Source: Stentor roeselii
Taxonomy: Eukaryota > Ciliophora > Heterotrichea > Heterotrichida > Stentoridae
NCBI GenBank assembly: GCA_006503475.1
Contig: RSEH01000192.1
Coordinates: forward strand, 1 to 64,000
Length of the DNA: 64,000 nt
Direction of reading: 5' to 3'
Shown in pieces: positions 1 to 64,000 of the stretch (positions within the stretch are counted from its first letter, which is position 1; each line of letters opens with the position of its first letter). A program made the position numbers and the translations under genes. The notes beneath the pieces are model-generated. The model saw only the letters and a list, made by a program, of their open reading frames with translations. It was not told the origin of the DNA and searched no databases.

Positions 1-830
1 TTTGAATCTTTGTGGAACTGCTGACTTATGCTGAAAATTAACCCAGTTTTCGGTTCAATAATCGTATCTCGAGTGATTAAATCATCATCATGATCGATCT
101 GATCGACAATCCCAGAATACCTCGAAGACGAGTCAGGTTTTTCCCTATCAAACTGATAAATATAAAAAGTTTCCACATTATCATGATTAAGTAATTCCCC
201 AACAGGAAACAACGTAACATGTGGCATGAACTTTCCAAAAGACCTAGTTCCAATGACCCTAAAAGCCCAAGTATACTCTTCTAAACTAGTAATCTCCGGA
301 GTAAACTGTGGAAACTTGCTTAAAATACCCTTCCATTGTTTCCACCCATATTCATGATACTCCTTCCTCTGCCGTGCCTAACTAAATCCTACATCATTCG
401 CCACATCTTCATCCTGCAGCTCAGCCAGTTCATTACTGGTCCAATCCTGAAGATTCGAAGGGTTCTTCGGCTGATACTTAATAAAAGGAGCCCAGTCAGA
501 ACCTGCACCTTTCGACTTTTCCCAGACAAGAAAAGTAATTAGCGCCAACATCGACTTGCTGAAGTTTTCAGGACAGTTCTCGAAGACTGTCTGAAGATCA
601 GGGCTTTCTCGAGCGACTTTAGAAGTGAACAAGGCTCGGTTTGGAGCAATCACGATTCTTTCATTTGGGTGGATCTCCTCGACTGCCATTGAGCCGATGT
701 ACCCTGGAGGAAAACACACTGGGTAGACGATTTTTGGCCAACGGACTCCGCGATTCGCTGCCCAGGTGAACATTTCTTGAACGTCTTCTGGAACTTCTAA
801 ACACTCGGCGCCTGGCACTGGTTGGTACAT
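1..830 (-). CDS. SET-domain lysine methyltransferase, SETD3/LSMT-like (C-terminus outside window)
   Basis: Predicted protein-lysine (or histidine) methyltransferase of the split-SET class that includes SETD3, SETD6 and Rubisco LSMT. The first 146 codons (830 to 393) are joined through a 15-nt intron at 378-392 to a frame that stays open to base 1. Seen: the class signature around residues 90-115 (SMLALITFLVWEKSKGAGSD followed by WAPFIKYQP) and the SET motif LLNHDNVETF encoded near 175-205, where NH is the conserved SAM-site pair. No signal peptide or membrane segment is visible. The substrate cannot be told. The end of the SET domain and any Rubisco-substrate-binding-type domain lie beyond the window. 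The start is the first Met of the frame. Confidence 0.82.
378..392 (-). other. 15-nt spliceosomal intron in the SET gene
   Basis: On the minus strand this reads gtaggatttagttag: GT start, AG end, A at position 10. Without removal the frame ends at the TAG inside it. With removal the frame continues through the SET NHD motif to the window edge. Confidence 0.88.
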
Positions 831-938
831 TTATAATGGGAGAGAAGGTGAAGGGTTTGGGATTATGTGGATTGAGAGTTGTTTTTATTATGATGGGATT
901 TTTTAGGTATTTTAGTTATTTGCATTTTTTCGTATCTT

Positions 939-1505
939 ATGAGTGTCAGTCAGTTCCAAATCACACTTGACGGGGAAGAAGATCTGCTTGATTGTCTTGA
1001 TTTGATTTTTAGAAATGTTGATCAGTGTTTTGAATGCTTGAGATCTCGGGATTCGTTTGATTGGACTTTGAATTGGTTTCGGAAGAGTGAAGACCTTGAA
1101 AGTGCTAATGAAAAACTGGTAGGTTTGAGCAAGATATATCAAAGATTTGATGATCAGCTTGATCTTTCGTCTATTTTCAGTCGAAGTGAAGTCTATCTTT
1201 CGAAAAAATGTGCGAATTACTTATTGAAGATGATTCAAATCGAATCTGAAGATAATTTGCCAGTTTTTCTTTACCTGCATCAAAAAATCTGGGCGATTTC
1301 TAAAAAAATTCGTTTTAATGAAGATAGAAGAAAAGAAATACTGGAAGAAAATAGTGATTTGAAACAATCTCTGAAGAGTGCTGAAATGCGGTTTAAAGAA
1401 TTGAGCCTTGACTTGTTTCTCTTGAAAATTGAAATCGACACACAGTTGGCTTGCTTGACTTCACTTCAGTGGCATCAGTCATCACATCCAGTTAATAATT
1501 TATGA
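939..1505 (+). CDS. hypothetical helical/coiled-coil protein, 188 aa
   Basis: No family recognised. The protein is charged and largely helical: an acidic N-terminus with aromatic residues (DSFDWTLNWF near residue 40) and a likely coiled coil at about residues 125-165 (runs of E/K/L around EILEENSDLKQSLKSAEMRF). No signal peptide or membrane segment. It ends in TGA, one of the cases showing that TGA is a stop here. The NDUFA9-like gene starts 21 nt downstream on the same strand. A structural or adaptor role is possible but is only inference. Confidence 0.7.
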   Translation: MSVSQFQITLDGEEDLLDCLDLIFRNVDQCFECLRSRDSFDWTLNWFRKSEDLESANEKLVGLSKIYQRFDDQLDLSSIFSRSEVYLSKKCANYLLKMIQIESEDNLPVFLYLHQKIWAISKKIRFNEDRRKEILEENSDLKQSLKSAEMRFKELSLDLFLLKIEIDTQLACLTSLQWHQSSHPVNNL

Positions 1506-1526
1506 TTATCTTAATCTTGGATATAA

Positions 1527-2435
1527 ATGGCCCTAACAGTGATCGGAGGTTCTAATTTCCTCGGCCGATACCTAATCAAGTCCCTTTCCAGCCAATACGA
1601 AGAAGTGCGTCTAGCAGACATGTACCCGCATCGAGATTCCGTTTACAAGTTGCAAGAGTCCCTAGGTTCCAAACTGAAGAAGTTCGTCCTTTCCTACCCA
1701 GCAAGTCTAAAACACGCAATATCCGGTTCATCTCGTCTGATAATCATCGACCACGACTACTTCAAACTCGCTCATTCCAAGCATTTTTACCTCGAAAAAT
1801 CACTTCAATTCGCTGAAGACCTGGGCGTCTCAGACATTACTTGGGTGCACCCATTAGAATTCACTCACCTCAGCCACGTGGAAGGCGATCCCAGTCTTTT
1901 AGTGAACCAGTCCGAATCAAAAGCGCGAAAAATCCATCCAGATCTGAAATCAATTCGAACATCTCTGATATTCGGTCCAAATGCTTTAAGTCTTATTCTC
2001 CACAAAGCTCTAGAAGACCTTTCATCTAAGAAGCCAGTGATAACAAGCAACAGTGGCCTGACCCATTTCGCTCCTGTATTCGAGGAGGACTTTTTAAGTG
2101 CTTTTAACTCTTTACAACCAGGAGAGAGTTCTTCGATAGAAGGACCTGAAAGACTGACTTATGAGGAGATAGTTTGGGTCTTGGCGCAAAGTTTAGGAGT
2201 CGCAAAGCCGAGCCATACTGGAATATTGGGAATGTTGACCGGGAAGCTGGCGATGAATGATTTCATTGGAGACGTGTTTTATCCAAGTCATCTCCAGCAG
2301 CTTTACAGACTCGTCGCGCGGCCTGAAGAACTGGTGGCGACTGTTCAGGGCAAGACCAAACTGGCAGAGTACTTCAAGCCGAGCACCCCACGACCGGTGA
2401 GCAGCCTGCATTGGCATCGAGTGATTCTAGACTAA
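1527..2435 (+). CDS. NDUFA9-like atypical short-chain dehydrogenase (complex I 39-kDa subunit-like)
   Basis: The N-terminus MALTVIGGSNFLGRYLIKSL is a Rossmann dinucleotide-binding motif of the GGxxFxG type typical of NDUFA9 and atypical SDRs. At 302 aa it is shorter than NDUFA9 proteins with a mitochondrial presequence, and no obvious presequence is visible. Further SDR-like features are the hydrophobic strand RLIIIDHD near residue 70, an S-x-I-R-TSLIFGP segment near residue 145 and a C-terminal helical part. In the family, NDUFA9 binds NADPH and stabilises the Q-module/membrane-arm junction of mitochondrial complex I. A generic NAD(P)-binding epimerase-like protein is the alternative. It has short spacers to both neighbours (21 and 22 nt). 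Confidence 0.68.
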   Translation: MALTVIGGSNFLGRYLIKSLSSQYEEVRLADMYPHRDSVYKLQESLGSKLKKFVLSYPASLKHAISGSSRLIIIDHDYFKLAHSKHFYLEKSLQFAEDLGVSDITWVHPLEFTHLSHVEGDPSLLVNQSESKARKIHPDLKSIRTSLIFGPNALSLILHKALEDLSSKKPVITSNSGLTHFAPVFEEDFLSAFNSLQPGESSSIEGPERLTYEEIVWVLAQSLGVAKPSHTGILGMLTGKLAMNDFIGDVFYPSHLQQLYRLVARPEELVATVQGKTKLAEYFKPSTPRPVSSLHWHRVILD

Positions 2436-2457
2436 ACTAGTTAGAATATAGTTTCTA

Positions 2458-4155
2458 ATGACAAAAAGCTCAGAACTTTTCCTAGTTTTCTTCATTCTGG
2501 CACTATCATTCACCTGCTTCTTTCTTTATACAGTCTTTCGCATGTTCCAGTCGTCCAAGTTTATCTATCACTGGAAGTACTCAAGGCTTATCTACGTCTT
2601 TCAAATCATTCAACTTGCTATTCGATCTGCGTCTTTTTGGGTGATTTGCATTCTGTCTAACACGGTGCAGGGTTCGGAAAATGTGACTTTTACGACTTTT
2701 TCACTGCCTGATTGCTTGATTGTTGCTTCTTATATTGTCATCTTCTGGGTAATGCTTAATTGCACCAGGTACACCCGGATTGACTCTGACTGTTCGGCTT
2801 GTGGAGGGACTAACTTGAGACGTGCTGGGATGATAACGTTGATTTTATTAGTTATTTGGCTTGGTGTTGAAGTCCTTTTGTACTCTTTGATGTTTCTTGG
2901 TGTTGTTTCTAACAATTTTATCAGTATTCAGCAAGGAATCATCAGCTTTTTAGCAAGTCTTGCAGTTGCTGCGGGACTTGTTACGGTTCAGGTTAAGTAC
3001 TCTGGATTGCCTTTTAAGACTGTGCAGGCAGGGAAGTATATGAAAACAGTGATTTTTATTACTTGTGTATGGACTTTGGGAAGGATTACTCATGGAGTTA
3101 TTTATTTGATTATGACTGGATCGCTCACTGGCGGAAAATTGTCAAGTTTTGGAGATGTTGTCGCTGATACCAAAACTATTGTCTTGATTATTGTTGATTT
3201 ACTTGTTACTGAATTGGTTTGTTATTATTTTGTACTTGATTACTCGTTTTTTAGGATTTTTGTTGATAACTTTGTGGATGAACCTGGACATACTTTTCTG
3301 GTTAAAGATGGAATTTCTATGCAGGTTGAACTTGAAAGTTCTAATGATGTTTTTGAAGTTGTTGATGGAAAAAATTTGGTTATTTCGGATGGAAAGGGAA
3401 AACTTGGAGCTGTTTACTTTTTAGGACATGAACAGGAAAAGGTGGTTAGAAAAATTTCACTTTCGAGGATTAATAAGTATGTTTTGGAGAACTTGAAAAA
3501 TGATATTGATGAGTTGAAAAAACTTAGTGTTCCTCAAATCGCTCTTTACTCTGATTGCAACATCTACAATACAGAAATCGAGCTGATAATGGAGTATTTT
3601 CCTATTGGTTCTTTATTTAAAGTCATACATAAAGAATCTTACTCTCTTCCAGTATCCAAAAAGCTTTTAATCCTGTTAAAAATTTCATCAGCCATGAAAT
3701 TTCTGCATTCTTCAAACAAATGTCATGGACATCTTTCATCACACAACATTCTCCTGAAATTTGACTTCGAGCCTTATATTGCAGATTTAGGACTTGAGCA
3801 CTTTAAAAAGTACTGCGGCTTGATTAACTCTTACTCAAATAAATCCGCATGGAGTTCTCCTGAAATCTTAAAAGACCCTTCTAATGTGGTCACTAAAGCT
3901 CAGACCTCTGATGATGTCTTTAGTTTTGGAATGATTATCTGGGAGGTGATTTATTCTGCTGAGCCATTTCCTGGGTATTCTTTAAATAAATTGAGAGAAA
4001 CGATTGTCAAAGAAGAATTACGACCTCGTATCGAGAAACTTGGAATTAATGGAATGGAAGAGTTAATAAAAAGTTGCTGGAATAAAATTCCTGAGCATCG
4101 TCCTGATTTCAAGTTGATTGAAAAAGAACTAAACATGATGCTGAATAATCTATAA
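2458..4155 (+). CDS. seven-TM membrane protein fused to a C-terminal pseudokinase
   Basis: The 565-aa protein has two parts. Residues about 5-265 hold seven hydrophobic segments (roughly 6-29, 43-66, 82-102, 124-148, 155-178, 190-215, 235-262) with short loops, resembling a GPCR/TOM1-like 7TM bundle. Residues about 330-560 form a TKL/tyrosine-kinase-like fold: EYFPIGSLF hinge, KCHGHLSSHNILL catalytic loop, IADLGL, SPEIL, DVFSFGMIIWEV and a CW-x-PEHRP end. The catalytic Asp of HRD is replaced (HGH), the Gly loop is not recognisable and APE is SPE, so it is probably catalytically dead. The HGxLxSxN form resembles the kinase-homology domain of receptor guanylate cyclases, but no cyclase follows. 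Probably a receptor whose cytoplasmic domain acts as a scaffold or allosteric switch. The ligand is unknown. Confidence 0.8.
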   Translation: MTKSSELFLVFFILALSFTCFFLYTVFRMFQSSKFIYHWKYSRLIYVFQIIQLAIRSASFWVICILSNTVQGSENVTFTTFSLPDCLIVASYIVIFWVMLNCTRYTRIDSDCSACGGTNLRRAGMITLILLVIWLGVEVLLYSLMFLGVVSNNFISIQQGIISFLASLAVAAGLVTVQVKYSGLPFKTVQAGKYMKTVIFITCVWTLGRITHGVIYLIMTGSLTGGKLSSFGDVVADTKTIVLIIVDLLVTELVCYYFVLDYSFFRIFVDNFVDEPGHTFLVKDGISMQVELESSNDVFEVVDGKNLVISDGKGKLGAVYFLGHEQEKVVRKISLSRINKYVLENLKNDIDELKKLSVPQIALYSDCNIYNTEIELIMEYFPIGSLFKVIHKESYSLPVSKKLLILLKISSAMKFLHSSNKCHGHLSSHNILLKFDFEPYIADLGLEHFKKYCGLINSYSNKSAWSSPEILKDPSNVVTKAQTSDDVFSFGMIIWEVIYSAEPFPGYSLNKLRETIVKEELRPRIEKLGINGMEELIKSCWNKIPEHRPDFKLIEKELNMMLNNL

Positions 4156-4188
4156 TGAGTTTTTAATGAAGTTAATTATATTAGTTAA

Positions 4189-4413
4189 ATGGGAATCGTC
4201 AAACTTATGATGCCAAGATTCATGTTTTACAGGAAGTTCAACCCTGTAAACAGAAACTGGAGATCAAACTGTGTCGTTGCTTTTGTTCAGACTGGCACTT
4301 TAGCCCTTCTTCTCTACTTTGGAGGCACTAGGTACACCTTTGAAAGTCCAAAACGAGGATATGAGTATGTGGATCCTGCAAGAAAGACCTCAAGAATAAT
4401 CCCATTACTCTAG
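4189..4413 (+). CDS. small single-TM protein, 74 aa
   Basis: Unrecognised short protein. A basic N-terminus (residues 1-26, many R/K, no acids) is followed by one hydrophobic stretch (about 28-46, CVVAFVQTGTLALLLYFGG) and a short polar tail rich in Tyr and Arg. This layout fits a small organelle-membrane protein, for example a mitochondrial inner-membrane subunit, but nothing proves it. It lies 33 nt downstream of the 7TM-pseudokinase gene on the same strand. The alternative is a chance reading frame, which the TM layout and A-rich start context make less likely. Confidence 0.55.
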   Translation: MGIVKLMMPRFMFYRKFNPVNRNWRSNCVVAFVQTGTLALLLYFGGTRYTFESPKRGYEYVDPARKTSRIIPLL

Positions 4414-4827
4414 ATAGTTAAAATTTACCTCCAGGTGGAATATTTAAGGGTTTTTCTAGCAAGTGGTCAAGTTAGTCTCTTGATCATCTTATAATAAAAA
4501 TTTCTAAGAAAATATCGAAATCAACTCACAGAAACTTTTACCTGAATTTTTGAAATCAATCTTAAAGACTTTGAATCTGATAACAATTAAAAATTAAACA
4601 ATCATTCATTTCTAATTATTTTACTTTAAGTCCAAATCAGCGATCAAAAGTATTACATTTTGATGATGGTCGCTCAAATTTTTCTAATTATTTAAAAACA
4701 TTGAAAAAACTTCAAATTTCTTAAAGCCCACTTTTTAAAAATTAATCCCAAATTATTTCTATCTCGCTCTTCAACTTCCAACCTCAATAAAAACAGCTAA
4801 AATCCTCTCTTCAATAAATATCTTTAA
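4414..4827. other. intergenic, 414 nt
   Basis: AT-rich spacer between two same-strand genes. The 3' half is poor in G and richer in C, as seen upstream of many genes here. No reading frame, RNA gene or repeat was recognised. Confidence 0.6.
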
Positions 4828-6186
4828 ATGTCAGTCATTTCAAGCTACCAAATCGAAAAAACATTAGGAGAAGGCACTTTTGGAAAAGTAAAACTGGCAA
4901 TTCACAAGTTGACTAAAGAAAAAGTTGCAATAAAAGTGTTAAAAAAGAAGCTTTTCACTGAATCATCTGATATTGACCGAGTGACTCGTGAAATTTACAT
5001 ATTAAAACTAATCAGGCATCCAAATCTGGTACAGTTATACGAAATTATCCAGGAATCTGAAAAGATTTTTCTAATCATGGAGTATGTCCCCGGTGGAGAG
5101 ATGCTGGAATACATTGAAAGTCAGAAAAAACTTGATGAAAAAGAAGCTTGTCGGCTTTTTCAACAGATTTGCTCTGCTGTCAGCTATTTACATCAACTAA
5201 AAATAGTTCACAGGGATTTGAAGCCGGAAAATATGCTGCTTGACTTAAATAATAACGTTAAAATCGTTGACTTTGGACTCAGTAACTTGTATGAAAAAGG
5301 AGAAAAACTCAAGACTTCTTGTGGAAGCCCTTGTTATGCCGCTCCTGAAATGATTTTAAATAAACTTTACGATCCGTTAAAGTCTGATATATGGAGCATG
5401 GGAGTGGTTTTATTTTATATGTTATCCGGCAGTCTTCCATTCGAGGATGAAAACACAACAAAACTTTACAATAAAATCGTTTCAGGTCTTTTCGAAATGC
5501 CTAAATTCCTATCAGAGTCCAGCCAAAGACTCCTAAACTCAATGCTTCAAACCGATCCAAAAAAGCGATGCTCTTTAAAAGACGTGAAAATTTCAGAGTT
5601 TTACTCACTTTACATCCAAGACTGCCCAACAGGAATAATTCTTGGCTTTGACAGTATTCCAATAGTAAAAGAAATAGAAAAAGACCTGAAAAATTACAAC
5701 CTCGACTTAGCTTTGACATACTCCAACGTTGAAAAAAACATCCATGATAGAAATACAACAATTTATCATCTTATCTTGAAGAAAGTAATCCAAAATGGAA
5801 CTCAAGTAAAAGAAAATATAATAAAAATAACAGAAAAACCCTTCAAAGGAGACACCTTTGCTTTGAGACCCTTTACGAAGAAGCTCATTGAAAATTGCAC
5901 CCCTTTTGAAAGTTTCAAGAAAAAAAATCAAAAAATTGTTCATCATCGAGTACTTTCTGATCATCTTCCACAAGTCAGGACTCCGAAAAAAAACTCAGGG
6001 ATTAGGTCTGAAAGGAAGACCAAGAAAAATGCTTTTAACTTTGAAAACCTTGTGAAATTTCCTGAGAGTCCTAGGAAAGATATTGATGGGAAAAACTCTT
6101 ATCATCGAAATAATTTTAATCGAAATGTTAGAATCAGACCTTTGAGCTTAGATGATGAAAAATGTGCGATATTTAGGACTAAATAG
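4828..6186 (+). CDS. Ser/Thr protein kinase, AMPK/SNF1 (CAMKL) type
   Basis: Complete kinase domain at residues about 8-260: GEGTFG loop, VAIK Lys36, IVHRDLKPEN catalytic loop, VDFGLS, and an activation loop KLKTSCGSPCYAAPEM whose Thr is the LKB1-type phosphosite of the AMPK/SNF1 family. All catalytic residues are present, so it should be active. The C-terminal 190 residues are basic and Lys/Arg-rich with no UBA or KA1 domain that I can recognise, so assignment to AMPK alpha itself is unsafe and a related AMPK-like kinase is equally likely. Acts in the cytosol. Activation would be by phosphorylation of the T-loop. Confidence 0.9.
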   Translation: MSVISSYQIEKTLGEGTFGKVKLAIHKLTKEKVAIKVLKKKLFTESSDIDRVTREIYILKLIRHPNLVQLYEIIQESEKIFLIMEYVPGGEMLEYIESQKKLDEKEACRLFQQICSAVSYLHQLKIVHRDLKPENMLLDLNNNVKIVDFGLSNLYEKGEKLKTSCGSPCYAAPEMILNKLYDPLKSDIWSMGVVLFYMLSGSLPFEDENTTKLYNKIVSGLFEMPKFLSESSQRLLNSMLQTDPKKRCSLKDVKISEFYSLYIQDCPTGIILGFDSIPIVKEIEKDLKNYNLDLALTYSNVEKNIHDRNTTIYHLILKKVIQNGTQVKENIIKITEKPFKGDTFALRPFTKKLIENCTPFESFKKKNQKIVHHRVLSDHLPQVRTPKKNSGIRSERKTKKNAFNFENLVKFPESPRKDIDGKNSYHRNNFNRNVRIRPLSLDDEKCAIFRTK

Positions 6187-6334
6187 GAGTATTTGGAGTG
6201 ATGGATGGCAAGATTAAGTTAAATAATAGATTAGACTAGGAAATCGTATTCAAGTTTTTGTGTTGATTTGGAAGATAATTAAAATTGCCCTCCTTAATTC
6301 ATCATATTCAAACTTAATTTTAAAACTTATTCCA

Positions 6335-7384
6335 CTAAATGCATTCAACTACTAAATTCACTTGATTTTCATCACAGTCCTGCTCACCTTTGCCAGCACT
6401 AATAACAGATCCCAAGTACTCCCTCTTGCAGACCTCAACATCCAATTCCTGCTCCCTGGCCAATATTTCCTGTTCAAGCTGCTTTAAGTACAACTGAGGG
6501 TCATTTTCAAGTGCGAAAACCAGATTTTCCAATTGAAAAGACTGACTAGCAGCTCTAGAAAATCTTTTAAACATTTTATTCTTCAAAGAAAAAACCGTAT
6601 TTTCCAAATCCTCCTTCAAAATGAGTTTAGACCTCAAAGAAAGAGTCCTCTCAGGAAAAAAAGCAAAACTTTTAAATCTTTTCAACTTTTTCGACCTACA
6701 ACTGGGCGAAACAAGGAAAGAATAATTCAACCTTTCGCTTGAATCATCATCCGAATGACAAAACTCCATCGGTATAGCAGAAACATTTTTTAAATGATGA
6801 GAAGACCCAGAAGTTGAAATACTGTCAATTCTAATAATTTCCTTTTCGAATCCTTCACTTTTTTCTTTAAAATCTTGAAAAATTTCAGTGGTTTTTCTTC
6901 TTCCATGAACCAAATCAGTGACTATTCCAAGTTTATGGATTTTTTTTTTATTACTTTCAAAGAATTTTCTTTTTTTCTGCAGGGTTTTTTTGAGTTCTTG
7001 CAGTTTAGAAGCGAGTTGTTCAGTTTTTAAGAGTCTTTCTGTGATGTCCTTAGAAAGGACTCTTAAAACTTTTTCGGTTTTTGACAGGTTTGGGTTGAGA
7101 TTAGTGATTTCTTCAGAAGGGAGAAAAGAATGGATTTTTTTTTCTCGGTTTTTGACGCTTTTCATTGATTTTTTCGTTTTTGCCATGCTGGATTTTAAAG
7201 TCTTTCGAAAGGGCTGCAAGTCTTTCAGAACCTTGTAGTCTGTATTAAGCCGTGAGTAATAATGCCTGATTTTTAAGTTGTTTATCTGATATTCCAGCAT
7301 GTTCCGTTTTTTAATCAAAGATTTTACGAATAAGTATTGCGCTCTAATAGATTCTTCTTGGATCTTGCTGCTTTCACCTCCCAT
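6335..7384 (-). CDS. coiled-coil protein with possible N-myristoylation start, 349 aa
   Basis: Unrecognised protein, very rich in Lys, Leu and Ser. It starts MGGESSK, with Gly2 and a Ser at position 6, which suits N-myristoylation. Coiled-coil-prone regions lie at about 15-60, 100-160 (EKVLRVLSKDITERLLKTEQ and the following residues) and 285-325. The middle is Ser-rich and probably disordered. Convergent with the kinase gene at 4828-6186 (148-nt spacer). A membrane- or cytoskeleton-associated structural protein is a guess. Confidence 0.7.
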   Translation of the reverse strand: MGGESSKIQEESIRAQYLFVKSLIKKRNMLEYQINNLKIRHYYSRLNTDYKVLKDLQPFRKTLKSSMAKTKKSMKSVKNREKKIHSFLPSEEITNLNPNLSKTEKVLRVLSKDITERLLKTEQLASKLQELKKTLQKKRKFFESNKKKIHKLGIVTDLVHGRRKTTEIFQDFKEKSEGFEKEIIRIDSISTSGSSHHLKNVSAIPMEFCHSDDDSSERLNYSFLVSPSCRSKKLKRFKSFAFFPERTLSLRSKLILKEDLENTVFSLKNKMFKRFSRAASQSFQLENLVFALENDPQLYLKQLEQEILAREQELDVEVCKREYLGSVISAGKGEQDCDENQVNLVVECI

Positions 7385-7622
7385 AATTTATTACTTTTAA
7401 TGGCTATGAAAACTTTTACATTGTGTTTACGTCAAATTAAATAATTTCTCAATAACCCAAAAGAAAACCATCCTCATTCACCTTCCTCCTTTTCCAAAAA
7501 ATTCTAAAAATCATCTAAAAACCCTTAAAATCCTATTTCTCCCTCGATTCAACAATTTTCAACTAAAATTTATTCATCCTAAAATTACCCAGGTTATCTC
7601 ATCACGATGCCTTGATCAAAAA

Positions 7623-8675
7623 ATGGAATTCCAAAGGTCAGAAGAGTCAGGATTCGAGCTCGACGAGCTTTGGAACAACATCTCCTCAATCGAAGACAAA
7701 GACTCGACATTCGGTAAAGACTACTACTTCGACTCATACGCTCATTTCAGCATCCACGAAGACATGATAAAAGACACAACACGAACAGTGTCCTACAAGA
7801 ACGCAATAATGAGAAACTCTTACTTATTCAAAGACAAAATCGTCCTGGACATCGGCTGCGGCACTGGAATCCTGTCCTTCTTCGCAGCGAAGGCAGGAGC
7901 GGCGCACGTTTACGGAATTGACTGCGCTGACATTGTGAACTACGCGCGAGAGACAGTAAGAAGAAACGGCTTTGAATCAAAAATCACTTTAATTAAAGGA
8001 AAAGTTGAAGAAATCGAACTTCCTGTCAGACAAGTCGATATCATTATTTCTGAGTGGATGGGGTACTTCTTGCTTTATGAAGGCATGCTTGACTCGGTCT
8101 TGTTCGCAAGGGACAAGTGGCTTGCCCCTGGAGGAATGCTTTTTCCTGACAAGGCTCGCATCTGGCTTGCTGCGATTGAAGATGGAAAGTTTAAGAATAG
8201 CAAAATTGAGTTTTGGAATGATGTTTATGGAATTGCTATGAAACCTATGAGACAATGTGTGCTTATTGAACCTATTGTTGATGTTGTTGAACAGGGAAAT
8301 ATTATTTCTAGTCTTGCTCCTGTTTTTGAAGCGGATCTTGAAAAAATCACGGTGGAACAACTTAGCTTTGTTAGTCACTTTCGGTTGCAGGTTACGAGGA
8401 AAGAGAATTTTAATGCTTTTGTTGGATGGTTTGAAGTTGGGTTCACTCATTGTCATAAGCCGGTTACTTTAAGTACTTCTCCTAAGTTTAAAAGCACTCA
8501 TTGGAAACAGACTATCTTTTATTTGGATCCGGTGGTGCCTGTTGAAGGAGGACAGATCATTGAAGGGAGCATCGCTGTCAGGTATAACCCTGTGCATCAT
8601 CGTGAACTTGATATTAAATTGTCGTATAATGTCAAAGGGGGAAAGGCTGACTGGCAGTTTTATAGATTAAGGTAG
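7623..8675 (+). CDS. PRMT1: protein arginine N-methyltransferase 1 (type I)
   Basis: Clear PRMT1-type enzyme of 350 aa, close to the usual length. SAM-binding motif VLDIGCGTGILSFFAAKAGA at residues 74-93, post-I Asp in VYGIDCADIV, the double-E loop SEWMGYFLLYEGMLD (Glu144 and Glu153, which hold the arginine guanidinium) and the THW loop near residue 290 (STHWKQTIFYLD) are all intact. In the family it makes asymmetric dimethylarginine on histone H4R3 and RGG proteins in nucleus and cytosol. Its upstream region (7440-7622) is almost free of G and its downstream region almost free of C, a good example of the composition switch seen across the window. Confidence 0.96.
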   Translation: MEFQRSEESGFELDELWNNISSIEDKDSTFGKDYYFDSYAHFSIHEDMIKDTTRTVSYKNAIMRNSYLFKDKIVLDIGCGTGILSFFAAKAGAAHVYGIDCADIVNYARETVRRNGFESKITLIKGKVEEIELPVRQVDIIISEWMGYFLLYEGMLDSVLFARDKWLAPGGMLFPDKARIWLAAIEDGKFKNSKIEFWNDVYGIAMKPMRQCVLIEPIVDVVEQGNIISSLAPVFEADLEKITVEQLSFVSHFRLQVTRKENFNAFVGWFEVGFTHCHKPVTLSTSPKFKSTHWKQTIFYLDPVVPVEGGQIIEGSIAVRYNPVHHRELDIKLSYNVKGGKADWQFYRLR

Positions 8676-9143
8676 ATATTTTGAAGTAGAGATTTTTTAA
8701 GATTGAAGGGTTTTGTTCATTGAAGGTGGAGAATTTTTTATGGGAAATTTAAATTTATGTAGTTTATTGTTTTGGCTTATTATTCAAGATAGGATATTGG
8801 CTAGCATAATTTAATTTGGATGAAAATTAATCTCACTAAGCCCCTTCAGCGATTCTAGTCCCGAAACCTCATTTATGCGATAAAATAAATACCAATATAA
8901 AAGCTAAAATCAAACCTACAAGTCAAATGAAAGTATCAAATAAATTCATGAAAATATCCTAAAAATCTTATACAACCCAAATAATAAAACCCTTCACAAA
9001 ACAACATCAAAATTCATCAACCTAATTAAAATCCTCAAACCCTTTAAAACCTCTAATCAACTCCTAACCACTTTTCCAATATCTCAATCATCCTCGCTCC
9101 AATAAAAATCTCTTCCATTCATCTTAACCTTCCAAAATAAACA
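8676..9143. other. intergenic, 468 nt
   Basis: G/T-rich at its left end (downstream of PRMT1) and A/C-rich at its right end (upstream of Hsp60). No reading frame, RNA or repeat recognised. Probably 3' flank plus promoter. Confidence 0.6.
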
Positions 9144-10784
9144 ATGAGACGTCTTATAACCTACAAGACAGTCTCCATAAAATTCCACCAAGACTGCCGA
9201 GAATCCTTATTCCAAGGAATCAATTCCTTAAGTAAAGCAGTATCTTCAACCCTCGGTCCAAAGGTTTTTTCCAAATAGGGTCGAAACGTGGCACTCGACT
9301 ACGAGTTAGGTCCTCCAAAGATAACAAAAGACGGTGTAACAGTTGCCAAACACATCGAATTCCGCAACGGTTGGGCAGATCTGGGCAGTAAAGTAATAAA
9401 ATTTCCAGCACACGAGTCAAATAACCACGCAGGTGACGGTACAACAACCTCAACAATAATCGCCTGCAGTATTTTAGGCCAAGGTTTAAAGTACCTAAAC
9501 AAAGGTCATCACCCGATTTTAGTGAAGGAAGGTCTTGTGAAGGCAGGTGATTTCGTTGACAAGTACCTGGTGTCCAAGTCGAACCCAGTAACCAGTGAGT
9601 CCGAATTGTTAGCCATCTGTAAAATCGCCTGTAATAATGACGTTCAACTGGCAGAAATGCTGATGGGAGGCGTTTTAAATGCAGGACGTGATGGAGCGTT
9701 TTTAGTTGAAGAAGGCAACGCGTTTGAAGACCGCATCACAGTGTCCAACGGGCTAATCCTTCCGAGAGGCTACGCAAGTCAGATGTTCGGCATCAGTCAG
9801 TTCGAGTAAGGCCTAAACAGACTGAAATTCGAGAATCCGCTGATTTTATGCTCAAATCAAAAACTTCATGAACTTCAGGACTGCATTCATTTACTTGAAC
9901 TCGCAAAGACCATGGGAAGAAGTCTCGTCGTCGCTGCTGCTGATGTTGATAATGAAGTCTTGCAAACCCTTTTACATAATAAAGAACGTGCTGAACTCTC
10001 TTGTGTCGCTATCAACTTTCCAAATGAACCAAATTTTCCCTTTTTAGAAGATTTTGCACATTTCACTGGAGCGACTTTGCTCAATGAGCACCTGATTCGA
10101 GATGCGACCATTAAAGACCTTGGGTCCTGTGCAAGGTTAAATATTGACTCCATGAGAACCACAGTTTTTAACGGAAAAGGCGACACAAAACTCAGAAAAG
10201 ATCAACTTTTAACTGAAATCATCAACGAAACTGACCCTTTAGCTCAAAGTGTCATCAAAGAAAGACTTCAAAGACTCTCTGGAAAACTCGCTTTTTTTGA
10301 AATTGGAGTCAAAGGGGGAAAAGTCGCCATGGCTGAACGTCGTGATCGGATTGTTGATAGTTTAAATTCTATCAAATCTGCTTGTAAAGAAGGATTCTTA
10401 CCTGGAGGGGGAAGTTCTTTATTGTTCGCGGCTAGGGCTTTGAAAGGCTTCCGACTTGGAACTGAAGAAGATGTCGGAATTCGCATCTTGCAGGAAGCTT
10501 TGAAAGAACCGGCTACTATGATTGCACTTAATTCTAATGTTGGACTCACTGCTATTGATCAACTCTGGGAAAATTTGGATGAGGAAATGGGAATTGATGT
10601 TGGAATGGAGGAAATTTGTAATTTGGTCGATCGAGGAATTATTGATAGCACTGGAGTCGTTAGGCAGGCGGTTAGGGCTGCCGTTTCAGTTTCGCAGATG
10701 CTTTTAGGGACTAGTGCTGCTATTTCGAAGGTTAAGAGGTATGAACCTACAAGGTTAAATTTATACAAAAAACAAGTTTTTTAA
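9144..10784 (+). CDS. HSP60: chaperonin Hsp60/Cpn60 (mitochondrial, group I), two introns
   Basis: Three exons (9144-9263, 9279-9805, 9821-10784) give a 536-aa protein after removing two 15-nt introns. The first junction rebuilds LGPK|GRNVALD, the classic Cpn60 nucleotide-binding segment, and the second rebuilds QFELKFENPLIL. ATP-site motif GDGTTTSTI at 92-100 (catalytic Asp93) and the GFLPGGGSSLL motif near residue 400 are present. The N-terminus MRRLITYKTVSIKF is basic and Ser/Thr-bearing, as in a mitochondrial presequence. The protein is clearly divergent from standard Hsp60, and the C-terminal GGM repeat is missing. In the family it forms a heptameric folding chamber with Cpn10 in the matrix. 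A duplicate, specialised Cpn60 is possible. Confidence 0.93.
9264..9278 (+). other. 15-nt intron 1 of Hsp60
   Basis: Reads gttttttccaaatag, with A at position 10. It carries an in-frame TAG if unspliced. Unusually, the donor is GTTT rather than GTAA. Confidence 0.93.
9806..9820 (+). other. 15-nt intron 2 of Hsp60
   Basis: Reads gtaaggcctaaacag, with A at position 10. It falls inside a codon (phase 2). Removal restores the conserved Cpn60 sequence on both sides. Confidence 0.94.
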
Positions 10785-11012
10785 GTATTTTTAGAATTGA
10801 AGTGAAGGGTTAGGTTTCAGTGGTTGAGGATTGATGAGATTTGAAGGATTAATTATTTTAGTATAGGTGATGAGAATTTAGTGTTTTTAGTATTTGATTT
10901 AAGGATTTTAATAGGATGGATTATATCTTTTGTTTTTAATAGACTTATGAACATAGCAAGTTATTATCTCTCTTTACTAGATTACTCTTAATGATATTTT
11001 AATTATCACATC

Positions 11013-11495
11013 TTAAATATTAGACTCAGGAAGCTTTGGTACTTCAACTTGTACATAAGTAAAATTATCAATTCCAGAAAACCGGCTTGATCTTGAACAA
11101 GGTCTTCCTTCGATCTCCAAAGATTGAAGAGTTGCTTCATGTCTCATCAGGATAGGTCTAAGCCTAGAAGTATTCGTGAGGCCCTTGTTTTTATACTTTT
11201 TCTGCAAAACTGGTGTATAACAAGTTCTTGAACAGTCCTGGTTCAGTAGTTTCTTAACTTTTGAATTAGTTTTCAAAGGTCGAGTCGAAGACTTGACTGA
11301 GAAGTTAGAAATATTCAAAGAAGGCCGAAGTTTGAAAGAAGCAGCTAGCTTTTCGTATATTTTTTCTTCTGCTGTTGAACAAACAAAAATTTTCGGTTTA
11401 GAATGTTTTCTGAAAGTTGAGTTGAAAGCTGGAGCTTTTTTAAGATTTGGTGTAAAAGTGTAAGAAAAAAATCCATTCTTTTGAGTGTTGAGCAT
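11013..11495 (-). CDS. hypothetical basic protein, 160 aa
   Basis: Unrecognised. Rich in Lys, Arg, Ser and Thr with scattered Pro and Cys, low in acids until the C-terminus (YVQVEVPKLPESNI), probably disordered. No signal peptide, TM or coiled coil. Such basic low-complexity proteins are common in ciliate cytoskeletons, but there is no specific evidence. It is convergent with the Hsp60 gene. Confidence 0.6.
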   Translation of the reverse strand: MLNTQKNGFFSYTFTPNLKKAPAFNSTFRKHSKPKIFVCSTAEEKIYEKLAASFKLRPSLNISNFSVKSSTRPLKTNSKVKKLLNQDCSRTCYTPVLQKKYKNKGLTNTSRLRPILMRHEATLQSLEIEGRPCSRSSRFSGIDNFTYVQVEVPKLPESNI

Positions 11496-11579
11496 TAATT
11501 ATTATGTATATTTCAAGTAAAAATAAACCCAAATCTTAAACCTAAAAAAAGTTTGATTCTAATCCCTAAATATATCACC

Positions 11580-11730
11580 CTTATTCTAATCTTGAAAATA
11601 ACACCCCAATATACTGTTTAGAAATAACACCCTGATTATACTAATTCTTATAAATAACACCCTTATAAAATTTCTTAGAAATAACACCCTGATTATACTA
11701 ATTCTTATAAATAACATCCTGATTATCAAA
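11580..11730. repeat. short tandem repeat with ATAACACCC core, about 57-nt period
   Basis: The core ATAACACCC (once ATAACATCC) recurs five times between about 11608 and 11725. Two copies of a longer unit starting at 11621 and 11678 (57-nt offset) match almost perfectly over about 40 nt. It lies in the 325-nt spacer between divergent genes (starts at 11495 minus and 11821 plus). Otherwise the spacer holds no feature that I can see. Confidence 0.75.
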
Positions 11731-11820
11731 AAAATCCTAAAATAATTAAATAATTGAATAGATAAAGTTTAATATGATATCAGTTTAATTGTTTTCTTAT
11801 AATTATTGTTACCTAGTTAA

Positions 11821-13254
11821 ATGCAAATGGACATCGAATCAATTCAAGAAGCGGACGAAGAAAATGAAATTGAGCGACAAGAGAACAGGAACTCAAACAT
11901 AGGATACTCTATTAACCGAATGGAGACAGAATATGTGGACGATGACGAGCAAGCCTACGATCTTGACTCAATCGAAGAAATTTTCATGAAGTACATTTGG
12001 AATGTCTCTTCCTGGCTAGTCTCTTTAATATTCGGGTACCTTTTCCTCTTAAACTTGATTTCAATCGATTCAATCCTGCTCCCGTTGCTTCTACTGGAGT
12101 TGAAATTCGCTTTTTCAAATCTCTTACTTCTAAAATCCGAATACGAAATCATAGACCAAGTTCTTAGAAGTATTCACTTTATGAGACTTTTAGACTGCAT
12201 CGCATATATAATCAGCTACTCTTTAATTCTCCTGCATCTTCACAGTTTATCACTATTCTCCTACTCAACAATCCCTCTAGCTTTTATGCAGATTCACAGA
12301 CTGTTCATTAAAGTAAACTCTCCAAACAACTGTGTAACATTTGCAGGAATTGTAATTTTTATCTAGATCCACAACATCCAACGCTGGGGCAAACTTGTTA
12401 TTTTAATCAACCTGAGCGTCAGACTAGACAAGTTTTTAATAATCAGCTGGTCAGTTGTGTTCTGGCCAGGCCTTGCTTGGACATGTCTGGGATTTTTGAT
12501 CACTATTCCTTTACTCTGTGTTTTCAGTCAGAACTTGTTAAGTCGATATCGAGATTTGAATCTTTTTTATATTCACTGTTGGTTGATTTATGTGAGTTTA
12601 GGATCCTCTCTCACTACTTTAGTATTTTACTTCAACTTTAACATGATTAAGACCAAAGTCTTAATCATCCCTTTTGTGTACTTGCTTGGCTTTATCCTTT
12701 TAACAGTTCGACTAAGGAAACAACTTACTTTAGCCTCTTGGGAGTTCTTTTTAGCTGATAACTTTTCAGCGAATCCTTTTAATAATCATGACCAGCCTCT
12801 ACCAATCCCAGGCTCTCAAAAGCTTTACATAGACCGATCACTGAAAAATAAATTGACAAAAGTCATAAAACAAGCACCTGCAGTATTAATCAAGTTGACA
12901 AAACCCAATATTCAAAGTCGCAGCGACAAGTTAAAAAGACGTAGTCTAAGTCGTCGAACATTAAGTCAAGTGATGGATTTTCCGAATCCCAAAAATTCTC
13001 ATGTCCGTTCTCAGAGTTCAAACCTCGCTTATGACTTCAGCTCAATAAAGCCACTCTGCAAGTTCTGCACAATAAACGATGGAGTTAACCGATTCATCGA
13101 GTGCGGTCATGGAGAGCTTTGCGCAGGCTGCGCCGAGCAGTACCTTCAAAGTAAGACAAAATGTTACGTCTGCCAAGATTCAGTCTCAGGAGTGTTGAAT
13201 GATTACAATGAAAAGAAAAAGCATTCAAAAAAGTTCAGTTTCGGTCAAGTGTAA
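11821..13254 (+). CDS. multi-pass membrane RING-finger protein (putative E3 ligase), one intron
   Basis: Exons 11821-12351 and 12367-13254 give 472 aa. Residues 1-55 are acidic and polar. Several hydrophobic segments follow from about residue 60 to 300 (for example WLVSLIFGYLFLLNLIS and VVFWPGLAWTCLGFLI). The C-terminus carries a C3HC4-type RING at about 410-455: CKFC, then CGHGELCAGC, then CYVC. Membrane-anchored RING proteins of this layout act as ubiquitin ligases at ER, mitochondrial or endosomal membranes; target and compartment are unknown. Without the intron both halves would look like incomplete genes. A 28-nt spacer separates it from the next start. Confidence 0.85.
12352..12366 (+). 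other. 15-nt intron in the RING gene
   Basis: Reads gtaatttttatctag, with A at position 10. Phase 0. It contains an in-frame stop. Removal joins two hydrophobic membrane segments in one frame. Confidence 0.92.
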
Positions 13255-13282
13255 GTTAGTTAAAGACTTTAATATTAATTTA

Positions 13283-13834
13283 ATGACCACTAGCATTAGA
13301 ATCAAAAGCAAACTCAGTCCAAATAGTCGCGCAGGTCCTGAAGTTCTGCACTTCGGGAAGAAAGGATTGATGAACACTTGCAGAAGTGACCCTCTTCTGA
13401 GTTTTAACGAGAAAAAACTGTTAAAGTCTCTGCAGGATTCGAAAGTTATTCATAATGTCAACTTGCAGATTCCTTCTCTTAATAGTCCTAACCTTTCAAC
13501 TTCGAACAGTAAAAATAAAAAGAAACAAAGTGCTAGTATCAAAGGGTTTACAAGTAAAATCTCAGTCAGACCTAGTAAGGATGGCCTTAAGACTAAGAAA
13601 TCTACGAAAGAGTTCATGATTCGAGAAGGGGTCAGTGAAATGACTCAAGATGTTGAAATTTCTCGTGAAAATAACTTGAAAAATCACGATGGACTTGAAA
13701 GCGAACTGAAAAAAGCTATTGATGAAAATAAAAGACTCAGGAAAATCATGGATGAGGAAAAAGGTTTTGAAAGTCAAATTGATGAGATGATGAAATCTTT
13801 CAAATCAAGACTTTTTAAGTTTCTATATGATTAA
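13283..13834 (+). CDS. hypothetical basic protein with C-terminal coiled coil, 183 aa
   Basis: I chose the Met at 13283 because the longer frame upstream runs into the end of the RING gene. The N-terminal two thirds are basic and Ser-rich (probably disordered). Residues about 135-175 form a likely coiled coil (ESELKKAIDENKRLRKIMDE). No known domain. The stop codon overlaps the stop of the convergent zinc-finger gene: both use the palindrome TTAA at 13831-13834. Confidence 0.65.
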   Translation: MTTSIRIKSKLSPNSRAGPEVLHFGKKGLMNTCRSDPLLSFNEKKLLKSLQDSKVIHNVNLQIPSLNSPNLSTSNSKNKKKQSASIKGFTSKISVRPSKDGLKTKKSTKEFMIREGVSEMTQDVEISRENNLKNHDGLESELKKAIDENKRLRKIMDEEKGFESQIDEMMKSFKSRLFKFLYD

Positions 13835-14022
13835 TTTACATTATGAGATGTTTTCAGGTGACGTGCGAGACCTCGCTTGTATTTATATGACTTTTGGCAG
13901 GGTGCACAGTAAAACTTTTTCAAGTAGCTGTGAACATATTTTTGGTGCTCGGATAAGTATTTTTTAGTTTTAAACTTAGTACCACAAAAACAGATGTTTT
14001 CTTTAGTGATTAACACCTCCAT
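13831..14022 (-). CDS. 63-aa C2H2 zinc-finger protein
   Basis: A tiny protein that is almost entirely zinc finger. The second finger is canonical: Cys39, Cys42, His55, His60 with the usual Phe/Leu core (FYCAPCQKSYKYKRGLARHL). The first is atypical: Cys11 and Cys13 are only one residue apart, with His26 and His31 in the right places. It may bind nucleic acid or act as a fragment-like regulator. The zinc-ligand pattern argues that it is real despite its length. No further exon was seen upstream. Convergent with the gene at 13283-13834. Confidence 0.72.
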   Translation of the reverse strand: MEVLITKENICFCGTKFKTKKYLSEHQKYVHSYLKKFYCAPCQKSYKYKRGLARHLKTSHNVN

Positions 14023-14315
14023 TTATACAAATTTCCTCATCTTAAAAATTGATTTAATTTCAATGAATAATCATTTTTAAACAACGAACCATTCCATCAA
14101 CTTAAACAATCCACTATTCATTTAATTCCAATTTATTCAATCCTTAAAAAAATCCTTCTCTTAAAACTAAAATTTCCCAATCCTTGCAATTTTCTCCTCC
14201 AAATTCTCATCCTCCATCATTCCACCCTCAAACCTCTTTCACAAACACCCACCTTCTCCAAATCCAATTCTTTCCACACCCTTCAATTCAATCGAAAATT
14301 CAAAACCCCAAATAA

Positions 14316-15389
14316 ATGGAAGAACCAGTGCCAGAAGGGAAAACCCGTTTCTCAGCAGGAGGTACGACATTCACAGTGGACAGCCGCTACGAGTTCATCA
14401 AAAAGATCGGCCACGGTGCTTACGGAGTAGTAGTGGCTGCAAAAGACCACCAAACCGGGCAAAAGATTGCAATCAAGAAGATCCCGAACGCTTTCGAAGA
14501 CCTGATCGACGCGAAGCGAATTGTGCGCGAAATAAAGCTTCTTGGTTTTTTCGACCACGAGAACACGATCAGTTTGCTTGACGTGATGCTTCCGCCCCGT
14601 CGGACTGGGTACAATGACATCTACATCGTGACTGACCTGATGGAGACGGACCTGCACCGAGTGATCTACTCGAAGCAAGTTCTAAGTAACGAGCACATTC
14701 AGTACTTCATGTACCAGATCCTCCGAGGCGTGCTATACATGCACTCCGCGAATGTGATTCATCGCGATATCAAGCCTTCCAACTTACTCCTCAACAAACA
14801 GTGCGACTTGAAAATCTGTGACTTAGGACTTGCCCGTGGATATGATGTGAACACTGAAAATCTCACTGAATATGTCGTCACCAGATGGTACCGCGCGCCT
14901 GAAGTTGTATTGAACAGTTCTCAATATACCGAACAAATTGATGTTTGGAGTGTTGGGTGTGTCTTCTCTGAACTACTTGGAAGAAATCCGCTCTTCCCCG
15001 GAGAAGACTATCTTGACTTGGTGCAGAAAATTATTTCAGTCCTGGGAACTCCTTCAGCTGAAGACATGCAGTTCATTGAAAACCCGGCTGCTAAACGATT
15101 TATCAGCAAATTGCCGAAGAAGGAAAAAACTCGGTGGAATGTAGTTTATCCAAAGGCTAACTCTGTCGCTTTGGACTTGCTGGATAAAATGCTTGTCTTC
15201 AACCCGACGAAGAGGTGGACTGTCAAACAGTGCCTCGAACACCCGTATTTCAATGGACTTCATAACCCTGAAGAAGAGCCTCTCGCTAGTCAGCCTTTTG
15301 ACTGGAGTTTTGATAATTTTGAACCCACCAAGGAAATATTGCAGAATATGGTCTATGAAGAAGCTCTTAAGTTCCACCCGGCACAGTAA
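14316..15389 (+). CDS. ERK-type MAP kinase
   Basis: The 357-aa protein has all MAPK features: GHGAYGVV loop, AIKKIPNAF, VIHRDIKPSNLLLN catalytic loop, CDLGLARG, activation motif T184-E185-Y186 (TEY, ERK class) and VVTRWYRAPEV. The CMGC insert and a C-terminal extension ending near the common-docking area are present. It should be activated by a MEK-type dual-specificity kinase through TEY. The upstream 290 nt (14023-14315) are strikingly G-poor and C-rich. It is convergent with the CK1-like gene, only 11 nt away. Confidence 0.95.
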   Translation: MEEPVPEGKTRFSAGGTTFTVDSRYEFIKKIGHGAYGVVVAAKDHQTGQKIAIKKIPNAFEDLIDAKRIVREIKLLGFFDHENTISLLDVMLPPRRTGYNDIYIVTDLMETDLHRVIYSKQVLSNEHIQYFMYQILRGVLYMHSANVIHRDIKPSNLLLNKQCDLKICDLGLARGYDVNTENLTEYVVTRWYRAPEVVLNSSQYTEQIDVWSVGCVFSELLGRNPLFPGEDYLDLVQKIISVLGTPSAEDMQFIENPAAKRFISKLPKKEKTRWNVVYPKANSVALDLLDKMLVFNPTKRWTVKQCLEHPYFNGLHNPEEEPLASQPFDWSFDNFEPTKEILQNMVYEEALKFHPAQ

Positions 15390-15400
15390 GAAATTAGATA

Positions 15401-16594
15401 TTATAATTCAGTAGACTTTTCAATTGGGTAATGGAATAACGAGGGGAATGAGGATGTGTTTGATAAGCGATGGGATGATAATAGTGATAGGTTTAAACTT
15501 TCGCTTGAGGATGAGGGACACCTAGAAATTATAATATTTGCATGATTCCCTTCCATCTGAAACTCACCATTTTCTTCTCCCAATCCAACATCGCTTTTCC
15601 TTAGAGACCCCTGCTGTTTTTCGCTAAAACTCCTTTTCGAATATTCCAGAATCTCAAAACTTTCATTTCTATGGCTAACATTCAAACTAATATCAATTTT
15701 TTCATAATCCTCATCATTTTCCATACCCTCTAATAGCACTTCAGATATTTTCCTCAAAGGATCAGCTCCTAAAGCATTCAAACATCCTCTAATTTTCGAC
15801 CTCAAATAACAATAATCAGGTTTAGAGTCAAACTTCATGTTTCTAGTATAAGAAAATAAGTTTCTAATTTCCTGAGGAAAGTTATCAAACCACCCAGACT
15901 GTAAAAAGTTAATTTTTTCCTCAAATTCACAACTTTTGACCATTCCCAAGTCCTTTTTCCTTTCCCACGGCAAAGCCCCTTGACCCAAAAAAGCCAAAAC
16001 AAACCAAAGACTTTCCAAATCATCTCTTCTCGAACATTCATACCCAAGACTAACCCAAGCCGAAGAAAAAATCGTCTGAAAAGACTTTTTCGTTTTTTTC
16101 ATCTTTAAATGAAGCCCGCTTTTCGAATCCCTGAACAATTTCATCGAAGTCAAATCAACCAAAAAGATTTTTTCTGACTTTGACGAAATCCCCGTCATCA
16201 AGTGTTCAGGTCTCAAATCTCGATGTACAAAGTTCTTGGAATGAATGACTTCCAGTCGAGTGACGACCTGATCAGCAATCCTTAAAACTGAATCAATAGA
16301 AAGACGCTTCTTGTTCGATTCGAAATAATGTTGCACTGAAAGCCCCAGAAGGTCGAAAATCAAGATGTTTTTATTCAGGTCGTTGAAAAAAGAGTAGGTC
16401 TGGATAAAACCTTCTGTGTTCTGAAATAGTTTATAAAGTCGTGACTCGTATTGAAGTTTACTTGAAGAGTCGTTTTCGATTTTCGCTGCGAAATTTTTCC
16501 CAGTTTTGCAGTGAGTTACTAGGAAGATACTGCTGTTTGACCCTTTGGATATCAGGTCTTTAACGATATAAAATCCTGCGATTTTATTTTCCAT
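15401..16594 (-). CDS. CK1-family kinase with degenerate active site
   Basis: CK1 fold signatures are clear: SRRDDLESLWFVLAFLGQGA with PWE is the CK1 hallmark (SRRDDLESLGY...GSLPW). ATP-site Lys is kept (FAAKIE), as is the catalytic Asp (HRDLRPEHL). However, the catalytic-loop Lys is Arg, the Mg-binding Asn is His, and DFG reads DLT (FLVDLTSMKLF). It is therefore either a weak kinase or a pseudokinase. The C-terminal 110 residues are Ser/Glu-rich and probably disordered. Length 397 aa. Resembles divergent CK1/TTBK-like expansions known in ciliates. Confidence 0.87.
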   Translation of the reverse strand: MENKIAGFYIVKDLISKGSNSSIFLVTHCKTGKNFAAKIENDSSSKLQYESRLYKLFQNTEGFIQTYSFFNDLNKNILIFDLLGLSVQHYFESNKKRLSIDSVLRIADQVVTRLEVIHSKNFVHRDLRPEHLMTGISSKSEKIFLVDLTSMKLFRDSKSGLHLKMKKTKKSFQTIFSSAWVSLGYECSRRDDLESLWFVLAFLGQGALPWERKKDLGMVKSCEFEEKINFLQSGWFDNFPQEIRNLFSYTRNMKFDSKPDYCYLRSKIRGCLNALGADPLRKISEVLLEGMENDEDYEKIDISLNVSHRNESFEILEYSKRSFSEKQQGSLRKSDVGLGEENGEFQMEGNHANIIISRCPSSSSESLNLSLLSSHRLSNTSSFPSLFHYPIEKSTEL

Positions 16595-16734
16595 GGATTG
16601 AAAAGTTGGATTATTAAACCTGCATTCTTCTAGTTAATGAAAAGGTAAAAACTTTTCAGATATAAGCTATGGAAAATTTGTACTTATAACATTTGAAATC
16701 TTCTTAGAACTATAATTAACCTCTAATAATCAAT

Positions 16735-17250
16735 ATGGAACCTCGACGCAAATGGGCGGACAGCGATTCAGACGACGAAATTGACGACCAGCCCGATGAA
16801 GCCATAGGTGAAAATATTATCACTTCACTTAAGACTGTCGAAACCAACAACGCCAAGCCAGTCAAAACAAAGAAAAAAAAAGTTAAAAAAGAAGAACCTG
16901 AAGAAAAAGTTGATCCCAACCTCGTCACCAAAATCGTCAAGGAAGCACCCAAAGCTAATAATAAAAGCTTGAGGGCTGATGGAACCACTGCCTCGAAAAA
17001 GGAAAAAAAGGAGAAGGAAATGGAAGAATTGAATAAATTACTTGAAGAGTTGGGAACTGGAAATACTCCTGCTGATAGTGAGGCTTTGTCTAAGGGTGAG
17101 GAGAATAAGGAAGAAAGTAAAACTCAAGGCAAGGGCAAAAAGGGTAAGTCAAACAAAAAGGAGATCTTCGAGAACGTCCGAAGTGAAATAGCAGCAAGAA
17201 ACGAGAAAACCAAAAAGAGCAAGAAAAAGGAGAAGTTTCATAATTACTAA
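16735..17250 (+). CDS. Lys/Glu-rich low-complexity protein, 171 aa
   Basis: The N-terminus MEPRRKWADSDSDDEIDD (a Trp next to an Asp/Ser acidic run) is followed by long Lys/Glu stretches and a short helical segment KEMEELNKLLEELG near residue 95-108. The ending is strongly basic. It resembles translation- or ribosome-associated disordered proteins (eIF3j-like or nucleolar), but I cannot place it in a family. Complete frame with an A-rich start context. Confidence 0.68.
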   Translation: MEPRRKWADSDSDDEIDDQPDEAIGENIITSLKTVETNNAKPVKTKKKKVKKEEPEEKVDPNLVTKIVKEAPKANNKSLRADGTTASKKEKKEKEMEELNKLLEELGTGNTPADSEALSKGEENKEESKTQGKGKKGKSNKKEIFENVRSEIAARNEKTKKSKKKEKFHNY

Positions 17251-17295
17251 GCCACAGATTAGGATGATAATATAGGAAATCCATTCTCAATACTA

Positions 17296-17601
17296 ATGGA
17301 ATTCAAGTACAAGCATAAAAGCGCTCATATCCGAGATCTTTCTCCACTAGTTATACGACTCCAGCCTCTTGAACAATACCAGTCGCCTTGGAAGTACTTC
17401 CCAAGCCTTAAGCAGAGTTACTTGCAAGAAGACTACTCGTTTGTTGTCAAAAAACGCAAAATTAAACTACAACTGCCTAGCGTTAAGAATAATTTAGAGA
17501 ATTTGATTGATCAACGGCAGCCCTCGTTTTTCAAAAATAAAGTTTTTCCTAAAAAGATTGCGAAATTCAGATCGCTTTCTCCTATAAAAATGAAATCATA
17601 G
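17296..17601 (+). CDS. hypothetical basic protein, 101 aa
   Basis: Unrecognised, basic (many K/R), with aromatic residues in the first half (SPWKYFPSLKQSYLQEDYSF) and a short Ser-Pro motif near the end (RSLSPIKMKS). No TM, signal or coiled coil. Starts 45 nt after the Lys/Glu-rich gene on the same strand. Confidence 0.6.
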   Translation: MEFKYKHKSAHIRDLSPLVIRLQPLEQYQSPWKYFPSLKQSYLQEDYSFVVKKRKIKLQLPSVKNNLENLIDQRQPSFFKNKVFPKKIAKFRSLSPIKMKS

Positions 17602-17959
17602 AGAATCAAGAAATAATTAAACTTTGCTTTTAGTTAAGTTCTTGTGGTTCTTGGCTTGGAAAGACGCTGGTTAAATAAAGACTTTTCAGATAAATCTTGT
17701 TTAGTCTAAGTTAATATTTCGAGACTTTCTTTGAATTATTTTAAGTTAACTGGTTTAGATTGGTTTATATTTAAATCTGAACTTGTATTTCATCTTATTT
17801 TAATTTTTGTCATTAAAATTCAATAAAAAGTTTCTTTCTCACACATTTTCTTAGAAAAAATCCTAAATAATCAATATCTACAAGTAATCTTATCTAACTC
17901 AATTACCCTTCCTAAACCTTTATCATTATTAATCCTTTCAATAAATCAAATAACTCAAA
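17602..17959. other. intergenic, 358 nt
   Basis: T/G-rich in the left half, A/C-rich towards the next start. No feature recognised. Confidence 0.6.
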
Positions 17960-18718
17960 ATGGACGAGGCCCTTCTTCCACCAGTTGAAAAGCCAAAAAC
18001 CTTTCTAGAAATCTACCTTTTCCACAACTTCTCGACCAAAAAATCAAGAAAATTTTTCTACCTGAAATGTTTTCTACTGATTCTCCTTCTCCTTCTGATA
18101 TTCTCATCACAAGCAATAAACTCATCAACCTCAAGATCTCCAAAGTGCATTGAAGACCGTATATTTAATCTGACATCTTCAATAAACTCTTACTTCTCAT
18201 CAAGTCCATCAATAAAAAACAGTTTCGTGATCCTTTCCTCCTTTTTTCTAGATTTGAACATTTCAATATTTTTAGGAATCTTCCTCCTCTGGGGAGACTC
18301 TTGGAGAGAAGTGATCTTCGCAGGTTCCTTCTACTCAATTCGTGGCCTTTTGCAAGCTCTAACAATTTTAGGCTTTCCCGAGGGTTTCATATGGGAATAC
18401 CCAGGAATTTACTCATTATTGATCACATACGTTCGAAGTTCTGACTTTTTTTATTCAGGCCACGTGGGAATGATGATGTTTACAGGGATTTATTATTACA
18501 GAAATCACTTCTTAGGTCTTATGTGGTATTCAGTATTTTGCTGTATTTTTGAAGCAATTGTGATGGTTTTGGTGAGATGTCATTACAGCATCGACATCGT
18601 CGGAGCGCTGATCTTTTGTCATTATTTCTGGATTTTAAGCAAAGATTTCGCGTTTTACGCTGATGTCCTCGGGTTTCGACAGGCTCGTGAAGCCAAGGGT
18701 GAACTAATAGGTTATTAA
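17960..18718 (+). CDS. PAP2-type membrane phosphotransferase (sphingomyelin-synthase-like)
   Basis: The 252-aa polytopic protein has about six TM segments. Catalytic motifs of the PAP2/SMS superfamily are visible: YSGHVGMMMF (His of the triad) and VRCHYSIDIVGALI (His and Asp of the triad), the second being the HYTxD motif typical of sphingomyelin synthases and phosphatidylcholine:DAG cholinephosphotransferases. It likely moves a phosphocholine or phosphoethanolamine head group between lipids at Golgi or plasma membrane. The donor and acceptor cannot be deduced. It ends only 5 nt before the methyltransferase start. Confidence 0.82.
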   Translation: MDEALLPPVEKPKTFLEIYLFHNFSTKKSRKFFYLKCFLLILLLLLIFSSQAINSSTSRSPKCIEDRIFNLTSSINSYFSSSPSIKNSFVILSSFFLDLNISIFLGIFLLWGDSWREVIFAGSFYSIRGLLQALTILGFPEGFIWEYPGIYSLLITYVRSSDFFYSGHVGMMMFTGIYYYRNHFLGLMWYSVFCCIFEAIVMVLVRCHYSIDIVGALIFCHYFWILSKDFAFYADVLGFRQAREAKGELIGY

Positions 18719-18723
18719 TAAGA

Positions 18724-20082
18724 ATGGAACTTTGCAGTATCGAGATCCCTCCTTTCAGGGTCGAAGTACCGAGTTCCTGCATCTTTATGAACAAGTTGAC
18801 TGTTAGTTTGAAACAGTCTTCAGTTAATTGCTTTAGATTATTCCAAGACGCTAGTCATCCGAAGTACTTGTTTAAAACTGTTGATTCGAAATTTCAGGCG
18901 AAAATCAAGGAAAAGACTTTTGCTGTGTTTATTGTGCCTCAGGGACAGGAAAAATCTTGGACTTTCTCTACTGATGAAGGACTTTTGGACCTCTTGGGGC
19001 AGATTAACACGTCGAGAAGTCTTTTTGTTTACTTGGGTCATGGGTTTGTTTTTAAGGACTTGCTTAGTGTGCAGGAAGAACTGAAAAATGTTGTCCTTAG
19101 GTTTATGCCACCTGTTTGTAATACTGATAAAGTCGCTTTTATGACTAATGGAGATATTGGTGAAAAAGCTCTTGTTTATGCATCTCCGCAGGTCATTGTG
19201 GAAGATGTTAAGGAAGGGGATTTTTTTTTAAGGCAGCTGATTTTTGTTTCTAATGTTAATCAGGTGCAGTCGGAGATACGCATTGAAAGTGGATCTGAAG
19301 GAACTGAGAGCATATTTTTTGAAGGGTCATTGTTACCTTATCCAATCCAAGCAAACTACAACTTTCTAACATTCGAATGCCAAAGAGCAATGTTACTATC
19401 ACTAGCATTCAACCCTCAATCCTCCTTAAACAACCCATTAAAACTTCTTCTTCTAGGAGCAGGAGCCTGTGTCTTTCCAACATTTATCCTAAATCACTTC
19501 GAAAACATCGAAATCACAGCAGTTGACATAGACAGACAAGTCGTCGAAATCGGTCGAAGATTCTTCGGCGTGAATGAAAACCAAAAATTTCACGTTTTTA
19601 TCGAAGACGCTTTGCACTTTGTTGAGAACTACTCAGGAGACCTTCTTGATTTCGTCTTTCTTGACATCTGCATCGGAGACCCCAACGTCCAGACCCCTCC
19701 TTCTCAGTTCACCAGTCCTGCTTTCACTTCAGTCATTCATAGGATCCTCAAAAATGATGGAATTTTTTGTGTTAATTTAATTGGAAGTGACTCTCAAATT
19801 GCGAAAATGGAAAATGAGTTCAAGGAAGTCTTTTGTAAGGTTTTTAAGTGTAAGTGCAAAGATGATACTAATAAAATCGTGTTTTGCTTTAAGGAGATGG
19901 TGCTTTTTGAATGGAAAGATGTGGTTAGGGGAGTTAAGGAAATTGAATCTGTGAAGAAGTGGGACTTTACTATGCAACTTGCTGAATATGCCGGGTGGGT
20001 CAAGGTTGTTGAGGATGTTAAAAACCCTGCTCAAGCGATTTTGCAGGGGAAGAAGAAGAGGAGGAATAAGAAAAAACATTAG
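18724..20082 (+). CDS. METTL13-like (eEF1A methyltransferase) class I methyltransferase
   Basis: 452 aa. The C-terminal half (from about residue 235) matches the C-terminal domain of METTL13/eEF1A-KNMT and spermidine-synthase-like folds: LLLLGAGACVFPTFIL at 241-256 (SAM loop), AVDIDRQVVEIGRRFFG, DALHFVENY, then DFVFLDICIGDPN and a cis-peptide-like PPSQFTSPAF and DGIFCVNLIG. METTL13 methylates the N-terminus and Lys55 of eEF1A. The N-terminal 230 residues fit the linker/N-part only loosely, and the N-terminal methyltransferase domain of animal METTL13 is not recognisable. Composition switches sharply near 19330, close to the domain border. Confidence 0.82.
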   Translation: MELCSIEIPPFRVEVPSSCIFMNKLTVSLKQSSVNCFRLFQDASHPKYLFKTVDSKFQAKIKEKTFAVFIVPQGQEKSWTFSTDEGLLDLLGQINTSRSLFVYLGHGFVFKDLLSVQEELKNVVLRFMPPVCNTDKVAFMTNGDIGEKALVYASPQVIVEDVKEGDFFLRQLIFVSNVNQVQSEIRIESGSEGTESIFFEGSLLPYPIQANYNFLTFECQRAMLLSLAFNPQSSLNNPLKLLLLGAGACVFPTFILNHFENIEITAVDIDRQVVEIGRRFFGVNENQKFHVFIEDALHFVENYSGDLLDFVFLDICIGDPNVQTPPSQFTSPAFTSVIHRILKNDGIFCVNLIGSDSQIAKMENEFKEVFCKVFKCKCKDDTNKIVFCFKEMVLFEWKDVVRGVKEIESVKKWDFTMQLAEYAGWVKVVEDVKNPAQAILQGKKKRRNKKKH

Positions 20083-20282
20083 AGAAGTTATATTTATAGT
20101 TTTGATTAGTGATGATTTAAAATTTGATTGAATTGATTATAATAGAAAAAATCACATCAACATTAAATATCCTGATGCGCAGAAAATAGGAATTGGGTTA
20201 CATAATCAATCATTGATTTTTCTGTTCGATTATTAGCCAATTAAAATAATTTCCCAATAACCAACCACTACTTAAAATTTAT

Positions 20283-21509
20283 CTATTCAACTAATATATT
20301 CATTGCCTTTTCAAAGTACTGATCAGCAAGTTCTGATTTTCCAGTAGTCATAAGCAGCGCTCCAACATTATTATAAACATTGACCAGCTGAAAATGATCA
20401 CTTAACTTAAATTTCATCCTCAAGTCAATAAAACTCATCAAAAATTCAAGAGCCTTTGCATAATCTTTTCGATAGTAAGCAGCTAAACTGCTTGAATTAA
20501 GCACAATACTATAACCAAATGAATCCTTAGATAAAGTACTTCTCCAGCCATGAAACTCTTCAAAAACCTTTAAAAACTCTACATTTTTTTCAGTTTTATT
20601 CAAAAATATCAAGTAATTATTATAAAAACTTGCTTTTTGCTCAACATTAACCAGATCAAGACCATAAAAAATCGAAACCAATTCTTTGAAAACTTCAAAA
20701 CTTTCATCAAATTTCATCATTTTCATTAAACAAGCAGCTTTATTACTCAAAAGTTTAGCTCTAACAACATCTTTCTTTCCAGCACTAAATTTTAAAGACT
20801 GATCCACAAAAGAAAGAGCTTTTTCGAAATCGCCTTTACTGAAATAAAGAACTGCTAAATTATTAGAAATTCCAGTCAAATCCGAATCATTTTTCTTTTT
20901 TGATTCGAAACTTTTGAGAAAGAATTCTTCAGCGGTCTTCAAATTTCCCATGGTGAGGTGACAACATCCTAAATTTCCATAAACATTTTCTAGGTCTTGT
21001 TCTTGGAATTTTTCAATGATTTTATTATAAATTTCTAAAGCTTTTGAGAAATTTCCAAGAAATTTGTGGCTTAATGCGAGCCTGTTTTCCAGTCGGAGAA
21101 GGTCTTTTCGAATGGGGTTTAATGAGTAGTTGATTATTTTCAATGTTTTTTCTATTAGGATTATTAGATCTTCGTATTTTTCACTTTGGAAGTAAAGGTC
21201 GCAGAGTTTGTTTAAGATCAAAAGTTTTATTTCTGATTTAAGCTCAGCTTCGTTTTCTGATGTTGAGATCAATTTTTCTAGAATTATGTAAAAATTTAAG
21301 ACTTCTTGCTTGTTTGGAATATGGTCCAGACATGATGATATTCTAGAAAGAAGTTCAGATGATGGAAGATTTTTTTGTTTTTGGGTTTGGTCAAGCTCTC
21401 TTCGATAATGAATCAGAGCTTGGGAATACTGATTTTGATTGAAAAGCCTATCTCCACTAACCTTATCCGATTCCAAAACTTTTACTGATTTATTTCCAGC
21501 ACAGCCCAT
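20283..21509 (-). CDS. TPR-repeat protein with N-myristoylation/palmitoylation start
   Basis: 408 aa. MGCAGNKS at the N-terminus offers Gly2 for myristoylation and Cys3 for palmitoylation. From about residue 20 onward it is a continuous array of helix pairs with TPR spacing (for example GNFSKALEIYNKIIEKF, GNLKTAEEFFLKSFE, GDFEKALSFVDQSLKF, RKDYAKALEFLMSFIDL, GKSELADQYFEKAMNIL), about 9-10 repeats in the GPSM/kinesin-light-chain style. Probably a membrane-tethered scaffold. The partner is unknown. Confidence 0.88.
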   Translation of the reverse strand: MGCAGNKSVKVLESDKVSGDRLFNQNQYSQALIHYRRELDQTQKQKNLPSSELLSRISSCLDHIPNKQEVLNFYIILEKLISTSENEAELKSEIKLLILNKLCDLYFQSEKYEDLIILIEKTLKIINYSLNPIRKDLLRLENRLALSHKFLGNFSKALEIYNKIIEKFQEQDLENVYGNLGCCHLTMGNLKTAEEFFLKSFESKKKNDSDLTGISNNLAVLYFSKGDFEKALSFVDQSLKFSAGKKDVVRAKLLSNKAACLMKMMKFDESFEVFKELVSIFYGLDLVNVEQKASFYNNYLIFLNKTEKNVEFLKVFEEFHGWRSTLSKDSFGYSIVLNSSSLAAYYRKDYAKALEFLMSFIDLRMKFKLSDHFQLVNVYNNVGALLMTTGKSELADQYFEKAMNILVE

Positions 21510-21607
21510 TTATATAAAACCTGAATCAGTCCTTTTCCCATAACTCGAAAAACAACAAGAGTATATCAAGAGCTACAATTTTAATAAATATCTAAAAATA
21601 TATAATA

Positions 21608-22042
21608 ATGCAGATTGAGAAAGAATGGGCAATCCAGACCTTTTACAATCAAATTTTACAAAACTCCCTATTATGCAAGTTAGACGACGACACAAGTAAA
21701 TTCATAAAATTCGAATTTCTCTTCAATACAAAGCCCGACCAAAAATCTCGCCTGCATCATATGAACATAGTAAAAATCTATCATAGAAAAGGTAAAATCT
21801 TTTGGATTCTCTCTTTAAAATCAAAAGAAAACTTGATAAACCTCAACATCTTAAAAGACGAATCAAATTCAATATACCCAATCGACTGGGAAGAAATATC
21901 AGAAGGTCTCTTCAAAGGAGGCTTGCGAAGATGCATTTACACTGCAGGAGACAAAGACTACGCTGAAGACTTCATCAAGGATTCCTTCAAGCTCTTCGAA
22001 AACATTCTAACAAGATGCTTCGACATTAAACCAACTCGCTGA
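21608..22042 (+). CDS. hypothetical protein, 144 aa
   Basis: Unrecognised globular-looking protein of mixed composition with Trp and Phe (KGKIFWILSLKSKENLINL; YPIDWEEISEGLFKGGLRRC). No TM or signal. Ends in TGA. Upstream of the CDPK on the same strand (131-nt spacer). Divergent from the TPR gene. Confidence 0.65.
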   Translation: MQIEKEWAIQTFYNQILQNSLLCKLDDDTSKFIKFEFLFNTKPDQKSRLHHMNIVKIYHRKGKIFWILSLKSKENLINLNILKDESNSIYPIDWEEISEGLFKGGLRRCIYTAGDKDYAEDFIKDSFKLFENILTRCFDIKPTR

Positions 22043-22173
22043 CCAGATCTCTGTTCTAATCCTAAACTAGATCTTTTCATTAACACCTAAACCCATCTTT
22101 CCTCTTCCAAGAACCAATTAACACCCTCATCAAAACCAATCAACAAAATCGTTAAAATTTAGCCATACAATAA

Positions 22174-23625
22174 ATGGGAAAATGTGTAAGCACCGAGGAA
22201 AAGCCAGATCCAGTCAGAGGAAATCGAGAATATACAGTCGACCCCAGTACATTTGTAAAGCTAAAGCATGAAAACATCAGAAATTCCTATGAAATTCAAG
22301 AAAAAATCTCAGAAGGAGCCTTTGGCGTTGTTTACAAAGCGATTCACAAGGCTTCTAAAACTCAACGAGCAGTGAAGATGATCTCGATTGACTCAACTGA
22401 CAAGAACTCTTTAAATGACTTGCTACGTGAAGTGGGAATCTTGAGAAGAATGGACAACCCTCACATCATCAAGATTTATGAAGTCTTTCAAAGTGAGTCT
22501 AACTTGGGCATCGTGACTGAATTTTGCAGGGGAGGCGAACTTTATTCAAGAATAGTCGAAATGGGAGGTTTTTCTGAAAACCTGGCCGCGAAGTACATTC
22601 ATCAAATCGCTTCTGCTGTTTGTTACCTTCACTCAAACCGCATCGTTCATCGAGACTTGAAACCAGAAAACGTTTTATTTGAATCAGAAGAAACTGACTC
22701 AAAACTCAAGTTAATAGATTTTGGAACCTGTAAACATATCAATAAAAATGCGAAACTTGTTGACCGTATTGGAAGCGCTTATTACATTGCACCTGAGGTT
22801 ATTTCTGGAAATTATGACGAGAAGTGCGATGTATGGAGTTTAGGAGTTATTCTTTTTATCATGATTTCAGGCTCTCCACCTTTTGGAGGGAAAAACAATG
22901 GAGAAATCATTTCGAATATCTTGTTGAAAGAGCCTAGGTATGACCCGAAGAAATGGAAAAACGTGTCAGATGATGCTGCTCGACTCGTGAAGGCCATGCT
23001 CACGAAAAATGTTTTAGAGAGAATCACTGCGCAGCAGGTAGTCAACCATCCATGGGTTCAAAAGTACATCAATTCAGACCAACCTAATAAAAAGTTAGCG
23101 ACTCGTTCATTTAAAAACCTTGCAAAATTCACAACATCAAGTAAACTTCACAGGGCAACTCTTTCTTACATCGTGAATCAGATGATGTCCAGTCAAGAAC
23201 TTTCAAAACTTCGCGACTTGTTTTCTTCTCTTGATAAAAATGGAGATGGCCTTCTCAGTGTTGAAGAACTTGCACATGGCGCTTCAGTCTTATCTTCAGA
23301 AATCACTGATAATCTTAAAAAAATCATTGAAAATGTAGATGAAGATGGAAATGGTCATATTAATTACTCTGAATTCCTCATCGCTGCTACTAACTGGCAA
23401 AAAAAACTCAGTCGAGAAAGATTACAAGAAGTTTTCAAGGAATTTGATAAGGACGGAAGTGGAGGCATCTCAGTTGAAGAACTTGTTGAAGCTCTTGGAG
23501 GGTCTTCTGGCCAGAGTCATGTTTTTGTTGAAATGGTAAAACAAGCTGATACTAATAATGACGGGCAGATTGACTTGGAAGAGTTCATCGCTTTTATGGA
23601 AAAAATTAAGGACCAGGAAGATTAA
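22174..23625 (+). CDS. calcium-dependent protein kinase (CDPK)
   Basis: 483 aa, the canonical CDPK layout. MGKCVST start (Gly2 myristoylation, Cys4 palmitoylation site), kinase domain about 38-295 with SEGAFGVVYKA, AVKMI, IVHRDLKPENVLFE, DFGTCK, GSAYYIAPEV; junction/autoinhibitory helix about 305-345; four complete EF-hands with loops beginning DKNGDGLLS, DEDGNGHIN, DKDGSGGIS and DTNNDGQID. All Ca-binding positions look intact, so it should be Ca-activated at membranes. CDPKs are found in plants, apicomplexans and ciliates, not animals. The G-rich 3' flank runs into the convergent SHIPPO gene 26 nt away. Confidence 0.97.
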   Translation: MGKCVSTEEKPDPVRGNREYTVDPSTFVKLKHENIRNSYEIQEKISEGAFGVVYKAIHKASKTQRAVKMISIDSTDKNSLNDLLREVGILRRMDNPHIIKIYEVFQSESNLGIVTEFCRGGELYSRIVEMGGFSENLAAKYIHQIASAVCYLHSNRIVHRDLKPENVLFESEETDSKLKLIDFGTCKHINKNAKLVDRIGSAYYIAPEVISGNYDEKCDVWSLGVILFIMISGSPPFGGKNNGEIISNILLKEPRYDPKKWKNVSDDAARLVKAMLTKNVLERITAQQVVNHPWVQKYINSDQPNKKLATRSFKNLAKFTTSSKLHRATLSYIVNQMMSSQELSKLRDLFSSLDKNGDGLLSVEELAHGASVLSSEITDNLKKIIENVDEDGNGHINYSEFLIAATNWQKKLSRERLQEVFKEFDKDGSGGISVEELVEALGGSSGQSHVFVEMVKQADTNNDGQIDLEEFIAFMEKIKDQED

Positions 23626-23651
23626 TTTTATGTGAATTGATTTGAAATTTG

Positions 23652-24620
23652 TTAAGGTTTTTTTATGTTGGATTTTTTTTGGGTGAAGGATTTTTTGGGG
23701 TTTAGGAGTTTAAGTGGGTTTGAAGGTCTTGATGTCTGGCTTGATCCTTTTCTAGAGAATTTTGATAAGGTTTCTAAGGTTCGCAAGGTTTTGGAATTTG
23801 AAGATTTTGATTTTTTAAATGGATTTTCTAGGAATCGATCTGTTTTTGATCTTTCGGGTTCTGGGTTTAAATTCGGCTTCAATTTTTGTGTTAGTGATTT
23901 TGGGAAATTCATGCTTGAATGAATTGTTAGGGTTAAGGAACGAGGGGAGTTTGGCTGGGTTGAAGTTTTCTTTTTGAAATGAGTTGAGATTGATTTGAGA
24001 TTTTTGCCTGATGTGTAAGATTTAGGTGATTTGTAGAGAAATTTTGGAGAATAATCTGCCGGTCCAGGAGTCATTTCAAATTTATCCAAGACCCTAGGAG
24101 CTCTAGAAAACGATATAATTTTCGAAACCGACGATTTTTTCAAGTTATAAGCTCCAGGTCCAGGCGAAATTTCAAAATTTCTGAGACCTCTAATCGAATT
24201 TCCAATAACAGCAGAAGGTGATTTACTAGTGACGACTTTTGGCTGATACGATGCAGGTCCAGGAGTAAATAAAGAGTAAGGAGGTTCAGAATGTCTAGGA
24301 AAAGTGAATTGAAGACTTTTATTAAGTCTTTTCGGCGAATAATCCGCAGGTCCAGGCGATTTTTCAAGTGAATGTTCAGACTTCCTCGAAGTAATAATCG
24401 GTCTAGGGCCTTTTCCAATACTTGATCCCAACTCATACCTTCCTGGCCCAGGCCCCGAGTACTTTTTTTTCACTTCTTTCGAAGACCTAGTAAAAATAAT
24501 TCCTTTTGTCAGTTTTTTTTCAAGAGAATATGATCCAGGTCCTGGAGTTTCCTCAAGTTTCATTTGCAGCTTCGGTGCCAAGCCGATGGAAAAAGAAGGA
24601 GCATTAATTTTGTGAATCAT
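23652..24620 (-). CDS. SHIPPO (STPGP)-repeat protein, ODF3/CIMAP-like
   Basis: 322 aa with six PGP-x-x-Y repeats in the first 200 residues: TPGPGSY, GPGPGRY, SPGPADY, TPGPASY, SPGPGAY and TPGPADY, spaced about 30-35 residues apart. This is the SHIPPO repeat of ODF3/CIMAP proteins associated with ciliary and cytoplasmic microtubules. The C-terminal 120 residues are basic, Ser/Lys/Pro-rich and lack the repeat. A microtubule-lattice or ciliary structural role is inferred from the family. Opposite strand and convergent to CDPK. Confidence 0.9.
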   Translation of the reverse strand: MIHKINAPSFSIGLAPKLQMKLEETPGPGSYSLEKKLTKGIIFTRSSKEVKKKYSGPGPGRYELGSSIGKGPRPIITSRKSEHSLEKSPGPADYSPKRLNKSLQFTFPRHSEPPYSLFTPGPASYQPKVVTSKSPSAVIGNSIRGLRNFEISPGPGAYNLKKSSVSKIISFSRAPRVLDKFEMTPGPADYSPKFLYKSPKSYTSGKNLKSISTHFKKKTSTQPNSPRSLTLTIHSSMNFPKSLTQKLKPNLNPEPERSKTDRFLENPFKKSKSSNSKTLRTLETLSKFSRKGSSQTSRPSNPLKLLNPKKSFTQKKSNIKKP

Positions 24621-24712
24621 AATTCTAATAATTTAACTACTCCATAAGTTTTAATCAATTAAACATGAAACATAATCTAATTCTGCTTTAATAACTGAAA
24701 CTTTTCTTATAA

Positions 24713-25186
24713 ATGAACCGAATCCCTAAAATTCTCGTGATTTCCGCTTCTGAAAGTGAATCAGAAAATTCTTCCTCCTTTGACGAAGAGTGTCTGGAAG
24801 GTGATCACTCAGAAGTAGACAAAATCGCAAAGACTCACCAGGACTTAAAGAGAAAATTGACTTATCAGCTTATGCAATTCAGAACTTCTTCAAGAGAGTT
24901 GCTTACTGATTCTGGTCAAAGTATCTGCAAGTCGCCGGAATTCATGACTTTGCCTGACTCTCCTGATTTGCAGGTTAAGGGGAAATCGTTTCATGAAATT
25001 GCGAAGATTATTTTGGACTTTCAGAATACTCAGAAAGAACTGGAAAAGGCAAAGAGTAACATTTTAAGCATGGACCTTGAATCGAAGGACCTTCATGTGA
25101 AACTTAGAAGCTTGGAAGATAGGATAAAGGAAAGAAGGAGTAGAAAAGATGTTCACTTAAGTCAGTGTAGTTGTGATATTTTTTAA
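24713..25186 (+). CDS. small coiled-coil protein with C-terminal CaaX box (CDIF)
   Basis: 157 aa. Acidic/Ser-rich N-terminus (SASESESENSSSFDEE), a helical segment near 45-65 (QDLKRKLTYQLMQFRTSSRE), a coiled coil at about 90-145, and an ending QCSCDIF: a CaaX prenylation box (C-D-I-F) with a second Cys two residues before it. Residue patterns match the protein at 55508-56182 in both helical parts, so the two are paralogues. Likely anchored to a membrane by a prenyl group. Function unknown. Divergent from the SHIPPO gene. Confidence 0.78.
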   Translation: MNRIPKILVISASESESENSSSFDEECLEGDHSEVDKIAKTHQDLKRKLTYQLMQFRTSSRELLTDSGQSICKSPEFMTLPDSPDLQVKGKSFHEIAKIILDFQNTQKELEKAKSNILSMDLESKDLHVKLRSLEDRIKERRSRKDVHLSQCSCDIF

Positions 25187-25444
25187 AGAATTGAATGAAT
25201 GGAGTGGGAGTGATTTTAGTGGATGGAAATAAGAGAGTTTTATTTATAAGCTGTTGGAATTAGTAGAAGGTAATGATTTTGTTTGGGTGTATTTTTGTGG
25301 ATTGGTTCATGTTTATCTGAAATGATTCTGAGTGATCTTCAAATACCTCAAACAACAGCCTTTGCCAGTGAAACTATTCAATTTTCCTCAATTCACTAGA
25401 CATCTTCAAATAAACCTTAATGTATTAAAATAACTATCTACCTA

Positions 25445-26443
25445 TCACATCAAATAAGCCAATACTCCAGTCAAGACAATCCATCCAGCATGATCCTCTC
25501 CATAATAAGCATCAGTTAAAACTTCCTTAACACACTGATCATTATTCTGTATTTTGCTATAATACAAAAACTCCCAAGTGACCTGCAAGATTCTATTTCC
25601 AAACCCGACCTGATCAATACAACTCTCCTTAAACCTTTTCAAAGTATTACAAACAGTCTTACTAGCATTAAGTGCACTTTTCCAAGAGTTATAATAATTC
25701 AATCCAGGTAAATCCCCATCAAACGGTGCACAAAAAGCAGTTTTATTCAAATTATACCCACAAGAGCAAGTCCCAGTGAAAAAACTGACACCGTCAGTTC
25801 CCTTGCAGTCCAAGTTGCTCTTACAAGGACTTGGCAAGCTGCTAAGGCTGACAGTTGCAACTTTGCACTTTCCAAGCAGGCTGAACTTCGGAAGTTTTGT
25901 GCATTGGGCCGTTTTGCATAGTTTAGAGACTCCGCCATTGCAGTCTCCAACATAAGTATCAATGGGAAGTGAGAAGTACTCAATGCAGGTGCCGACTTGT
26001 CCTGTCATATTACACCCTGCGTTGTTGACACATTCGAAGTCATTAGTGCAGCCTGTCTGACCTGCTGGTATCTGAGCAATGCAAACTCCTGAATGACTGC
26101 ACATCAGACCTGGGTCGCAATCTGAGTGGTCTGAACAGGTAGAGTTTAATGAACTTCCTTTGCAGGTACCTGATGAACATGACAGACTCGCGCATTTCAT
26201 GTTCGATGTGCAGTAGTCACCTGCGTAGCCTTGCTCGTATGGAGAGGAAGGGTCTTCACATTCAAAGGTCTCAGGGTTACACACTTGACCCGATACGCAT
26301 GGTTGAAGGTAAATGCTGGAATTTACTTGCTGCATACATGTTGCACTGTCTTTGAACTTATAATTCGGCGGAGGGCAACTGTATGAGGAACATGATTGGG
26401 ATAAGGTTTGAATTGACAATGTCTGAAATAAGAAAAATAGCAT
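25445..26443 (-). CDS. secreted or surface Cys-rich protein, 332 aa
   Basis: The N-terminus MLFFLFQTLSIQTLSQS looks like a short signal peptide. The mature part is dense in Cys with EGF-/dickkopf-like spacing (GLMCSHSGVCIAQIPAGQTG, CTNDFECVNNAGC, CSCGYN) and ends in a short hydrophobic tail (WIVLTGVLAYLM) that could be a GPI-attachment signal. No family can be named. Probably an extracellular or surface protein of the ciliate cortex. The 3' flank on the left is G/T-rich on the plus strand only weakly. Confidence 0.75.
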   Translation of the reverse strand: MLFFLFQTLSIQTLSQSCSSYSCPPPNYKFKDSATCMQQVNSSIYLQPCVSGQVCNPETFECEDPSSPYEQGYAGDYCTSNMKCASLSCSSGTCKGSSLNSTCSDHSDCDPGLMCSHSGVCIAQIPAGQTGCTNDFECVNNAGCNMTGQVGTCIEYFSLPIDTYVGDCNGGVSKLCKTAQCTKLPKFSLLGKCKVATVSLSSLPSPCKSNLDCKGTDGVSFFTGTCSCGYNLNKTAFCAPFDGDLPGLNYYNSWKSALNASKTVCNTLKRFKESCIDQVGFGNRILQVTWEFLYYSKIQNNDQCVKEVLTDAYYGEDHAGWIVLTGVLAYLM

Positions 26444-27159
26444 TTATTAAAAAGGATGGGATTTTGAGGGGTAGTTTTTGAGGGGTAGTATTTGATGATG
26501 GGTTTTAGTGATTTGGAGTTAGATTTGGTGTATTCATGTGTGATGATTTACTTGGTTATAAAAGAGATTGGATTCAACTTTTGAGTATTTTGTGATATTT
26601 GGATGTAGAAGGAAATTTTATTATAAATTGTTTGAAATGAAGTTTAACTTGAAATCTCTGGTTTGATATTAATAATAAATCATTTATCTAGGGAGTAAAA
26701 AGAATTTAAATAATTTAACCAATCCTCTAACTTTTGAATTGTTCGGGATAGTTTATAAAGTAGGATTATTCTAAAAACAAGATTACCTCATTTTATTTTT
26801 CACTAATACCTATGAATAATGTTTAAAATTATGTTAAACAATCGGAATAATTTATCTTATACCTAAACAAAATTTAAAAATAGAAAATATTGACTAAAAG
26901 ATTATATATGATCACTTATTTTTATTCAGTATAGTAAAGAGATTAGATATTAAAGGTTGAGTAAACTTAATTATGCAATATTCATTTGGAGAATGAATTA
27001 AGAACAAAGTTTTGAGTTAAATCTTGAACGAATTTAATTTAAGTATTTGATTGCAGTTGATTATCATTATTGTTAATCTATACTATTGGCTTATTGTTAA
27101 TAAATTAATAAGAGTAAAACCGATGAATACAGCTATTAATTCATACTTTAAGCTATTCG
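26444..27159. other. intergenic, 716 nt, AT-rich
   Basis: Very AT-rich sequence between the start of the Cys-rich gene and the 3' end of the decayed WD40 gene. No reading frame, RNA or repeat recognised. Confidence 0.6.
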
Positions 27160-29115
27160 TTACTTAATATAAAATAAAAATCTAGAAATTTCTGACTCAA
27201 GTTCTTTATATCTTTCAAGCCATACATTCGACTCTTCAAGAGTCCTGAACTCATACTCTTGATTCATATTCTCTAGATTCCAGACCCTAACTTCATTGAA
27301 CCACACCGAAACAAAGTACTTATCATCCTAAGTAACTAAAATTTTCCATATAATAGTACTATGACCATCCAATGCAGCACAACAATTCCCATGTTCAAGA
27401 TTCCAAATCAAAACTCTGATCCTCTCCTCCAGAAGCAGCTAAATTTCCCCTTTTATTAAATTTAACAGAGTTAACTTTTCCACTATGACTCTGAAACAAC
27501 CACTTACTCTGAAATGAAATAAATTCCCAAACAATAACAGAACCGTTTTCATCTCCAGAATCGCTGATGATCCATCATCAGCGAGATCAACACATCTGAC
27601 AGAAGCATAATGGCCATAGAGCCAAGCCTTAGACTGCATCGAATTCAGGTCCCACAAAATTAAATTATGAGAATATCCTTCAGAAGCACATATAAGTAAA
27701 TCTAATGAAGAAGAAATGCAAGTTGCCTTCACATAACCTCCTAATTGAACCAATTCTTTATTTTCGTTTGTCAAATAGTTCCAAATATAAACTCTGTCTA
27801 AGACCCCGAAAGAAATCAGGTTAGCTTCACTGTTTTCTGAAAGGAGGTTAAAAGTTTCGAGATTTAAATAAGATTCATTTGTTTTTGATGAGATTCGAGA
27901 GATTCCTATTTTCTTATCGTGAGAAGCGGAAAATATCAAATCGTTCATTGAAATTGACTGGGTTATTGCCAGGTTGTGGATTTGAAACTAATGCAATAGT
28001 TGAAGATTGTTTATATTCCAAATAATTATATTTTGGTCTTCTGAACTTGATATTAGGAGGTTATCGTTAGTTGTAAAGCACACAGATGTTATTAGTTTTG
28101 CATGGAATTCGAATAATTCAGTTTGATACTGATTTTCTTCGTCCCATATCTTTATTTTATGCATGAAGTCTCCAGTTGCTATAAGGTTTCCTTTGTTAGA
28201 GAGAGATATTGAGCATATATCCCCAGAGTCGTTTTCGATAAATGAAGTCCTATTTGAGTTGATTAAATCCCAGTACTCAATATTCGATCCTGTTCCTGAG
28301 TAAAACCGATTTTTCGAAGTCATGACTCCACAAAGAAGACTACCTCTAGTAGCAATCTTATTCATTAATAGATATGAACTTAAATCCCAGACACAAATTT
28401 CATTCTGAGAACTTCCAGAGACAATAAAAGAGTTATCCCAACTAAACTCAACAATAATAACAGACCCTGCATGTTCCTTAAATTTCTTTACTAAGCACCC
28501 TTTATTAAAATCCCATAAAATAACAGTTTTATCATCAGATCCAGAGACTGCAAATGAAGAAGTTTTAGAAATATTGACACAGTTAACTACTGACATATGC
28601 TTTACAAAACAGAAAGTTTGAACTCTTTTATCAACATCCCAAACTCTTACAGTTGAGCCACTAGAACCACTAATCAATGTTTTACCGTCACTTGATATTG
28701 CAAGCGAGGTGAACTCAGCATTGTGATTTTTTAGAAACTTATTTGTTTTTATATATGCTTTCTTTGAACTATTTGTGATGATTTTAAAAGGATTTTTTGA
28801 ATACATCTTTTCGATCATTTCATAAATATTGCTACTCTTTAGATTTAATGGTTTTATTATTGATGTTGACATTACTGTCAGATTGATTAACTCTGCTTCA
28901 CTAAATCTTCCTTTTAATAGAGAACTTAATTGTTTATCTAACTGATTGTGTAACAATTTACTTTTTTGTTCAATGAAATTAATAAGGTCTTTTGATTGAG
29001 AAGTAATTGTTTCTTTCAGTTCTAAAAGAATTTTTATTAATTGAAGAGCTAATAGTTTTTCTGAATGGGAAGGTAATTTCAATAACTCATTCACATGATT
29101 GGCTGATAGCCTCAT
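27160..29115 (-). pseudogene. decayed WD40-repeat gene
   Basis: The first 375 codons (29115 to 27991) encode an N-terminal helical region and about five WD40 repeats (TLISGSSGSTVRVWD, AVSGSDDKTVILWDFN, LISSSEDQNIIIWN). Then an in-frame TAG (27988-27990) interrupts, yet the same frame goes on with WD40 sequence (IFSASHDKKIGISRI, LILWDLNSMQSKAWLYGH). Two frame shifts follow, near 27570 and 27420, and a second TAG at 27328-27330, before a final stop at 27160. None of these breaks fits a 15-nt GT...AG intron. The gene is either a host pseudogene or translated only as the N-terminal 375-aa protein. It also lacks the strong upstream G/C polarity of active genes. Confidence 0.8.
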
Positions 29116-29615
29116 GTGTTGATATTATAAAAAATTTTGAAAATTTATTTGAATTTTCTAAATAAATAAATCGATTCATTGAAAACAATTATTTAGCTGT
29201 TAAAGAATTTACAGTTTTATTAAAAATGATTTGAAAAAATTTAGTTGTATCTAAATATTAAATTTAAAATTTTATTGTATTAAGTACTATTATTATGTTC
29301 TCCCAAATGTAAAGAACATAAGAAAACATTCTTGCAGTGGCATAGAAACTCAGGGTTTCTTAGGCAGTTCAAACAATTCATTATAAACCATATTAGGTTT
29401 TGGATACTAAGTTAAATATAGACATAATAAAGATCCATGATAGATTATTTGGTAATATTTATTCACATTCCCAAAGACATATTTTATAAAAGTCTTAAAA
29501 CCAAGCATTCATCTAAATTTCTCACAAAATAGAAAATACTCAAACAAAACTAAAAAAAATCATTCAAATCCAATCTTTTCATACGAAATATCCTTCCACT
29601 CTAAACCCTCATCAA
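29116..29615. other. intergenic, 500 nt
   Basis: AT-rich spacer between divergent genes. The last 110 nt are A/C-rich with hardly any G, as in other promoters of plus-strand genes here. Nothing else recognised. Confidence 0.6.
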
Positions 29616-30248
29616 ATGCTTACAACAAACAAGATAAACCAAAAAATGACTGAAGAAATCGATAACCTTCTAACAAACGACCAAGTGACTGAAATTCTCT
29701 ACAAAAACACTCCATGTAAAGGCTGCATTTACTTTTTTTTCCGTTTATTCGTATACATCTTAGTCCTAGTCGGTCTTGGTGACCTCCTGGGCAGCATATT
29801 AGTCTACACAATAACAAAAACACTAGACTGGTACAACGGTTCCTATTCTCTCTTAGGAGTATTTATCATTTTCCTGGCATCTTTTTCCTATACAACTCGC
29901 GAATCAACAGGCGGGACCTGTTTTTACTTATTTCTTCTCTTCCTATGTTTTTTAGGCCAACTAGGGGTGACCCTTGGGATTCTTTTCTACTCTAACTACC
30001 CTTCTTTAATCGGTTCAATGAACGCGAAGACAGTTCGATACGGAATGCTTTCGACTTCTATAATAATCTTCATATCTCTGATAGTCGGGTGTCTTTACCT
30101 CTGCATGATTTCAAAAGAAAACCAAAAACGAATGATTTATAATCAACTTTACGGAGAACCTGAAGATAACATGCAGCCTATTGTCGGAGTTGACCTTTGG
30201 AGGAAGTATGAAAGAACAATGCTGAGGTGGAATCGGTTGTTTAGATGA
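29616..30248 (+). CDS. four-TM membrane protein, 210 aa
   Basis: Unrecognised. Cytosolic-looking N-terminus (about 37 residues), four hydrophobic segments at about 40-62, 77-92, 101-124 and 143-167, then a polar C-tail with Trp/Arg (VDLWRKYERTMLRWNRLF). CKGC just before TM1 could be palmitoylated. Tetraspan topology, but no tetraspanin CCG motif. A second Met lies at codon 11. Convergent with EB1 (57-nt spacer). Confidence 0.75.
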   Translation: MLTTNKINQKMTEEIDNLLTNDQVTEILYKNTPCKGCIYFFFRLFVYILVLVGLGDLLGSILVYTITKTLDWYNGSYSLLGVFIIFLASFSYTTRESTGGTCFYLFLLFLCFLGQLGVTLGILFYSNYPSLIGSMNAKTVRYGMLSTSIIIFISLIVGCLYLCMISKENQKRMIYNQLYGEPEDNMQPIVGVDLWRKYERTMLRWNRLFR

Positions 30249-30305
30249 GGGTTTTAATAATTTGTATAATTGTTAGAATTTTCTCATCAAAATCCTTAAC
30301 TATTA

Positions 30306-31085
30306 TTACTCCTGGTTATTTGGAGCGATCAAGACTGAACCGTCCTCATTCACTGTCACTTGCTCGTCATCTGTCGCGAATAGGATCTTTTGGATGTCTG
30401 CTACTATTTCGTTTGATTGACCTTCGAAGTGGTCACAAAAGAGCTCTATTGACCTCAGCTTACTGAAGTAAAAATCTCTTTCTTTTTCTAAGGTGTCACT
30501 GTTCATTCTTAATTCGGCTATTAACTTCTCTGAGTTTTCGTCACTTGCTGATACTACTTTCTTTGCTGGAGCTGCTTTTGGAGCTGCAGACATTTTACTT
30601 CCACCTGATGGGCGGTCTGCTGGTCTTGATGGTGCTGGCGCCCTTTCTCCAGCTTTTCCAGGAGCTCCGTCCCAGGGAGTTTTCGCTCCTTTTCTCCTTT
30701 CAAGCGCAGGGTAATCAGCACCTCCTCTGCAATTGAGGTCAAAAAAGCGTTTGAACCATTGGAAAAACTCGAGATTGTCCTGGTACTTGGCTTTGATGAG
30801 CTTCTCCACTTCGATATGCTTATGAACCTGCTGCTTGTCGAAAGCTTGCTGAAGAAGTTTAAAGTTAGGAACGAACTCATGCTCAAATTTTGCCATCCAG
30901 TTGACCTTAGATAGGTTTATGCACCCAGGATACATCACGTCCATAATTTGGCAGTATGCTGCTCCTGAAGCCATTTGCTCTACTTTTGCAATATTTATAC
31001 AAAGCAAGCCATTGACCCATGAAATCAGTTCTGACTTAGGAACAAAAAAAGCCCCGTCCATCATACCAAAGTTCTCGTTTGCCAT
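30306..31085 (-). CDS. EB1: EB1 microtubule plus-end-binding protein
   Basis: 259 aa, the usual EB1 size. N-terminal calponin-homology domain (about 14-115): SELISWVNGLL, VEQMASGAAYCQIMDVMYPG, KVNWMAKFEHEFVPNFKLLQ, KLIKAKYQDNLEFFQWFKRF, all EB1 hallmarks. A basic Pro/Ala/Ser linker follows (about 130-190), then the coiled-coil EBH domain with RDFYFSKLRSIELFCDH near residue 215-230, which recruits SxIP/CAP-Gly partners. The C-terminal EEY/F motif is absent (ends APNNQE). Tracks growing microtubule ends in cytoplasm and cilia. Confidence 0.96.
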   Translation of the reverse strand: MANENFGMMDGAFFVPKSELISWVNGLLCINIAKVEQMASGAAYCQIMDVMYPGCINLSKVNWMAKFEHEFVPNFKLLQQAFDKQQVHKHIEVEKLIKAKYQDNLEFFQWFKRFFDLNCRGGADYPALERRKGAKTPWDGAPGKAGERAPAPSRPADRPSGGSKMSAAPKAAPAKKVVSASDENSEKLIAELRMNSDTLEKERDFYFSKLRSIELFCDHFEGQSNEIVADIQKILFATDDEQVTVNEDGSVLIAPNNQE

Positions 31086-31135
31086 TTTGGATTATAAGAC
31101 TACTCAACTCAAATCATCAAGTAAAAATAAAAATC

Positions 31136-31633
31136 TCAATAAATCGCTGACTTTTGATATCCTTTTCCTCTAACATACCTAACAGGTTTAAAAATTTCTG
31201 ATTTATCCCAACTTCCCTGATATTCAAAAGGAACAAAGCTTTTTGTAATCTGATGTTTCGAAGTTTCTCCAGTAATCGGGTTTAAATTATGATATCGAGG
31301 GTTTCTTTTAGTCTGCCGATGAAAATAATACTCATTCGGTTCAGGAGTGCCAGTCGTTATTTTTTCAGTCATCCTTGCATTCTTCTTCCCAAGAGGACTT
31401 ATCGACCTGTTCACCTGGTACTTCCTGACCGACCCTGTAATCGGATCATGAATCTCATTTCGACTTGACAACCTAAAAAATCGAGGACCTCCGTCGTTAG
31501 GGTCAGTTGAAAGCCGATCACTCTTCAAGTCTTGATTTTTTTCAGGACTTACAAGTGACCTTCGAGTGAAAAACTTGTCAGAGAAAGGATTTCGTTGAAC
31601 TGAAACCAAAGAAAAATCAACACTTTTTCTCAT
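31136..31633 (-). CDS. hypothetical basic protein with two PITG repeats, 165 aa
   Basis: No family recognised. Two related segments are visible: HDPITGSVRKYQVNRSI (about residue 62-78) and LNPITGETSKHQITKSF (about 115-131), each preceded by Arg/Asn-rich sequence. The remainder is basic with many Tyr, Phe and Arg and no hydrophobic core, resembling extended microtubule-lattice or ciliary inner proteins; that role is only a guess. Divergent from the next gene with 46 nt between starts. Confidence 0.68.
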   Translation of the reverse strand: MRKSVDFSLVSVQRNPFSDKFFTRRSLVSPEKNQDLKSDRLSTDPNDGGPRFFRLSSRNEIHDPITGSVRKYQVNRSISPLGKKNARMTEKITTGTPEPNEYYFHRQTKRNPRYHNLNPITGETSKHQITKSFVPFEYQGSWDKSEIFKPVRYVRGKGYQKSAIY

Positions 31634-31679
31634 TTATCCCAAAAATAATTCTAAAGAGTAGAAAAAATTCTGGTAAAAA

Positions 31680-32105
31680 ATGGTTATAATGATTCTTTCA
31701 GTGATCCTCGCATTGGCTACAGGGTTTGAATTAAGAGATCAGAATTGTATCTCTGGTGAAGAATTCACTGAGCAGAGCTTTCAGCTTGCGTTTTACCCTC
31801 CTGATGCTTCTGGCTTCTCTCAGCCGGTGCTTTATGGAGTTTTTAACCAGTTGACTTTTGTGGACCATGTTGTGGGCTCGTGGAGCACGAATAACACTGA
31901 TTGGAATGATTTTGTTCAGCCGATTGACTTGACTTATCCGAACACGATGCTTGTCATGTTCGCTCCTTGGATTCGCTTCTCGTCTTTGCCGGACTCGAAC
32001 ACTGGAGCTTATTTCGGAAGACTTCAGATATATGGAAATGTCTCAGGAGGTAATTCTAGTGAACTCATTTGGTGCACTCCTTTCGAGATTCCAGTAGTTA
32101 ATTAG
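31680..32105 (+). CDS. secreted protein, possibly distant ML-domain type, 141 aa
   Basis: Signal peptide (MVIMILSVILALATG), then about 125 residues rich in aromatic and hydrophobic beta-type sequence, two N-glycosylation motifs near the end (NVS, NSS) and a terminal LIWCTPFEIPVV. The pattern resembles, in size and its near-terminal Cys, the ML-domain proteins at 48.7-51.8 kb (which end NCWEIDFKL), but similarity is too weak to be sure. It ends 16 nt before the next start. Confidence 0.62.
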   Translation: MVIMILSVILALATGFELRDQNCISGEEFTEQSFQLAFYPPDASGFSQPVLYGVFNQLTFVDHVVGSWSTNNTDWNDFVQPIDLTYPNTMLVMFAPWIRFSSLPDSNTGAYFGRLQIYGNVSGGNSSELIWCTPFEIPVVN

Positions 32106-32121
32106 ATTAGGACTTAGATAA

Positions 32122-33054
32122 ATGAACGTATTTGGAAGATCTAAACCTATTAGAGCTATGCCTCTGACTACTACTGCTCCTAAACTTCCAACGAACTTTG
32201 CTGAAAAACTTTTGGAATTGGAAACTCAGCTGGGTTATAACTTATCGGTTAATTTGGTCTCATCTTTGATGCAACTTTATTCTGTAAGTGTTATGTAGTC
32301 AGCAATTGAGTACTACGAAAGCATCCATGACAAGAAGTACCTTCACTACAAAGACCGTCTTCAAAATCTCTTATCAAAGCAAGAAGTTCTCGAAATTCTC
32401 TCCTCATCAACTCCAACACCTGACAAGAAGTCATTTCAAGAAGTTCCAAAAAGTCCCCAATTAAACTCTCGTCAAACCCTATCATCAGCTCCATCATTTA
32501 ACCCTTTCCAATCAAGTCCAATAGTTCCAATCCGTCCAACAAGCCAAGTTTTTTCAGTCGAGGAAGACAAGCAAAGCCTTCCTCGTCGTCCTCAATCAGG
32601 CCAGTTCAACTCAAAATTGCCGACCCCAAAGAAAGAAGTTGACTTGGCGATAAACTCTCATCTTCACGAGACGAGCAACGCGAGTAGCATAGTAAAAGCG
32701 AGTATCAGAAGTCAAGAAGGCGACAACTTGCAACAAAGGCTTCAGGCACGTAAGAGAGCAAGCAGCTTGAAACCTCAAAAAATCATTGAAAAGGAAGAAA
32801 AGGATTTAAAAGCTACAAAAGCTAATAAACTTGAAATGTATCAAAAGGAAATTGAAGAAATTATGGAAAAATATGCTGAGGATAAAATTGTTAGGATTCA
32901 GATGATTGAGAAAAAATATAGAAGTGAAAATTGGCAGGGGAATAAAGATGAACGTGAGATTTTAATGAAGAAGGAAATTGAAGAGGCACAGATGGAGATT
33001 GTTAGGCAGAGGAAAGAGAGGATTGCTTTTTTAAGACATAAGTATGAAACATAA
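32122..33054 (+). CDS. hypothetical protein with C-terminal coiled coil, one intron, 305 aa
   Basis: Exons 32122-32283 and 32299-33054, joined by a 15-nt intron, in one frame from MNVFGRSKPIRAMP to FLRHKYET. Residues 25-85 are helical (NFAEKLLELETQLGYN to HYKDRLQNLLSKQE), about 90-190 are Ser/Pro-rich and disordered, and 215-300 form a long charged coiled coil (KLEMYQKEIEEIMEKYAED). No named family. Cytoskeletal or ciliary roles are plausible only by resemblance. Confidence 0.8.
32284..32298 (+). other. 15-nt intron
   Basis: Reads gtaagtgttatgtag, with A at position 10, phase 0. It holds an in-frame TAG. Removal joins MQLYS to SAIEYYE. Confidence 0.92.
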
Positions 33055-33163
33055 TTATCAGTTTTATTTGAAAGTATTGAAGGAGTTAAAGGTTATTTAA
33101 GTGGATGAGAAAATTAACAATCTATTCATCATCATTTTTGGGTAATTACCTTTTATTATAATA

Positions 33164-33964
33164 ATGATATCTAAAAACACCAGAGAAATCCTTCAAAGCT
33201 ACTACAATCTTAATTCTGCTCCGACGTCATCAAAACACTCAAGAAAATCTCCAATCTATAAACATATCACATTGAAAAAGCACACTCGCAGTGAAATCAG
33301 AACCAATTCCAAACAATTACCAGACCCATTATTTCAATTATCAGCTAAACCCAAGAAAGTACGTTCTTCCAGTTTTGCATCATGTAACGTATGCAAAAGT
33401 CAATCAATCCGTTTAAACCTTCACTCAAAGCCACAGCCCTTCGAAGTTACTCCAGAGAAAGAAAGTCTAAAATCCTCTGCTGACTTTCCAAACTTTTTAC
33501 TAAGTTCAGACATAAAACTAGGCAACAGAATAATCGACTTGGAAAAGATGAAAGTTTTAAAAAAGATTTATAAAGAAGCAATAAATTTTGAATCAGAGAA
33601 GATATTATTGAAGTTTTATTATAATGAATATGAGAAAACTTTCAATATTTTACCTTTAGGGGACTCGGCTCCTTTAAGTGAATGTTGTGGGTCTGGACTT
33701 GTCGTTCAAGTCTCTTGTGACTATGGAGGAAAAGTGATATGCCCACAAAGAAATTGCTTTATTAGTTGTTTAACGAATTTTTTTATTGAAAAACAAGATT
33801 TGCAGATACTTTGGTCAACACCTCAAGTCAACTTTTTTCAGAAGAGGAAGAAAATTTCAGGGAACTCTGGGAAAACTCTTGATTTTTATAGGGAAAGACT
33901 GGGGATTTCGAGAAGGAATATTTTTAATACTCCAAAAGGAGTCAATTTCTATTATCAGATTTAG
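33164..33964 (+). CDS. hypothetical basic protein with Cys cluster, 266 aa
   Basis: The N-terminal 110 residues are basic and Ser-rich. The C-terminal part holds a compact Cys cluster at about 175-205 (SECCGSG, VSCDYGG, ICPQRNCFISC) that may bind zinc. No known family matched by eye. No TM or signal. It may be a structural or nucleic-acid-binding protein, which cannot be decided from sequence. Confidence 0.65.
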   Translation: MISKNTREILQSYYNLNSAPTSSKHSRKSPIYKHITLKKHTRSEIRTNSKQLPDPLFQLSAKPKKVRSSSFASCNVCKSQSIRLNLHSKPQPFEVTPEKESLKSSADFPNFLLSSDIKLGNRIIDLEKMKVLKKIYKEAINFESEKILLKFYYNEYEKTFNILPLGDSAPLSECCGSGLVVQVSCDYGGKVICPQRNCFISCLTNFFIEKQDLQILWSTPQVNFFQKRKKISGNSGKTLDFYRERLGISRRNIFNTPKGVNFYYQI

Positions 33965-34058
33965 AAATTGGTTGGTGTTGTTGAATTGTTTAACGTAGTT
34001 GGTGTTTTGAGTTAATTATAATATTGATATTCGAATATGCTTATAAGAAAAATAACTG

Positions 34059-35204
34059 TTAAAGTTTTTCTTCTAAGAAAGTCATCTGACTTAGATTAGG
34101 AACGCTCTGATCAACTTCAATAGAACTTATGTTTACTTCATTCGACTCTTCGAGTTCCTCTTTGAATATTTCTTGGAAATTGAACTTATTTCCTTTTATT
34201 TTGCTTAGTTTATTTTCAAGAGCAGGGTCAAGTACCGGTGGGACTCTACCTTTACTCAAAGAGTATTTGTCATCAACTCTTCCTTTGCTAATCGAAACTC
34301 CTTCATTTCTCAGTTTACCTTCTAAATACTCAACAATATCCCGATCTTCCAACACCAGCAAAGTTTCTTCAGCTTCATATTTCAAGTCAACCCCAACAAC
34401 TTCTACCAAATACTGAAAGCAAGGTAAAAACCTTTTCTGTTTCCTTTTCTTAGACCAAACAGCCAGTACCTGCAAAGAACTTTCATTTCTTTTATTTAAA
34501 ACATGAAAGTCAGCAGAGCACTTTTCATACAAATACTGAATCATTTCGACCATTCCAGTCCTACAAGCGACAAGAGCACAATTTTCGCCAGTAGTCTCTT
34601 CCTGATAATGCACATCAAATTCAGCTGGCGGGGTCCTTCCAGCGAAATGTTCAAAAACAAACTGAACAATACCAAGTTTTCCTTTATCACAAGCATGTTG
34701 CAAAGGTGTCAAACTTCCAATACAATAAAAATTTTTACTTCTTTCCAAAGACTTCATATTTTTCGACCTGGTAAAACTAAGAGAAATCGATTCTTCTTCT
34801 CCATTTTCTATTTCGTCACTTTTATTGAGGTAAAAAGGAAGATAAAACTCCAGCAACTTTCGATGACCCAGTTCACAGATGATGTCAATTGGCCGTTTGT
34901 TGAGTGGCAGGTACAACTTGCTCATTAATGAAAGCTTGGCACGTCCAAGTTCTAAAATAATAGCGAAAGCTTCAGTATGGCCTAAATACAAAGAGTACCC
35001 CAAAGCGTTCATGTCTTGATTGTAAATCTTACGAATCGGCATGTTTATGTTGAACAATGGATCACGTGAACCTGATGTCATTGTGTACTTTATAATGATT
35101 TCTCGGATACGGTCTAGTGAGTTTGACTCGATTGCTTGGGAAAGTTTATTTGATATAAACTTGGAAAAGGAAGAATTGCTTTTCACGGCACAACAATTTC
35201 CCAT
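34059..35204 (-). CDS. ankyrin-repeat protein with dual-acylation N-terminus
   Basis: 381 aa. MGNCCAVKSNSS provides Gly2 for myristoylation and Cys4/Cys5 for palmitoylation. Ankyrin-like helix pairs run from about 60 to 290: MNALGYSLYLGHTEAFAIIL, RPIDIICELGHRKLLEFYL, TPLQHACDKGKLGIVQFVF, ENCALVACRTGMVEMIQYLY. The repeats are irregular with Ser-rich inserts. The C-terminus is acidic and disordered. Likely a membrane-bound scaffold. Its start lies 13 bp from the start of the divergent USP gene. Confidence 0.87.
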   Translation of the reverse strand: MGNCCAVKSNSSFSKFISNKLSQAIESNSLDRIREIIIKYTMTSGSRDPLFNINMPIRKIYNQDMNALGYSLYLGHTEAFAIILELGRAKLSLMSKLYLPLNKRPIDIICELGHRKLLEFYLPFYLNKSDEIENGEEESISLSFTRSKNMKSLERSKNFYCIGSLTPLQHACDKGKLGIVQFVFEHFAGRTPPAEFDVHYQEETTGENCALVACRTGMVEMIQYLYEKCSADFHVLNKRNESSLQVLAVWSKKRKQKRFLPCFQYLVEVVGVDLKYEAEETLLVLEDRDIVEYLEGKLRNEGVSISKGRVDDKYSLSKGRVPPVLDPALENKLSKIKGNKFNFQEIFKEELEESNEVNISSIEVDQSVPNLSQMTFLEEKL

Positions 35205-35217
35205 TTATTATCTGGTA

Positions 35218-37542
35218 ATGAATAAAAACTCGAATTTAAGAGAACCTGGAAATCCTGTTGGAATTGAAAATTGTGGAAATACTTGCTTTATGAACTCTCT
35301 TCTTCAGTTTTACTTTATGGTACCTCCTCTTGTTCGTATGGTCTTCCAGGCCACGACTGAATCTTCAGACCCTTCTTCTTTGTTTCTGAAAAATCTACAA
35401 ATTCTATTTGCTGAACTTTTAGGAAGTGCGAAAAAAGCTATCAACCCTCGACCTCTTTTTGAATCACTTGAAAAAGCAGCTGGAACCAGCTTTAAATTTG
35501 GAAGTCAAGAAGATATTGGCGAGTTTCATATGATTTTTGTGGAAACTCTTAAGAAAAGCTTGAAAAATTCAGGAAGTATGGGAAATGTTGAAATTTCTTT
35601 AAGGAAATTGTTTTCTGGGAAAAATAATGAAATTGTTGTGGTTGAGAAAGATGGGAAAAGAAGTGAAATAAGCAATTTAAGTTCGAAGTTTTTAAGTATT
35701 TTGATTGGGAATAAAGAGGAAAATCTTGTAGCTGAATGGCAAAATACTATTTTTTCTGATATCACCGGGCTGCTAAGGGAAAGTCTTTATCAAGTTGATG
35801 CGCAGCAGGAGATTTGGGTGGAAAAACTGCCTGAGGTCCTTTTCTTTCAGATAAAAAGAGTTTATTATATTGAAGGTTTTGATGAAACTTATAAGGACTG
35901 TACAGGAATCAAGGTTCCTAAAGACCTTTATGCTGATCGAATGCTTTTGAAGAATAAGGAAGTCACTTTGAAAATAAGAAATGAATGTTTTGAACTTAAT
36001 CAAAGAAAAAAAGAACTTCTTGAAAGTCTTCATGTTTATAAACCAGACTCGAGGAATGCCTTGATTGAATCGATAAAGACTCTGAAAACTTTCATGCAGA
36101 CTCGAGAAGGTATTGAATTCAGTGAAGAGGTCTCAAAGAGTCTTGCATATTTTGAAGCTCTTGAATCTCACATCAACCAGAAAATCAATGAAATTCAACA
36201 AGAAATAGAAAATATTGACTCTCAAATCATTTCCAAGTACGAGTCAATGCGTGATCATCGGTTTACTTTACATTCTATTCTTATTCACGACGGGTCTTCA
36301 GGCTTCGGGCATTATTTCGCATTGATTAAAGACCTAAGTCAAGATATCTGGAGAATGTACAACGACTCTATCATTAGAACTATTGAAGAAAGTGAAGTTT
36401 TTGACATGGTTCAAGGAAAAAAAGAAGGAAAAACTGCTTATTGTCTAGTTTATGTCAACCCTGATACTATTCTTCAAAGCTCAACTGGCTTACCCTTGCT
36501 TGTCTTTCAACCTGGCTTATTTGACCAAGGATTTGAATGTGAATATCAATGCTACATCCAAAACGATTCAATTTTAAATGAAATCAACAGAAAAAACATT
36601 CAGATCTTCGAGGAGTCAAAAATTGAAGAAAGCCTTGGAACATTAACCATGTTTCAAAAAACTTACCAAAGAATAAATTCAAGTCTTTACAATGGAGCTA
36701 GTCTATATTTCGAAGAAATCCAAAATTTCCCTCAATTTCTTCGATCGAAAAATAGAAGGCAACTTATGATTTATGCTATTTTTGACTTCTCATCAATGAC
36801 ACACTTTGGTTCAAGATATAAAGATTTAGACAATTCCATAAAAAAAGCAATTGTTTCTACCTGCAAACATCCGAGTTTTTATGAGCTGGTTTCAAGAGAG
36901 TATCAAGAATATGAAGAATTTTCAGTTTTTTTCAAAGAAACTCTTAAAAATTACCATATAAGTGCTTTAATCATTGAATTGATTGTAGAGTCCAAGTATA
37001 ATCCTGCTACTCGCATTTTTTGCTGTTGCATTCATACAGCTGAGATGAATAATCAATCAGTTTATGACTTATTGAATAATTGCATGAAATATGTACTTTT
37101 TTCTTTGGTTAAAGACTTGATAACTACAGCGAAAGGGAAGAATTTAACTGGTTTGACTGATATTTGTGATTCGATACACCTCTTGATGTATGTTTTCAAA
37201 AATAACAGCTTTTCTTCTGGACTTGATATGGTTTTAACTCAAATTGAAAAAAAGTTTTTAAATGGGTTTAATAAGGAAAAAGAATCTGCTGCTCAGTGCT
37301 TCGCGAAAATTAAAGATAAAAGTTTTAATTTGGATCCTTTTTATGAGAAGGTTATTCAGGATTTGCATACTTTTAATGAAAAATTCTCGAAGATAAACAT
37401 AATTACTTATGAAGACTTAGGATCAACTTATAGAAGAATCCATGATCCACATCAGCGGTTAAATAGTAAGTTTTCTAAGTGGAAGAGCTTTATTGAAAGA
37501 GGAATGAATGGAAAAAAACTTGATATCAAAGATTTTGAATAA
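35218..37542 (+). CDS. ubiquitin-specific protease (USP family)
   Basis: 774 aa from the Met at 35218, which gives MNKNSNLREPGNPVGIENCG directly before the Cys box; the longer frame upstream would run antisense through the ankyrin gene's start. Cys box NCGNTCFMNSLLQ (Cys23), His box GFGHYFALIKD (His365) and the NDS segment (Asn382-Asp383) form an intact catalytic set, so it should cleave ubiquitin. Residues about 270-345 between the boxes hold a coiled-coil insertion. The layout resembles the USP25/28 group. The C-terminal 380 residues are helical and unassigned. Confidence 0.92.
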   Translation: MNKNSNLREPGNPVGIENCGNTCFMNSLLQFYFMVPPLVRMVFQATTESSDPSSLFLKNLQILFAELLGSAKKAINPRPLFESLEKAAGTSFKFGSQEDIGEFHMIFVETLKKSLKNSGSMGNVEISLRKLFSGKNNEIVVVEKDGKRSEISNLSSKFLSILIGNKEENLVAEWQNTIFSDITGLLRESLYQVDAQQEIWVEKLPEVLFFQIKRVYYIEGFDETYKDCTGIKVPKDLYADRMLLKNKEVTLKIRNECFELNQRKKELLESLHVYKPDSRNALIESIKTLKTFMQTREGIEFSEEVSKSLAYFEALESHINQKINEIQQEIENIDSQIISKYESMRDHRFTLHSILIHDGSSGFGHYFALIKDLSQDIWRMYNDSIIRTIEESEVFDMVQGKKEGKTAYCLVYVNPDTILQSSTGLPLLVFQPGLFDQGFECEYQCYIQNDSILNEINRKNIQIFEESKIEESLGTLTMFQKTYQRINSSLYNGASLYFEEIQNFPQFLRSKNRRQLMIYAIFDFSSMTHFGSRYKDLDNSIKKAIVSTCKHPSFYELVSREYQEYEEFSVFFKETLKNYHISALIIELIVESKYNPATRIFCCCIHTAEMNNQSVYDLLNNCMKYVLFSLVKDLITTAKGKNLTGLTDICDSIHLLMYVFKNNSFSSGLDMVLTQIEKKFLNGFNKEKESAAQCFAKIKDKSFNLDPFYEKVIQDLHTFNEKFSKINIITYEDLGSTYRRIHDPHQRLNSKFSKWKSFIERGMNGKKLDIKDFE

Positions 37543-37793
37543 TTAAGTAGTAATTAGGGTACTCTTGTAAGGAAGATTTATGATAACCGACATTGAAGTA
37601 AACTCAAGTTAATAAATGATCCTAAGAAAAAACAAATATATTAAAAAAATAATCTCAAAATAGAGACCCATTTCCAAATAAATAACCCAACATTAATCTC
37701 CTCACAAATCTTCCTAAAATCATTAAATCCCTAAAAACACCTCTAAAAAATTCTAAAATAATTCCAACTCTTCACCAATAAATATCAATCAAT

Positions 37794-39497
37794 TCATCCA
37801 TTTAAAGAAGAAGTTATCGAGTACTTCTGTTCATACTCCAACATCAAACTTTCACTTTTCCCTTGACTAAGCCTGCTATGTCTAATAAGTCTTTCACGTT
37901 CGGCCCGATCCCTAACAACAAGCATTTTTCCATCCACCCTTTTTTCATCCCTAATCTCTTCAGCGAAAGCATACCTTTGAAGTCCAACAGCCCTTACAAA
38001 TTTATTATAAAGGTTGAAAAAGTTCAAAATACACAAAAATCCCAAGACAATCGGAAAATAAGTGAAATACTGTTCACAGACCTTTGGCATGAAGTTCATC
38101 AAGTCCATAATTTTCATGAATTCCGTGTCTTTCACCTGGATTATCATTAAAAAGTTGTAAACGAGGATGGGCATGAGTCGAGCCAAGAAGCAGGCGCTGT
38201 AAATCAAGCTACTTGGTTGCGTTGACTTGTTCGGGTACAGTCCGTAGATACCTTCTAGCCGAATCTCAAATAAGGGGATGTGAGTCGCTAGAACTATGTA
38301 GGTCAAAGGGATAAGACAGAGAAGTTCATTTAAAAATACACCTGTGTTCATTTTGAATGCTAGTGAAAAAGGTGTTATTTTCGCTTTTATGAATAATGTT
38401 GACTCACTAAAAATCACTGCTAGGCTTAAAATTCCAGAAAAAATACTTAATACACGGAAAAGTAAAGAACGGAAAATACAGTAGTAGAGGTATTCTATTT
38501 TTTCTTTTAGTTTTTTGTGTTTTCCTGTGTGGGTTGGCCAGAGTTCTGATTTGATCACCCATTTTCCACGTCTTTTCGCGACGAGTACATCTTCTAACAT
38601 ATGAGCTTCAGTCATCATGAGGTTCCAGAGGCTAATTACCTTTTACCATTCATTCCTTTTCTTTTCAAAGACGAGGTTTTTTACCTTTTTATGCACCCTG
38701 ACCAATTCCTTATAATCAGTCTTGAAACCTTCCTCATCTCTTTCACTTCCCTTCGACTCCCTCGACTCCCCTTCAACACCCTGGAGCTCATCCTTCAACT
38801 CTTCCCAAACACAAAAAGCCGACTTCCTTAAAACCTCATCAAATTCACAACAATCTTTAATCCTTTCAACCTGTCTTCTAATCCTTTCAATCCCTTCCAA
38901 AATCTCTTTTCTTTTCCCTTCCAAATTCACAACTTTAACCTGAACAATTTCCAAACTTCTCTTCAAATCTCCTTTCTTCCACAAATTAACAGGAATAATG
39001 ACAAGTCCAAAGCCAAGTAAGACCATAACCAATAAAAGTCCCCAAAGGTTACTAAGCAAGACGAAAATTTCAGGAATGTTGATAAGAGTCATCTGGCCAA
39101 TGATCATCAAGTACACGACAAAGCCTGCGAAAGCAGTTCCGACAATTAAAATGAATTTTGCCTCGGTTTTTAAAGCGTCTTTCAAGCGGAGGGCAAGTGT
39201 GAATTCGCCGGACCTGTAGTAAGAGTTCATTACTGGAAGGACAAGCCAACAGACGACGAAAATCGTCCAATAAAGAAGGAACCAAATTGGCTTTAAAGAG
39301 ATTGGAGGGGATTGTGACTGGGAGAGGTAGATATCGTATGGAATCAGAGTGATTATGATGAATGAACTGAACCACCCTAGGAATACGAACAGGTAGACTG
39401 AACAGTGGGTTTTAAGGCTGGAGTAACAGTGCAGGAGAAGCACTGTGAAGATAAATACGCATAGGAAGGATACTAGCGTTAATAACTCTCCTAACAT
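37794..39497 (-). CDS. LMBR1-domain multi-pass membrane protein (LMBRD2-like), one intron
   Basis: Exons 39497-38647 and 38631-37794 give 562 aa. N-terminal half: about five TM segments, with the family motif PIWFLLYWTIFVVCWLVLPV then MNSYYRSGEFT, and a cytosolic coiled coil (about 185-275). C-terminal half: about four TMs (RVLSIFSGILSLAVIF, LLCLIPLTYIVLATHIPLFE, FPIVLGFLCILNFFNL). Nine TMs in total fit LMBR1/LMBRD2, a family linked to lipocalin uptake and GPCR signalling. Splicing rebuilds NECLWNLMMTEAHMLEDV across the coil. The two halves would otherwise look like separate genes. Confidence 0.88.
38632..38646 (-). other. 15-nt intron in the LMBR1-like gene
   Basis: Minus strand reads gtaaaaggtaattag, with A at position 10. 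It carries an in-frame TAA. Removal fuses the two TM halves in the expected order. Confidence 0.92.
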
Positions 39498-39850
39498 TCA
39501 ATTATTTTAGAGAATTGGTGGAATTTGGGATTGGATTTTGAGTTGGATACTTGGAAATCTGATCAATTCTAAATAAGATTTTTATGATTTTAAATGTTTT
39601 AGAGTTTCAAAGGTTTTTTCTTTACAATTTCGAGGTATTTCTATTAAAAAAAACAAAAAAACCCTCAAAAAACCAGAAATTTTTAAAAAATTGTTTAAAA
39701 AATCATCAAAAAATGTTTTTTTCTATAAGGTCCAGAGGTACTTCCCATAAAAACCAATCCAATTCAACCTTTCTCAGTTAATTCTTTAAAACCCGTAATA
39801 TTAATCCAGCATCTTCATACTTTAACCTTATAATTGTCTATTCACCACAA
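39498..39850. other. divergent intergenic, 353 nt
   Basis: Sits between two divergent starts. The left part is T/G-rich and the right part A/C-rich (plus strand), consistent with two promoters pointing outward. A-rich stretch near 39645-39715. No coding feature. Confidence 0.55.
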
Positions 39851-40279
39851 ATGGCCAGCATTCAATTTAATCTTACTGAGTTCAAAAACGAAAAACCAAA
39901 AGAAAGACTCGTGATTCCATCTTCTGTGGCTTCAAGAATCGGTTCCCCACTGGAGAACTTCGTCGAGATGCCGAATTCAAAAGATCTTGGCTTGAGCTTT
40001 ATCGAGACTCGCTCAGAACTGATAACACCCAACAACCTTTTTTCGCCTTCTTACAGTCAAAATTCGGTGAAACCTCAAAATGAGCTGCTATTTGAACTTG
40101 ATATCATCAAAGAAAGGATCAGAGCAATAAACCAGAAACTTGAGCAGAATTTGGGTGTACTGAAAAAAACTGAAGATAGTCCTTTTTCCGCTTCTGAGAT
40201 TGTAAAAAGTAGGATTTTCGAAATGAAAGGGAAAAAAAAGATTCGATGTACTTGTACGAAAGATTGTGAAATATTTTAA
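39851..40279 (+). CDS. small coiled-coil protein with C-terminal CaaX box (CEIF)
   Basis: 142 aa. The N-terminal 75 residues are Ser/Asn/Pro-rich; a coiled coil (about 78-105, FELDIIKERIRAINQKLEQN) follows, then a basic stretch and the end RCTCTKDCEIF, a CaaX box (C-E-I-F) preceded by a C-x-C pair that could be palmitoylated. Its coil region aligns with the gene at 40592-41050 (AINQKLEQNLGVLKK versus ALNKKLKTNLVKLKE), so they are tandem paralogues. Likely prenylated membrane-associated protein. Confidence 0.78.
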   Translation: MASIQFNLTEFKNEKPKERLVIPSSVASRIGSPLENFVEMPNSKDLGLSFIETRSELITPNNLFSPSYSQNSVKPQNELLFELDIIKERIRAINQKLEQNLGVLKKTEDSPFSASEIVKSRIFEMKGKKKIRCTCTKDCEIF

Positions 40280-40591
40280 TTTGAGTAAATTACTGAATTT
40301 TTCACATAGGTGTTAAAATTTTAGAAATATGAAGGGGTTTATGTTAAATGTTTCTAGGGATTAAACTTTGTTGTTAATATTTGGAACTTTTAGGTTTCAA
40401 CCTTTGACTTTAAGATAATCACTTTAAATGCAAGATAATATGAAAATTTTTCTATCAACAAGAAATTCAACTTAAAACATTTAAACCCACTTTCCACAAC
40501 ACCCAACTCAATTCCTTTCCACATTTCCAAACCACTTCAAATCTTTCAAAATCGTCAAAAATACGCTTTAATTAAATAAATCAGAATAACA
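40280..40591. other. intergenic, 312 nt
   Basis: T/G-rich then A/C-rich spacer between two tandem paralogues. No other feature recognised. Confidence 0.55.
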
Positions 40592-41050
40592 ATGGCTGAA
40601 AACCTTTCAAGTCCTTTAACTCCTTCAAGTCCTTCAGGTCCTTCCAGATTTAAATTTTCGTCAACTTCCATATCGACGCAAAATTCTCCTTCAAACTTGT
40701 TTTTCGAACTATCAGAAAAGTCGATTTTTGACTTCAGTTTTTTTGAATCAAAAGCAGACTGCAAAGGAGAAGACTTGGACTGTAAAGCTGAACTTACCAA
40801 GGCAAACTCTTCAGAAAGTCTCAACATTTCCAAGACAAGTTGCGTAGCCGAGCTCGAAATAATGTTAAATCAAACAAAAGCTCTCAACAAGAAACTTAAA
40901 ACTAACCTGGTCAAGTTGAAGGAAAGAGAAAAAAAACAAGTTTTTTTAGCTGAAAGTCTTGCAAGGCAAACGAGAAAAAGAAGAAGTTTTGACAGTTGTT
41001 TGAGAGAAGAAGTTTTATGTTCATGTTCAAATGGATGCGAGATTTTTTAG
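40592..41050 (+). CDS. small coiled-coil protein with C-terminal CaaX box (CEIF), tandem paralogue
   Basis: 152 aa. Ser/Pro-rich N-terminus (SPLTPSSPSGPSRFKFSSTS), acidic middle, coiled coil at about 90-120 and a basic segment before the end CSCSNGCEIF: CaaX box plus C-x-C. Same organisation as the upstream gene at 39851-40279. Stops 17 nt before the XK-like start. Confidence 0.78.
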   Translation: MAENLSSPLTPSSPSGPSRFKFSSTSISTQNSPSNLFFELSEKSIFDFSFFESKADCKGEDLDCKAELTKANSSESLNISKTSCVAELEIMLNQTKALNKKLKTNLVKLKEREKKQVFLAESLARQTRKRRSFDSCLREEVLCSCSNGCEIF

Positions 41051-41067
41051 ATGAGGGTAGATTATAA

Positions 41068-41751
41068 ATGAATTTAAAAATTGAGATATCGCTTTTGGTC
41101 TTAGGAGGAATTCTTAGAATCTTGTGTGTTGGGTGGAACTTTTACTACTGCTTCAAATCCGAATTCTACTTTGATGACTTTCGAGCGATTTGCTTTACTT
41201 TTATCGCTGCTCCTTCTGCTCTCTTCATCATTATCACGATCATTTTGATTTCAATTGATATTTTTAAGTGCAGGTTCAATAAAGTACTGTTTAAAATTGG
41301 ACTTGGACTGTTGATTGCTGTTGGAGGACCTTTGGGAGCGCCTTTATTTGTTTATGCTGTACTTCTCGCTATCAATGACTCACGGACTGGAGACTTTCAT
41401 ATTATTGACTCGATTGCAAGAGTTACTAGCCTTATTGAGTCTCTTTTTGAGTCTTTGCCTCAGATTGCTTTGCAGATTTATAATAACAACAAGATGCAGC
41501 TTTGGAATGATAATTTGAAAATGATTTCAATCATTTTATCGGTATTTGGCATATTTTACACTATTTATAAGCTTTGCTCGTCTGTGGATAAGGTCCAGAT
41601 GTACGAGTCGGCAGTATCACTGAAAATCAGGCCAAGTGTAACTAATGAAAAAGTATCAACATCCAGAAAAAGCAACATTAACTCAGATTTACATAATGAC
41701 AATCACGTCAGCGACTTGGAAGTTTATGAAATGGGAGAAGAAGTCGATTAG
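41068..41751 (+). CDS. XK-related membrane protein (putative scramblase family)
   Basis: 227 aa with about five hydrophobic segments (about 7-25, 45-65, 75-98, 148-168, and others) and a polar C-tail. The stretch SLFESLPQIALQIYNNNKMQL near residue 130-150 matches the ES-x-PQ-x-x-LQ-x-Y motif of the XK/XKR family, some of which scramble phospholipids. It is shorter than animal XKRs. Substrate and regulation unknown. Only 17 nt follow the preceding stop. Confidence 0.72.
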   Translation: MNLKIEISLLVLGGILRILCVGWNFYYCFKSEFYFDDFRAICFTFIAAPSALFIIITIILISIDIFKCRFNKVLFKIGLGLLIAVGGPLGAPLFVYAVLLAINDSRTGDFHIIDSIARVTSLIESLFESLPQIALQIYNNNKMQLWNDNLKMISIILSVFGIFYTIYKLCSSVDKVQMYESAVSLKIRPSVTNEKVSTSRKSNINSDLHNDNHVSDLEVYEMGEEVD

Positions 41752-41858
41752 AATAAATTGATAAACTTTGATGATAGAATTAAACCAAAATCAGCATTAG
41801 TAATTTTTAATGAATTTGAATGATGCAATCATCTCATCACTTTTTGATAATTTAAACG

Positions 41859-43142
41859 ATGGCGACTAACTTTTACTTCGGAGGCAGCATCGACGCTGAC
41901 TTCAAACAATTCAAAGAATGGGAAAAACAAGAAAAAATCAAAGAAAACCTGAAAAAGGCTTCAACAAAAAGTCAGTATCGAGCAGGACTTAATGAGCAAC
42001 TCATTGAATTAAATCTGGGAAAGATAAACATGAAGAAAGGGAAAAAAGTCGACTTGATCGAAGTCAACAAAAGAATAAAACAAGAAGAAATCCAAATTTT
42101 AAACCAAAAAAAGGCCGAAGCCCAGAAAAAAATGCAGCTAAAGGAAGTACTTCAAAATGACCTTCAAGATCTTAAACAAAGACGCCTCTGGGAAAAGCAA
42201 AAAGATTTAAATGATCCTAGAAACGCTGGAGAATTAATTGAAAAAATGATACAAGCACAGAATCAACATAGAAAATTCGATAATTTCAGGAGAAATAGTG
42301 AAGAAAGTGCCTTTTCTGGAAAAAATCACTTGGGAAACATGGAAATTTCCAAGAGAAATGAAATGTTTTCGCAAAATACCCCGAAAAAGTACTTTGATAT
42401 GGGGAATGATAATGAAAAAAAAGAGTTTTTTAAAGCTATTAGTGAAAAACAGCTGAAAATGGAAAAAAACTACTCGAAAATAGTAAAAAAAGATGAAAAA
42501 GAAAAAAGTAAAGTTTTGGAAAATTGGATTGAAAGAGGAAAGTTCGAAGAAATTAAAAAGTTCGATGAAAGGATTCAACAGGAAAAGAATTATAAAGAAA
42601 GTCTAAGAAAAGAAGTGAAAAGTGGGCTTGAAAGTCAGCTTAAAATGAGAAACGAGTTAAAAGAACAAGAAAAAAGAGAAGATAAAGCTTATGCACATAA
42701 AAGAGATACTTTAATTCAGCAAGATTTAGAGAAAGAAATGAAAATGGCTCAAATTCAAAGGAAAGAAAGAGAAAAGTACAAAGAAGACTTAAAAAAGCAA
42801 ATGAAAAACTCGAATATTCTTGAAGCTTATCATCAGAGAGTAACTGAAGACAGTTCTCTTACTTCAAGAACTCCAAAAAGTCTTCAGAGTTTACATCGGA
42901 TCGAATCTAGAGGAGTTACTTCTGGAAATGATATGAAACTTGCTGTTTCACCTTATAAACCTAATGCTGAATCTCAAATTCATAAAAGTCCTGTTGAAAG
43001 GTTTACAGGATCACTCATTATGCAATCTCCTAAGGAAAACCAGCCGAGGTTTTCCATGGCTTCAATTGAGCAATCACCAACTATCAGCCGAGCCTTATAC
43101 TCCCAAAAATTCATCAATTTAAGACCAAAAGAGAATCAATAA
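41859..43142 (+). CDS. long charged coiled-coil protein, 427 aa
   Basis: Lys/Glu-rich from residue 20 to about 320 with near-continuous coiled coil (KQEEIQILNQKKAEAQKKMQ, ERGKFEEIKKFDERIQQEKN, ERKEREKYKEDLKKQMKN). The last 100 residues are Ser/Pro-rich with repeated S-P motifs (SPYKPN, KSPVERF, QSPKENQP, QSPTISR) that could be proline-directed kinase sites. No named family. Probably cytoskeletal. Confidence 0.8.
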   Translation: MATNFYFGGSIDADFKQFKEWEKQEKIKENLKKASTKSQYRAGLNEQLIELNLGKINMKKGKKVDLIEVNKRIKQEEIQILNQKKAEAQKKMQLKEVLQNDLQDLKQRRLWEKQKDLNDPRNAGELIEKMIQAQNQHRKFDNFRRNSEESAFSGKNHLGNMEISKRNEMFSQNTPKKYFDMGNDNEKKEFFKAISEKQLKMEKNYSKIVKKDEKEKSKVLENWIERGKFEEIKKFDERIQQEKNYKESLRKEVKSGLESQLKMRNELKEQEKREDKAYAHKRDTLIQQDLEKEMKMAQIQRKEREKYKEDLKKQMKNSNILEAYHQRVTEDSSLTSRTPKSLQSLHRIESRGVTSGNDMKLAVSPYKPNAESQIHKSPVERFTGSLIMQSPKENQPRFSMASIEQSPTISRALYSQKFINLRPKENQ

Positions 43143-43265
43143 ACTTCAAGTCATCAATAAATAATCCACCCTTATCTCCAGCATCTTCTCCAAGACTTTC
43201 TAATCAATTAAATAAACATCTAAAGCGTTTCTTCTAAAATGAAGTTATAAACGAATAAATATAAC

Positions 43266-43616
43266 ATGGCTGAGTTCAAAAGAGCAGAATACCCTCCAGC
43301 TTATGACCCTGAAGTGCAAGACACTCGCGAAGTCCAGGTGAGTGTCAATACAAACGATGATCAACCGTTTTATGGATACCAAGAAGACAGCGTTGGATTC
43401 ACCCCTCGGCAATTTTACTGCCCTAATTGCAACAGATTCAATTGGAGCAAAGTATCAAATAAAATTGGAGTCTTCTCTTGGCTTATTTGCTCTTATTTGT
43501 GCTTAATAGGCTGCTGGGTTTGTTGTTTTATCCCTTTCTTGGTTTCTAGTTGTCAGGATACTATCCACTCGTGTGCTGTTTGTGGTAAGAGCTTTGCAGT
43601 TGTGCCTCCGTTATAA
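43266..43616 (+). CDS. LITAF-domain membrane zinc protein
   Basis: 116 aa. N-terminal Pro-containing segment (EYPPAYDPEVQ), then a LITAF-type zinc ribbon split by a hydrophobic insert: FYCPNCNRF, hydrophobic IGVFSWLICSYLCLIGCWVC, and HSCAVCGKSFAVVPP, with two CxxC pairs flanking the membrane-embedded helix. LITAF/SIMPLE proteins sit on the cytosolic face of late endosomes and lysosomes. Length and layout are typical. Confidence 0.88.
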   Translation: MAEFKRAEYPPAYDPEVQDTREVQVSVNTNDDQPFYGYQEDSVGFTPRQFYCPNCNRFNWSKVSNKIGVFSWLICSYLCLIGCWVCCFIPFLVSSCQDTIHSCAVCGKSFAVVPPL

Positions 43617-43747
43617 TAATTTTGAATAAGTTTCAATATTAAGAAATTTAAGTTTAAAATTCTTCAAATAATAAACACTATATAATTAGTGGAATCACAA
43701 ATTACTATTTATTCAAGATATCTTAAGAACATAATCATCTCATAAAT

Positions 43748-44632
43748 ATGCAGTCTTCAAAATCGACAAGAAACTCAATGAAGCCAAGAAAAAACATGAC
43801 CAATTCAATAGACACCTTTTTAAAGCAATCAGACGAAATCCAAAATGAAATCCACCGACTTTCCGATATCTGTGAAGTCGAATCATCGAAAAGGCCGCGA
43901 AAGCATCAATCTTTCTCAAACCCCGAAGAAGATTACATAAAATCCATAAACACCTCTCTAGAAAAGCACGGTTTTAAAACAATTCCATTAAAAAGCCCTT
44001 CAATTTCCTCCTTTTCCGACATCCTAATCGATGTACTTACAGAATTTTCCAGTCTAAAAGAATCTTTACAAGAAAACCAAGAAAAGCCCATCGAAAATCC
44101 ATCATCTTTAAACAAACAAGCGAAAAGCAGATTTCGCAAAAGCCAGGAAAATTTTCCAGTTTTCACCGACTCTTACAAAATCTCCGTGTTAGACGAGGTG
44201 ATGTCAATAATTGAAAGTAAAAACTACGACTGCATCATTCCTGACATCTTGAAAATAAAAAAAGCCATTAACAGTCTTCCAGCAATAGAAAATTTCCTAA
44301 ACCAAATTTGTGTCGAGTTATTTCCAGACCCTTCTTCCAAGTACAACCTGGACCTTGCAATATCAAAAATTCGAGGAATTGGAAAAATTCAATCAGAATT
44401 CGATGAAATGATAGAAGAAAACTTATCACTTCGAAAAATCGTTGACTATTTTTCTAGATTATTTCAAGTTAAAGGTCAAGAAAACATCTTAGAAACAATT
44501 GAATGTGTTTTTTACTTTGTCCATGAAATGAAAGACTTTCTTGAAAAAACCAGAAAAATCTTGAATCTCGGTCAGAAGACTCCAGCTGACCAAGTCATTC
44601 GAGAGATTTTTAATAAGTTAAATAATTTTTAA
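43748..44632 (+). CDS. hypothetical helical protein, 294 aa
   Basis: Basic, Ser-rich N-terminus, then a mostly helical protein (for example FLKQSDEIQNEIHRLSDICE; EFDEMIEENLSLRKIVDYFS; FVHEMKDFLEKTRKILNLGQ). No known domain. Its stop TAA overlaps the next start by one base (TAATG at 44630-44634), so the two may share a transcript. Confidence 0.72.
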   Translation: MQSSKSTRNSMKPRKNMTNSIDTFLKQSDEIQNEIHRLSDICEVESSKRPRKHQSFSNPEEDYIKSINTSLEKHGFKTIPLKSPSISSFSDILIDVLTEFSSLKESLQENQEKPIENPSSLNKQAKSRFRKSQENFPVFTDSYKISVLDEVMSIIESKNYDCIIPDILKIKKAINSLPAIENFLNQICVELFPDPSSKYNLDLAISKIRGIGKIQSEFDEMIEENLSLRKIVDYFSRLFQVKGQENILETIECVFYFVHEMKDFLEKTRKILNLGQKTPADQVIREIFNKLNNF

Positions 44633-45087
44633 TGGAACTTGGTGATTTGTATGAAAAGTTCTCTAGTAATCAACCTAGTTTGATCTTAAGGCTAAAGGCG
44701 CGATTTTTAAGAGGATGTTTCGCTTATTATTCAGTGATGCGAGGTCATAATGCAGTGATTTCATCTTCAACGCACGAGTACAAAAAGTTCAAAAGTTTTT
44801 TGATTTATCTTGGCTTCTTTCTACCAGTGACACTTAATAAGTATTATTTGAGGAAAATTGTGGAAATTACTGGAAGTACGAGAAAGTTTATCGTTGTTCC
44901 TTTAGTTGGAGCTACTCATGTTGTGACCTCGCTTGGGGGGGGACTCGCTGCTTATTCTGGGTTACAGGTCTGGAGTGTTTTAAGGTCTATGTACTTTGCG
45001 AGCTACTTGGCCACATTAGCCTTTTGTGTTGATGACCCTCATGATAAGATCTACAAGCAGTCTAAAATAATGAGAAACGCTCTTTAG
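44632..45087 (+). CDS. hypothetical protein with two or three hydrophobic segments, 151 aa
   Basis: Polar N-terminus, then hydrophobic stretches at about 58-70 (FLIYLGFFLPVTL), 86-108 (FIVVPLVGATHVVTSLGGGL) and 115-130. Short basic C-tail. Unrecognised membrane protein. It begins at the last base of the previous stop codon. Its frame runs to a TAG with the PLK start 46 nt further on. Confidence 0.68.
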   Translation: MELGDLYEKFSSNQPSLILRLKARFLRGCFAYYSVMRGHNAVISSSTHEYKKFKSFLIYLGFFLPVTLNKYYLRKIVEITGSTRKFIVVPLVGATHVVTSLGGGLAAYSGLQVWSVLRSMYFASYLATLAFCVDDPHDKIYKQSKIMRNAL

Positions 45088-45133
45088 GTATATCTCTAGT
45101 CATCCACTTATCCCATTTTCAAATAAACCTATA

Positions 45134-46789
45134 ATGTCATTATCAAAAAAGCCATCTCAAGAATCTCTGCCAAATGAAAACCTGATTGAAGAACACATCA
45201 CATTAAATGACGGAACCACTCAAATCAGAAAATACTCAAAACGAAAATTCCTAGGCAAAGGAGGATTCGCCCGAGTTTACGAGTTCATGGTTCTCGACAG
45301 CAGACGTCTGATAGCATCTAAAATAATAAGCAAAGACCAGCTAACAAAAGTTCGCCGTCGTCAAAAGCTAATGTCAGAGATAAAGATCCACAAGTCCTTA
45401 TCCCACCCAAACATCGTGAAATTCGAGCACTACTTCGAAGACGACGAAAACGTATACATCTTACTAGAACTATGCACAAACCAGTCAATGAGCGAGTTAC
45501 TCCGAAGAAGAAAGCGTTTAACAGAACTAGAAGTTCAATGTTACATGGTTCAAATAATATCCGCCCTGACTTACATCCACAGTAAAAACGTAATTCATCG
45601 AGACTTAAAAATCGGCAACTTATTCATCAGTGAAAAAATGGAAGTCAAACTTGGTGACTTCGGCCTTGCCTCAAAGTTAGACTTCGAAGGACAAAAGCGA
45701 AAGACAATCTGCGGTACTCCGAACTACATCGCTCCAGAAGTCCTTGACAGTAAACTCGGACATAGCTTCGAAGTGGACATCTGGGCGTTAGGGGTCATTA
45801 TGTTCACACTTCTTGTAGGAAGGCCTCCTTTTGAGACGAATGATGTGAAAAAGACTTATAATTTGATTAAAATGAATGCTTATTCATTTCCTGATGCGGT
45901 TTCTGTATCGCCTGAAGCGAAAAGCTTGATCACTCAGATACTGAAAAGTGACCCAAGTCGACGTCCGACTTTGACGGAGATCTTGAGACATGAGTTTTTT
46001 ACTACAAGCTGCTCGATTCCGAAATTGTTGCCTGTTAGCACACTTGCTGTACCACCCAGTGAAGCTTATGTTAAGAAGTTCAACCCTTTGCCTTGCTATA
46101 ATCCGGCAGAGTCTGCTTCTGATACTGTACCAGTTAAGTCAATTTTGGCGTCGTCTAAAAAACTCGCCTCGAATAATACGGAAAGACCCACTAAGTCGAC
46201 TTTGTCGACTTCTTCTGTTTTGAATATCTGGGTGAAGAAGTGGATTGATTATAGCAGTAAGTATGGACTTGGGTATCTGCTGTCTAATGGATCGGCTGGA
46301 GTTTATTTCAACGACTCAACCAAGATTCTCATGCATCCCGACCAGAGTGTTTTTTACTACATAGAAAGATCCAACTCTAAGAAAGACCTGATTTTCACCT
46401 ACAACGTAAACCAGGTCCCTGAAAAATTATACAAGAAATTCGCGCTAATGCAACATTTCAAAAGTTACCTGGAAACCGATGAGCAGGTCGAAAAAAACCC
46501 CGTCAAAGATGACGAGGTTAATTATGTCAAGAAGTGGATTCGCACTAAAAGAGCGATTTTATTTCGATTTGCCAATAAAAATGTTCAGGTCAGCTTTCAA
46601 GATAAAACTGAAGTCATCGTCGCAAATGAAGCCAGAATGATGACTTATGTCAATAAAAAGTTCGAAAGAATCACCCTGCCGATGAACCAGGCGCTTGAAA
46701 GTTTTGACCCCGAAATGGCCAAAAGGGTAAAGTATACCCGTGATATTCTCAATTACATGATGAATGGCAAAAAAGGACAGATTAGCTAG
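45134..46789 (+). CDS. PLK: Polo-like kinase
   Basis: 551 aa, complete PLK. Kinase domain about 38-285 with LGKGGFARVYEF, ASKIISK, VIHRDLKIGNLFIS, GDFGLA and the T-loop KTICGTPNYIAPEVL, whose Thr is the usual activating site. Two polo boxes follow: PB1 about 360-445 (VKKWIDYSSKYGLGYLLSNG and VYFNDSTKILMH) and PB2 about 460-545 (VKKWIRTKRAILFRFANKNV, QVSFQDKTEV). Polo boxes bind Ser-pSer/pThr-Pro targets on basal bodies, spindle and kinetochores. Composition alternates between A/C-rich and G/T-rich blocks along the gene. Confidence 0.97.
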   Translation: MSLSKKPSQESLPNENLIEEHITLNDGTTQIRKYSKRKFLGKGGFARVYEFMVLDSRRLIASKIISKDQLTKVRRRQKLMSEIKIHKSLSHPNIVKFEHYFEDDENVYILLELCTNQSMSELLRRRKRLTELEVQCYMVQIISALTYIHSKNVIHRDLKIGNLFISEKMEVKLGDFGLASKLDFEGQKRKTICGTPNYIAPEVLDSKLGHSFEVDIWALGVIMFTLLVGRPPFETNDVKKTYNLIKMNAYSFPDAVSVSPEAKSLITQILKSDPSRRPTLTEILRHEFFTTSCSIPKLLPVSTLAVPPSEAYVKKFNPLPCYNPAESASDTVPVKSILASSKKLASNNTERPTKSTLSTSSVLNIWVKKWIDYSSKYGLGYLLSNGSAGVYFNDSTKILMHPDQSVFYYIERSNSKKDLIFTYNVNQVPEKLYKKFALMQHFKSYLETDEQVEKNPVKDDEVNYVKKWIRTKRAILFRFANKNVQVSFQDKTEVIVANEARMMTYVNKKFERITLPMNQALESFDPEMAKRVKYTRDILNYMMNGKKGQIS

Positions 46790-46913
46790 AGGTGGTCTGT
46801 GAATAGTAATATAATACTTTAAAGAAGTCAGAGTTGATAAGGGTTAAAACTGAGAAGAATGGGTAATTATAATATTATTTATTATTTGATGAAATATTTT
46901 CGGTCATCAAATC

Positions 46914-47473
46914 TCAATAATTAAGTAATAAAAGACCCTCAACACGATCTTTATAAGTGACATACAAATGAGGGGTACTTTCATCAGTTCCTAAAAGTTT
47001 AGCCACGTCACTTTTCACAGGACCTGCCTATCATTTACGTAAGTCGTTTTCCACCTCATCCATTTTTAAGTATTCTCTACTCTCAAGTTTTTTTCTGAGT
47101 CTCACCTTTTCAGCAGTATTTATTTGAAAAAAGTCGTTTTTCATACTTTTTGATAAATTAAACTGGAAGATCTTGTTGTTTTTTAAATCTTTTTCATATC
47201 CTTTGTTTTGCTTTTCCAATTTAAGCATTTTTAAATTATCTCTGTGAGAAAACCTGCAAGAAATTTTAATTGAAAGTGAACGAGGGCCTTTATTTGAAGT
47301 TTTAAAAGAAAGATTCTTTGAGTCATTACCCTTTTTCACCTCGACTTTAGTTGGAGTTTCAATTGGAAGGTCTTTAATAGGGTAAGTCACATGCCTGTTT
47401 TTCTATTTAGATTTACATTCCTCACAAATTTTTTGCGAATGGTTTGAATTCCGCTTACAATTTGGTCTGACAT
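46914..47473 (-). CDS. hypothetical basic protein with two short introns, 176 aa
   Basis: Proposed exons 47473-47417, 47402-47039 and 47023-46914. The first exon starts MSDQIVSGIQTIRKKF, the middle is very basic (RSLSIKISCRFSHRDN, KLEKQNKGYEKDLKNNK), and the last ends LLGTDESTPHLYVTYKDRV then a short hydrophobic tail and TGA. The downstream intron is a standard 15-nt one. The upstream one would be 14 nt, which is below the usual size, but the central frame has no usable Met near its start without it. Function unknown. Confidence 0.55.
47024..47038 (-). other. 15-nt intron
   Basis: Minus strand reads gtaaatgataggcag, with A at position 10. It contains in-frame TGA and TAG. Removal extends the protein by about 35 residues. 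Confidence 0.85.
47403..47416 (-). other. candidate 14-nt intron
   Basis: Minus strand reads gtaaatctaaatag. GT...AG ends are good and the frame works only if 14 nt (or 14 plus a multiple of 3) are removed. This is one base shorter than the other introns, so a sequencing indel or a different first exon is the alternative. Confidence 0.45.
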
Positions 47474-47774
47474 GATAGATTTATAGGAAGACATTTATGA
47501 AGAACACGACTTTTTATAATAATTTTCTAAAGAACTGAGAATCTCATTTAATGCAAATATTTGTAAAACGTTGAGTCTTTTAAATTTCATAGATATCTTT
47601 TCTAATTAATTACAATTGGAGAAAGAAGATAAATTTGTGACTATTGTAATCAAATCTATTAATTTTTATTAAATTGAATGATTTTCATACTTAGGACACT
47701 GGATTTAATTAAAACTTTAGAAATTTATGATCAGAGATATCATAAAATTTTGAACTTTCTTTATATTTTTGCAT
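47474..47774. other. intergenic, 301 nt
   Basis: AT-rich spacer between two minus-strand genes. No feature recognised. Confidence 0.55.
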
Positions 47775-48155
47775 TTAGATTATATTGGCCATTTTATATT
47801 CTTCGTCTCTTGAACAGGCAGGCCTTTGGCTTTTTCTTCTGATTTTTTCTTTGTTTTTCCTGTTTTCAGACAAGTTTTCTTCGAAGGTTTTGTGGCTTAG
47901 GCTTTTTTTTATTAGTTTCCTGTCGTCGAGATTGGGGGTTTCGGGTCTTGGGTCATGAGTTGAATGAGAAGGAATTACTTTACTTTCGAAAGGCTTTAGG
48001 TCATGAGCAATTTCTTCATAATTGTTTAAACTTCCTAGGACTTGGGCGAAACCCTGTAAAACACTTTCAGGAAGATTTTGACTCTTAAGATTGAAAACAA
48101 TTGAAATGCAGTTTTTTTCTTTGTTAGAACTACAGCATGAAGGTTTGCATCCCAT
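47775..48155 (-). CDS. small dually acylated-type protein, 126 aa
   Basis: MGCKPSCCSSNKEKNC gives Gly2 for myristoylation and up to four Cys for palmitoylation. The middle (30-60) is helical (LPESVLQGFAQVLGSLNNYE) and the C-terminus is basic and Ser/Arg-rich with no hydrophobic segment. Likely attached to the inner face of a membrane. No family recognised. Confidence 0.75.
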   Translation of the reverse strand: MGCKPSCCSSNKEKNCISIVFNLKSQNLPESVLQGFAQVLGSLNNYEEIAHDLKPFESKVIPSHSTHDPRPETPNLDDRKLIKKSLSHKTFEENLSENRKNKEKIRRKSQRPACSRDEEYKMANII

Positions 48156-48735
48156 TGTTTAATTATTGATTTAGATATAAGATAAATTTAATCAAAAGTT
48201 AAAGTATAAAATAAGTGAATTCATAATTAATCAATTAAGAGATGTTAGGAACTTTAATGAATGATGATTAAGGTTTAGTGTTTAAGGTTTCTCTAGCTTT
48301 GAAGAAATTAATAGTGATTAATTTTGATAGAGTTAAGGGTGTTTATGTTTTAGAGTTTTTTTTAACAAAGATCACAGAAATATTTTTTCAAATTTTCTAT
48401 TGTGAATAGAGTTTGCACTTTAATATTTTGCTTATTTTAGGCAAAGCTTGTATTTATACAGCAAGCAAACCTTACCCAACAAAAAAAAAATCATAAAAAA
48501 CTCCAACATATCCGAAACTTTCTAATCCAATAACGATTAACGAAATAACCTAAAATAAATCCCAGTCTCAAAAGCAGTCCTCTTCCAACCCCAAACTAAA
48601 AATCCCTTATCTCCAACTCACACACATCACTAAATCCAAAAAACCCCATCTTAAAAATCCAACTTCATTAAAACCTCTCCATCTTTTGTCTTCATTTCCT
48701 CCGCCTTGCAAATAAAAACTCATATTTACCTAAAC
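48156..48735. other. intergenic, 580 nt
   Basis: AT-rich, with an A-run near 48481. The right half (48520-48735) is C-rich and G-poor on the plus strand, that is G-rich on the coding strand, matching the 3'-flank pattern of the minus-strand ML gene. No gene recognised. Confidence 0.6.
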
Positions 48736-49152
48736 TTAAAGCTTAAAGTCGATTTCCCAGCAGTTCAATTCTTGATTCTGATTATTAACGAGTCCAACCT
48801 TGACAACATAAGACCCTGAAGGAGCGATTGACGGAACATGAGCCTTTTGGATGAAAGATCCAGTTTGACCTGCACTGAAAGTTCCTGAAGCAGGGACCAC
48901 GTCGTTGAAAGGAAGAACTCCGTTCACAACAGCATGAAGATAAAGGCCTGTGATGGTCTGAGCGCTTGAAAAGGTTCCAGTCATGTTGGCAACGACTCCC
49001 ACGTTCTTGGTCAATGGCCAGGGGTTCACGTCCATGCTGGTCACGGTGAAGGCACCTGAGCCTCCTGTGCAGAGCTTTCCGGCTTGGGTTTGAAGGGAAG
49101 GGGAAGCTATGGTCAGGGCTATGATACATGCGACAATAATTAAACTTTTCAT
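48736..49152 (-). CDS. secreted ML-domain (NPC2/MD-2-like) protein, copy 1
   Basis: 138 aa from MKSLIIVACIIALTIAS, the start shared with the other copies; an upstream in-frame Met at 49194 would add a duplicated KSLII segment. Signal peptide about 1-17; mature domain of about 120 aa with AGKLC, VNPWPLTKN, MTGTFSSAQTITGLYLHAV, FIQKAHVPSIAPSGSYVVKV and the end NCWEIDFKL. Two Cys suit the disulfide of the ML (lipid-recognition) fold. In the family such proteins carry sterols or phospholipids in vesicles or outside the cell. One of four tandem copies. Confidence 0.88.
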   Translation of the reverse strand: MKSLIIVACIIALTIASPSLQTQAGKLCTGGSGAFTVTSMDVNPWPLTKNVGVVANMTGTFSSAQTITGLYLHAVVNGVLPFNDVVPASGTFSAGQTGSFIQKAHVPSIAPSGSYVVKVGLVNNQNQELNCWEIDFKL

Positions 49153-49620
49153 TATTATTAAAGATTTTATCATGGGAATCGATAATAATATCAAATAAAG
49201 TATTTACTTGGACTTTTAATCGGTCTAGGATAAGGATTAGATTGAAGGTTTTGATTGTATTTAAATGTTAGGGTTATTTTTTGTTGATGTTTTGGAGTTG
49301 TTTTAGTTTAAAGATATTTTTAGAGGAATTATAGAGGTCTGGAATTATCAATCAGTTAAAAATCGTGGAGGGATTCAAATCAAGAATTTAATTAGTAAGA
49401 GACACAAGCAATTTGAATATCTTTAATAATTCTTATAATTCTTGTTTAATAATTCTAAACTCTCATAGCTTAAAGTCTAATATTAGCTAAGTAATCAAAA
49501 AGAATATTCTAAACTCCTTAGAAGCTAAACCTAAGTCTCAAGCTTTTTCTGAATATACCATATTCAATCTAAAATAATTCCCCAGCTGTAGAGAAAATTA
49601 ATTGAATTTCTTATCTAATC
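49153..49620. other. spacer between ML copies 1 and 2, 468 nt
   Basis: The part next to copy 1's start is G/T-rich on the plus strand. The part next to copy 2's 3' end is A/C-rich. No coding feature. Confidence 0.6.
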
Positions 49621-50034
49621 TTAAAGTTTGAAGTCGATTTCCCAGCAGTTCAAATGTGCGTTCTGACTATTAACAAGTCCAACCTTGACAACATAAGACC
49701 CTGAAGGAGCGATCGATGGGACATGAGCCTTCTGGATGAAAGAAGCAGTCTGACCAGCAGCATAAGTTCCTGAAGCAGGGACCACATCGTTGAAAGGAAG
49801 AACTCCGTTTACAAGAGCATTGAGGTAAAGACCAGTGACAGTCTGAGCACTTGAAAAGGTTCCAGTCATGTTGGCCACGACTCCCACATTCTTGGTCAAT
49901 GGCCAGGGGTTCACGTCAAAGCTGGTCACTGTGAAGCCGCTGCCTCCAGAGCAAAGTTTTCCGGCTTGGGTTTGGAGTGAAGGGGAAGCCATGGTAAGGG
50001 CCACGAGACATGCAACTACGATCATTCCTTTCAT
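49621..50034 (-). CDS. secreted ML-domain protein, copy 2
   Basis: 137 aa with signal peptide MKGMIVVACLVALTMAS and the same ML domain: VTSFDVNPWPLTKN, FSSAQTVTGLYLNALVNG, AGQTASFIQKAHVPS, end LNCWEIDFKL. One residue shorter than its sisters near SGGSGF. Directly upstream lies the ACATGAGC block shared with copies 3 and 4. It encodes a secreted or vesicle-lumen lipid-binding protein by family. Confidence 0.88.
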   Translation of the reverse strand: MKGMIVVACLVALTMASPSLQTQAGKLCSGGSGFTVTSFDVNPWPLTKNVGVVANMTGTFSSAQTVTGLYLNALVNGVLPFNDVVPASGTYAAGQTASFIQKAHVPSIAPSGSYVVKVGLVNSQNAHLNCWEIDFKL

Positions 50035-50488
50035 ATTTATTAGCTCATGTCTGGAGAAATATTAACTTAGTTAGGAAAAGATCAAAAAAAGATAAGAATC
50101 AAATCGTTTTTATTATTGGATCGAGTGGGTTGGATGTAGGAATCTTTGAATGGGCTTAGAAAAATACTTGAATTCAAGGTGTTATTTTGGAAGTGAAATA
50201 AGGTGATTGGATTAATTTGGTTTGTCTTAAATATTACTTTAAAAGTATCTAAGAATTTTTATATCAACTTCGCTTTCAAATATTCTTTATACAAGCAGAA
50301 CCTAAAAAAAATTTACTATTATCAGCCTGTTTATCTCTTAATCAGACAGTTACCCTTATAGCCCACAAAATCTTTAACTCCATTTAAACAACCCAAGAAA
50401 TCTCCTGAACTTTCCCCTAACAATCCCTAAATAATTTTTTCCACACCTCCCTATTAAATTCACCAGAATTCAAACCAATTATCTAAAT
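50035..50488. other. spacer between ML copies 2 and 3, 454 nt
   Basis: Contains the conserved block near copy 2's start. The remainder is AT-rich with G/T-rich left and A/C-rich right parts. No gene. Confidence 0.55.
50043..50050 (-). promoter_or_regulatory. conserved ACATGAGC block upstream of ML copy 2
   Basis: On the minus strand ACATGAGC lies just upstream of the ATG, followed by an AATAAAT stretch. It occurs at the same position in copies 3 and 4. It includes an ATG that opens a two-codon reading frame (Met-Ser-stop). Role unknown. Confidence 0.5.
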
Positions 50489-50905
50489 CTAAAACTTAAA
50501 GTCGAGTTCCCAGCAGTTCAGGTGTTGGTTCTGACTATTGACAAGTCCAACCTTGACAACATAAGACCCTGAAGGAGAGATCGAAGGAACGAATGACTTC
50601 TGTATAAATGACGCATGCTGACCAGCAGCATAAGTTCCTGAAGCAGGGACCACATCATTGAAAGGAAGGACTCCATTCACAAGTGCATTCAGATAGAAGC
50701 CGGTGATTGTCTGGGCACTTGAGAAGGTTCCAGTCATGTTCCCTACAGCAGCTGAATTCTTCACCAATGGCCAGGGATTCACGTCAAAGCTTGTCACTGT
50801 GAAAGCGCCTGTGCCTCCACTGCACAGTTTTCCGGCTTGGGTTTGAAGGGAAGGAGAAGCCATGGAGAGAGCTACTAAGCATGTGATGATTATCAGCCTT
50901 TTCAT
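50489..50905 (-). CDS. secreted ML-domain protein, copy 3
   Basis: 138 aa from MKRLIIITCLVALSMAS. An in-frame upstream Met at 50917 (MSYK-MKRL) comes from the conserved ACATGAGC block and would blunt the signal peptide only slightly. Domain: VNPWPLVKNSAAVGNMTGTF, TITGFYLNALVNG, ASFIQKSFVPSISPS, end LNCWELDFKF. It is the most divergent copy: GVVAN is AAVGN and AHVPSIAPS is SFVPSISPS. Same family role as the others. Confidence 0.87.
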   Translation of the reverse strand: MKRLIIITCLVALSMASPSLQTQAGKLCSGGTGAFTVTSFDVNPWPLVKNSAAVGNMTGTFSSAQTITGFYLNALVNGVLPFNDVVPASGTYAAGQHASFIQKSFVPSISPSGSYVVKVGLVNSQNQHLNCWELDFKF

Positions 50906-51400
50906 TTTATAGCTCATGTCTAAAGGAATTTTTAATGGTGAAAAATTCAGAGATTAAAGGATTTGGAATTTCGGATTTTTGAGATATGTGGGTTTATGAG
51001 GATTTTTTTTGAAGGGTTTTTATTGATTAGGATAGAAATTGTGATGGATCCGAGATTTAATATATGATCGGAATCAAAAACTGATAATTTTTAGGAGAAC
51101 TTTAGTTTATTTTTAGCCTTTCTTGAAAGAATAATTAGAAAATTTCTTATTCATTTGTAAAGTTTTAATATCTCCTCTTGAATCACTGGAAAATTCGCTT
51201 TTCCTATTTACTTTCAAAGATCAGATAAAAATCTTGCGATGAAAAACTCTTCTTCCTACTAAATTAAATCATCCTGAAAGATATTCCTTCCCAAATATTC
51301 CAAAAACCAAACTCATCTTCAAAAACCCAAAAACTCTCCACTTCATTAAAAATTTCCATATCCAAAAATCCTCCTACTTACTAAACTCAATAACTTAAAC
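50906..51400. other. spacer between ML copies 3 and 4, 495 nt
   Basis: Holds the conserved block near copy 3's start. A/C-rich towards copy 4's 3' end. No other feature. Confidence 0.55.
50912..50919 (-). promoter_or_regulatory. conserved ACATGAGC block upstream of ML copy 3
   Basis: Same block as at copies 2 and 4. Here its ATG is in frame with the coding sequence and would add four residues. Role unknown. Confidence 0.5.
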
Positions 51401-51817
51401 CTATAGCTTAAAGTCGATTTCCCAGCAGTTCAAATGTTCATTATTGCTATTGACGAGTCCGATTTTCACGACATAAGACCCCGAAGGAGCGATTGACGGA
51501 ACATGAGCCTTTTGGATGAAAGATCCAGTTTGACCTGGAGTGAAAGTGCCTGAAGCAGCGACCACATCATTGAAAGGAAGGATTCCGTTGACGACAGCAT
51601 GAAGATAAAGGCCTGTGATGGTCTGAGCGCTTGAAAAGGTTCCAGTCATGTTGGCCACGACTCCCACGTTCTTGGTCAATGGCCAGGGGTTCACGTCCAT
51701 GCTGGTCACGGTGAAGGCGCCTGTCCCTCCTGTGCAGAGCTTTCCGGCTTGGGTTTGAAGGGAAGGAGAAGCCAGGGTCAGGGCCATGAGGCATGCCACT
51801 ATGATTGCACCTTTCAT
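51401..51817 (-). CDS. secreted ML-domain protein, copy 4
   Basis: 138 aa with MKGAIIVACLMALTLAS signal peptide and the ML domain (TGTFSSAQTITGLYLHAV, FTPGQTGSFIQKAHVPSIAP, end LNCWEIDFKL). Nucleotide blocks at about 51590-51750 are almost identical to copy 1, although copies 2 and 3 lie between them, which suggests gene conversion. Probably the outermost (or most recent) member of the array. Confidence 0.88.
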   Translation of the reverse strand: MKGAIIVACLMALTLASPSLQTQAGKLCTGGTGAFTVTSMDVNPWPLTKNVGVVANMTGTFSSAQTITGLYLHAVVNGILPFNDVVAASGTFTPGQTGSFIQKAHVPSIAPSGSYVVKIGLVNSNNEHLNCWEIDFKL

Positions 51818-53000
51818 ATTTATTGGCTCATGTAGAATGGAATTTGTATGGTTTTAATCAAAAGTTAAGAGTTCAGGGAAGGATTTGTCTTGGTGAACAT
51901 CTGAAAAAATTTTGAAATTATTTGGAGAAGGAGGATGATTGAGTTGTTTATTGAGGGATTTTAGACGGTGGGTTAAGTTTTTGAGATTTTGGATATGGAA
52001 GATTGGAAATTGATTGGATGAACTTAGTGGAGGATGTTTCTGGAATAAGTATGATTTTGAGTATCTAGTTGTGTTTTATAGTAGATTGATAGTACTTTTA
52101 GATATTTTATTCAAGTTAGAATTATATGGTAGTTTATTATGTATAAGAATCTGTTTTGGATTAACATAAACATATACAGCAAATATTGTAATAATAAATA
52201 ATCCGGAGCTTTTGTAGTCTTCAAGAGGTGAATTGAGCAATACTGAAACAGAGTCAGGATTCAAGTTCGAATAAGTATAATCTTAAAAGAACCTAGCACG
52301 CAAGGTTAAGTAGGATCCTTCTAATTAGTCTCTACATCTCTATATCACAATGTAAATATTGTATAATTTGATAAAAGTTAGCTCTTCTTTTAAAAGAAGT
52401 ATAAACTATAAAATAAATTATGAAGTATATAACTTTAGTTACTTTTGAATGATTAAACTCAAGGATCTTGTTGCGAAAAATTAATAGTTGTTGTTGATCT
52501 TATAATGCATTAAAGTTAAAAATACATCAGTAACGATAATATATTAGAAAATCATAGAAACGTGTGTGTTAATTTAGTTGGTAGAGTAAAAAAAATTCTA
52601 AGTGTATAAGTATGCAATATGTAGTTAAATCAATAATATTCATGATATTCTTTTACTTTTTAATAATCTTCTTAGCGAGAATATATAAGTCATCAATCAT
52701 GTATATCATAATGAAACTTCATTTGGCAAAGTTGGATTACTGTTAGTACAAGAATCGCTTTAATCTGGTCAAATCCAATAAAATTATTAAGGCAAATAAA
52801 TGTATTTATTAAAAGACGTGAAAATAATTCAATCAAACTCGAAGCAAGTTAAATTTTAAAGACAAATAACCTAAATAGCTTATAAAAACTCACTCTTTTC
52901 AAACTCATGTCCTATAAGGCCCTTATAAAATCTTAATAAAAAGAATACTAGTCCCAACATTCAAATCACCCAAAAAATTTAAATATAAACCCGAAAATAA
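51818..53000. other. gene-poor stretch, 1183 nt
   Basis: After the G/T-rich region upstream of ML copy 4 the sequence is AT-rich without a supported gene, RNA or repeat. The last 200 nt before 53001 are A/C-rich, as in other upstream regions. Confidence 0.6.
51826..51833 (-). promoter_or_regulatory. conserved ACATGAGC block upstream of ML copy 4
   Basis: Third occurrence of the block. Its ATG opens a three-codon frame (Met-Ser-Gln-stop) ending before the real start. Role unknown. Confidence 0.5.
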
Positions 53001-54866
53001 ATGGCCGTGCCTTCATCATTAGAACGATCAGCAAGACTAAGATTCGCATTTCAAAACCCAAGCAACTTCACAGAAGCTACACGTCCAGGAGCAAACCTCG
53101 GGACAGTGAACCGTTTAAGCAGTCCGATCCTGCGAAGCGTGGCGTCTCCCGTGAATCGAATCGCGAATGTTCAAAGTCCAGAGCCTAGCATGTTAGAAGA
53201 AATTGTATCTCAATGTCGGCGAATCAATCCAGACTTTTCAGCATCTTCTGGCAGTTTAAATCTAAGCGTGAGCCAAGCACTGAAAAAAGCAGTCGATTCA
53301 ATCATCGACAATCAAGGCAAGTCCCGTCCAGGAGATGTGGAAAAAATGAGAGAAACTATCTCAGACCTTACTTTTAAACTTGAAGAAATGAGTAAAAAAC
53401 TTCAGATTAGTGTCGAAAATGAAAGAAAAGCTTCATTGAAAGAAGAAAAGTTCGCCATTGACGAAATCAAACTTTTGACTGAAAAAAAACATCTGGAAAA
53501 GGAAAAAAGTCAGATAAGTGCTTTGAAGAAAAATTACCTTCAACTTGAATCAGAACTAAAGAAAGTTGAAGAAATTCTTGAAAATAGTCGCGCTGAGAAC
53601 CAGGAAAAAGAAATAAGGATTCAAGAACTTCTCAATGAAAACCTTCAGAAAGACTCAGAAATCGAGGAATTGAGGAAGAAGGAAATGCCTGAATTAATCA
53701 AAATTCAGGAACTTCAAGAAGAACTTGCTCTTCAAACTGAAAACATCTTGCAAAGAAGTCAAGAAATTGAAGAACGTGAAAATCGAGCAGCTGATGTTGA
53801 ATCTCGCTTGAAAAAAGAAGTTTATGACCTGGAAGCTCAGAAAAAAGAAGTCTTGAGTCAATTAAAGGACTTGAGTGACTTAAAACTGAAACTGAATCAA
53901 GAAAGTGAATTCTTCGAACAGAGTAACAAAGAACTCGCATCTTTTAAACTTACTTTTGAAATCGAACAAAACAAGCTAAGAGAACAGCGACAAGCTTTAG
54001 AACTAGAAAAAGCAGAAATCGCAGCGACTCATCGTGCGCTGACTTCTCAAAAGTCAGAACTTTTAGAAGCTGTTGAAGACTTAGAACAACAAAAACTTGA
54101 GTTCATCCGGACTTTGAATAATGCTGAAGAAAATCCTGGGTCTTTCCCGAACTTGCCTGAAAGTCACCCTCCGGTGAGTAGAGAGACTTTAGAGTTCTTT
54201 CCACATCTGAGGTCTTTGATCTCGGACACTGTTAATGAACTTGCGAGAAGAACGGTCTTTATTGAGAAGTGGACGAATAACCTTAAAGATAGAGAAGTCA
54301 CTTTTGAGTCGAGACTTGATGATGTCAAACTTGTTCTTGCATTGCTTAATGAAAAAGTTCATACTTTGGAAAAAGGTTTTCATGAATTTGAACCTTTGAT
54401 CTCTGTTGTTCAGGATATGCTTGAGGAAATTGATACAAAAAAACTTATACTTGAGGAGGATGCTAAGAGTTTAAATCAGGAGATTATGGAAAGTTGTGGA
54501 AATGATTATTTGGGAAGTAATGCTAATATTTTCACTGAATTGTTAAATGATTTTGAAATCAAAGCTAATGAGTTACTCGCTGTTGATGAACATTTGCAGG
54601 ATCTGCAGGAAAAACTTTTAGCACAAATTGAAGAAAACTCGAGAGTTGCTAGGTTTCTGATGGAAGATCGACTCGAATTCGAAAAAGAAAAGCTTGAAAA
54701 CAAAAGAGATATCGAAGAAGCCACTTCAAAACTTCTACAGATCCAAGCTAAAGCTGACATGACATTAGACCAAATGAGTAAGAAAGAAAAGGAAGTTCTT
54801 GCGCTACAACAGACGATTGACTGTAGAAGTCCTTTTTCTGATGATTTTTCAGCTAGTTTAAATTAA
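53001..54866 (+). CDS. long coiled-coil protein, 621 aa
   Basis: N-terminal 75 residues are basic/Ser-rich. Then an almost continuous coiled coil runs from about 115 to 370 (DVEKMRETISDLTFKLEEMS, ENLQKDSEIEELRKKEMPEL) and, after a Pro-rich break near 380-395 (FPNLPESHPPVSRE), from about 400 to 610. It has no motor, FERM or other catalytic domain. The layout suits a basal-body, centrosome-like or cortical structural protein, but the identity is unknown. Confidence 0.82.
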   Translation: MAVPSSLERSARLRFAFQNPSNFTEATRPGANLGTVNRLSSPILRSVASPVNRIANVQSPEPSMLEEIVSQCRRINPDFSASSGSLNLSVSQALKKAVDSIIDNQGKSRPGDVEKMRETISDLTFKLEEMSKKLQISVENERKASLKEEKFAIDEIKLLTEKKHLEKEKSQISALKKNYLQLESELKKVEEILENSRAENQEKEIRIQELLNENLQKDSEIEELRKKEMPELIKIQELQEELALQTENILQRSQEIEERENRAADVESRLKKEVYDLEAQKKEVLSQLKDLSDLKLKLNQESEFFEQSNKELASFKLTFEIEQNKLREQRQALELEKAEIAATHRALTSQKSELLEAVEDLEQQKLEFIRTLNNAEENPGSFPNLPESHPPVSRETLEFFPHLRSLISDTVNELARRTVFIEKWTNNLKDREVTFESRLDDVKLVLALLNEKVHTLEKGFHEFEPLISVVQDMLEEIDTKKLILEEDAKSLNQEIMESCGNDYLGSNANIFTELLNDFEIKANELLAVDEHLQDLQEKLLAQIEENSRVARFLMEDRLEFEKEKLENKRDIEEATSKLLQIQAKADMTLDQMSKKEKEVLALQQTIDCRSPFSDDFSASLN

Positions 54867-55078
54867 TGGAGAAATATAGATGAACTGTTTTAGCATTGAA
54901 GTACTTTCTCAAGATTCTTTATATAAGAAATTAATTCTTGATATAAAATTTCCATTAAATTAGCACCTTAACCATTAATTAAATTCAAAGAAATAATGAT
55001 ATTTGACATCATTGATATTTTTCTTTTTAAGCTTGGATTTCCTCACCATTTTCAATAAATCGATAATAATTTCAAATA

Positions 55079-55321
55079 ATGGCTCTATTTCAAACGACCC
55101 CAGATAATCAAATTCTTGATTTCTGGCTTTCAACAGTAAGAAGCGAACTGCATTCTGCAGCAATTCAAAAAGCTTCAGATTACAACTTTGACTTTTTCAA
55201 GTCAGTTCCAAGTGAAGTTAAAGGTCGATTCGACTGGTCAAGCCACGAAGAAGTACTTGAAAAGAGCCAAAAAAATCAACTCTTAAATTTTTCCGAAAAT
55301 TTTAACCCGCATTCGCGGTAA
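55079..55321 (+). CDS. hypothetical small protein, 80 aa
   Basis: Unrecognised soluble protein, helical in the first half (NQILDFWLSTVRSELHSAAI) with an aromatic-rich middle (DYNFDFFKSVPSEVKGRFDW). No TM, no Cys. Its start context is A-rich and it is flanked by spacers of about 200 nt. The 3' flank, however, is C-rich rather than G-rich because it faces the convergent gene. Confidence 0.58.
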   Translation: MALFQTTPDNQILDFWLSTVRSELHSAAIQKASDYNFDFFKSVPSEVKGRFDWSSHEEVLEKSQKNQLLNFSENFNPHSR

Positions 55322-55507
55322 CTAACCCAATTTTCTCTAAATCCTTTCCAACTCCAAAATTCTATCCAAATTCCAAAAATTATTGAAAAATTGATAATTT
55401 TCATAATCCTTAAAAAATCTTAAAATCTTCTCTTCACCCTGAACGCCCATCTCTCCAAACCTAAACCTAAGAAAAACCCGGTTTGATCCATATTTACATA
55501 TAAACAA

Positions 55508-56182
55508 CTAAGATACAATACACAAGCAATTTTCAGTCCTACTCTTCTCAGGACCTTCAGTGATATCGAGGCCATTAAGCGACCTTTCCAATTCTTTGAT
55601 TCTATTTTCAAGTGCAATATTTTTCTCTTCAGTATTGACAATCATCCTTTCACTCTCCAGTAGTCTCTGGGCAGCCTCATTGATTTCCTTCTGAATATCT
55701 TGAATCTTCTGATAAACAAGTCCAAGTCCATCATCCGATTCGACGCTGTTCATATTCAAAGACTTGTTCTGGTCGATCTGGCTTCGAGCGTCGACATAAA
55801 CGCCTTCTAAGTTTTTTTTGAAGTTTTCAAGTTCATGTAAAATCAAAGAACTTTTTCCTGACTGGAGCTGAGACCTCGACAACAGGTGCCTTGAAGTGTT
55901 TTTGAAATCTTGAATAGTCAAAGTCGCTGTTCTTCTTAATTCTTGATTTTTCGTCTTTATTAGGCTTAGTTGCTCTTGAGCGTTCATCTCAGGAACACTT
56001 ATGGAAGAGTTTAGACTTGCAAAACTCGCTTCTTCGTCGTCTGGAGGAGGGACTCCAAGTGGTGACTCGGTTTGACTATTTACAATTGATGGGGATTTTT
56101 GGGGAGAAGGGTCGAGCTTTGATAACTTTTTCATGGACTTTGGAGAAGGACTTATGTGCAAGTCTGAAATTGTTCCGTTCAT
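55508..56182 (-). CDS. coiled-coil protein with C-terminal CaaX box (CIVS), 224 aa
   Basis: Ser/Pro-rich N-terminus, helical region 70-125 (QELRRTATLTIQDFKNTSRH) and a coiled coil at about 150-200 (IQKEINEAAQRLLESERMIV), ending ENCLCIVS. C-I-V-S is a farnesylation-type CaaX box with a second Cys two residues before it. Both helical parts resemble the protein at 24713-25186 (QDLKRKLTYQLMQFRTSSRE there), so they are dispersed paralogues. Probably a prenylated peripheral membrane protein. Confidence 0.8.
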   Translation of the reverse strand: MNGTISDLHISPSPKSMKKLSKLDPSPQKSPSIVNSQTESPLGVPPPDDEEASFASLNSSISVPEMNAQEQLSLIKTKNQELRRTATLTIQDFKNTSRHLLSRSQLQSGKSSLILHELENFKKNLEGVYVDARSQIDQNKSLNMNSVESDDGLGLVYQKIQDIQKEINEAAQRLLESERMIVNTEEKNIALENRIKELERSLNGLDITEGPEKSRTENCLCIVS

Positions 56183-57023
56183 ATTTATTGAGTTTTTAGA
56201 TATGTTGGATTCGCAGAAGATGGAGGTTTAGAGAGTTTTGATTTAGGTTTAGAGGATTAGATGGTTTGGGATTTAGGGTCTAGGATGGGTTTGAATTAAG
56301 ATTTATTTCAATGAAGGAGTGGAAATTGGATGTTTTAAAGTGTTTGGGGATGAAATGTGTATATATTAATTTTGGAAGAATAATTTTAGGATTTTTAGAA
56401 TTTTTGATCATATGTTTTTAGATTAGACTTCATGAGACGTTATACACATTAGAAGTAATTATTTATCAATTTTAAAAACTTTGATGTAACTTACTTTTGG
56501 ATAGTAATTAGTTCTTATTATAAAGAGAATTTATATGAGATTAGAGAGGTGTTTTGGTAGTCTTTGTAAAATAACTTAATAATCAATTAAATCCTTTGAT
56601 CATCTTTGATTTAAAACTTAAATTTACCTATAAATGAAATAAGAGTAAATTTATATAAATTCTCAAATGATTGTGAAATTCATGTCTTTATAAACAAATC
56701 TATAAATAAACCTTTTATTCTCATTAAAGATCCTTCACTCTTCCATGGCTATAACTTGAATTATCACTATAAATAGACCTTTATTCCTTATTAAAGATCC
56801 TTCACTCTTCCATGGCTATAACTTGAATTATCACTATAAAAAAACCTTTTATTTTATTGAAGATCCTTACTCTTGCAAGGCTATAACCTATATTATCAAA
56901 ATAAAGCATTTCTTATATTTATACATTTTTCAGCAATATCAACTAAACTAAATTATCTATATATCCTATATTTTATTATAATCTGAAAGAATAGATTCTT
57001 TTTCCACACATTAAATCAATCAA
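56183..57023. other. intergenic, 841 nt, with tandem repeat
   Basis: G/T-rich upstream part of the minus-strand CaaX gene (56183-56420), then AT-rich sequence containing the 67-nt repeat at 56711-56911. No gene recognised. Confidence 0.6.
56711..56911. repeat. three tandem copies of a 67-nt unit
   Basis: Units begin at 56711, 56778 and 56845. Copies 1 and 2 are almost identical (share GATCCTTCACTCTTCCATGG and the following TATAACTTGAATTATCACTA). Copy 3 is diverged (GATCCTTACTCTTGCAAGG). The decay order suggests that copy 3 is older. No coding potential. Confidence 0.85.
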
Positions 57024-57377
57024 TTATTTATCAATATTATACAGAAAAACATCACTATCAGAATTCGAATCATCACTTGTACTTAAGCACTCTTCCAGAG
57101 CTTTGAACCCTGCATCGAAAATAATAGGATTAATTTCAGGCCTTCTCGAAAAATAGTAGCATGAACTAAACACTGAAAGGTTTTTTTTTGAATATTCTGG
57201 AAATACATTCGAAGATGTAAGAATATCGTTTAATTCAGAAATTAGATCTTTTTCAGATTTACTTGAATCTTGTGCATCCAGGTCTTTAGAAGTTCGTTTA
57301 GAAGTCAGATCCTTTGAGCAGTTCTCTATTTTAGAGCTCTCTTGATTGATATTGAATAGTTTAGGATAGACTTCCAT
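57024..57377 (-). CDS. hypothetical Ser/Asp-rich protein, 117 aa
   Basis: Unrecognised, acidic, Ser-rich (SSKIENCSKDLTSKRTSKDL; STSDDSNSDSDVF) with one more ordered stretch in the middle (SVFSSCYYFSRRPEINPIIF). No TM or signal. Complete frame, ends YNIDK. Confidence 0.55.
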   Translation of the reverse strand: MEVYPKLFNINQESSKIENCSKDLTSKRTSKDLDAQDSSKSEKDLISELNDILTSSNVFPEYSKKNLSVFSSCYYFSRRPEINPIIFDAGFKALEECLSTSDDSNSDSDVFLYNIDK

Positions 57378-57944
57378 TTATATTTAAAAACTTTTAGGTG
57401 CTAACAGTAGTAAATGATTTGGAAATTGAAAAAGCTTAAACAGATTTTTATGTTGAAATATGTTAGTCTCTCAAATAATTGAAATATTTTGCATATTCTA
57501 ATGACTAAAAAACTTTAAAAAGACAACATCCAGAAAACTTCACAAGTAAAATATCGAGAATTTATAAAATACTTTAGGACAATCAGGAATCTCCTAAAAT
57601 TTAATGATACCATCCAATCAATCATCAACTAAAAAAAATCCAAAAAGATCTTCCTTTATCTATATCCAAAACTCAGAATTTTCATATTTCTCAGCCTGAT
57701 CTAAACAATTCTCAATACAATCAATGATAATCTTCAATCCCACCAAATCCCAAATCAAACCCCAGACGACCTAACCAAAGGCTAAACCCAAAATCTAAAC
57801 CCAAATCCTCTATCCAAAAACCTCAAAAACCAGTAAAAAACCCTCTAAAAACCCCCTAAACCTCAATCCAACCCCTAATCCCATTCCCCAAAAAACCCAC
57901 AGCAACCCTCTCCAAATCTTCCATTTTATTCCACTTATAATAAT
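57378..57944. other. intergenic, 567 nt
   Basis: AT-rich, then strongly C- and A-rich with almost no G from about 57760 to 57930, just upstream of the BET gene. Not a telomere-like simple repeat. Probably promoter sequence. Confidence 0.6.
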
Positions 57945-59015
57945 ATGGAATTTACCCCAACACAACTCTCCATAATAAACCTGATTCTTCCCTTCAAATA
58001 TCGAATAGAACCTAGTTCTAAAACAGAATCCAAAAGCAATAAACCAATCCAACGCAAGTCCGAAGCTGAAAACCTTCGAATTGACTCAAGATTTCCTCCG
58101 AAAGTTCCTGAAAAAAGACCAGCAGAGAATCCGTTAAAGCAAGAGCCTTCAGTAAATCCCAAGTCCAGGTCATCAGAAGGTTACAAAAAGTTATTAAACA
58201 TCATCAATGAGTTGAAAAAACATGAAAAAATGAGATTTTTTCAATCAAGTGTTGATAAAAAACATTATCCTGACTTCTTTGATAGTATTAAAGATTCAAT
58301 TGACTTGGCCTTGGTTGAGTCGCGGTTGAATTCAGGGTATTATAAAGATTCGTATCAGTTCGCTTTGGACGTGAGAAAGATCTGGAAAAACTCGTTTTCT
58401 TACTTTTTGAAAGAAAATATTGAAATTTATCAAGCTGCTGTTGATTTGAGCATCGAATTTGAAAGGCTTATGGAAGGAAATGAAAACTTGCAGATCACTG
58501 AAAAGAAAACTCAACCTGATGTCGGAGGAACGAATGATAAACCGGTCAAGATTGTCAAGGAGGAGAAAAGTGTATTGAATAATAAACCACTTGGATATAT
58601 GGAGAAAAAAGAACTTTGTGAAAAAATTCAGAAACTGGATCCGAAACATTTGAAGGGAGTTTTGGAAATTGTTAAGGAATGCACTGATATGAATGGAGAA
58701 GAACTTGAATTCGATCTTGATAACCTCCCACCAAGGACCTGCCGACGTCTTGACGAGTACGTAAAAAGCTGTTTTTCAAATACTAAAGTACCCAAAAGAG
58801 AAGAAGAAAAAAAAGTGAAAGAAAAAATCCCTGAGCCGCCAGTTCAAAAGGTCGAAGAAAAGAAGTCAGAAGTTTACCTTCCAGAAGATTCTGAAAGCGA
58901 GAGTTCAAGCACAAGTGAAAGTAAAGAAGATGAAATCCCGAACAGTAGCTACCCTTCAGGGTTTCACGGCCTAGAAGACGAGTTTACATTCGGGTCTGAC
59001 GTTGCCAGGTGGTAG
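57945..59015 (+). CDS. BET-type protein: one bromodomain plus ET (NET) domain
   Basis: 356 aa. Bromodomain at about 78-178 (YPDFFDSIKDSIDLALVESR is the ZA/PMD-like region; helix C ends IEIYQAAVDL). ET domain at about 214-278: LGYMEKKELCEKIQKLDPKH, then VLEIVKEC and LPPRTCRRLDEYV, a good match to BET NET domains. An acidic Ser/Glu tail follows. At the position of the acetyl-lysine-anchoring Asn (the N of the usual YN) this protein has Phe154 (NSFSYFL), so acetyl-lysine binding may be lost or altered. A chromatin-binding regulator by family. Confidence 0.88.
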   Translation: MEFTPTQLSIINLILPFKYRIEPSSKTESKSNKPIQRKSEAENLRIDSRFPPKVPEKRPAENPLKQEPSVNPKSRSSEGYKKLLNIINELKKHEKMRFFQSSVDKKHYPDFFDSIKDSIDLALVESRLNSGYYKDSYQFALDVRKIWKNSFSYFLKENIEIYQAAVDLSIEFERLMEGNENLQITEKKTQPDVGGTNDKPVKIVKEEKSVLNNKPLGYMEKKELCEKIQKLDPKHLKGVLEIVKECTDMNGEELEFDLDNLPPRTCRRLDEYVKSCFSNTKVPKREEEKKVKEKIPEPPVQKVEEKKSEVYLPEDSESESSSTSESKEDEIPNSSYPSGFHGLEDEFTFGSDVARW

Positions 59016-60597
59016 GATAAATTAACTAGCTAACAGAAGATTTCAATAAGAAAAGATATGAAAAGTATGTTTAAGATACTGATTATAATGAAGTTTATTT
59101 GATAAGTCGAAATTTTTAATGTGAAAAAGTAGAGTTTAATGGTTTAAGGAATTCTTATTGTTTTATTTGTGATTTTTTTGGATTAGAGATGAAGATTCTA
59201 TTTGTCGAGAATTTATTAATGGACTTTATCAACTTGAATAGTATTAATTACATCGATTATTGGGCTGAAAGACTATCAATTTTAATATTTTTGGAAGAAT
59301 TCGTTTCTCGCTTTAAGTTTGCTAACTACTACTAGAGAATTTACCAATAACTTGCTAAGCATGTACCCGAAGCACTTCTTAATTCAGGGTTTTAGTCTGC
59401 TTACCTGCAGAAAAATTTACGCCAATAGCATTTGGATCAAATCAAGTGATACTTCAGAATTATGATCTAAAGAATTCTATTTTAAAAGCATATTTTAAGA
59501 GGATCTATAGTATCAAATACTATAAATTGCTTTTTTTATATTTTTAAGTTTTACCAATTAAATATAATCTCTTTGTATTAATGAATAAAACTAATGCCTA
59601 TCAAAAACCTTAACTAAGATAATATTATTGCAGCTATAAAGAATTTACGATTTTAAATATTTTAATTTCTAGTATTTAGATATTTGTTATTGTTGTGTGG
59701 TTAGATAAAAGCTGAGATATGAAAAAAAATTTCTAAATTTGGGTTATCAATAAAGTTTCCAGCATTTGATTACAAACATTTATTATTTAAAAATGAAACT
59801 GATATAAATTTGTTGACTAACAAAGAAGATTTTTCCAGGTTTTAATAAGAAATAGAATATTATAGATACTGCTGCAAATCAGTTATTATTAGATCAAATC
59901 AAAAGAAAATCAATTTCACAAAGACTCGGCATCTCACTCAAGTTAGATACTAATTTGGTCTATTAGAACTGTTAAATCGTTATGCAATTATCAGAGCTTG
60001 AAAAATAACCTGATGTACAGATTTTCGAATATCGAAGAAGTTTCAAGATAGTCACTTATCTGATTAGAGATTTGTTTTAAAGAGTAGTCATTCAAACGGT
60101 TTGCTATTATGTGTATTATGAGTTTATCATAAGTTTTCTGTATTTTTTATTCTAGTAATCAACTTTTTACATATAAGATTAACTAAGGCTTCTATTAGTG
60201 GCTAATATAACACTCGTTAAAACTACAGGACCCTTCAACGTTACTTGTAATGCAATAATCATTTAAACTATTCGAGATTTTCAATATTATGACTGATAAT
60301 TTTTAATTAAAAGGACTTACCTCTTTCATTAAATCATCTGGTAAATTATTTAAGGTTATTCTAGGGATACTTGATGATCATCAGCAGATATTAGTTAGAT
60401 GGACCTTTGTGGTATTAATGTTGAGGTTAATATCTTAGGATCAGTAATTTAAAATTTTAAGTTTCGTAATTTTCGGGATACTCAGTTGATTAGTTCAGAG
60501 TTTTCTGATTTTTGCGGAACAGTAAAAATATTAATTCATAACCATTTATCTAAAAAATTGATAACAAGATTAATCTTAACTCCAAATCAAATACTCC
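59016..60597. other. long gene-poor stretch, 1582 nt
   Basis: AT-rich, no supported reading frame, RNA gene, terminal repeat or splice-able coding block. The usual A/C versus G/T polarity is weak here except at the ends. It could hold an unrecognised non-coding RNA or a very old pseudogene, but I see no positive evidence. Confidence 0.6.
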
Positions 60598-61773
60598 CTA
60601 TAACAAACCTTCCCTATAAAACGATGCTGGGCGACTTCTTCCTTTCGTCCCGGCAAGTTTCTCAATCAAAGCATTAGAAATTTTCCTTACCTGCTCATCA
60701 ATTAAAACACCATCCGTCCTAAACAAGCCCTCAAAAACAGCCTCCAAAGAAAAAACCCCTTTAACACAATTCCCTGAATGCCTTTCAGAAACCACAATAG
60801 CAACCATGGCCTTCCCTAAAGCCCTAATCGCCTTACTAACCGTCAACTTTTCCGATATAAAAACAGGCTTCAAAAACTTAACATTTGACCCTCGAATGCA
60901 ATCCCCAAGCCACAATTTAAACAATTCTTGAACATTCATAACCCCCACAATATCTTCCTTCTTATCCTCATAAAGAAAAGCGAAATTTTTCTTTTTTTTC
61001 ACAATTTTTTCCAAAACTTTACGATCAACAGGTTTATTTACTGAAATTTTCAGAAATTCTTTAAAAGGTTTAAGAATTTTCTTAAGTTTTTTCTTTTTCA
61101 AGTCAATAATTGAATGTAAGACTTCGATTTGGAGTTTTTCAAGTTGTTGTCTTCCTTTTTCTTCATCTTCATCGAGGGTTAAAAAGCTTTTCAGTTGTTG
61201 ATTTTGAAGAAAGCCTGAAGGACGACTTCCAAGAACTTTATCTAAAAGTTTTGAAATTGGGAAGGAAAGAGGTAAAAAAAGAACAATTAAAACTTTTATT
61301 GTTGGAATCAGCTTCGCTGCTAGTTCAAGTCGATTCTTGCCGATGAAAATCACGTGAGGTAAAATTTCTCCAAAGAGCAGGACAAGAGTGATGCTTATGA
61401 AAATGTCGACTTCTTTGCTGAATATTTCAGATAAGAATAGAGGAAAAGCTTGTATTGAAATTGTGTAGGATAGAAGAAGGGTTACCAGGACTAGGTGGTG
61501 ATGAGATATTATGACTAAGACTTGCTTTGCCCATGTTTTTTCTGTTGTTGAACCGTTTTTGGCTTTTAGCTCTAGTTCTAACCTGTCAACACCTAAAAGT
61601 CCTAAAGTTAAACTTGACATCACACCACTAAAGACTATGCATGCCATAGCTAGGAAACTGTAGAGAATATATTCAGAAGTTGATTTATTCTTTATTGGCT
61701 CGCTTTCATCATCAGATTCTGAAGACGACAGGCATATGCCTATCTGAAGGTAAATCAAAATGACAGATATCAT
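60598..61773 (-). CDS. CNNM/Mam3-type metal transporter: DUF21 plus CBS pair
   Basis: 391 aa. Start with a signal-like hydrophobic N-terminus (MISVILIYLQIGICLS). DUF21 transmembrane domain about 38-180: FSGVMSSLTLGLLGVDRLEL (the SGxxxGLxxLD-like signature), HHLVLVTLLLSYTI, LFGEILPHVIF. CBS domains about 240-365 (IVGVMNVQELFKLWLGDCIR, VVSERHSGNCVKGVFSLEAV). In CNNM proteins this layout handles Mg transport or sensing at membranes. The C-terminal cyclic-nucleotide-like domain of animal CNNMs is absent. Confidence 0.9.
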   Translation of the reverse strand: MISVILIYLQIGICLSSSESDDESEPIKNKSTSEYILYSFLAMACIVFSGVMSSLTLGLLGVDRLELELKAKNGSTTEKTWAKQVLVIISHHHLVLVTLLLSYTISIQAFPLFLSEIFSKEVDIFISITLVLLFGEILPHVIFIGKNRLELAAKLIPTIKVLIVLFLPLSFPISKLLDKVLGSRPSGFLQNQQLKSFLTLDEDEEKGRQQLEKLQIEVLHSIIDLKKKKLKKILKPFKEFLKISVNKPVDRKVLEKIVKKKKNFAFLYEDKKEDIVGVMNVQELFKLWLGDCIRGSNVKFLKPVFISEKLTVSKAIRALGKAMVAIVVSERHSGNCVKGVFSLEAVFEGLFRTDGVLIDEQVRKISNALIEKLAGTKGRSRPASFYREGLL

Positions 61774-61969
61774 TTTTACTTGAATCTTTGAATACTAAAC
61801 TTAATTTGAAGATTTATTACAATCATCCAATGAAATCAAATTATCAGAAATCTTTAATAAACCTAAAAATAATTAATAAGAATCCTTAAAAACACCAAAA
61901 AATCCTTTAATTCAAACTTATCAATCCAGTATAAACCCTTCCTACTTTTATGACCTTAATCAGTTAAAA

Positions 61970-62728
61970 ATGCGTGCAACATGTCTTGGAAACGATCAAA
62001 AAAACTACCCTTGGCACTTAACGACTTTATTCTCTCAAACAGCTCCTCTTCGAAAGCGTTCAGATGCAGAGTCCAAATACGAGTCTCAATGGCACGGGAT
62101 GGTCCTTCTCTCAAACAAAGAAGAGCGCTTCAGGTCTCCAAAGGACAAAGAAAGACATGGTTCAACATCTCGAACAATAGAACCTTCCCTACAGGACCCT
62201 TTGCCAGCAGGTCCTAGAAAAAAACTGATAAATCCAGAAATTTCCCCATTTTCCAGCAAAAAACCTACAGGAAGGTCTGGATCTCGAAAAAAACATGAAG
62301 AAAATGGAAAAATTTTAATGAAAAACTCGATTTCTCCAGGTAATACTTTAATCACTCATGGAATTTATGAGAAATATAGAGAAAGAAGTCTTACACCTCA
62401 GCCGAAAATTGAGAAAAATATGAAAAAAAGCTGTGAAAAAGCGAAAAATGATAGATTTGGGAATAGTTTAAAGGAAAAATTACCACCTAAACCTAGGAAA
62501 AGTGTTAGAAGGGATCTTTTGTCTCAAATTTGTGGATTGCCTGCTAGTGGAAAGGTTGAGGATGAGGGGGTTAGGGGAAGTTGTGAAAGGATGAGGAGTC
62601 GTCAACTGGTTATGACTCAGCAGCAGGAAATTAGACCTGGAAGGAGGATGTCTTCGAATGAGAATCAACAGTGGAAAAGTTCACTTGATATAATCAAACA
62701 TTATTTTAACAGCAAAACTTTTTATTAG
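61970..62728 (+). CDS. hypothetical basic disordered protein, 252 aa
   Basis: Rich in Lys, Arg, Ser and Pro throughout (RSPKDKERHGSTSRTIEPSL; PPKPRKSVRRDLLSQICGLP) with S-P sites that may be phosphorylated. No TM, coiled coil or known domain. Complete frame ending HYFNSKTFY. Cytoskeletal association is possible but unproven. Confidence 0.65.
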   Translation: MRATCLGNDQKNYPWHLTTLFSQTAPLRKRSDAESKYESQWHGMVLLSNKEERFRSPKDKERHGSTSRTIEPSLQDPLPAGPRKKLINPEISPFSSKKPTGRSGSRKKHEENGKILMKNSISPGNTLITHGIYEKYRERSLTPQPKIEKNMKKSCEKAKNDRFGNSLKEKLPPKPRKSVRRDLLSQICGLPASGKVEDEGVRGSCERMRSRQLVMTQQQEIRPGRRMSSNENQQWKSSLDIIKHYFNSKTFY

Positions 62729-63448
62729 GAATTGAGTCATCATGGGAAATAATCTTTCAATAATTCTGAATTGCATAGCTTTATTACCTTTAACAAAACT
62801 CAGGAAAGTCTTAATCAGAGACACATAGAAGCCCATCATAATCTTCTGACCAGTATCTTGAATATATTTGTTAATAAACAATCGATTTACCTGATGATAC
62901 TTTTAGAATTTATAAGCCTTAAGATTAAATAAATCTTTGATAATGGATTAGGATCATTAATTACTACAATCTTGAGATAATTAATTGAAATGATTGATTA
63001 AATTCAATAAGTAAAATAAAAAAGATTACGAAACTTGTACTTCCTTCATATCAGAAGAAAAATCCAATTCTAGGGACAAATCTTCTAAATTATTGCAGAT
63101 CATATTGAATTATAAGAATAGCCTTTCATTTAACAATTAGTTTGATTTTCAAGTATAACTTTCAGAATAACTTTTTAAACGATAATCAGTTAATTCTCCA
63201 AGTAAAACTTTAAAAAAGATTGAATAATAAAAAATAATCTGACATTATTTAGATTATCCTTATTCAAACCCAATAACAATTCATCCTTAATCCAATTATT
63301 ATACAAGCAAGAAACGAACTATCCATATCCAAGTCCTCCTAATAAACCCAAAAATAACTTTAAGCAATTATGCAAAACCCACAAAAACCGATAAAAAACT
63401 CTAAAATAATCCTAAAATCTCATTTTTTCCACCCTGACCAAAATAATA
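62729..63448. other. intergenic, 720 nt
   Basis: AT-rich. The last 200 nt are A/C-rich and G-poor, matching other plus-strand promoters. No gene or RNA recognised; a 66-codon minus frame at 62681-62881 is not convincing. Confidence 0.6.
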
Positions 63449-64000
63449 ATGCAAAGATCAGAAGGTAGATACGAAAAATACGACAAAGGGGAAGTATCCA
63501 GCATCTACGCAACCCGTTCTCTAAGTCCAGAAGACCGTTTAAACCTTCGTAACAAAGACCTTCTCGAAATTCCATTGAATCAAATCGACGAGTCGTGCAG
63601 TTCAATAATCGCATTAGGTTTCAACCGCATCACAAAAATTTCAAGTCTTCCAATCCGAATAATAAAGCTCGAGTTAAAAAACAACCACATCAGCAAGATT
63701 CAAAACCTTGAAAAATTAATAAACCTTCAAGTCCTTGACCTATCAAACAACCGTATCACTTCAATCGAGAACCTTTCAAACAACCACTGCTTACAAGAGC
63801 TTCATCTCGGCGACAACCACTTAAAAAAAGTAGAAAATCTTGAAATGTTAAAAGATCTTCGACGACTAAATCTAGAAAACAACTTTTTACCATCAACAAG
63901 TTCTTTTCGTCCACTTTCTCTAAACACAAAGTTGATGTTTTTAGTACTTAAAGGAAATCCTTTACAATTAAAATACAAGGCAGCGGTTTTAGCACTTCTT
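63449..64000 (+). CDS. leucine-rich-repeat protein (3' end outside window)
   Basis: 184 codons, open to the window edge. From about residue 45 it has five or more LRRs of the SDS22-like 22-residue type: LELKNNHISKIQNLEKL, LQVLDLSNNRITSIENL, LQELHLGDNHLKKVENL, LRRLNLENNFLP, LMFLVLKGNPL. The N-terminus is polar and Arg/Tyr-rich. SDS22-like LRR proteins in ciliates are often axonemal or phosphatase regulators. No stop or intron was seen before base 64000. Confidence 0.85.
   Translation, partial: MQRSEGRYEKYDKGEVSSIYATRSLSPEDRLNLRNKDLLEIPLNQIDESCSSIIALGFNRITKISSLPIRIIKLELKNNHISKIQNLEKLINLQVLDLSNNRITSIENLSNNHCLQELHLGDNHLKKVENLEMLKDLRRLNLENNFLPSTSSFRPLSLNTKLMFLVLKGNPLQLKYKAAVLALL

Follow-up and report, generated by a model that had tools for sequence, protein, structure and literature searches.

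The window, a stretch of 64,000 nucleotides from a Stentor roeselii contig, carries four small genes whose products combine predicted coils with a C-terminal CaaX box (Table 1; genes are named by their first coordinate). All four reading frames are open from an ATG to a stop at the coordinates listed, and their tails are those read in the initial annotation, which also described the N-termini as Ser-rich; serine is indeed raised in these proteins, but only mildly (11–17% versus 9.3% in background ORFs). The Cys-rich neighbour of the 24713 gene lies outside the putative anchor system, and a paralogue of it is convergent to another family member, C410, which points to a shared duplication.

Table 1. 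Genes and features of the coiled-coil CaaX proteins in the window
Feature	Positions	Strand	Remarks
Family 1 (group A) gene	24713..25186	+	157 aa, tail CSCDIF
Conserved first helix region of family 1, 24713 gene	24815..24904	+	~residues 35–64; alignment
C-terminal coil, 24713 gene	24989..25135	+	~residues 93–141; alignment; heptad score matched by 10/200 shuffles
CxCaaX tail CSCDIF, 24713 gene	25166..25183	+	
Cys-rich protein	25445..26443	-	convergent neighbour of 24713 gene
Family 2 gene	39851..40279	+	142 aa, tail CTCTKDCEIF
Conserved N-terminal linear motif IPSSVASRIGSP, 39851 gene	39914..39949	+	common to C1 and C55 paralogues
Coil, 39851 gene	40076..40177	+	residues 76–109; AlphaFold model and heptad score (matched by 4/200 shuffles)
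CxCxxxCaaX tail, 39851 gene	40247..40276	+	
Family 2 gene, in tandem with its paralogue 39851	40592..41050	+	152 aa, tail CSCSNGCEIF
Conserved N-terminal linear motif FDFSF, 40592 gene	40727..40741	+	
Coil, 40592 gene	40835..40918	+	~residues 82–109; heptad score not above shuffles (28/200)
CxCxxxCaaX tail, 40592 gene	41018..41047	+	
Family 1 (group C) gene	55508..56182	-	224 aa, tail CLCIVS
CxCaaX tail CLCIVS, 55508 gene	55511..55528	-	
Second predicted helix / C-terminal coil, 55508 gene	55571..55741	-	residues 148–204; AlphaFold; heptad score matched by 10/200 shuffles
First predicted helix, 55508 gene	55760..55981	-	residues 68–141; AlphaFold model
Conserved N-terminal linear motif GVPPPDD, 55508 gene	56036..56056	-	

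Of the 54 window ORFs that do not overlap and reach at least 100 aa, only the four family genes have a Cys at position −4. Measured against background ORFs, where Cys at −4 together with Ile, Leu or Val at −2 is found in 3/175, this count has a probability of ~0.014, or ~0.066 with the tandem pair counted once. The clustering of the four genes in the window is modest evidence; the strong evidence comes from the genome-wide families described below.

The AlphaFold model of the 55508 protein contains two long helices, the second with pLDDT mostly above 90, and that of the 39851 protein one confident helix; with pTM values of 0.26–0.27, the relative placement of helices is not readable from these models. 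Heptad scores do not clearly exceed those of 200 plain shuffles in three of the four window proteins, and are weak (equalled or bettered by at least 10/200 shuffles) for 8 of 22 family members, these three included. Among the matches listed, solved structures were mostly coils or designed helices; the coils, the N-terminal one of APC for example, are of a generic kind. No Pfam model reached its cut-off in the 22 members scanned; a PsbQ match in one member (E 9.1e-5) fell below the PsbQ cut-off and was treated as chance.

Two gene families in the Stentor genome

The initial annotation aligned 24713 with 55508 and 39851 with 40592, and both pairings hold. The 39851 and 40592 proteins match by BLASTP at E 1e-9, and 24713 and 55508, which reach only E 0.009 pairwise, are joined by their group profiles (hhalign E 7.9e-11, 97%) and by a tail-less profile of the 55508 group that finds 24713 at E 1.4e-4. 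The same annotation grouped all four in one family, and here our comparisons disagree: tail-less profiles gave no significant score between families 1 and 2 in any of 34 cross-comparisons (E at least 0.12), and the two hhalign comparisons gave 60%, across 46 coil columns, and 9%, neither significant. A single family is therefore not supported, and on sequence comparison the four window proteins fall into two gene families. Since 7 of the 34 cross-family scores nevertheless exceed 100/100 heptad-preserving shuffles, the families may be very distantly related through the coil.

A search of the window's own genome (44.4 Mb, 522 contigs) bears out the expectation of further members: we read 23 in total, of which 10 belong to family 1 and 13 to family 2, one of these 13 being only a probable member. 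They encode proteins of 119–231 aa, with genome-wide homologues down to E 1.7e-82. A strict set comprises 16 distinct genes, each matched by another gene's query at a genome-wide E of at most 0.01; 14 of them have an intact, read end, and all 14 end in a CaaX box. The remaining two are a relative at E 1.1e-7 with stops interrupting its frame and no CaaX end that could be read (C151) and a relative at E 2.9e-8 whose tail is unread (C315); neither is among the 23. The initial annotation had asked whether coil similarity surpasses that of unrelated coils of equal composition, and it does: in leave-one-out profiles built with the tail removed, 19 of 21 members were recovered at E ≤ 4.2e-6, and 21/21 outscored 100/100 heptad-preserving shuffles.

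Membership of the weakest relatives, C30, C176 and C84b (tail-less E 11, 0.021 and 4.6), is partly circular, as they were admitted partly on their tail or neighbouring position. In the genome search, C84, C176, C30 and C5 reached only E 0.018–0.107; C410 and C58 stood at E 1.8–5 at first and were admitted after a further search and a tail-less profile. Dropped before counting were seven candidates whose ends were read and have no CaaX (C77, C248, C101, C189, C182, C522 and C338, all at E of at least 0.019), along with candidates whose ends are unread: C91, C12, C194, C186, C339 and C20; C3, C58:1665, C505, C238, C219 and C61 (E at least 0.0895); and C391 (E 0.448). We read the C248 row as antisense to a histidine-kinase-like gene.

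Across 11 member pairs, dN is 0.28–0.84; dS is saturated in seven of them, and the four others allowed an estimate, 1.7–2.9. These values suggest old paralogues under constraint. In their disordered N-terminal parts, both families also have short peptides that are conserved, G[VI]PPPxD in 5/10 members of family 1 and F.FSF in 5/13 of family 2.

CaaX tails and candidate lipidation enzymes

All 23 read members have a Cys exactly at −4 and Ile, Leu or Val at −2 (a2), a combination present in 3/175 background ORFs, 23.4% of which have one of these three residues at −2. The extra Cys noted earlier in front of the CaaX box recurs within eight residues of the −4 Cys in 22/23 members, at −6 (9 members) or −8 (13), and additionally at −10 in 10; outside the last 12 residues, Cys makes up 1.0% of the sequence. 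The resulting tails are CxC at −6/−4 in 9/10 members of family 1 and CxCxxxC in 10/13 of family 2, where C516, C176 and C84b are without the full CxCxxxC. The net charge before the tail ranges from −5 to +6 with no consistent basic stretch, so S-acylation is the likelier second membrane signal. A charged a1 residue and Phe or Trp at X are not textbook best for a CaaX box; a1 is Asp, Glu, Lys or Arg in 7/22 tails. TAA, TAG or TGA follows the CaaX ends in the 15 genes examined. Counting the broad pattern C-x-I-F-stop (1124 versus 868 for the reversed pattern) was of little use.

For CaaX processing, the host genome has matches to prenyltransferase, Rce1-like and ICMT models. Prenyltrans (prenyltransferase-beta-like) matches lie at three places in the genome at E ≤ 4.1e-84, and PPTA (prenyltransferase alpha) repeats in three frames; two places match the Rce1-like model and one, with a TAA inside its frame, the ICMT model, models that also matched 11/14 and 5/14 prokaryote controls, respectively. 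DHHC matches number 138 places.

CxC-x-Phi-F tails also terminate some unrelated proteins of the same genome. Two of the seven other such proteins inspected (L073 and L076) appear coiled-coil by eye, and another pair (L053/L071) has a [KR]V[VT]F stretch resembling RVxF, a phosphatase-docking motif.

We consider it likely that both families consist of small coiled-coil adaptors held on a membrane by a prenyl plus palmitoyl anchor. The −4 Cys would be prenylated by farnesyltransferase or geranylgeranyltransferase I, after which Rce1 would remove the last three residues and ICMT methylate the new end; DHHC enzymes would then S-acylate the one or two upstream Cys (−6, or −8 and −10), locking the protein on the membrane. 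By pairing chains, the coil would multiply the lipid anchors. The N-terminus, disordered and somewhat Ser-rich, would extend into the cytosol and offer motifs such as G[VI]PPPxD, F.FSF and IPSxVxSRIxSP to partners. The four window proteins are probably short rods tethered to a membrane.

Known counterparts and alternative readings

The initial annotation was aware of no published family built in this way, but paralemmins are. According to two studies, the paralemmin family (PALM1–3 and palmdelphin; vertebrates and lancelet) combines a coiled coil with a prenylated CaaX box and a di-palmitoylated C-terminal Cys cluster, the last seven residues of members with a CaaX box include three Cys (teleost palmdelphin-B excepted), the N-terminus is presumed to extend into the cytosol, and paralemmin-1 connects the membrane to spectrin (PMC3405040, PMC11887803). 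An 11-residue paralemmin motif lies within the coil, and a search of other invertebrate genomes by the same authors turned up no paralemmin (PMC3405040). Shared descent with families 1 and 2 is therefore unlikely. The Stentor families resemble paralemmins in the C-terminal CaaX box and upstream Cys, but they space their Cys as CxC or CxCxxxC. Their coils may be comparable as well, with long confident helices in both AlphaFold models and coil matches among solved structures on one side and heptad scores that are weak in 8/22 members on the other. None of the 22 members scanned matched the paralemmin model, presumably PF03285, at E ≤ 0.1.

Nuclear lamins likewise combine a coiled coil with a CaaX box, but family 1 and 2 proteins are 119–231 aa long, and the Pfam scan found no intermediate filament rod (PF00038) or lamin tail match in them; to our knowledge, lamins have no upstream palmitoylated Cys. 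Heterotrimeric G-protein gamma subunits (plant type, with an extra Cys) are small and helical with a CaaX end and sometimes an acylated upstream Cys. Our families are longer, have a disordered N-terminus, and showed no match to the G-gamma domain (which we take to be PF00631) in the same scan. We know of no CaaX box in palmitoylated alveolin and ISP proteins. These proteins belong to the inner membrane complex of alveolates, the same supergroup, and are tied to cortical membranes by acylated Cys (PMC6212826). Our literature searches found nothing joining Stentor and CaaX, matched Stentor coeruleus and palmitoyl only in work on another organism's introns, and, among the matches listed, gave no title that concerned a ciliate family of coiled-coil proteins with CaaX ends.

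Low-complexity coils that are unrelated and end in a CaaX-like Cys by accident would fit the window count taken alone and the weak heptad scores of three window proteins, but the genome-wide homologues, the profile tests run without the tail and the unvarying position of the tail Cys make chance exceedingly improbable. We also regard as very unlikely a metal- or redox-binding Cys tail with an incidental hydrophobic end: the recurrent CxC and CxCxxxC would suit such a site, which however needs neither a last Cys fixed at −4 nor the invariant a2 class, while family 1 tails mostly have two Cys only, the three family 2 members without the full CxCxxxC keep their CaaX box, and CxC-x-Phi-F is shared by unrelated proteins.

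Within the preferred reading, a membrane-anchored adaptor, it is doubtful that the proteins specifically join the membrane to the cortical cytoskeleton, as the initial annotation suggested and as paralemmin-1 does with spectrin. The analogy of plan and the coiled-coil appearance of L073 and L076 speak for such a role, but we found no cytoskeletal domain, no Pfam family above cut-off, and only generic coils among solved structures. Signalling or trafficking scaffolds are a plausible, if short of probable, alternative to cytoskeletal linkers: conserved short peptides in disorder are typical of docking motifs, and L053/L071 carry their RVxF-like stretch, but we recognised no known docking motif in families 1 and 2, short of a systematic search.

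More speculatively, CxC..CaaX might be a general-purpose dual-lipid anchor used by the two coil families as well as by macro-domain proteins, Cys-rich coils, proteins with a phosphatase-docking-like stretch and others, with an expansion of DHHC genes beyond 100 as its counterpart; the coil families would be a convergent protist counterpart of paralemmin, and combinatorial lipidation would address many proteins to different cortical membranes. How the cortex of a large single cell is patterned and rebuilt is a long-standing question, and two putative lipid-tethered coil families with more than 100 DHHC places form a concrete list of candidate ciliate membrane addresses. If the plan is convergent with that of paralemmin, prenyl–palmitoyl coiled-coil linkers would have arisen more than once.

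Relatives of the four window genes

The four open reading frames (ORFs) proposed by the initial annotation, named by start coordinate and ending in CDIF (24713), CEIF (39851 and 40592) and CIVS (55508), lie where it had placed them, and just these four among 54 non-overlapping window ORFs of at least 100 aa carry Cys at −4, counted from the C-terminus. Background rates were taken from 175 ORFs of the window and the cut-out loci, excluding family members and pattern-selected ORFs: six had Cys at −4, and three of these also I/L/V at −2. Four such ORFs in 54 gives P of about 0.014 (0.066 with the tandem pair as one), so that clustering in the window is by itself weak evidence. Stop codons in 15 genes (TAA 7, TAG 7, TGA 1) agree with the standard code reported for Stentor (PMC9505925).

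Protein searches of the genome (44.4 Mb, 522 contigs; the window is C108:1-64000) recovered relatives, named here by contig. Those of 55508 (group C) are C519 (72% identity), C93, C148, C315 and C513; those of 39851 and 40592 (group B, or family 2) are C1, C116, C387, C55 and C516, to which a second search added C490, C223, C84, C176 and C30, the last three of these at just E = 0.018–0.051. The 24713 relatives (group A) C410 and C58 reached only E = 1.8–5; C410 was taken in by pairwise BLASTP (E = 9e-6) and both by tail-less group profile, and C410 as query found C520 (E = 4.7e-19). C5 (E = 0.107 in the genome search) scored E = 5.2e-5 with the tail-less profile of the 55508 group and is placed on that basis in family 1, which comprises groups A and C. 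C84b, a 140-aa ORF adjoining the C84 gene, has the end CKIW and probably belongs to family 2 as a tandem copy: phmmer against 22 sequences gave E = 2.6e-5, the tail-less profile only 7.6 bits (E = 4.6). This amounts to ten members read in family 1, and 12 plus one probable in family 2. In a strict subset of 16 genes, each found at E ≤ 0.01 with a different gene as query, a CaaX end is present in 14/14 with an intact, readable end; the remaining two are C315, whose end is not readable, and the broken C151, which has either decayed or carries tiny introns.

Leave-one-out tests were run within groups A, B and C on sequences shortened by their last 14 residues, each protein against a profile built from the rest of its group (E values set for 20,000 sequences). 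They gave E ≤ 4.2e-6 for 19 of 21 members, the exceptions being C176 (0.021) and C30 (11). For every one of the 21, the real score lay above those of all 100 shuffles that kept its heptad positions; a cruder heptad score was weak in 8 of 22 members, including 24713, 40592 and 55508. Neither result that would have refuted the initial annotation, a lack of further members or coils no more alike than unrelated ones of equal composition, was thus obtained. Across 11 pairs, dN (0.28–0.84) and dS (1.7–2.9 in four, saturated in seven) fit old genes under constraint.

Groups A and C are, judging from their profiles, a single family: hhalign joins them at E = 7.9e-11, and tail-less cross-scores lie between E = 2.7e-7 and 0.041, the one outlier being C410 scored with profile C (E = 55). 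The initial annotation, which had united all four proteins, was therefore borne out for 24713 and 55508 but not across families 1 and 2, where none of 34 tail-less cross-comparisons was significant (E ≥ 0.12), nor was hhalign. Since 7 of these 34 cross-scores lay above all 100 heptad shuffles, a remote tie may link the two families.

CaaX tail and lipidation enzymes

Cys at −4 with I/L/V at −2 ends 23/23 members read, against 3/175 background ORFs. Canonical CaaX boxes usually have aliphatic a residues, and it is mainly X that decides which prenyltransferase acts (PMC11121372); here X is F in 12 members, S, I, W and M in two each, and L, T or V in the remainder. An extra Cys ahead of the box is present in 22 of 23, C84b alone lacking it, and stands at −6 in nine members and −8 in 13 (−8 and −10 together in ten), never at −5 or −9 in the 22 compared. 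Because the 20 residues ahead of the box hold no shared basic stretch, S-acylation is the more likely second membrane signal than a polybasic patch.

Family searches of the genome located Prenyltrans in three places, in number as expected for the beta subunits of FTase, GGTase-I and Rab-GGTase, which they would represent, together with PPTA repeats in three frames, two Rce1-like places and one ICMT frame carrying one TAA. The DHHC palmitoyltransferase domain occurs at 138 places above cut-off in the whole genome (in-frame stops in 24), a striking number, far above the roughly 23 DHHC proteins of humans. Prokaryote controls matched DHHC in 0/14, Prenyltrans in 0/14, PPTA in 2/14, ICMT in 5/14 and Rce1-like in 11/14.

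Tails on other proteins and neighbouring genes

The pattern CxC-x-Phi-F-stop (TGG also allowed) occurs 222 times in the genome, against 127 for its reverse. Among 30 pattern loci cut out (all cut-out loci, of this pattern or not, bear L numbers), the first of the listing rather than a random draw, the tail ends an ATG-started ORF of at least 77 aa in seven. One of these encodes a macro-domain protein, two encode Cys-rich coil-like proteins, another two form a pair carrying [KR]V[VT]F motifs, and the remaining two are of other kinds. Neither family profile matches any of the seven (best E = 2.6).

Tail-bearing, neighbouring and broken genes in the genome
Location	Coordinates	Feature	End	Match
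L072	1501-2409	Macro-domain protein	KKKCTCLVF	Pfam E 2.6e-35
L053, L071		Small homologous pair, [KR]V[VT]F stretch in both	CTCAVF / CACLIF	BLASTP E 8e-29
L073	1501-2265	254-aa Cys-rich coil-like protein	SCNCGIF	PF00038 (intermediate filament) E 4.8e-6, 26.9 bits, below cut-off 40
L014	203-1117	TMEM33/Pom33-like membrane protein adjoining family-2 gene	SSCQIF	Pfam E 2.9e-14
Window; L008	25445-26443; 152-1333	Homologous Cys-rich proteins, convergent to 24713 and C410 CaaX genes		BLASTP E 5e-21
Window	23652-24620 (-)	322-aa ORF, repeated PGPxxY / PGPADY motifs, next to 24713		
G000:C176	11950-19676	DHHC place, family-2 CaaX gene and Rce1-like place within about 8 kb		
G000:C151 (L002)	13704-13997	24713 relative, in-frame stops		E 1.1e-7

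The L072 product is possibly a lipid-anchored macro domain. The [KR]V[VT]F stretch resembles a phosphatase-docking motif, and the PGPxxY / PGPADY motifs are similar to SHIPPO/ODF3-type repeats. Since homologous Cys-rich genes converge on both 24713 and C410, CaaX gene and neighbour were probably duplicated as a two-gene unit; the proximity on C176 may be coincidence.

Predicted architecture and the paralemmin plan

AlphaFold models built with the family alignments (pTM 0.26–0.27) show one confident helix in 39851 (76–109) and two helices in 55508 (68–141 and 148–204), with low confidence in the N-terminus and tail. Short conserved N-terminal motifs, G[VI]PPPxD in 5/10 family-1 members and F.FSF (5/13), IPSxVxSRIxSP (3/13) and [DEN]FSPI (3/13) in family 2, look like docking peptides.

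Paralemmins combine a coiled coil, a CaaX box and palmitoylated upstream cysteines with a spectrin partner (PMC3405040, PMC11887803). Families 1 and 2 fit this overall plan at the level of sequence. The Pfam scan of family members found no homology to paralemmin, and among the papers listed by the literature searches none describes such families in this lineage; families 1 and 2 are thus new families with a design of a known kind.
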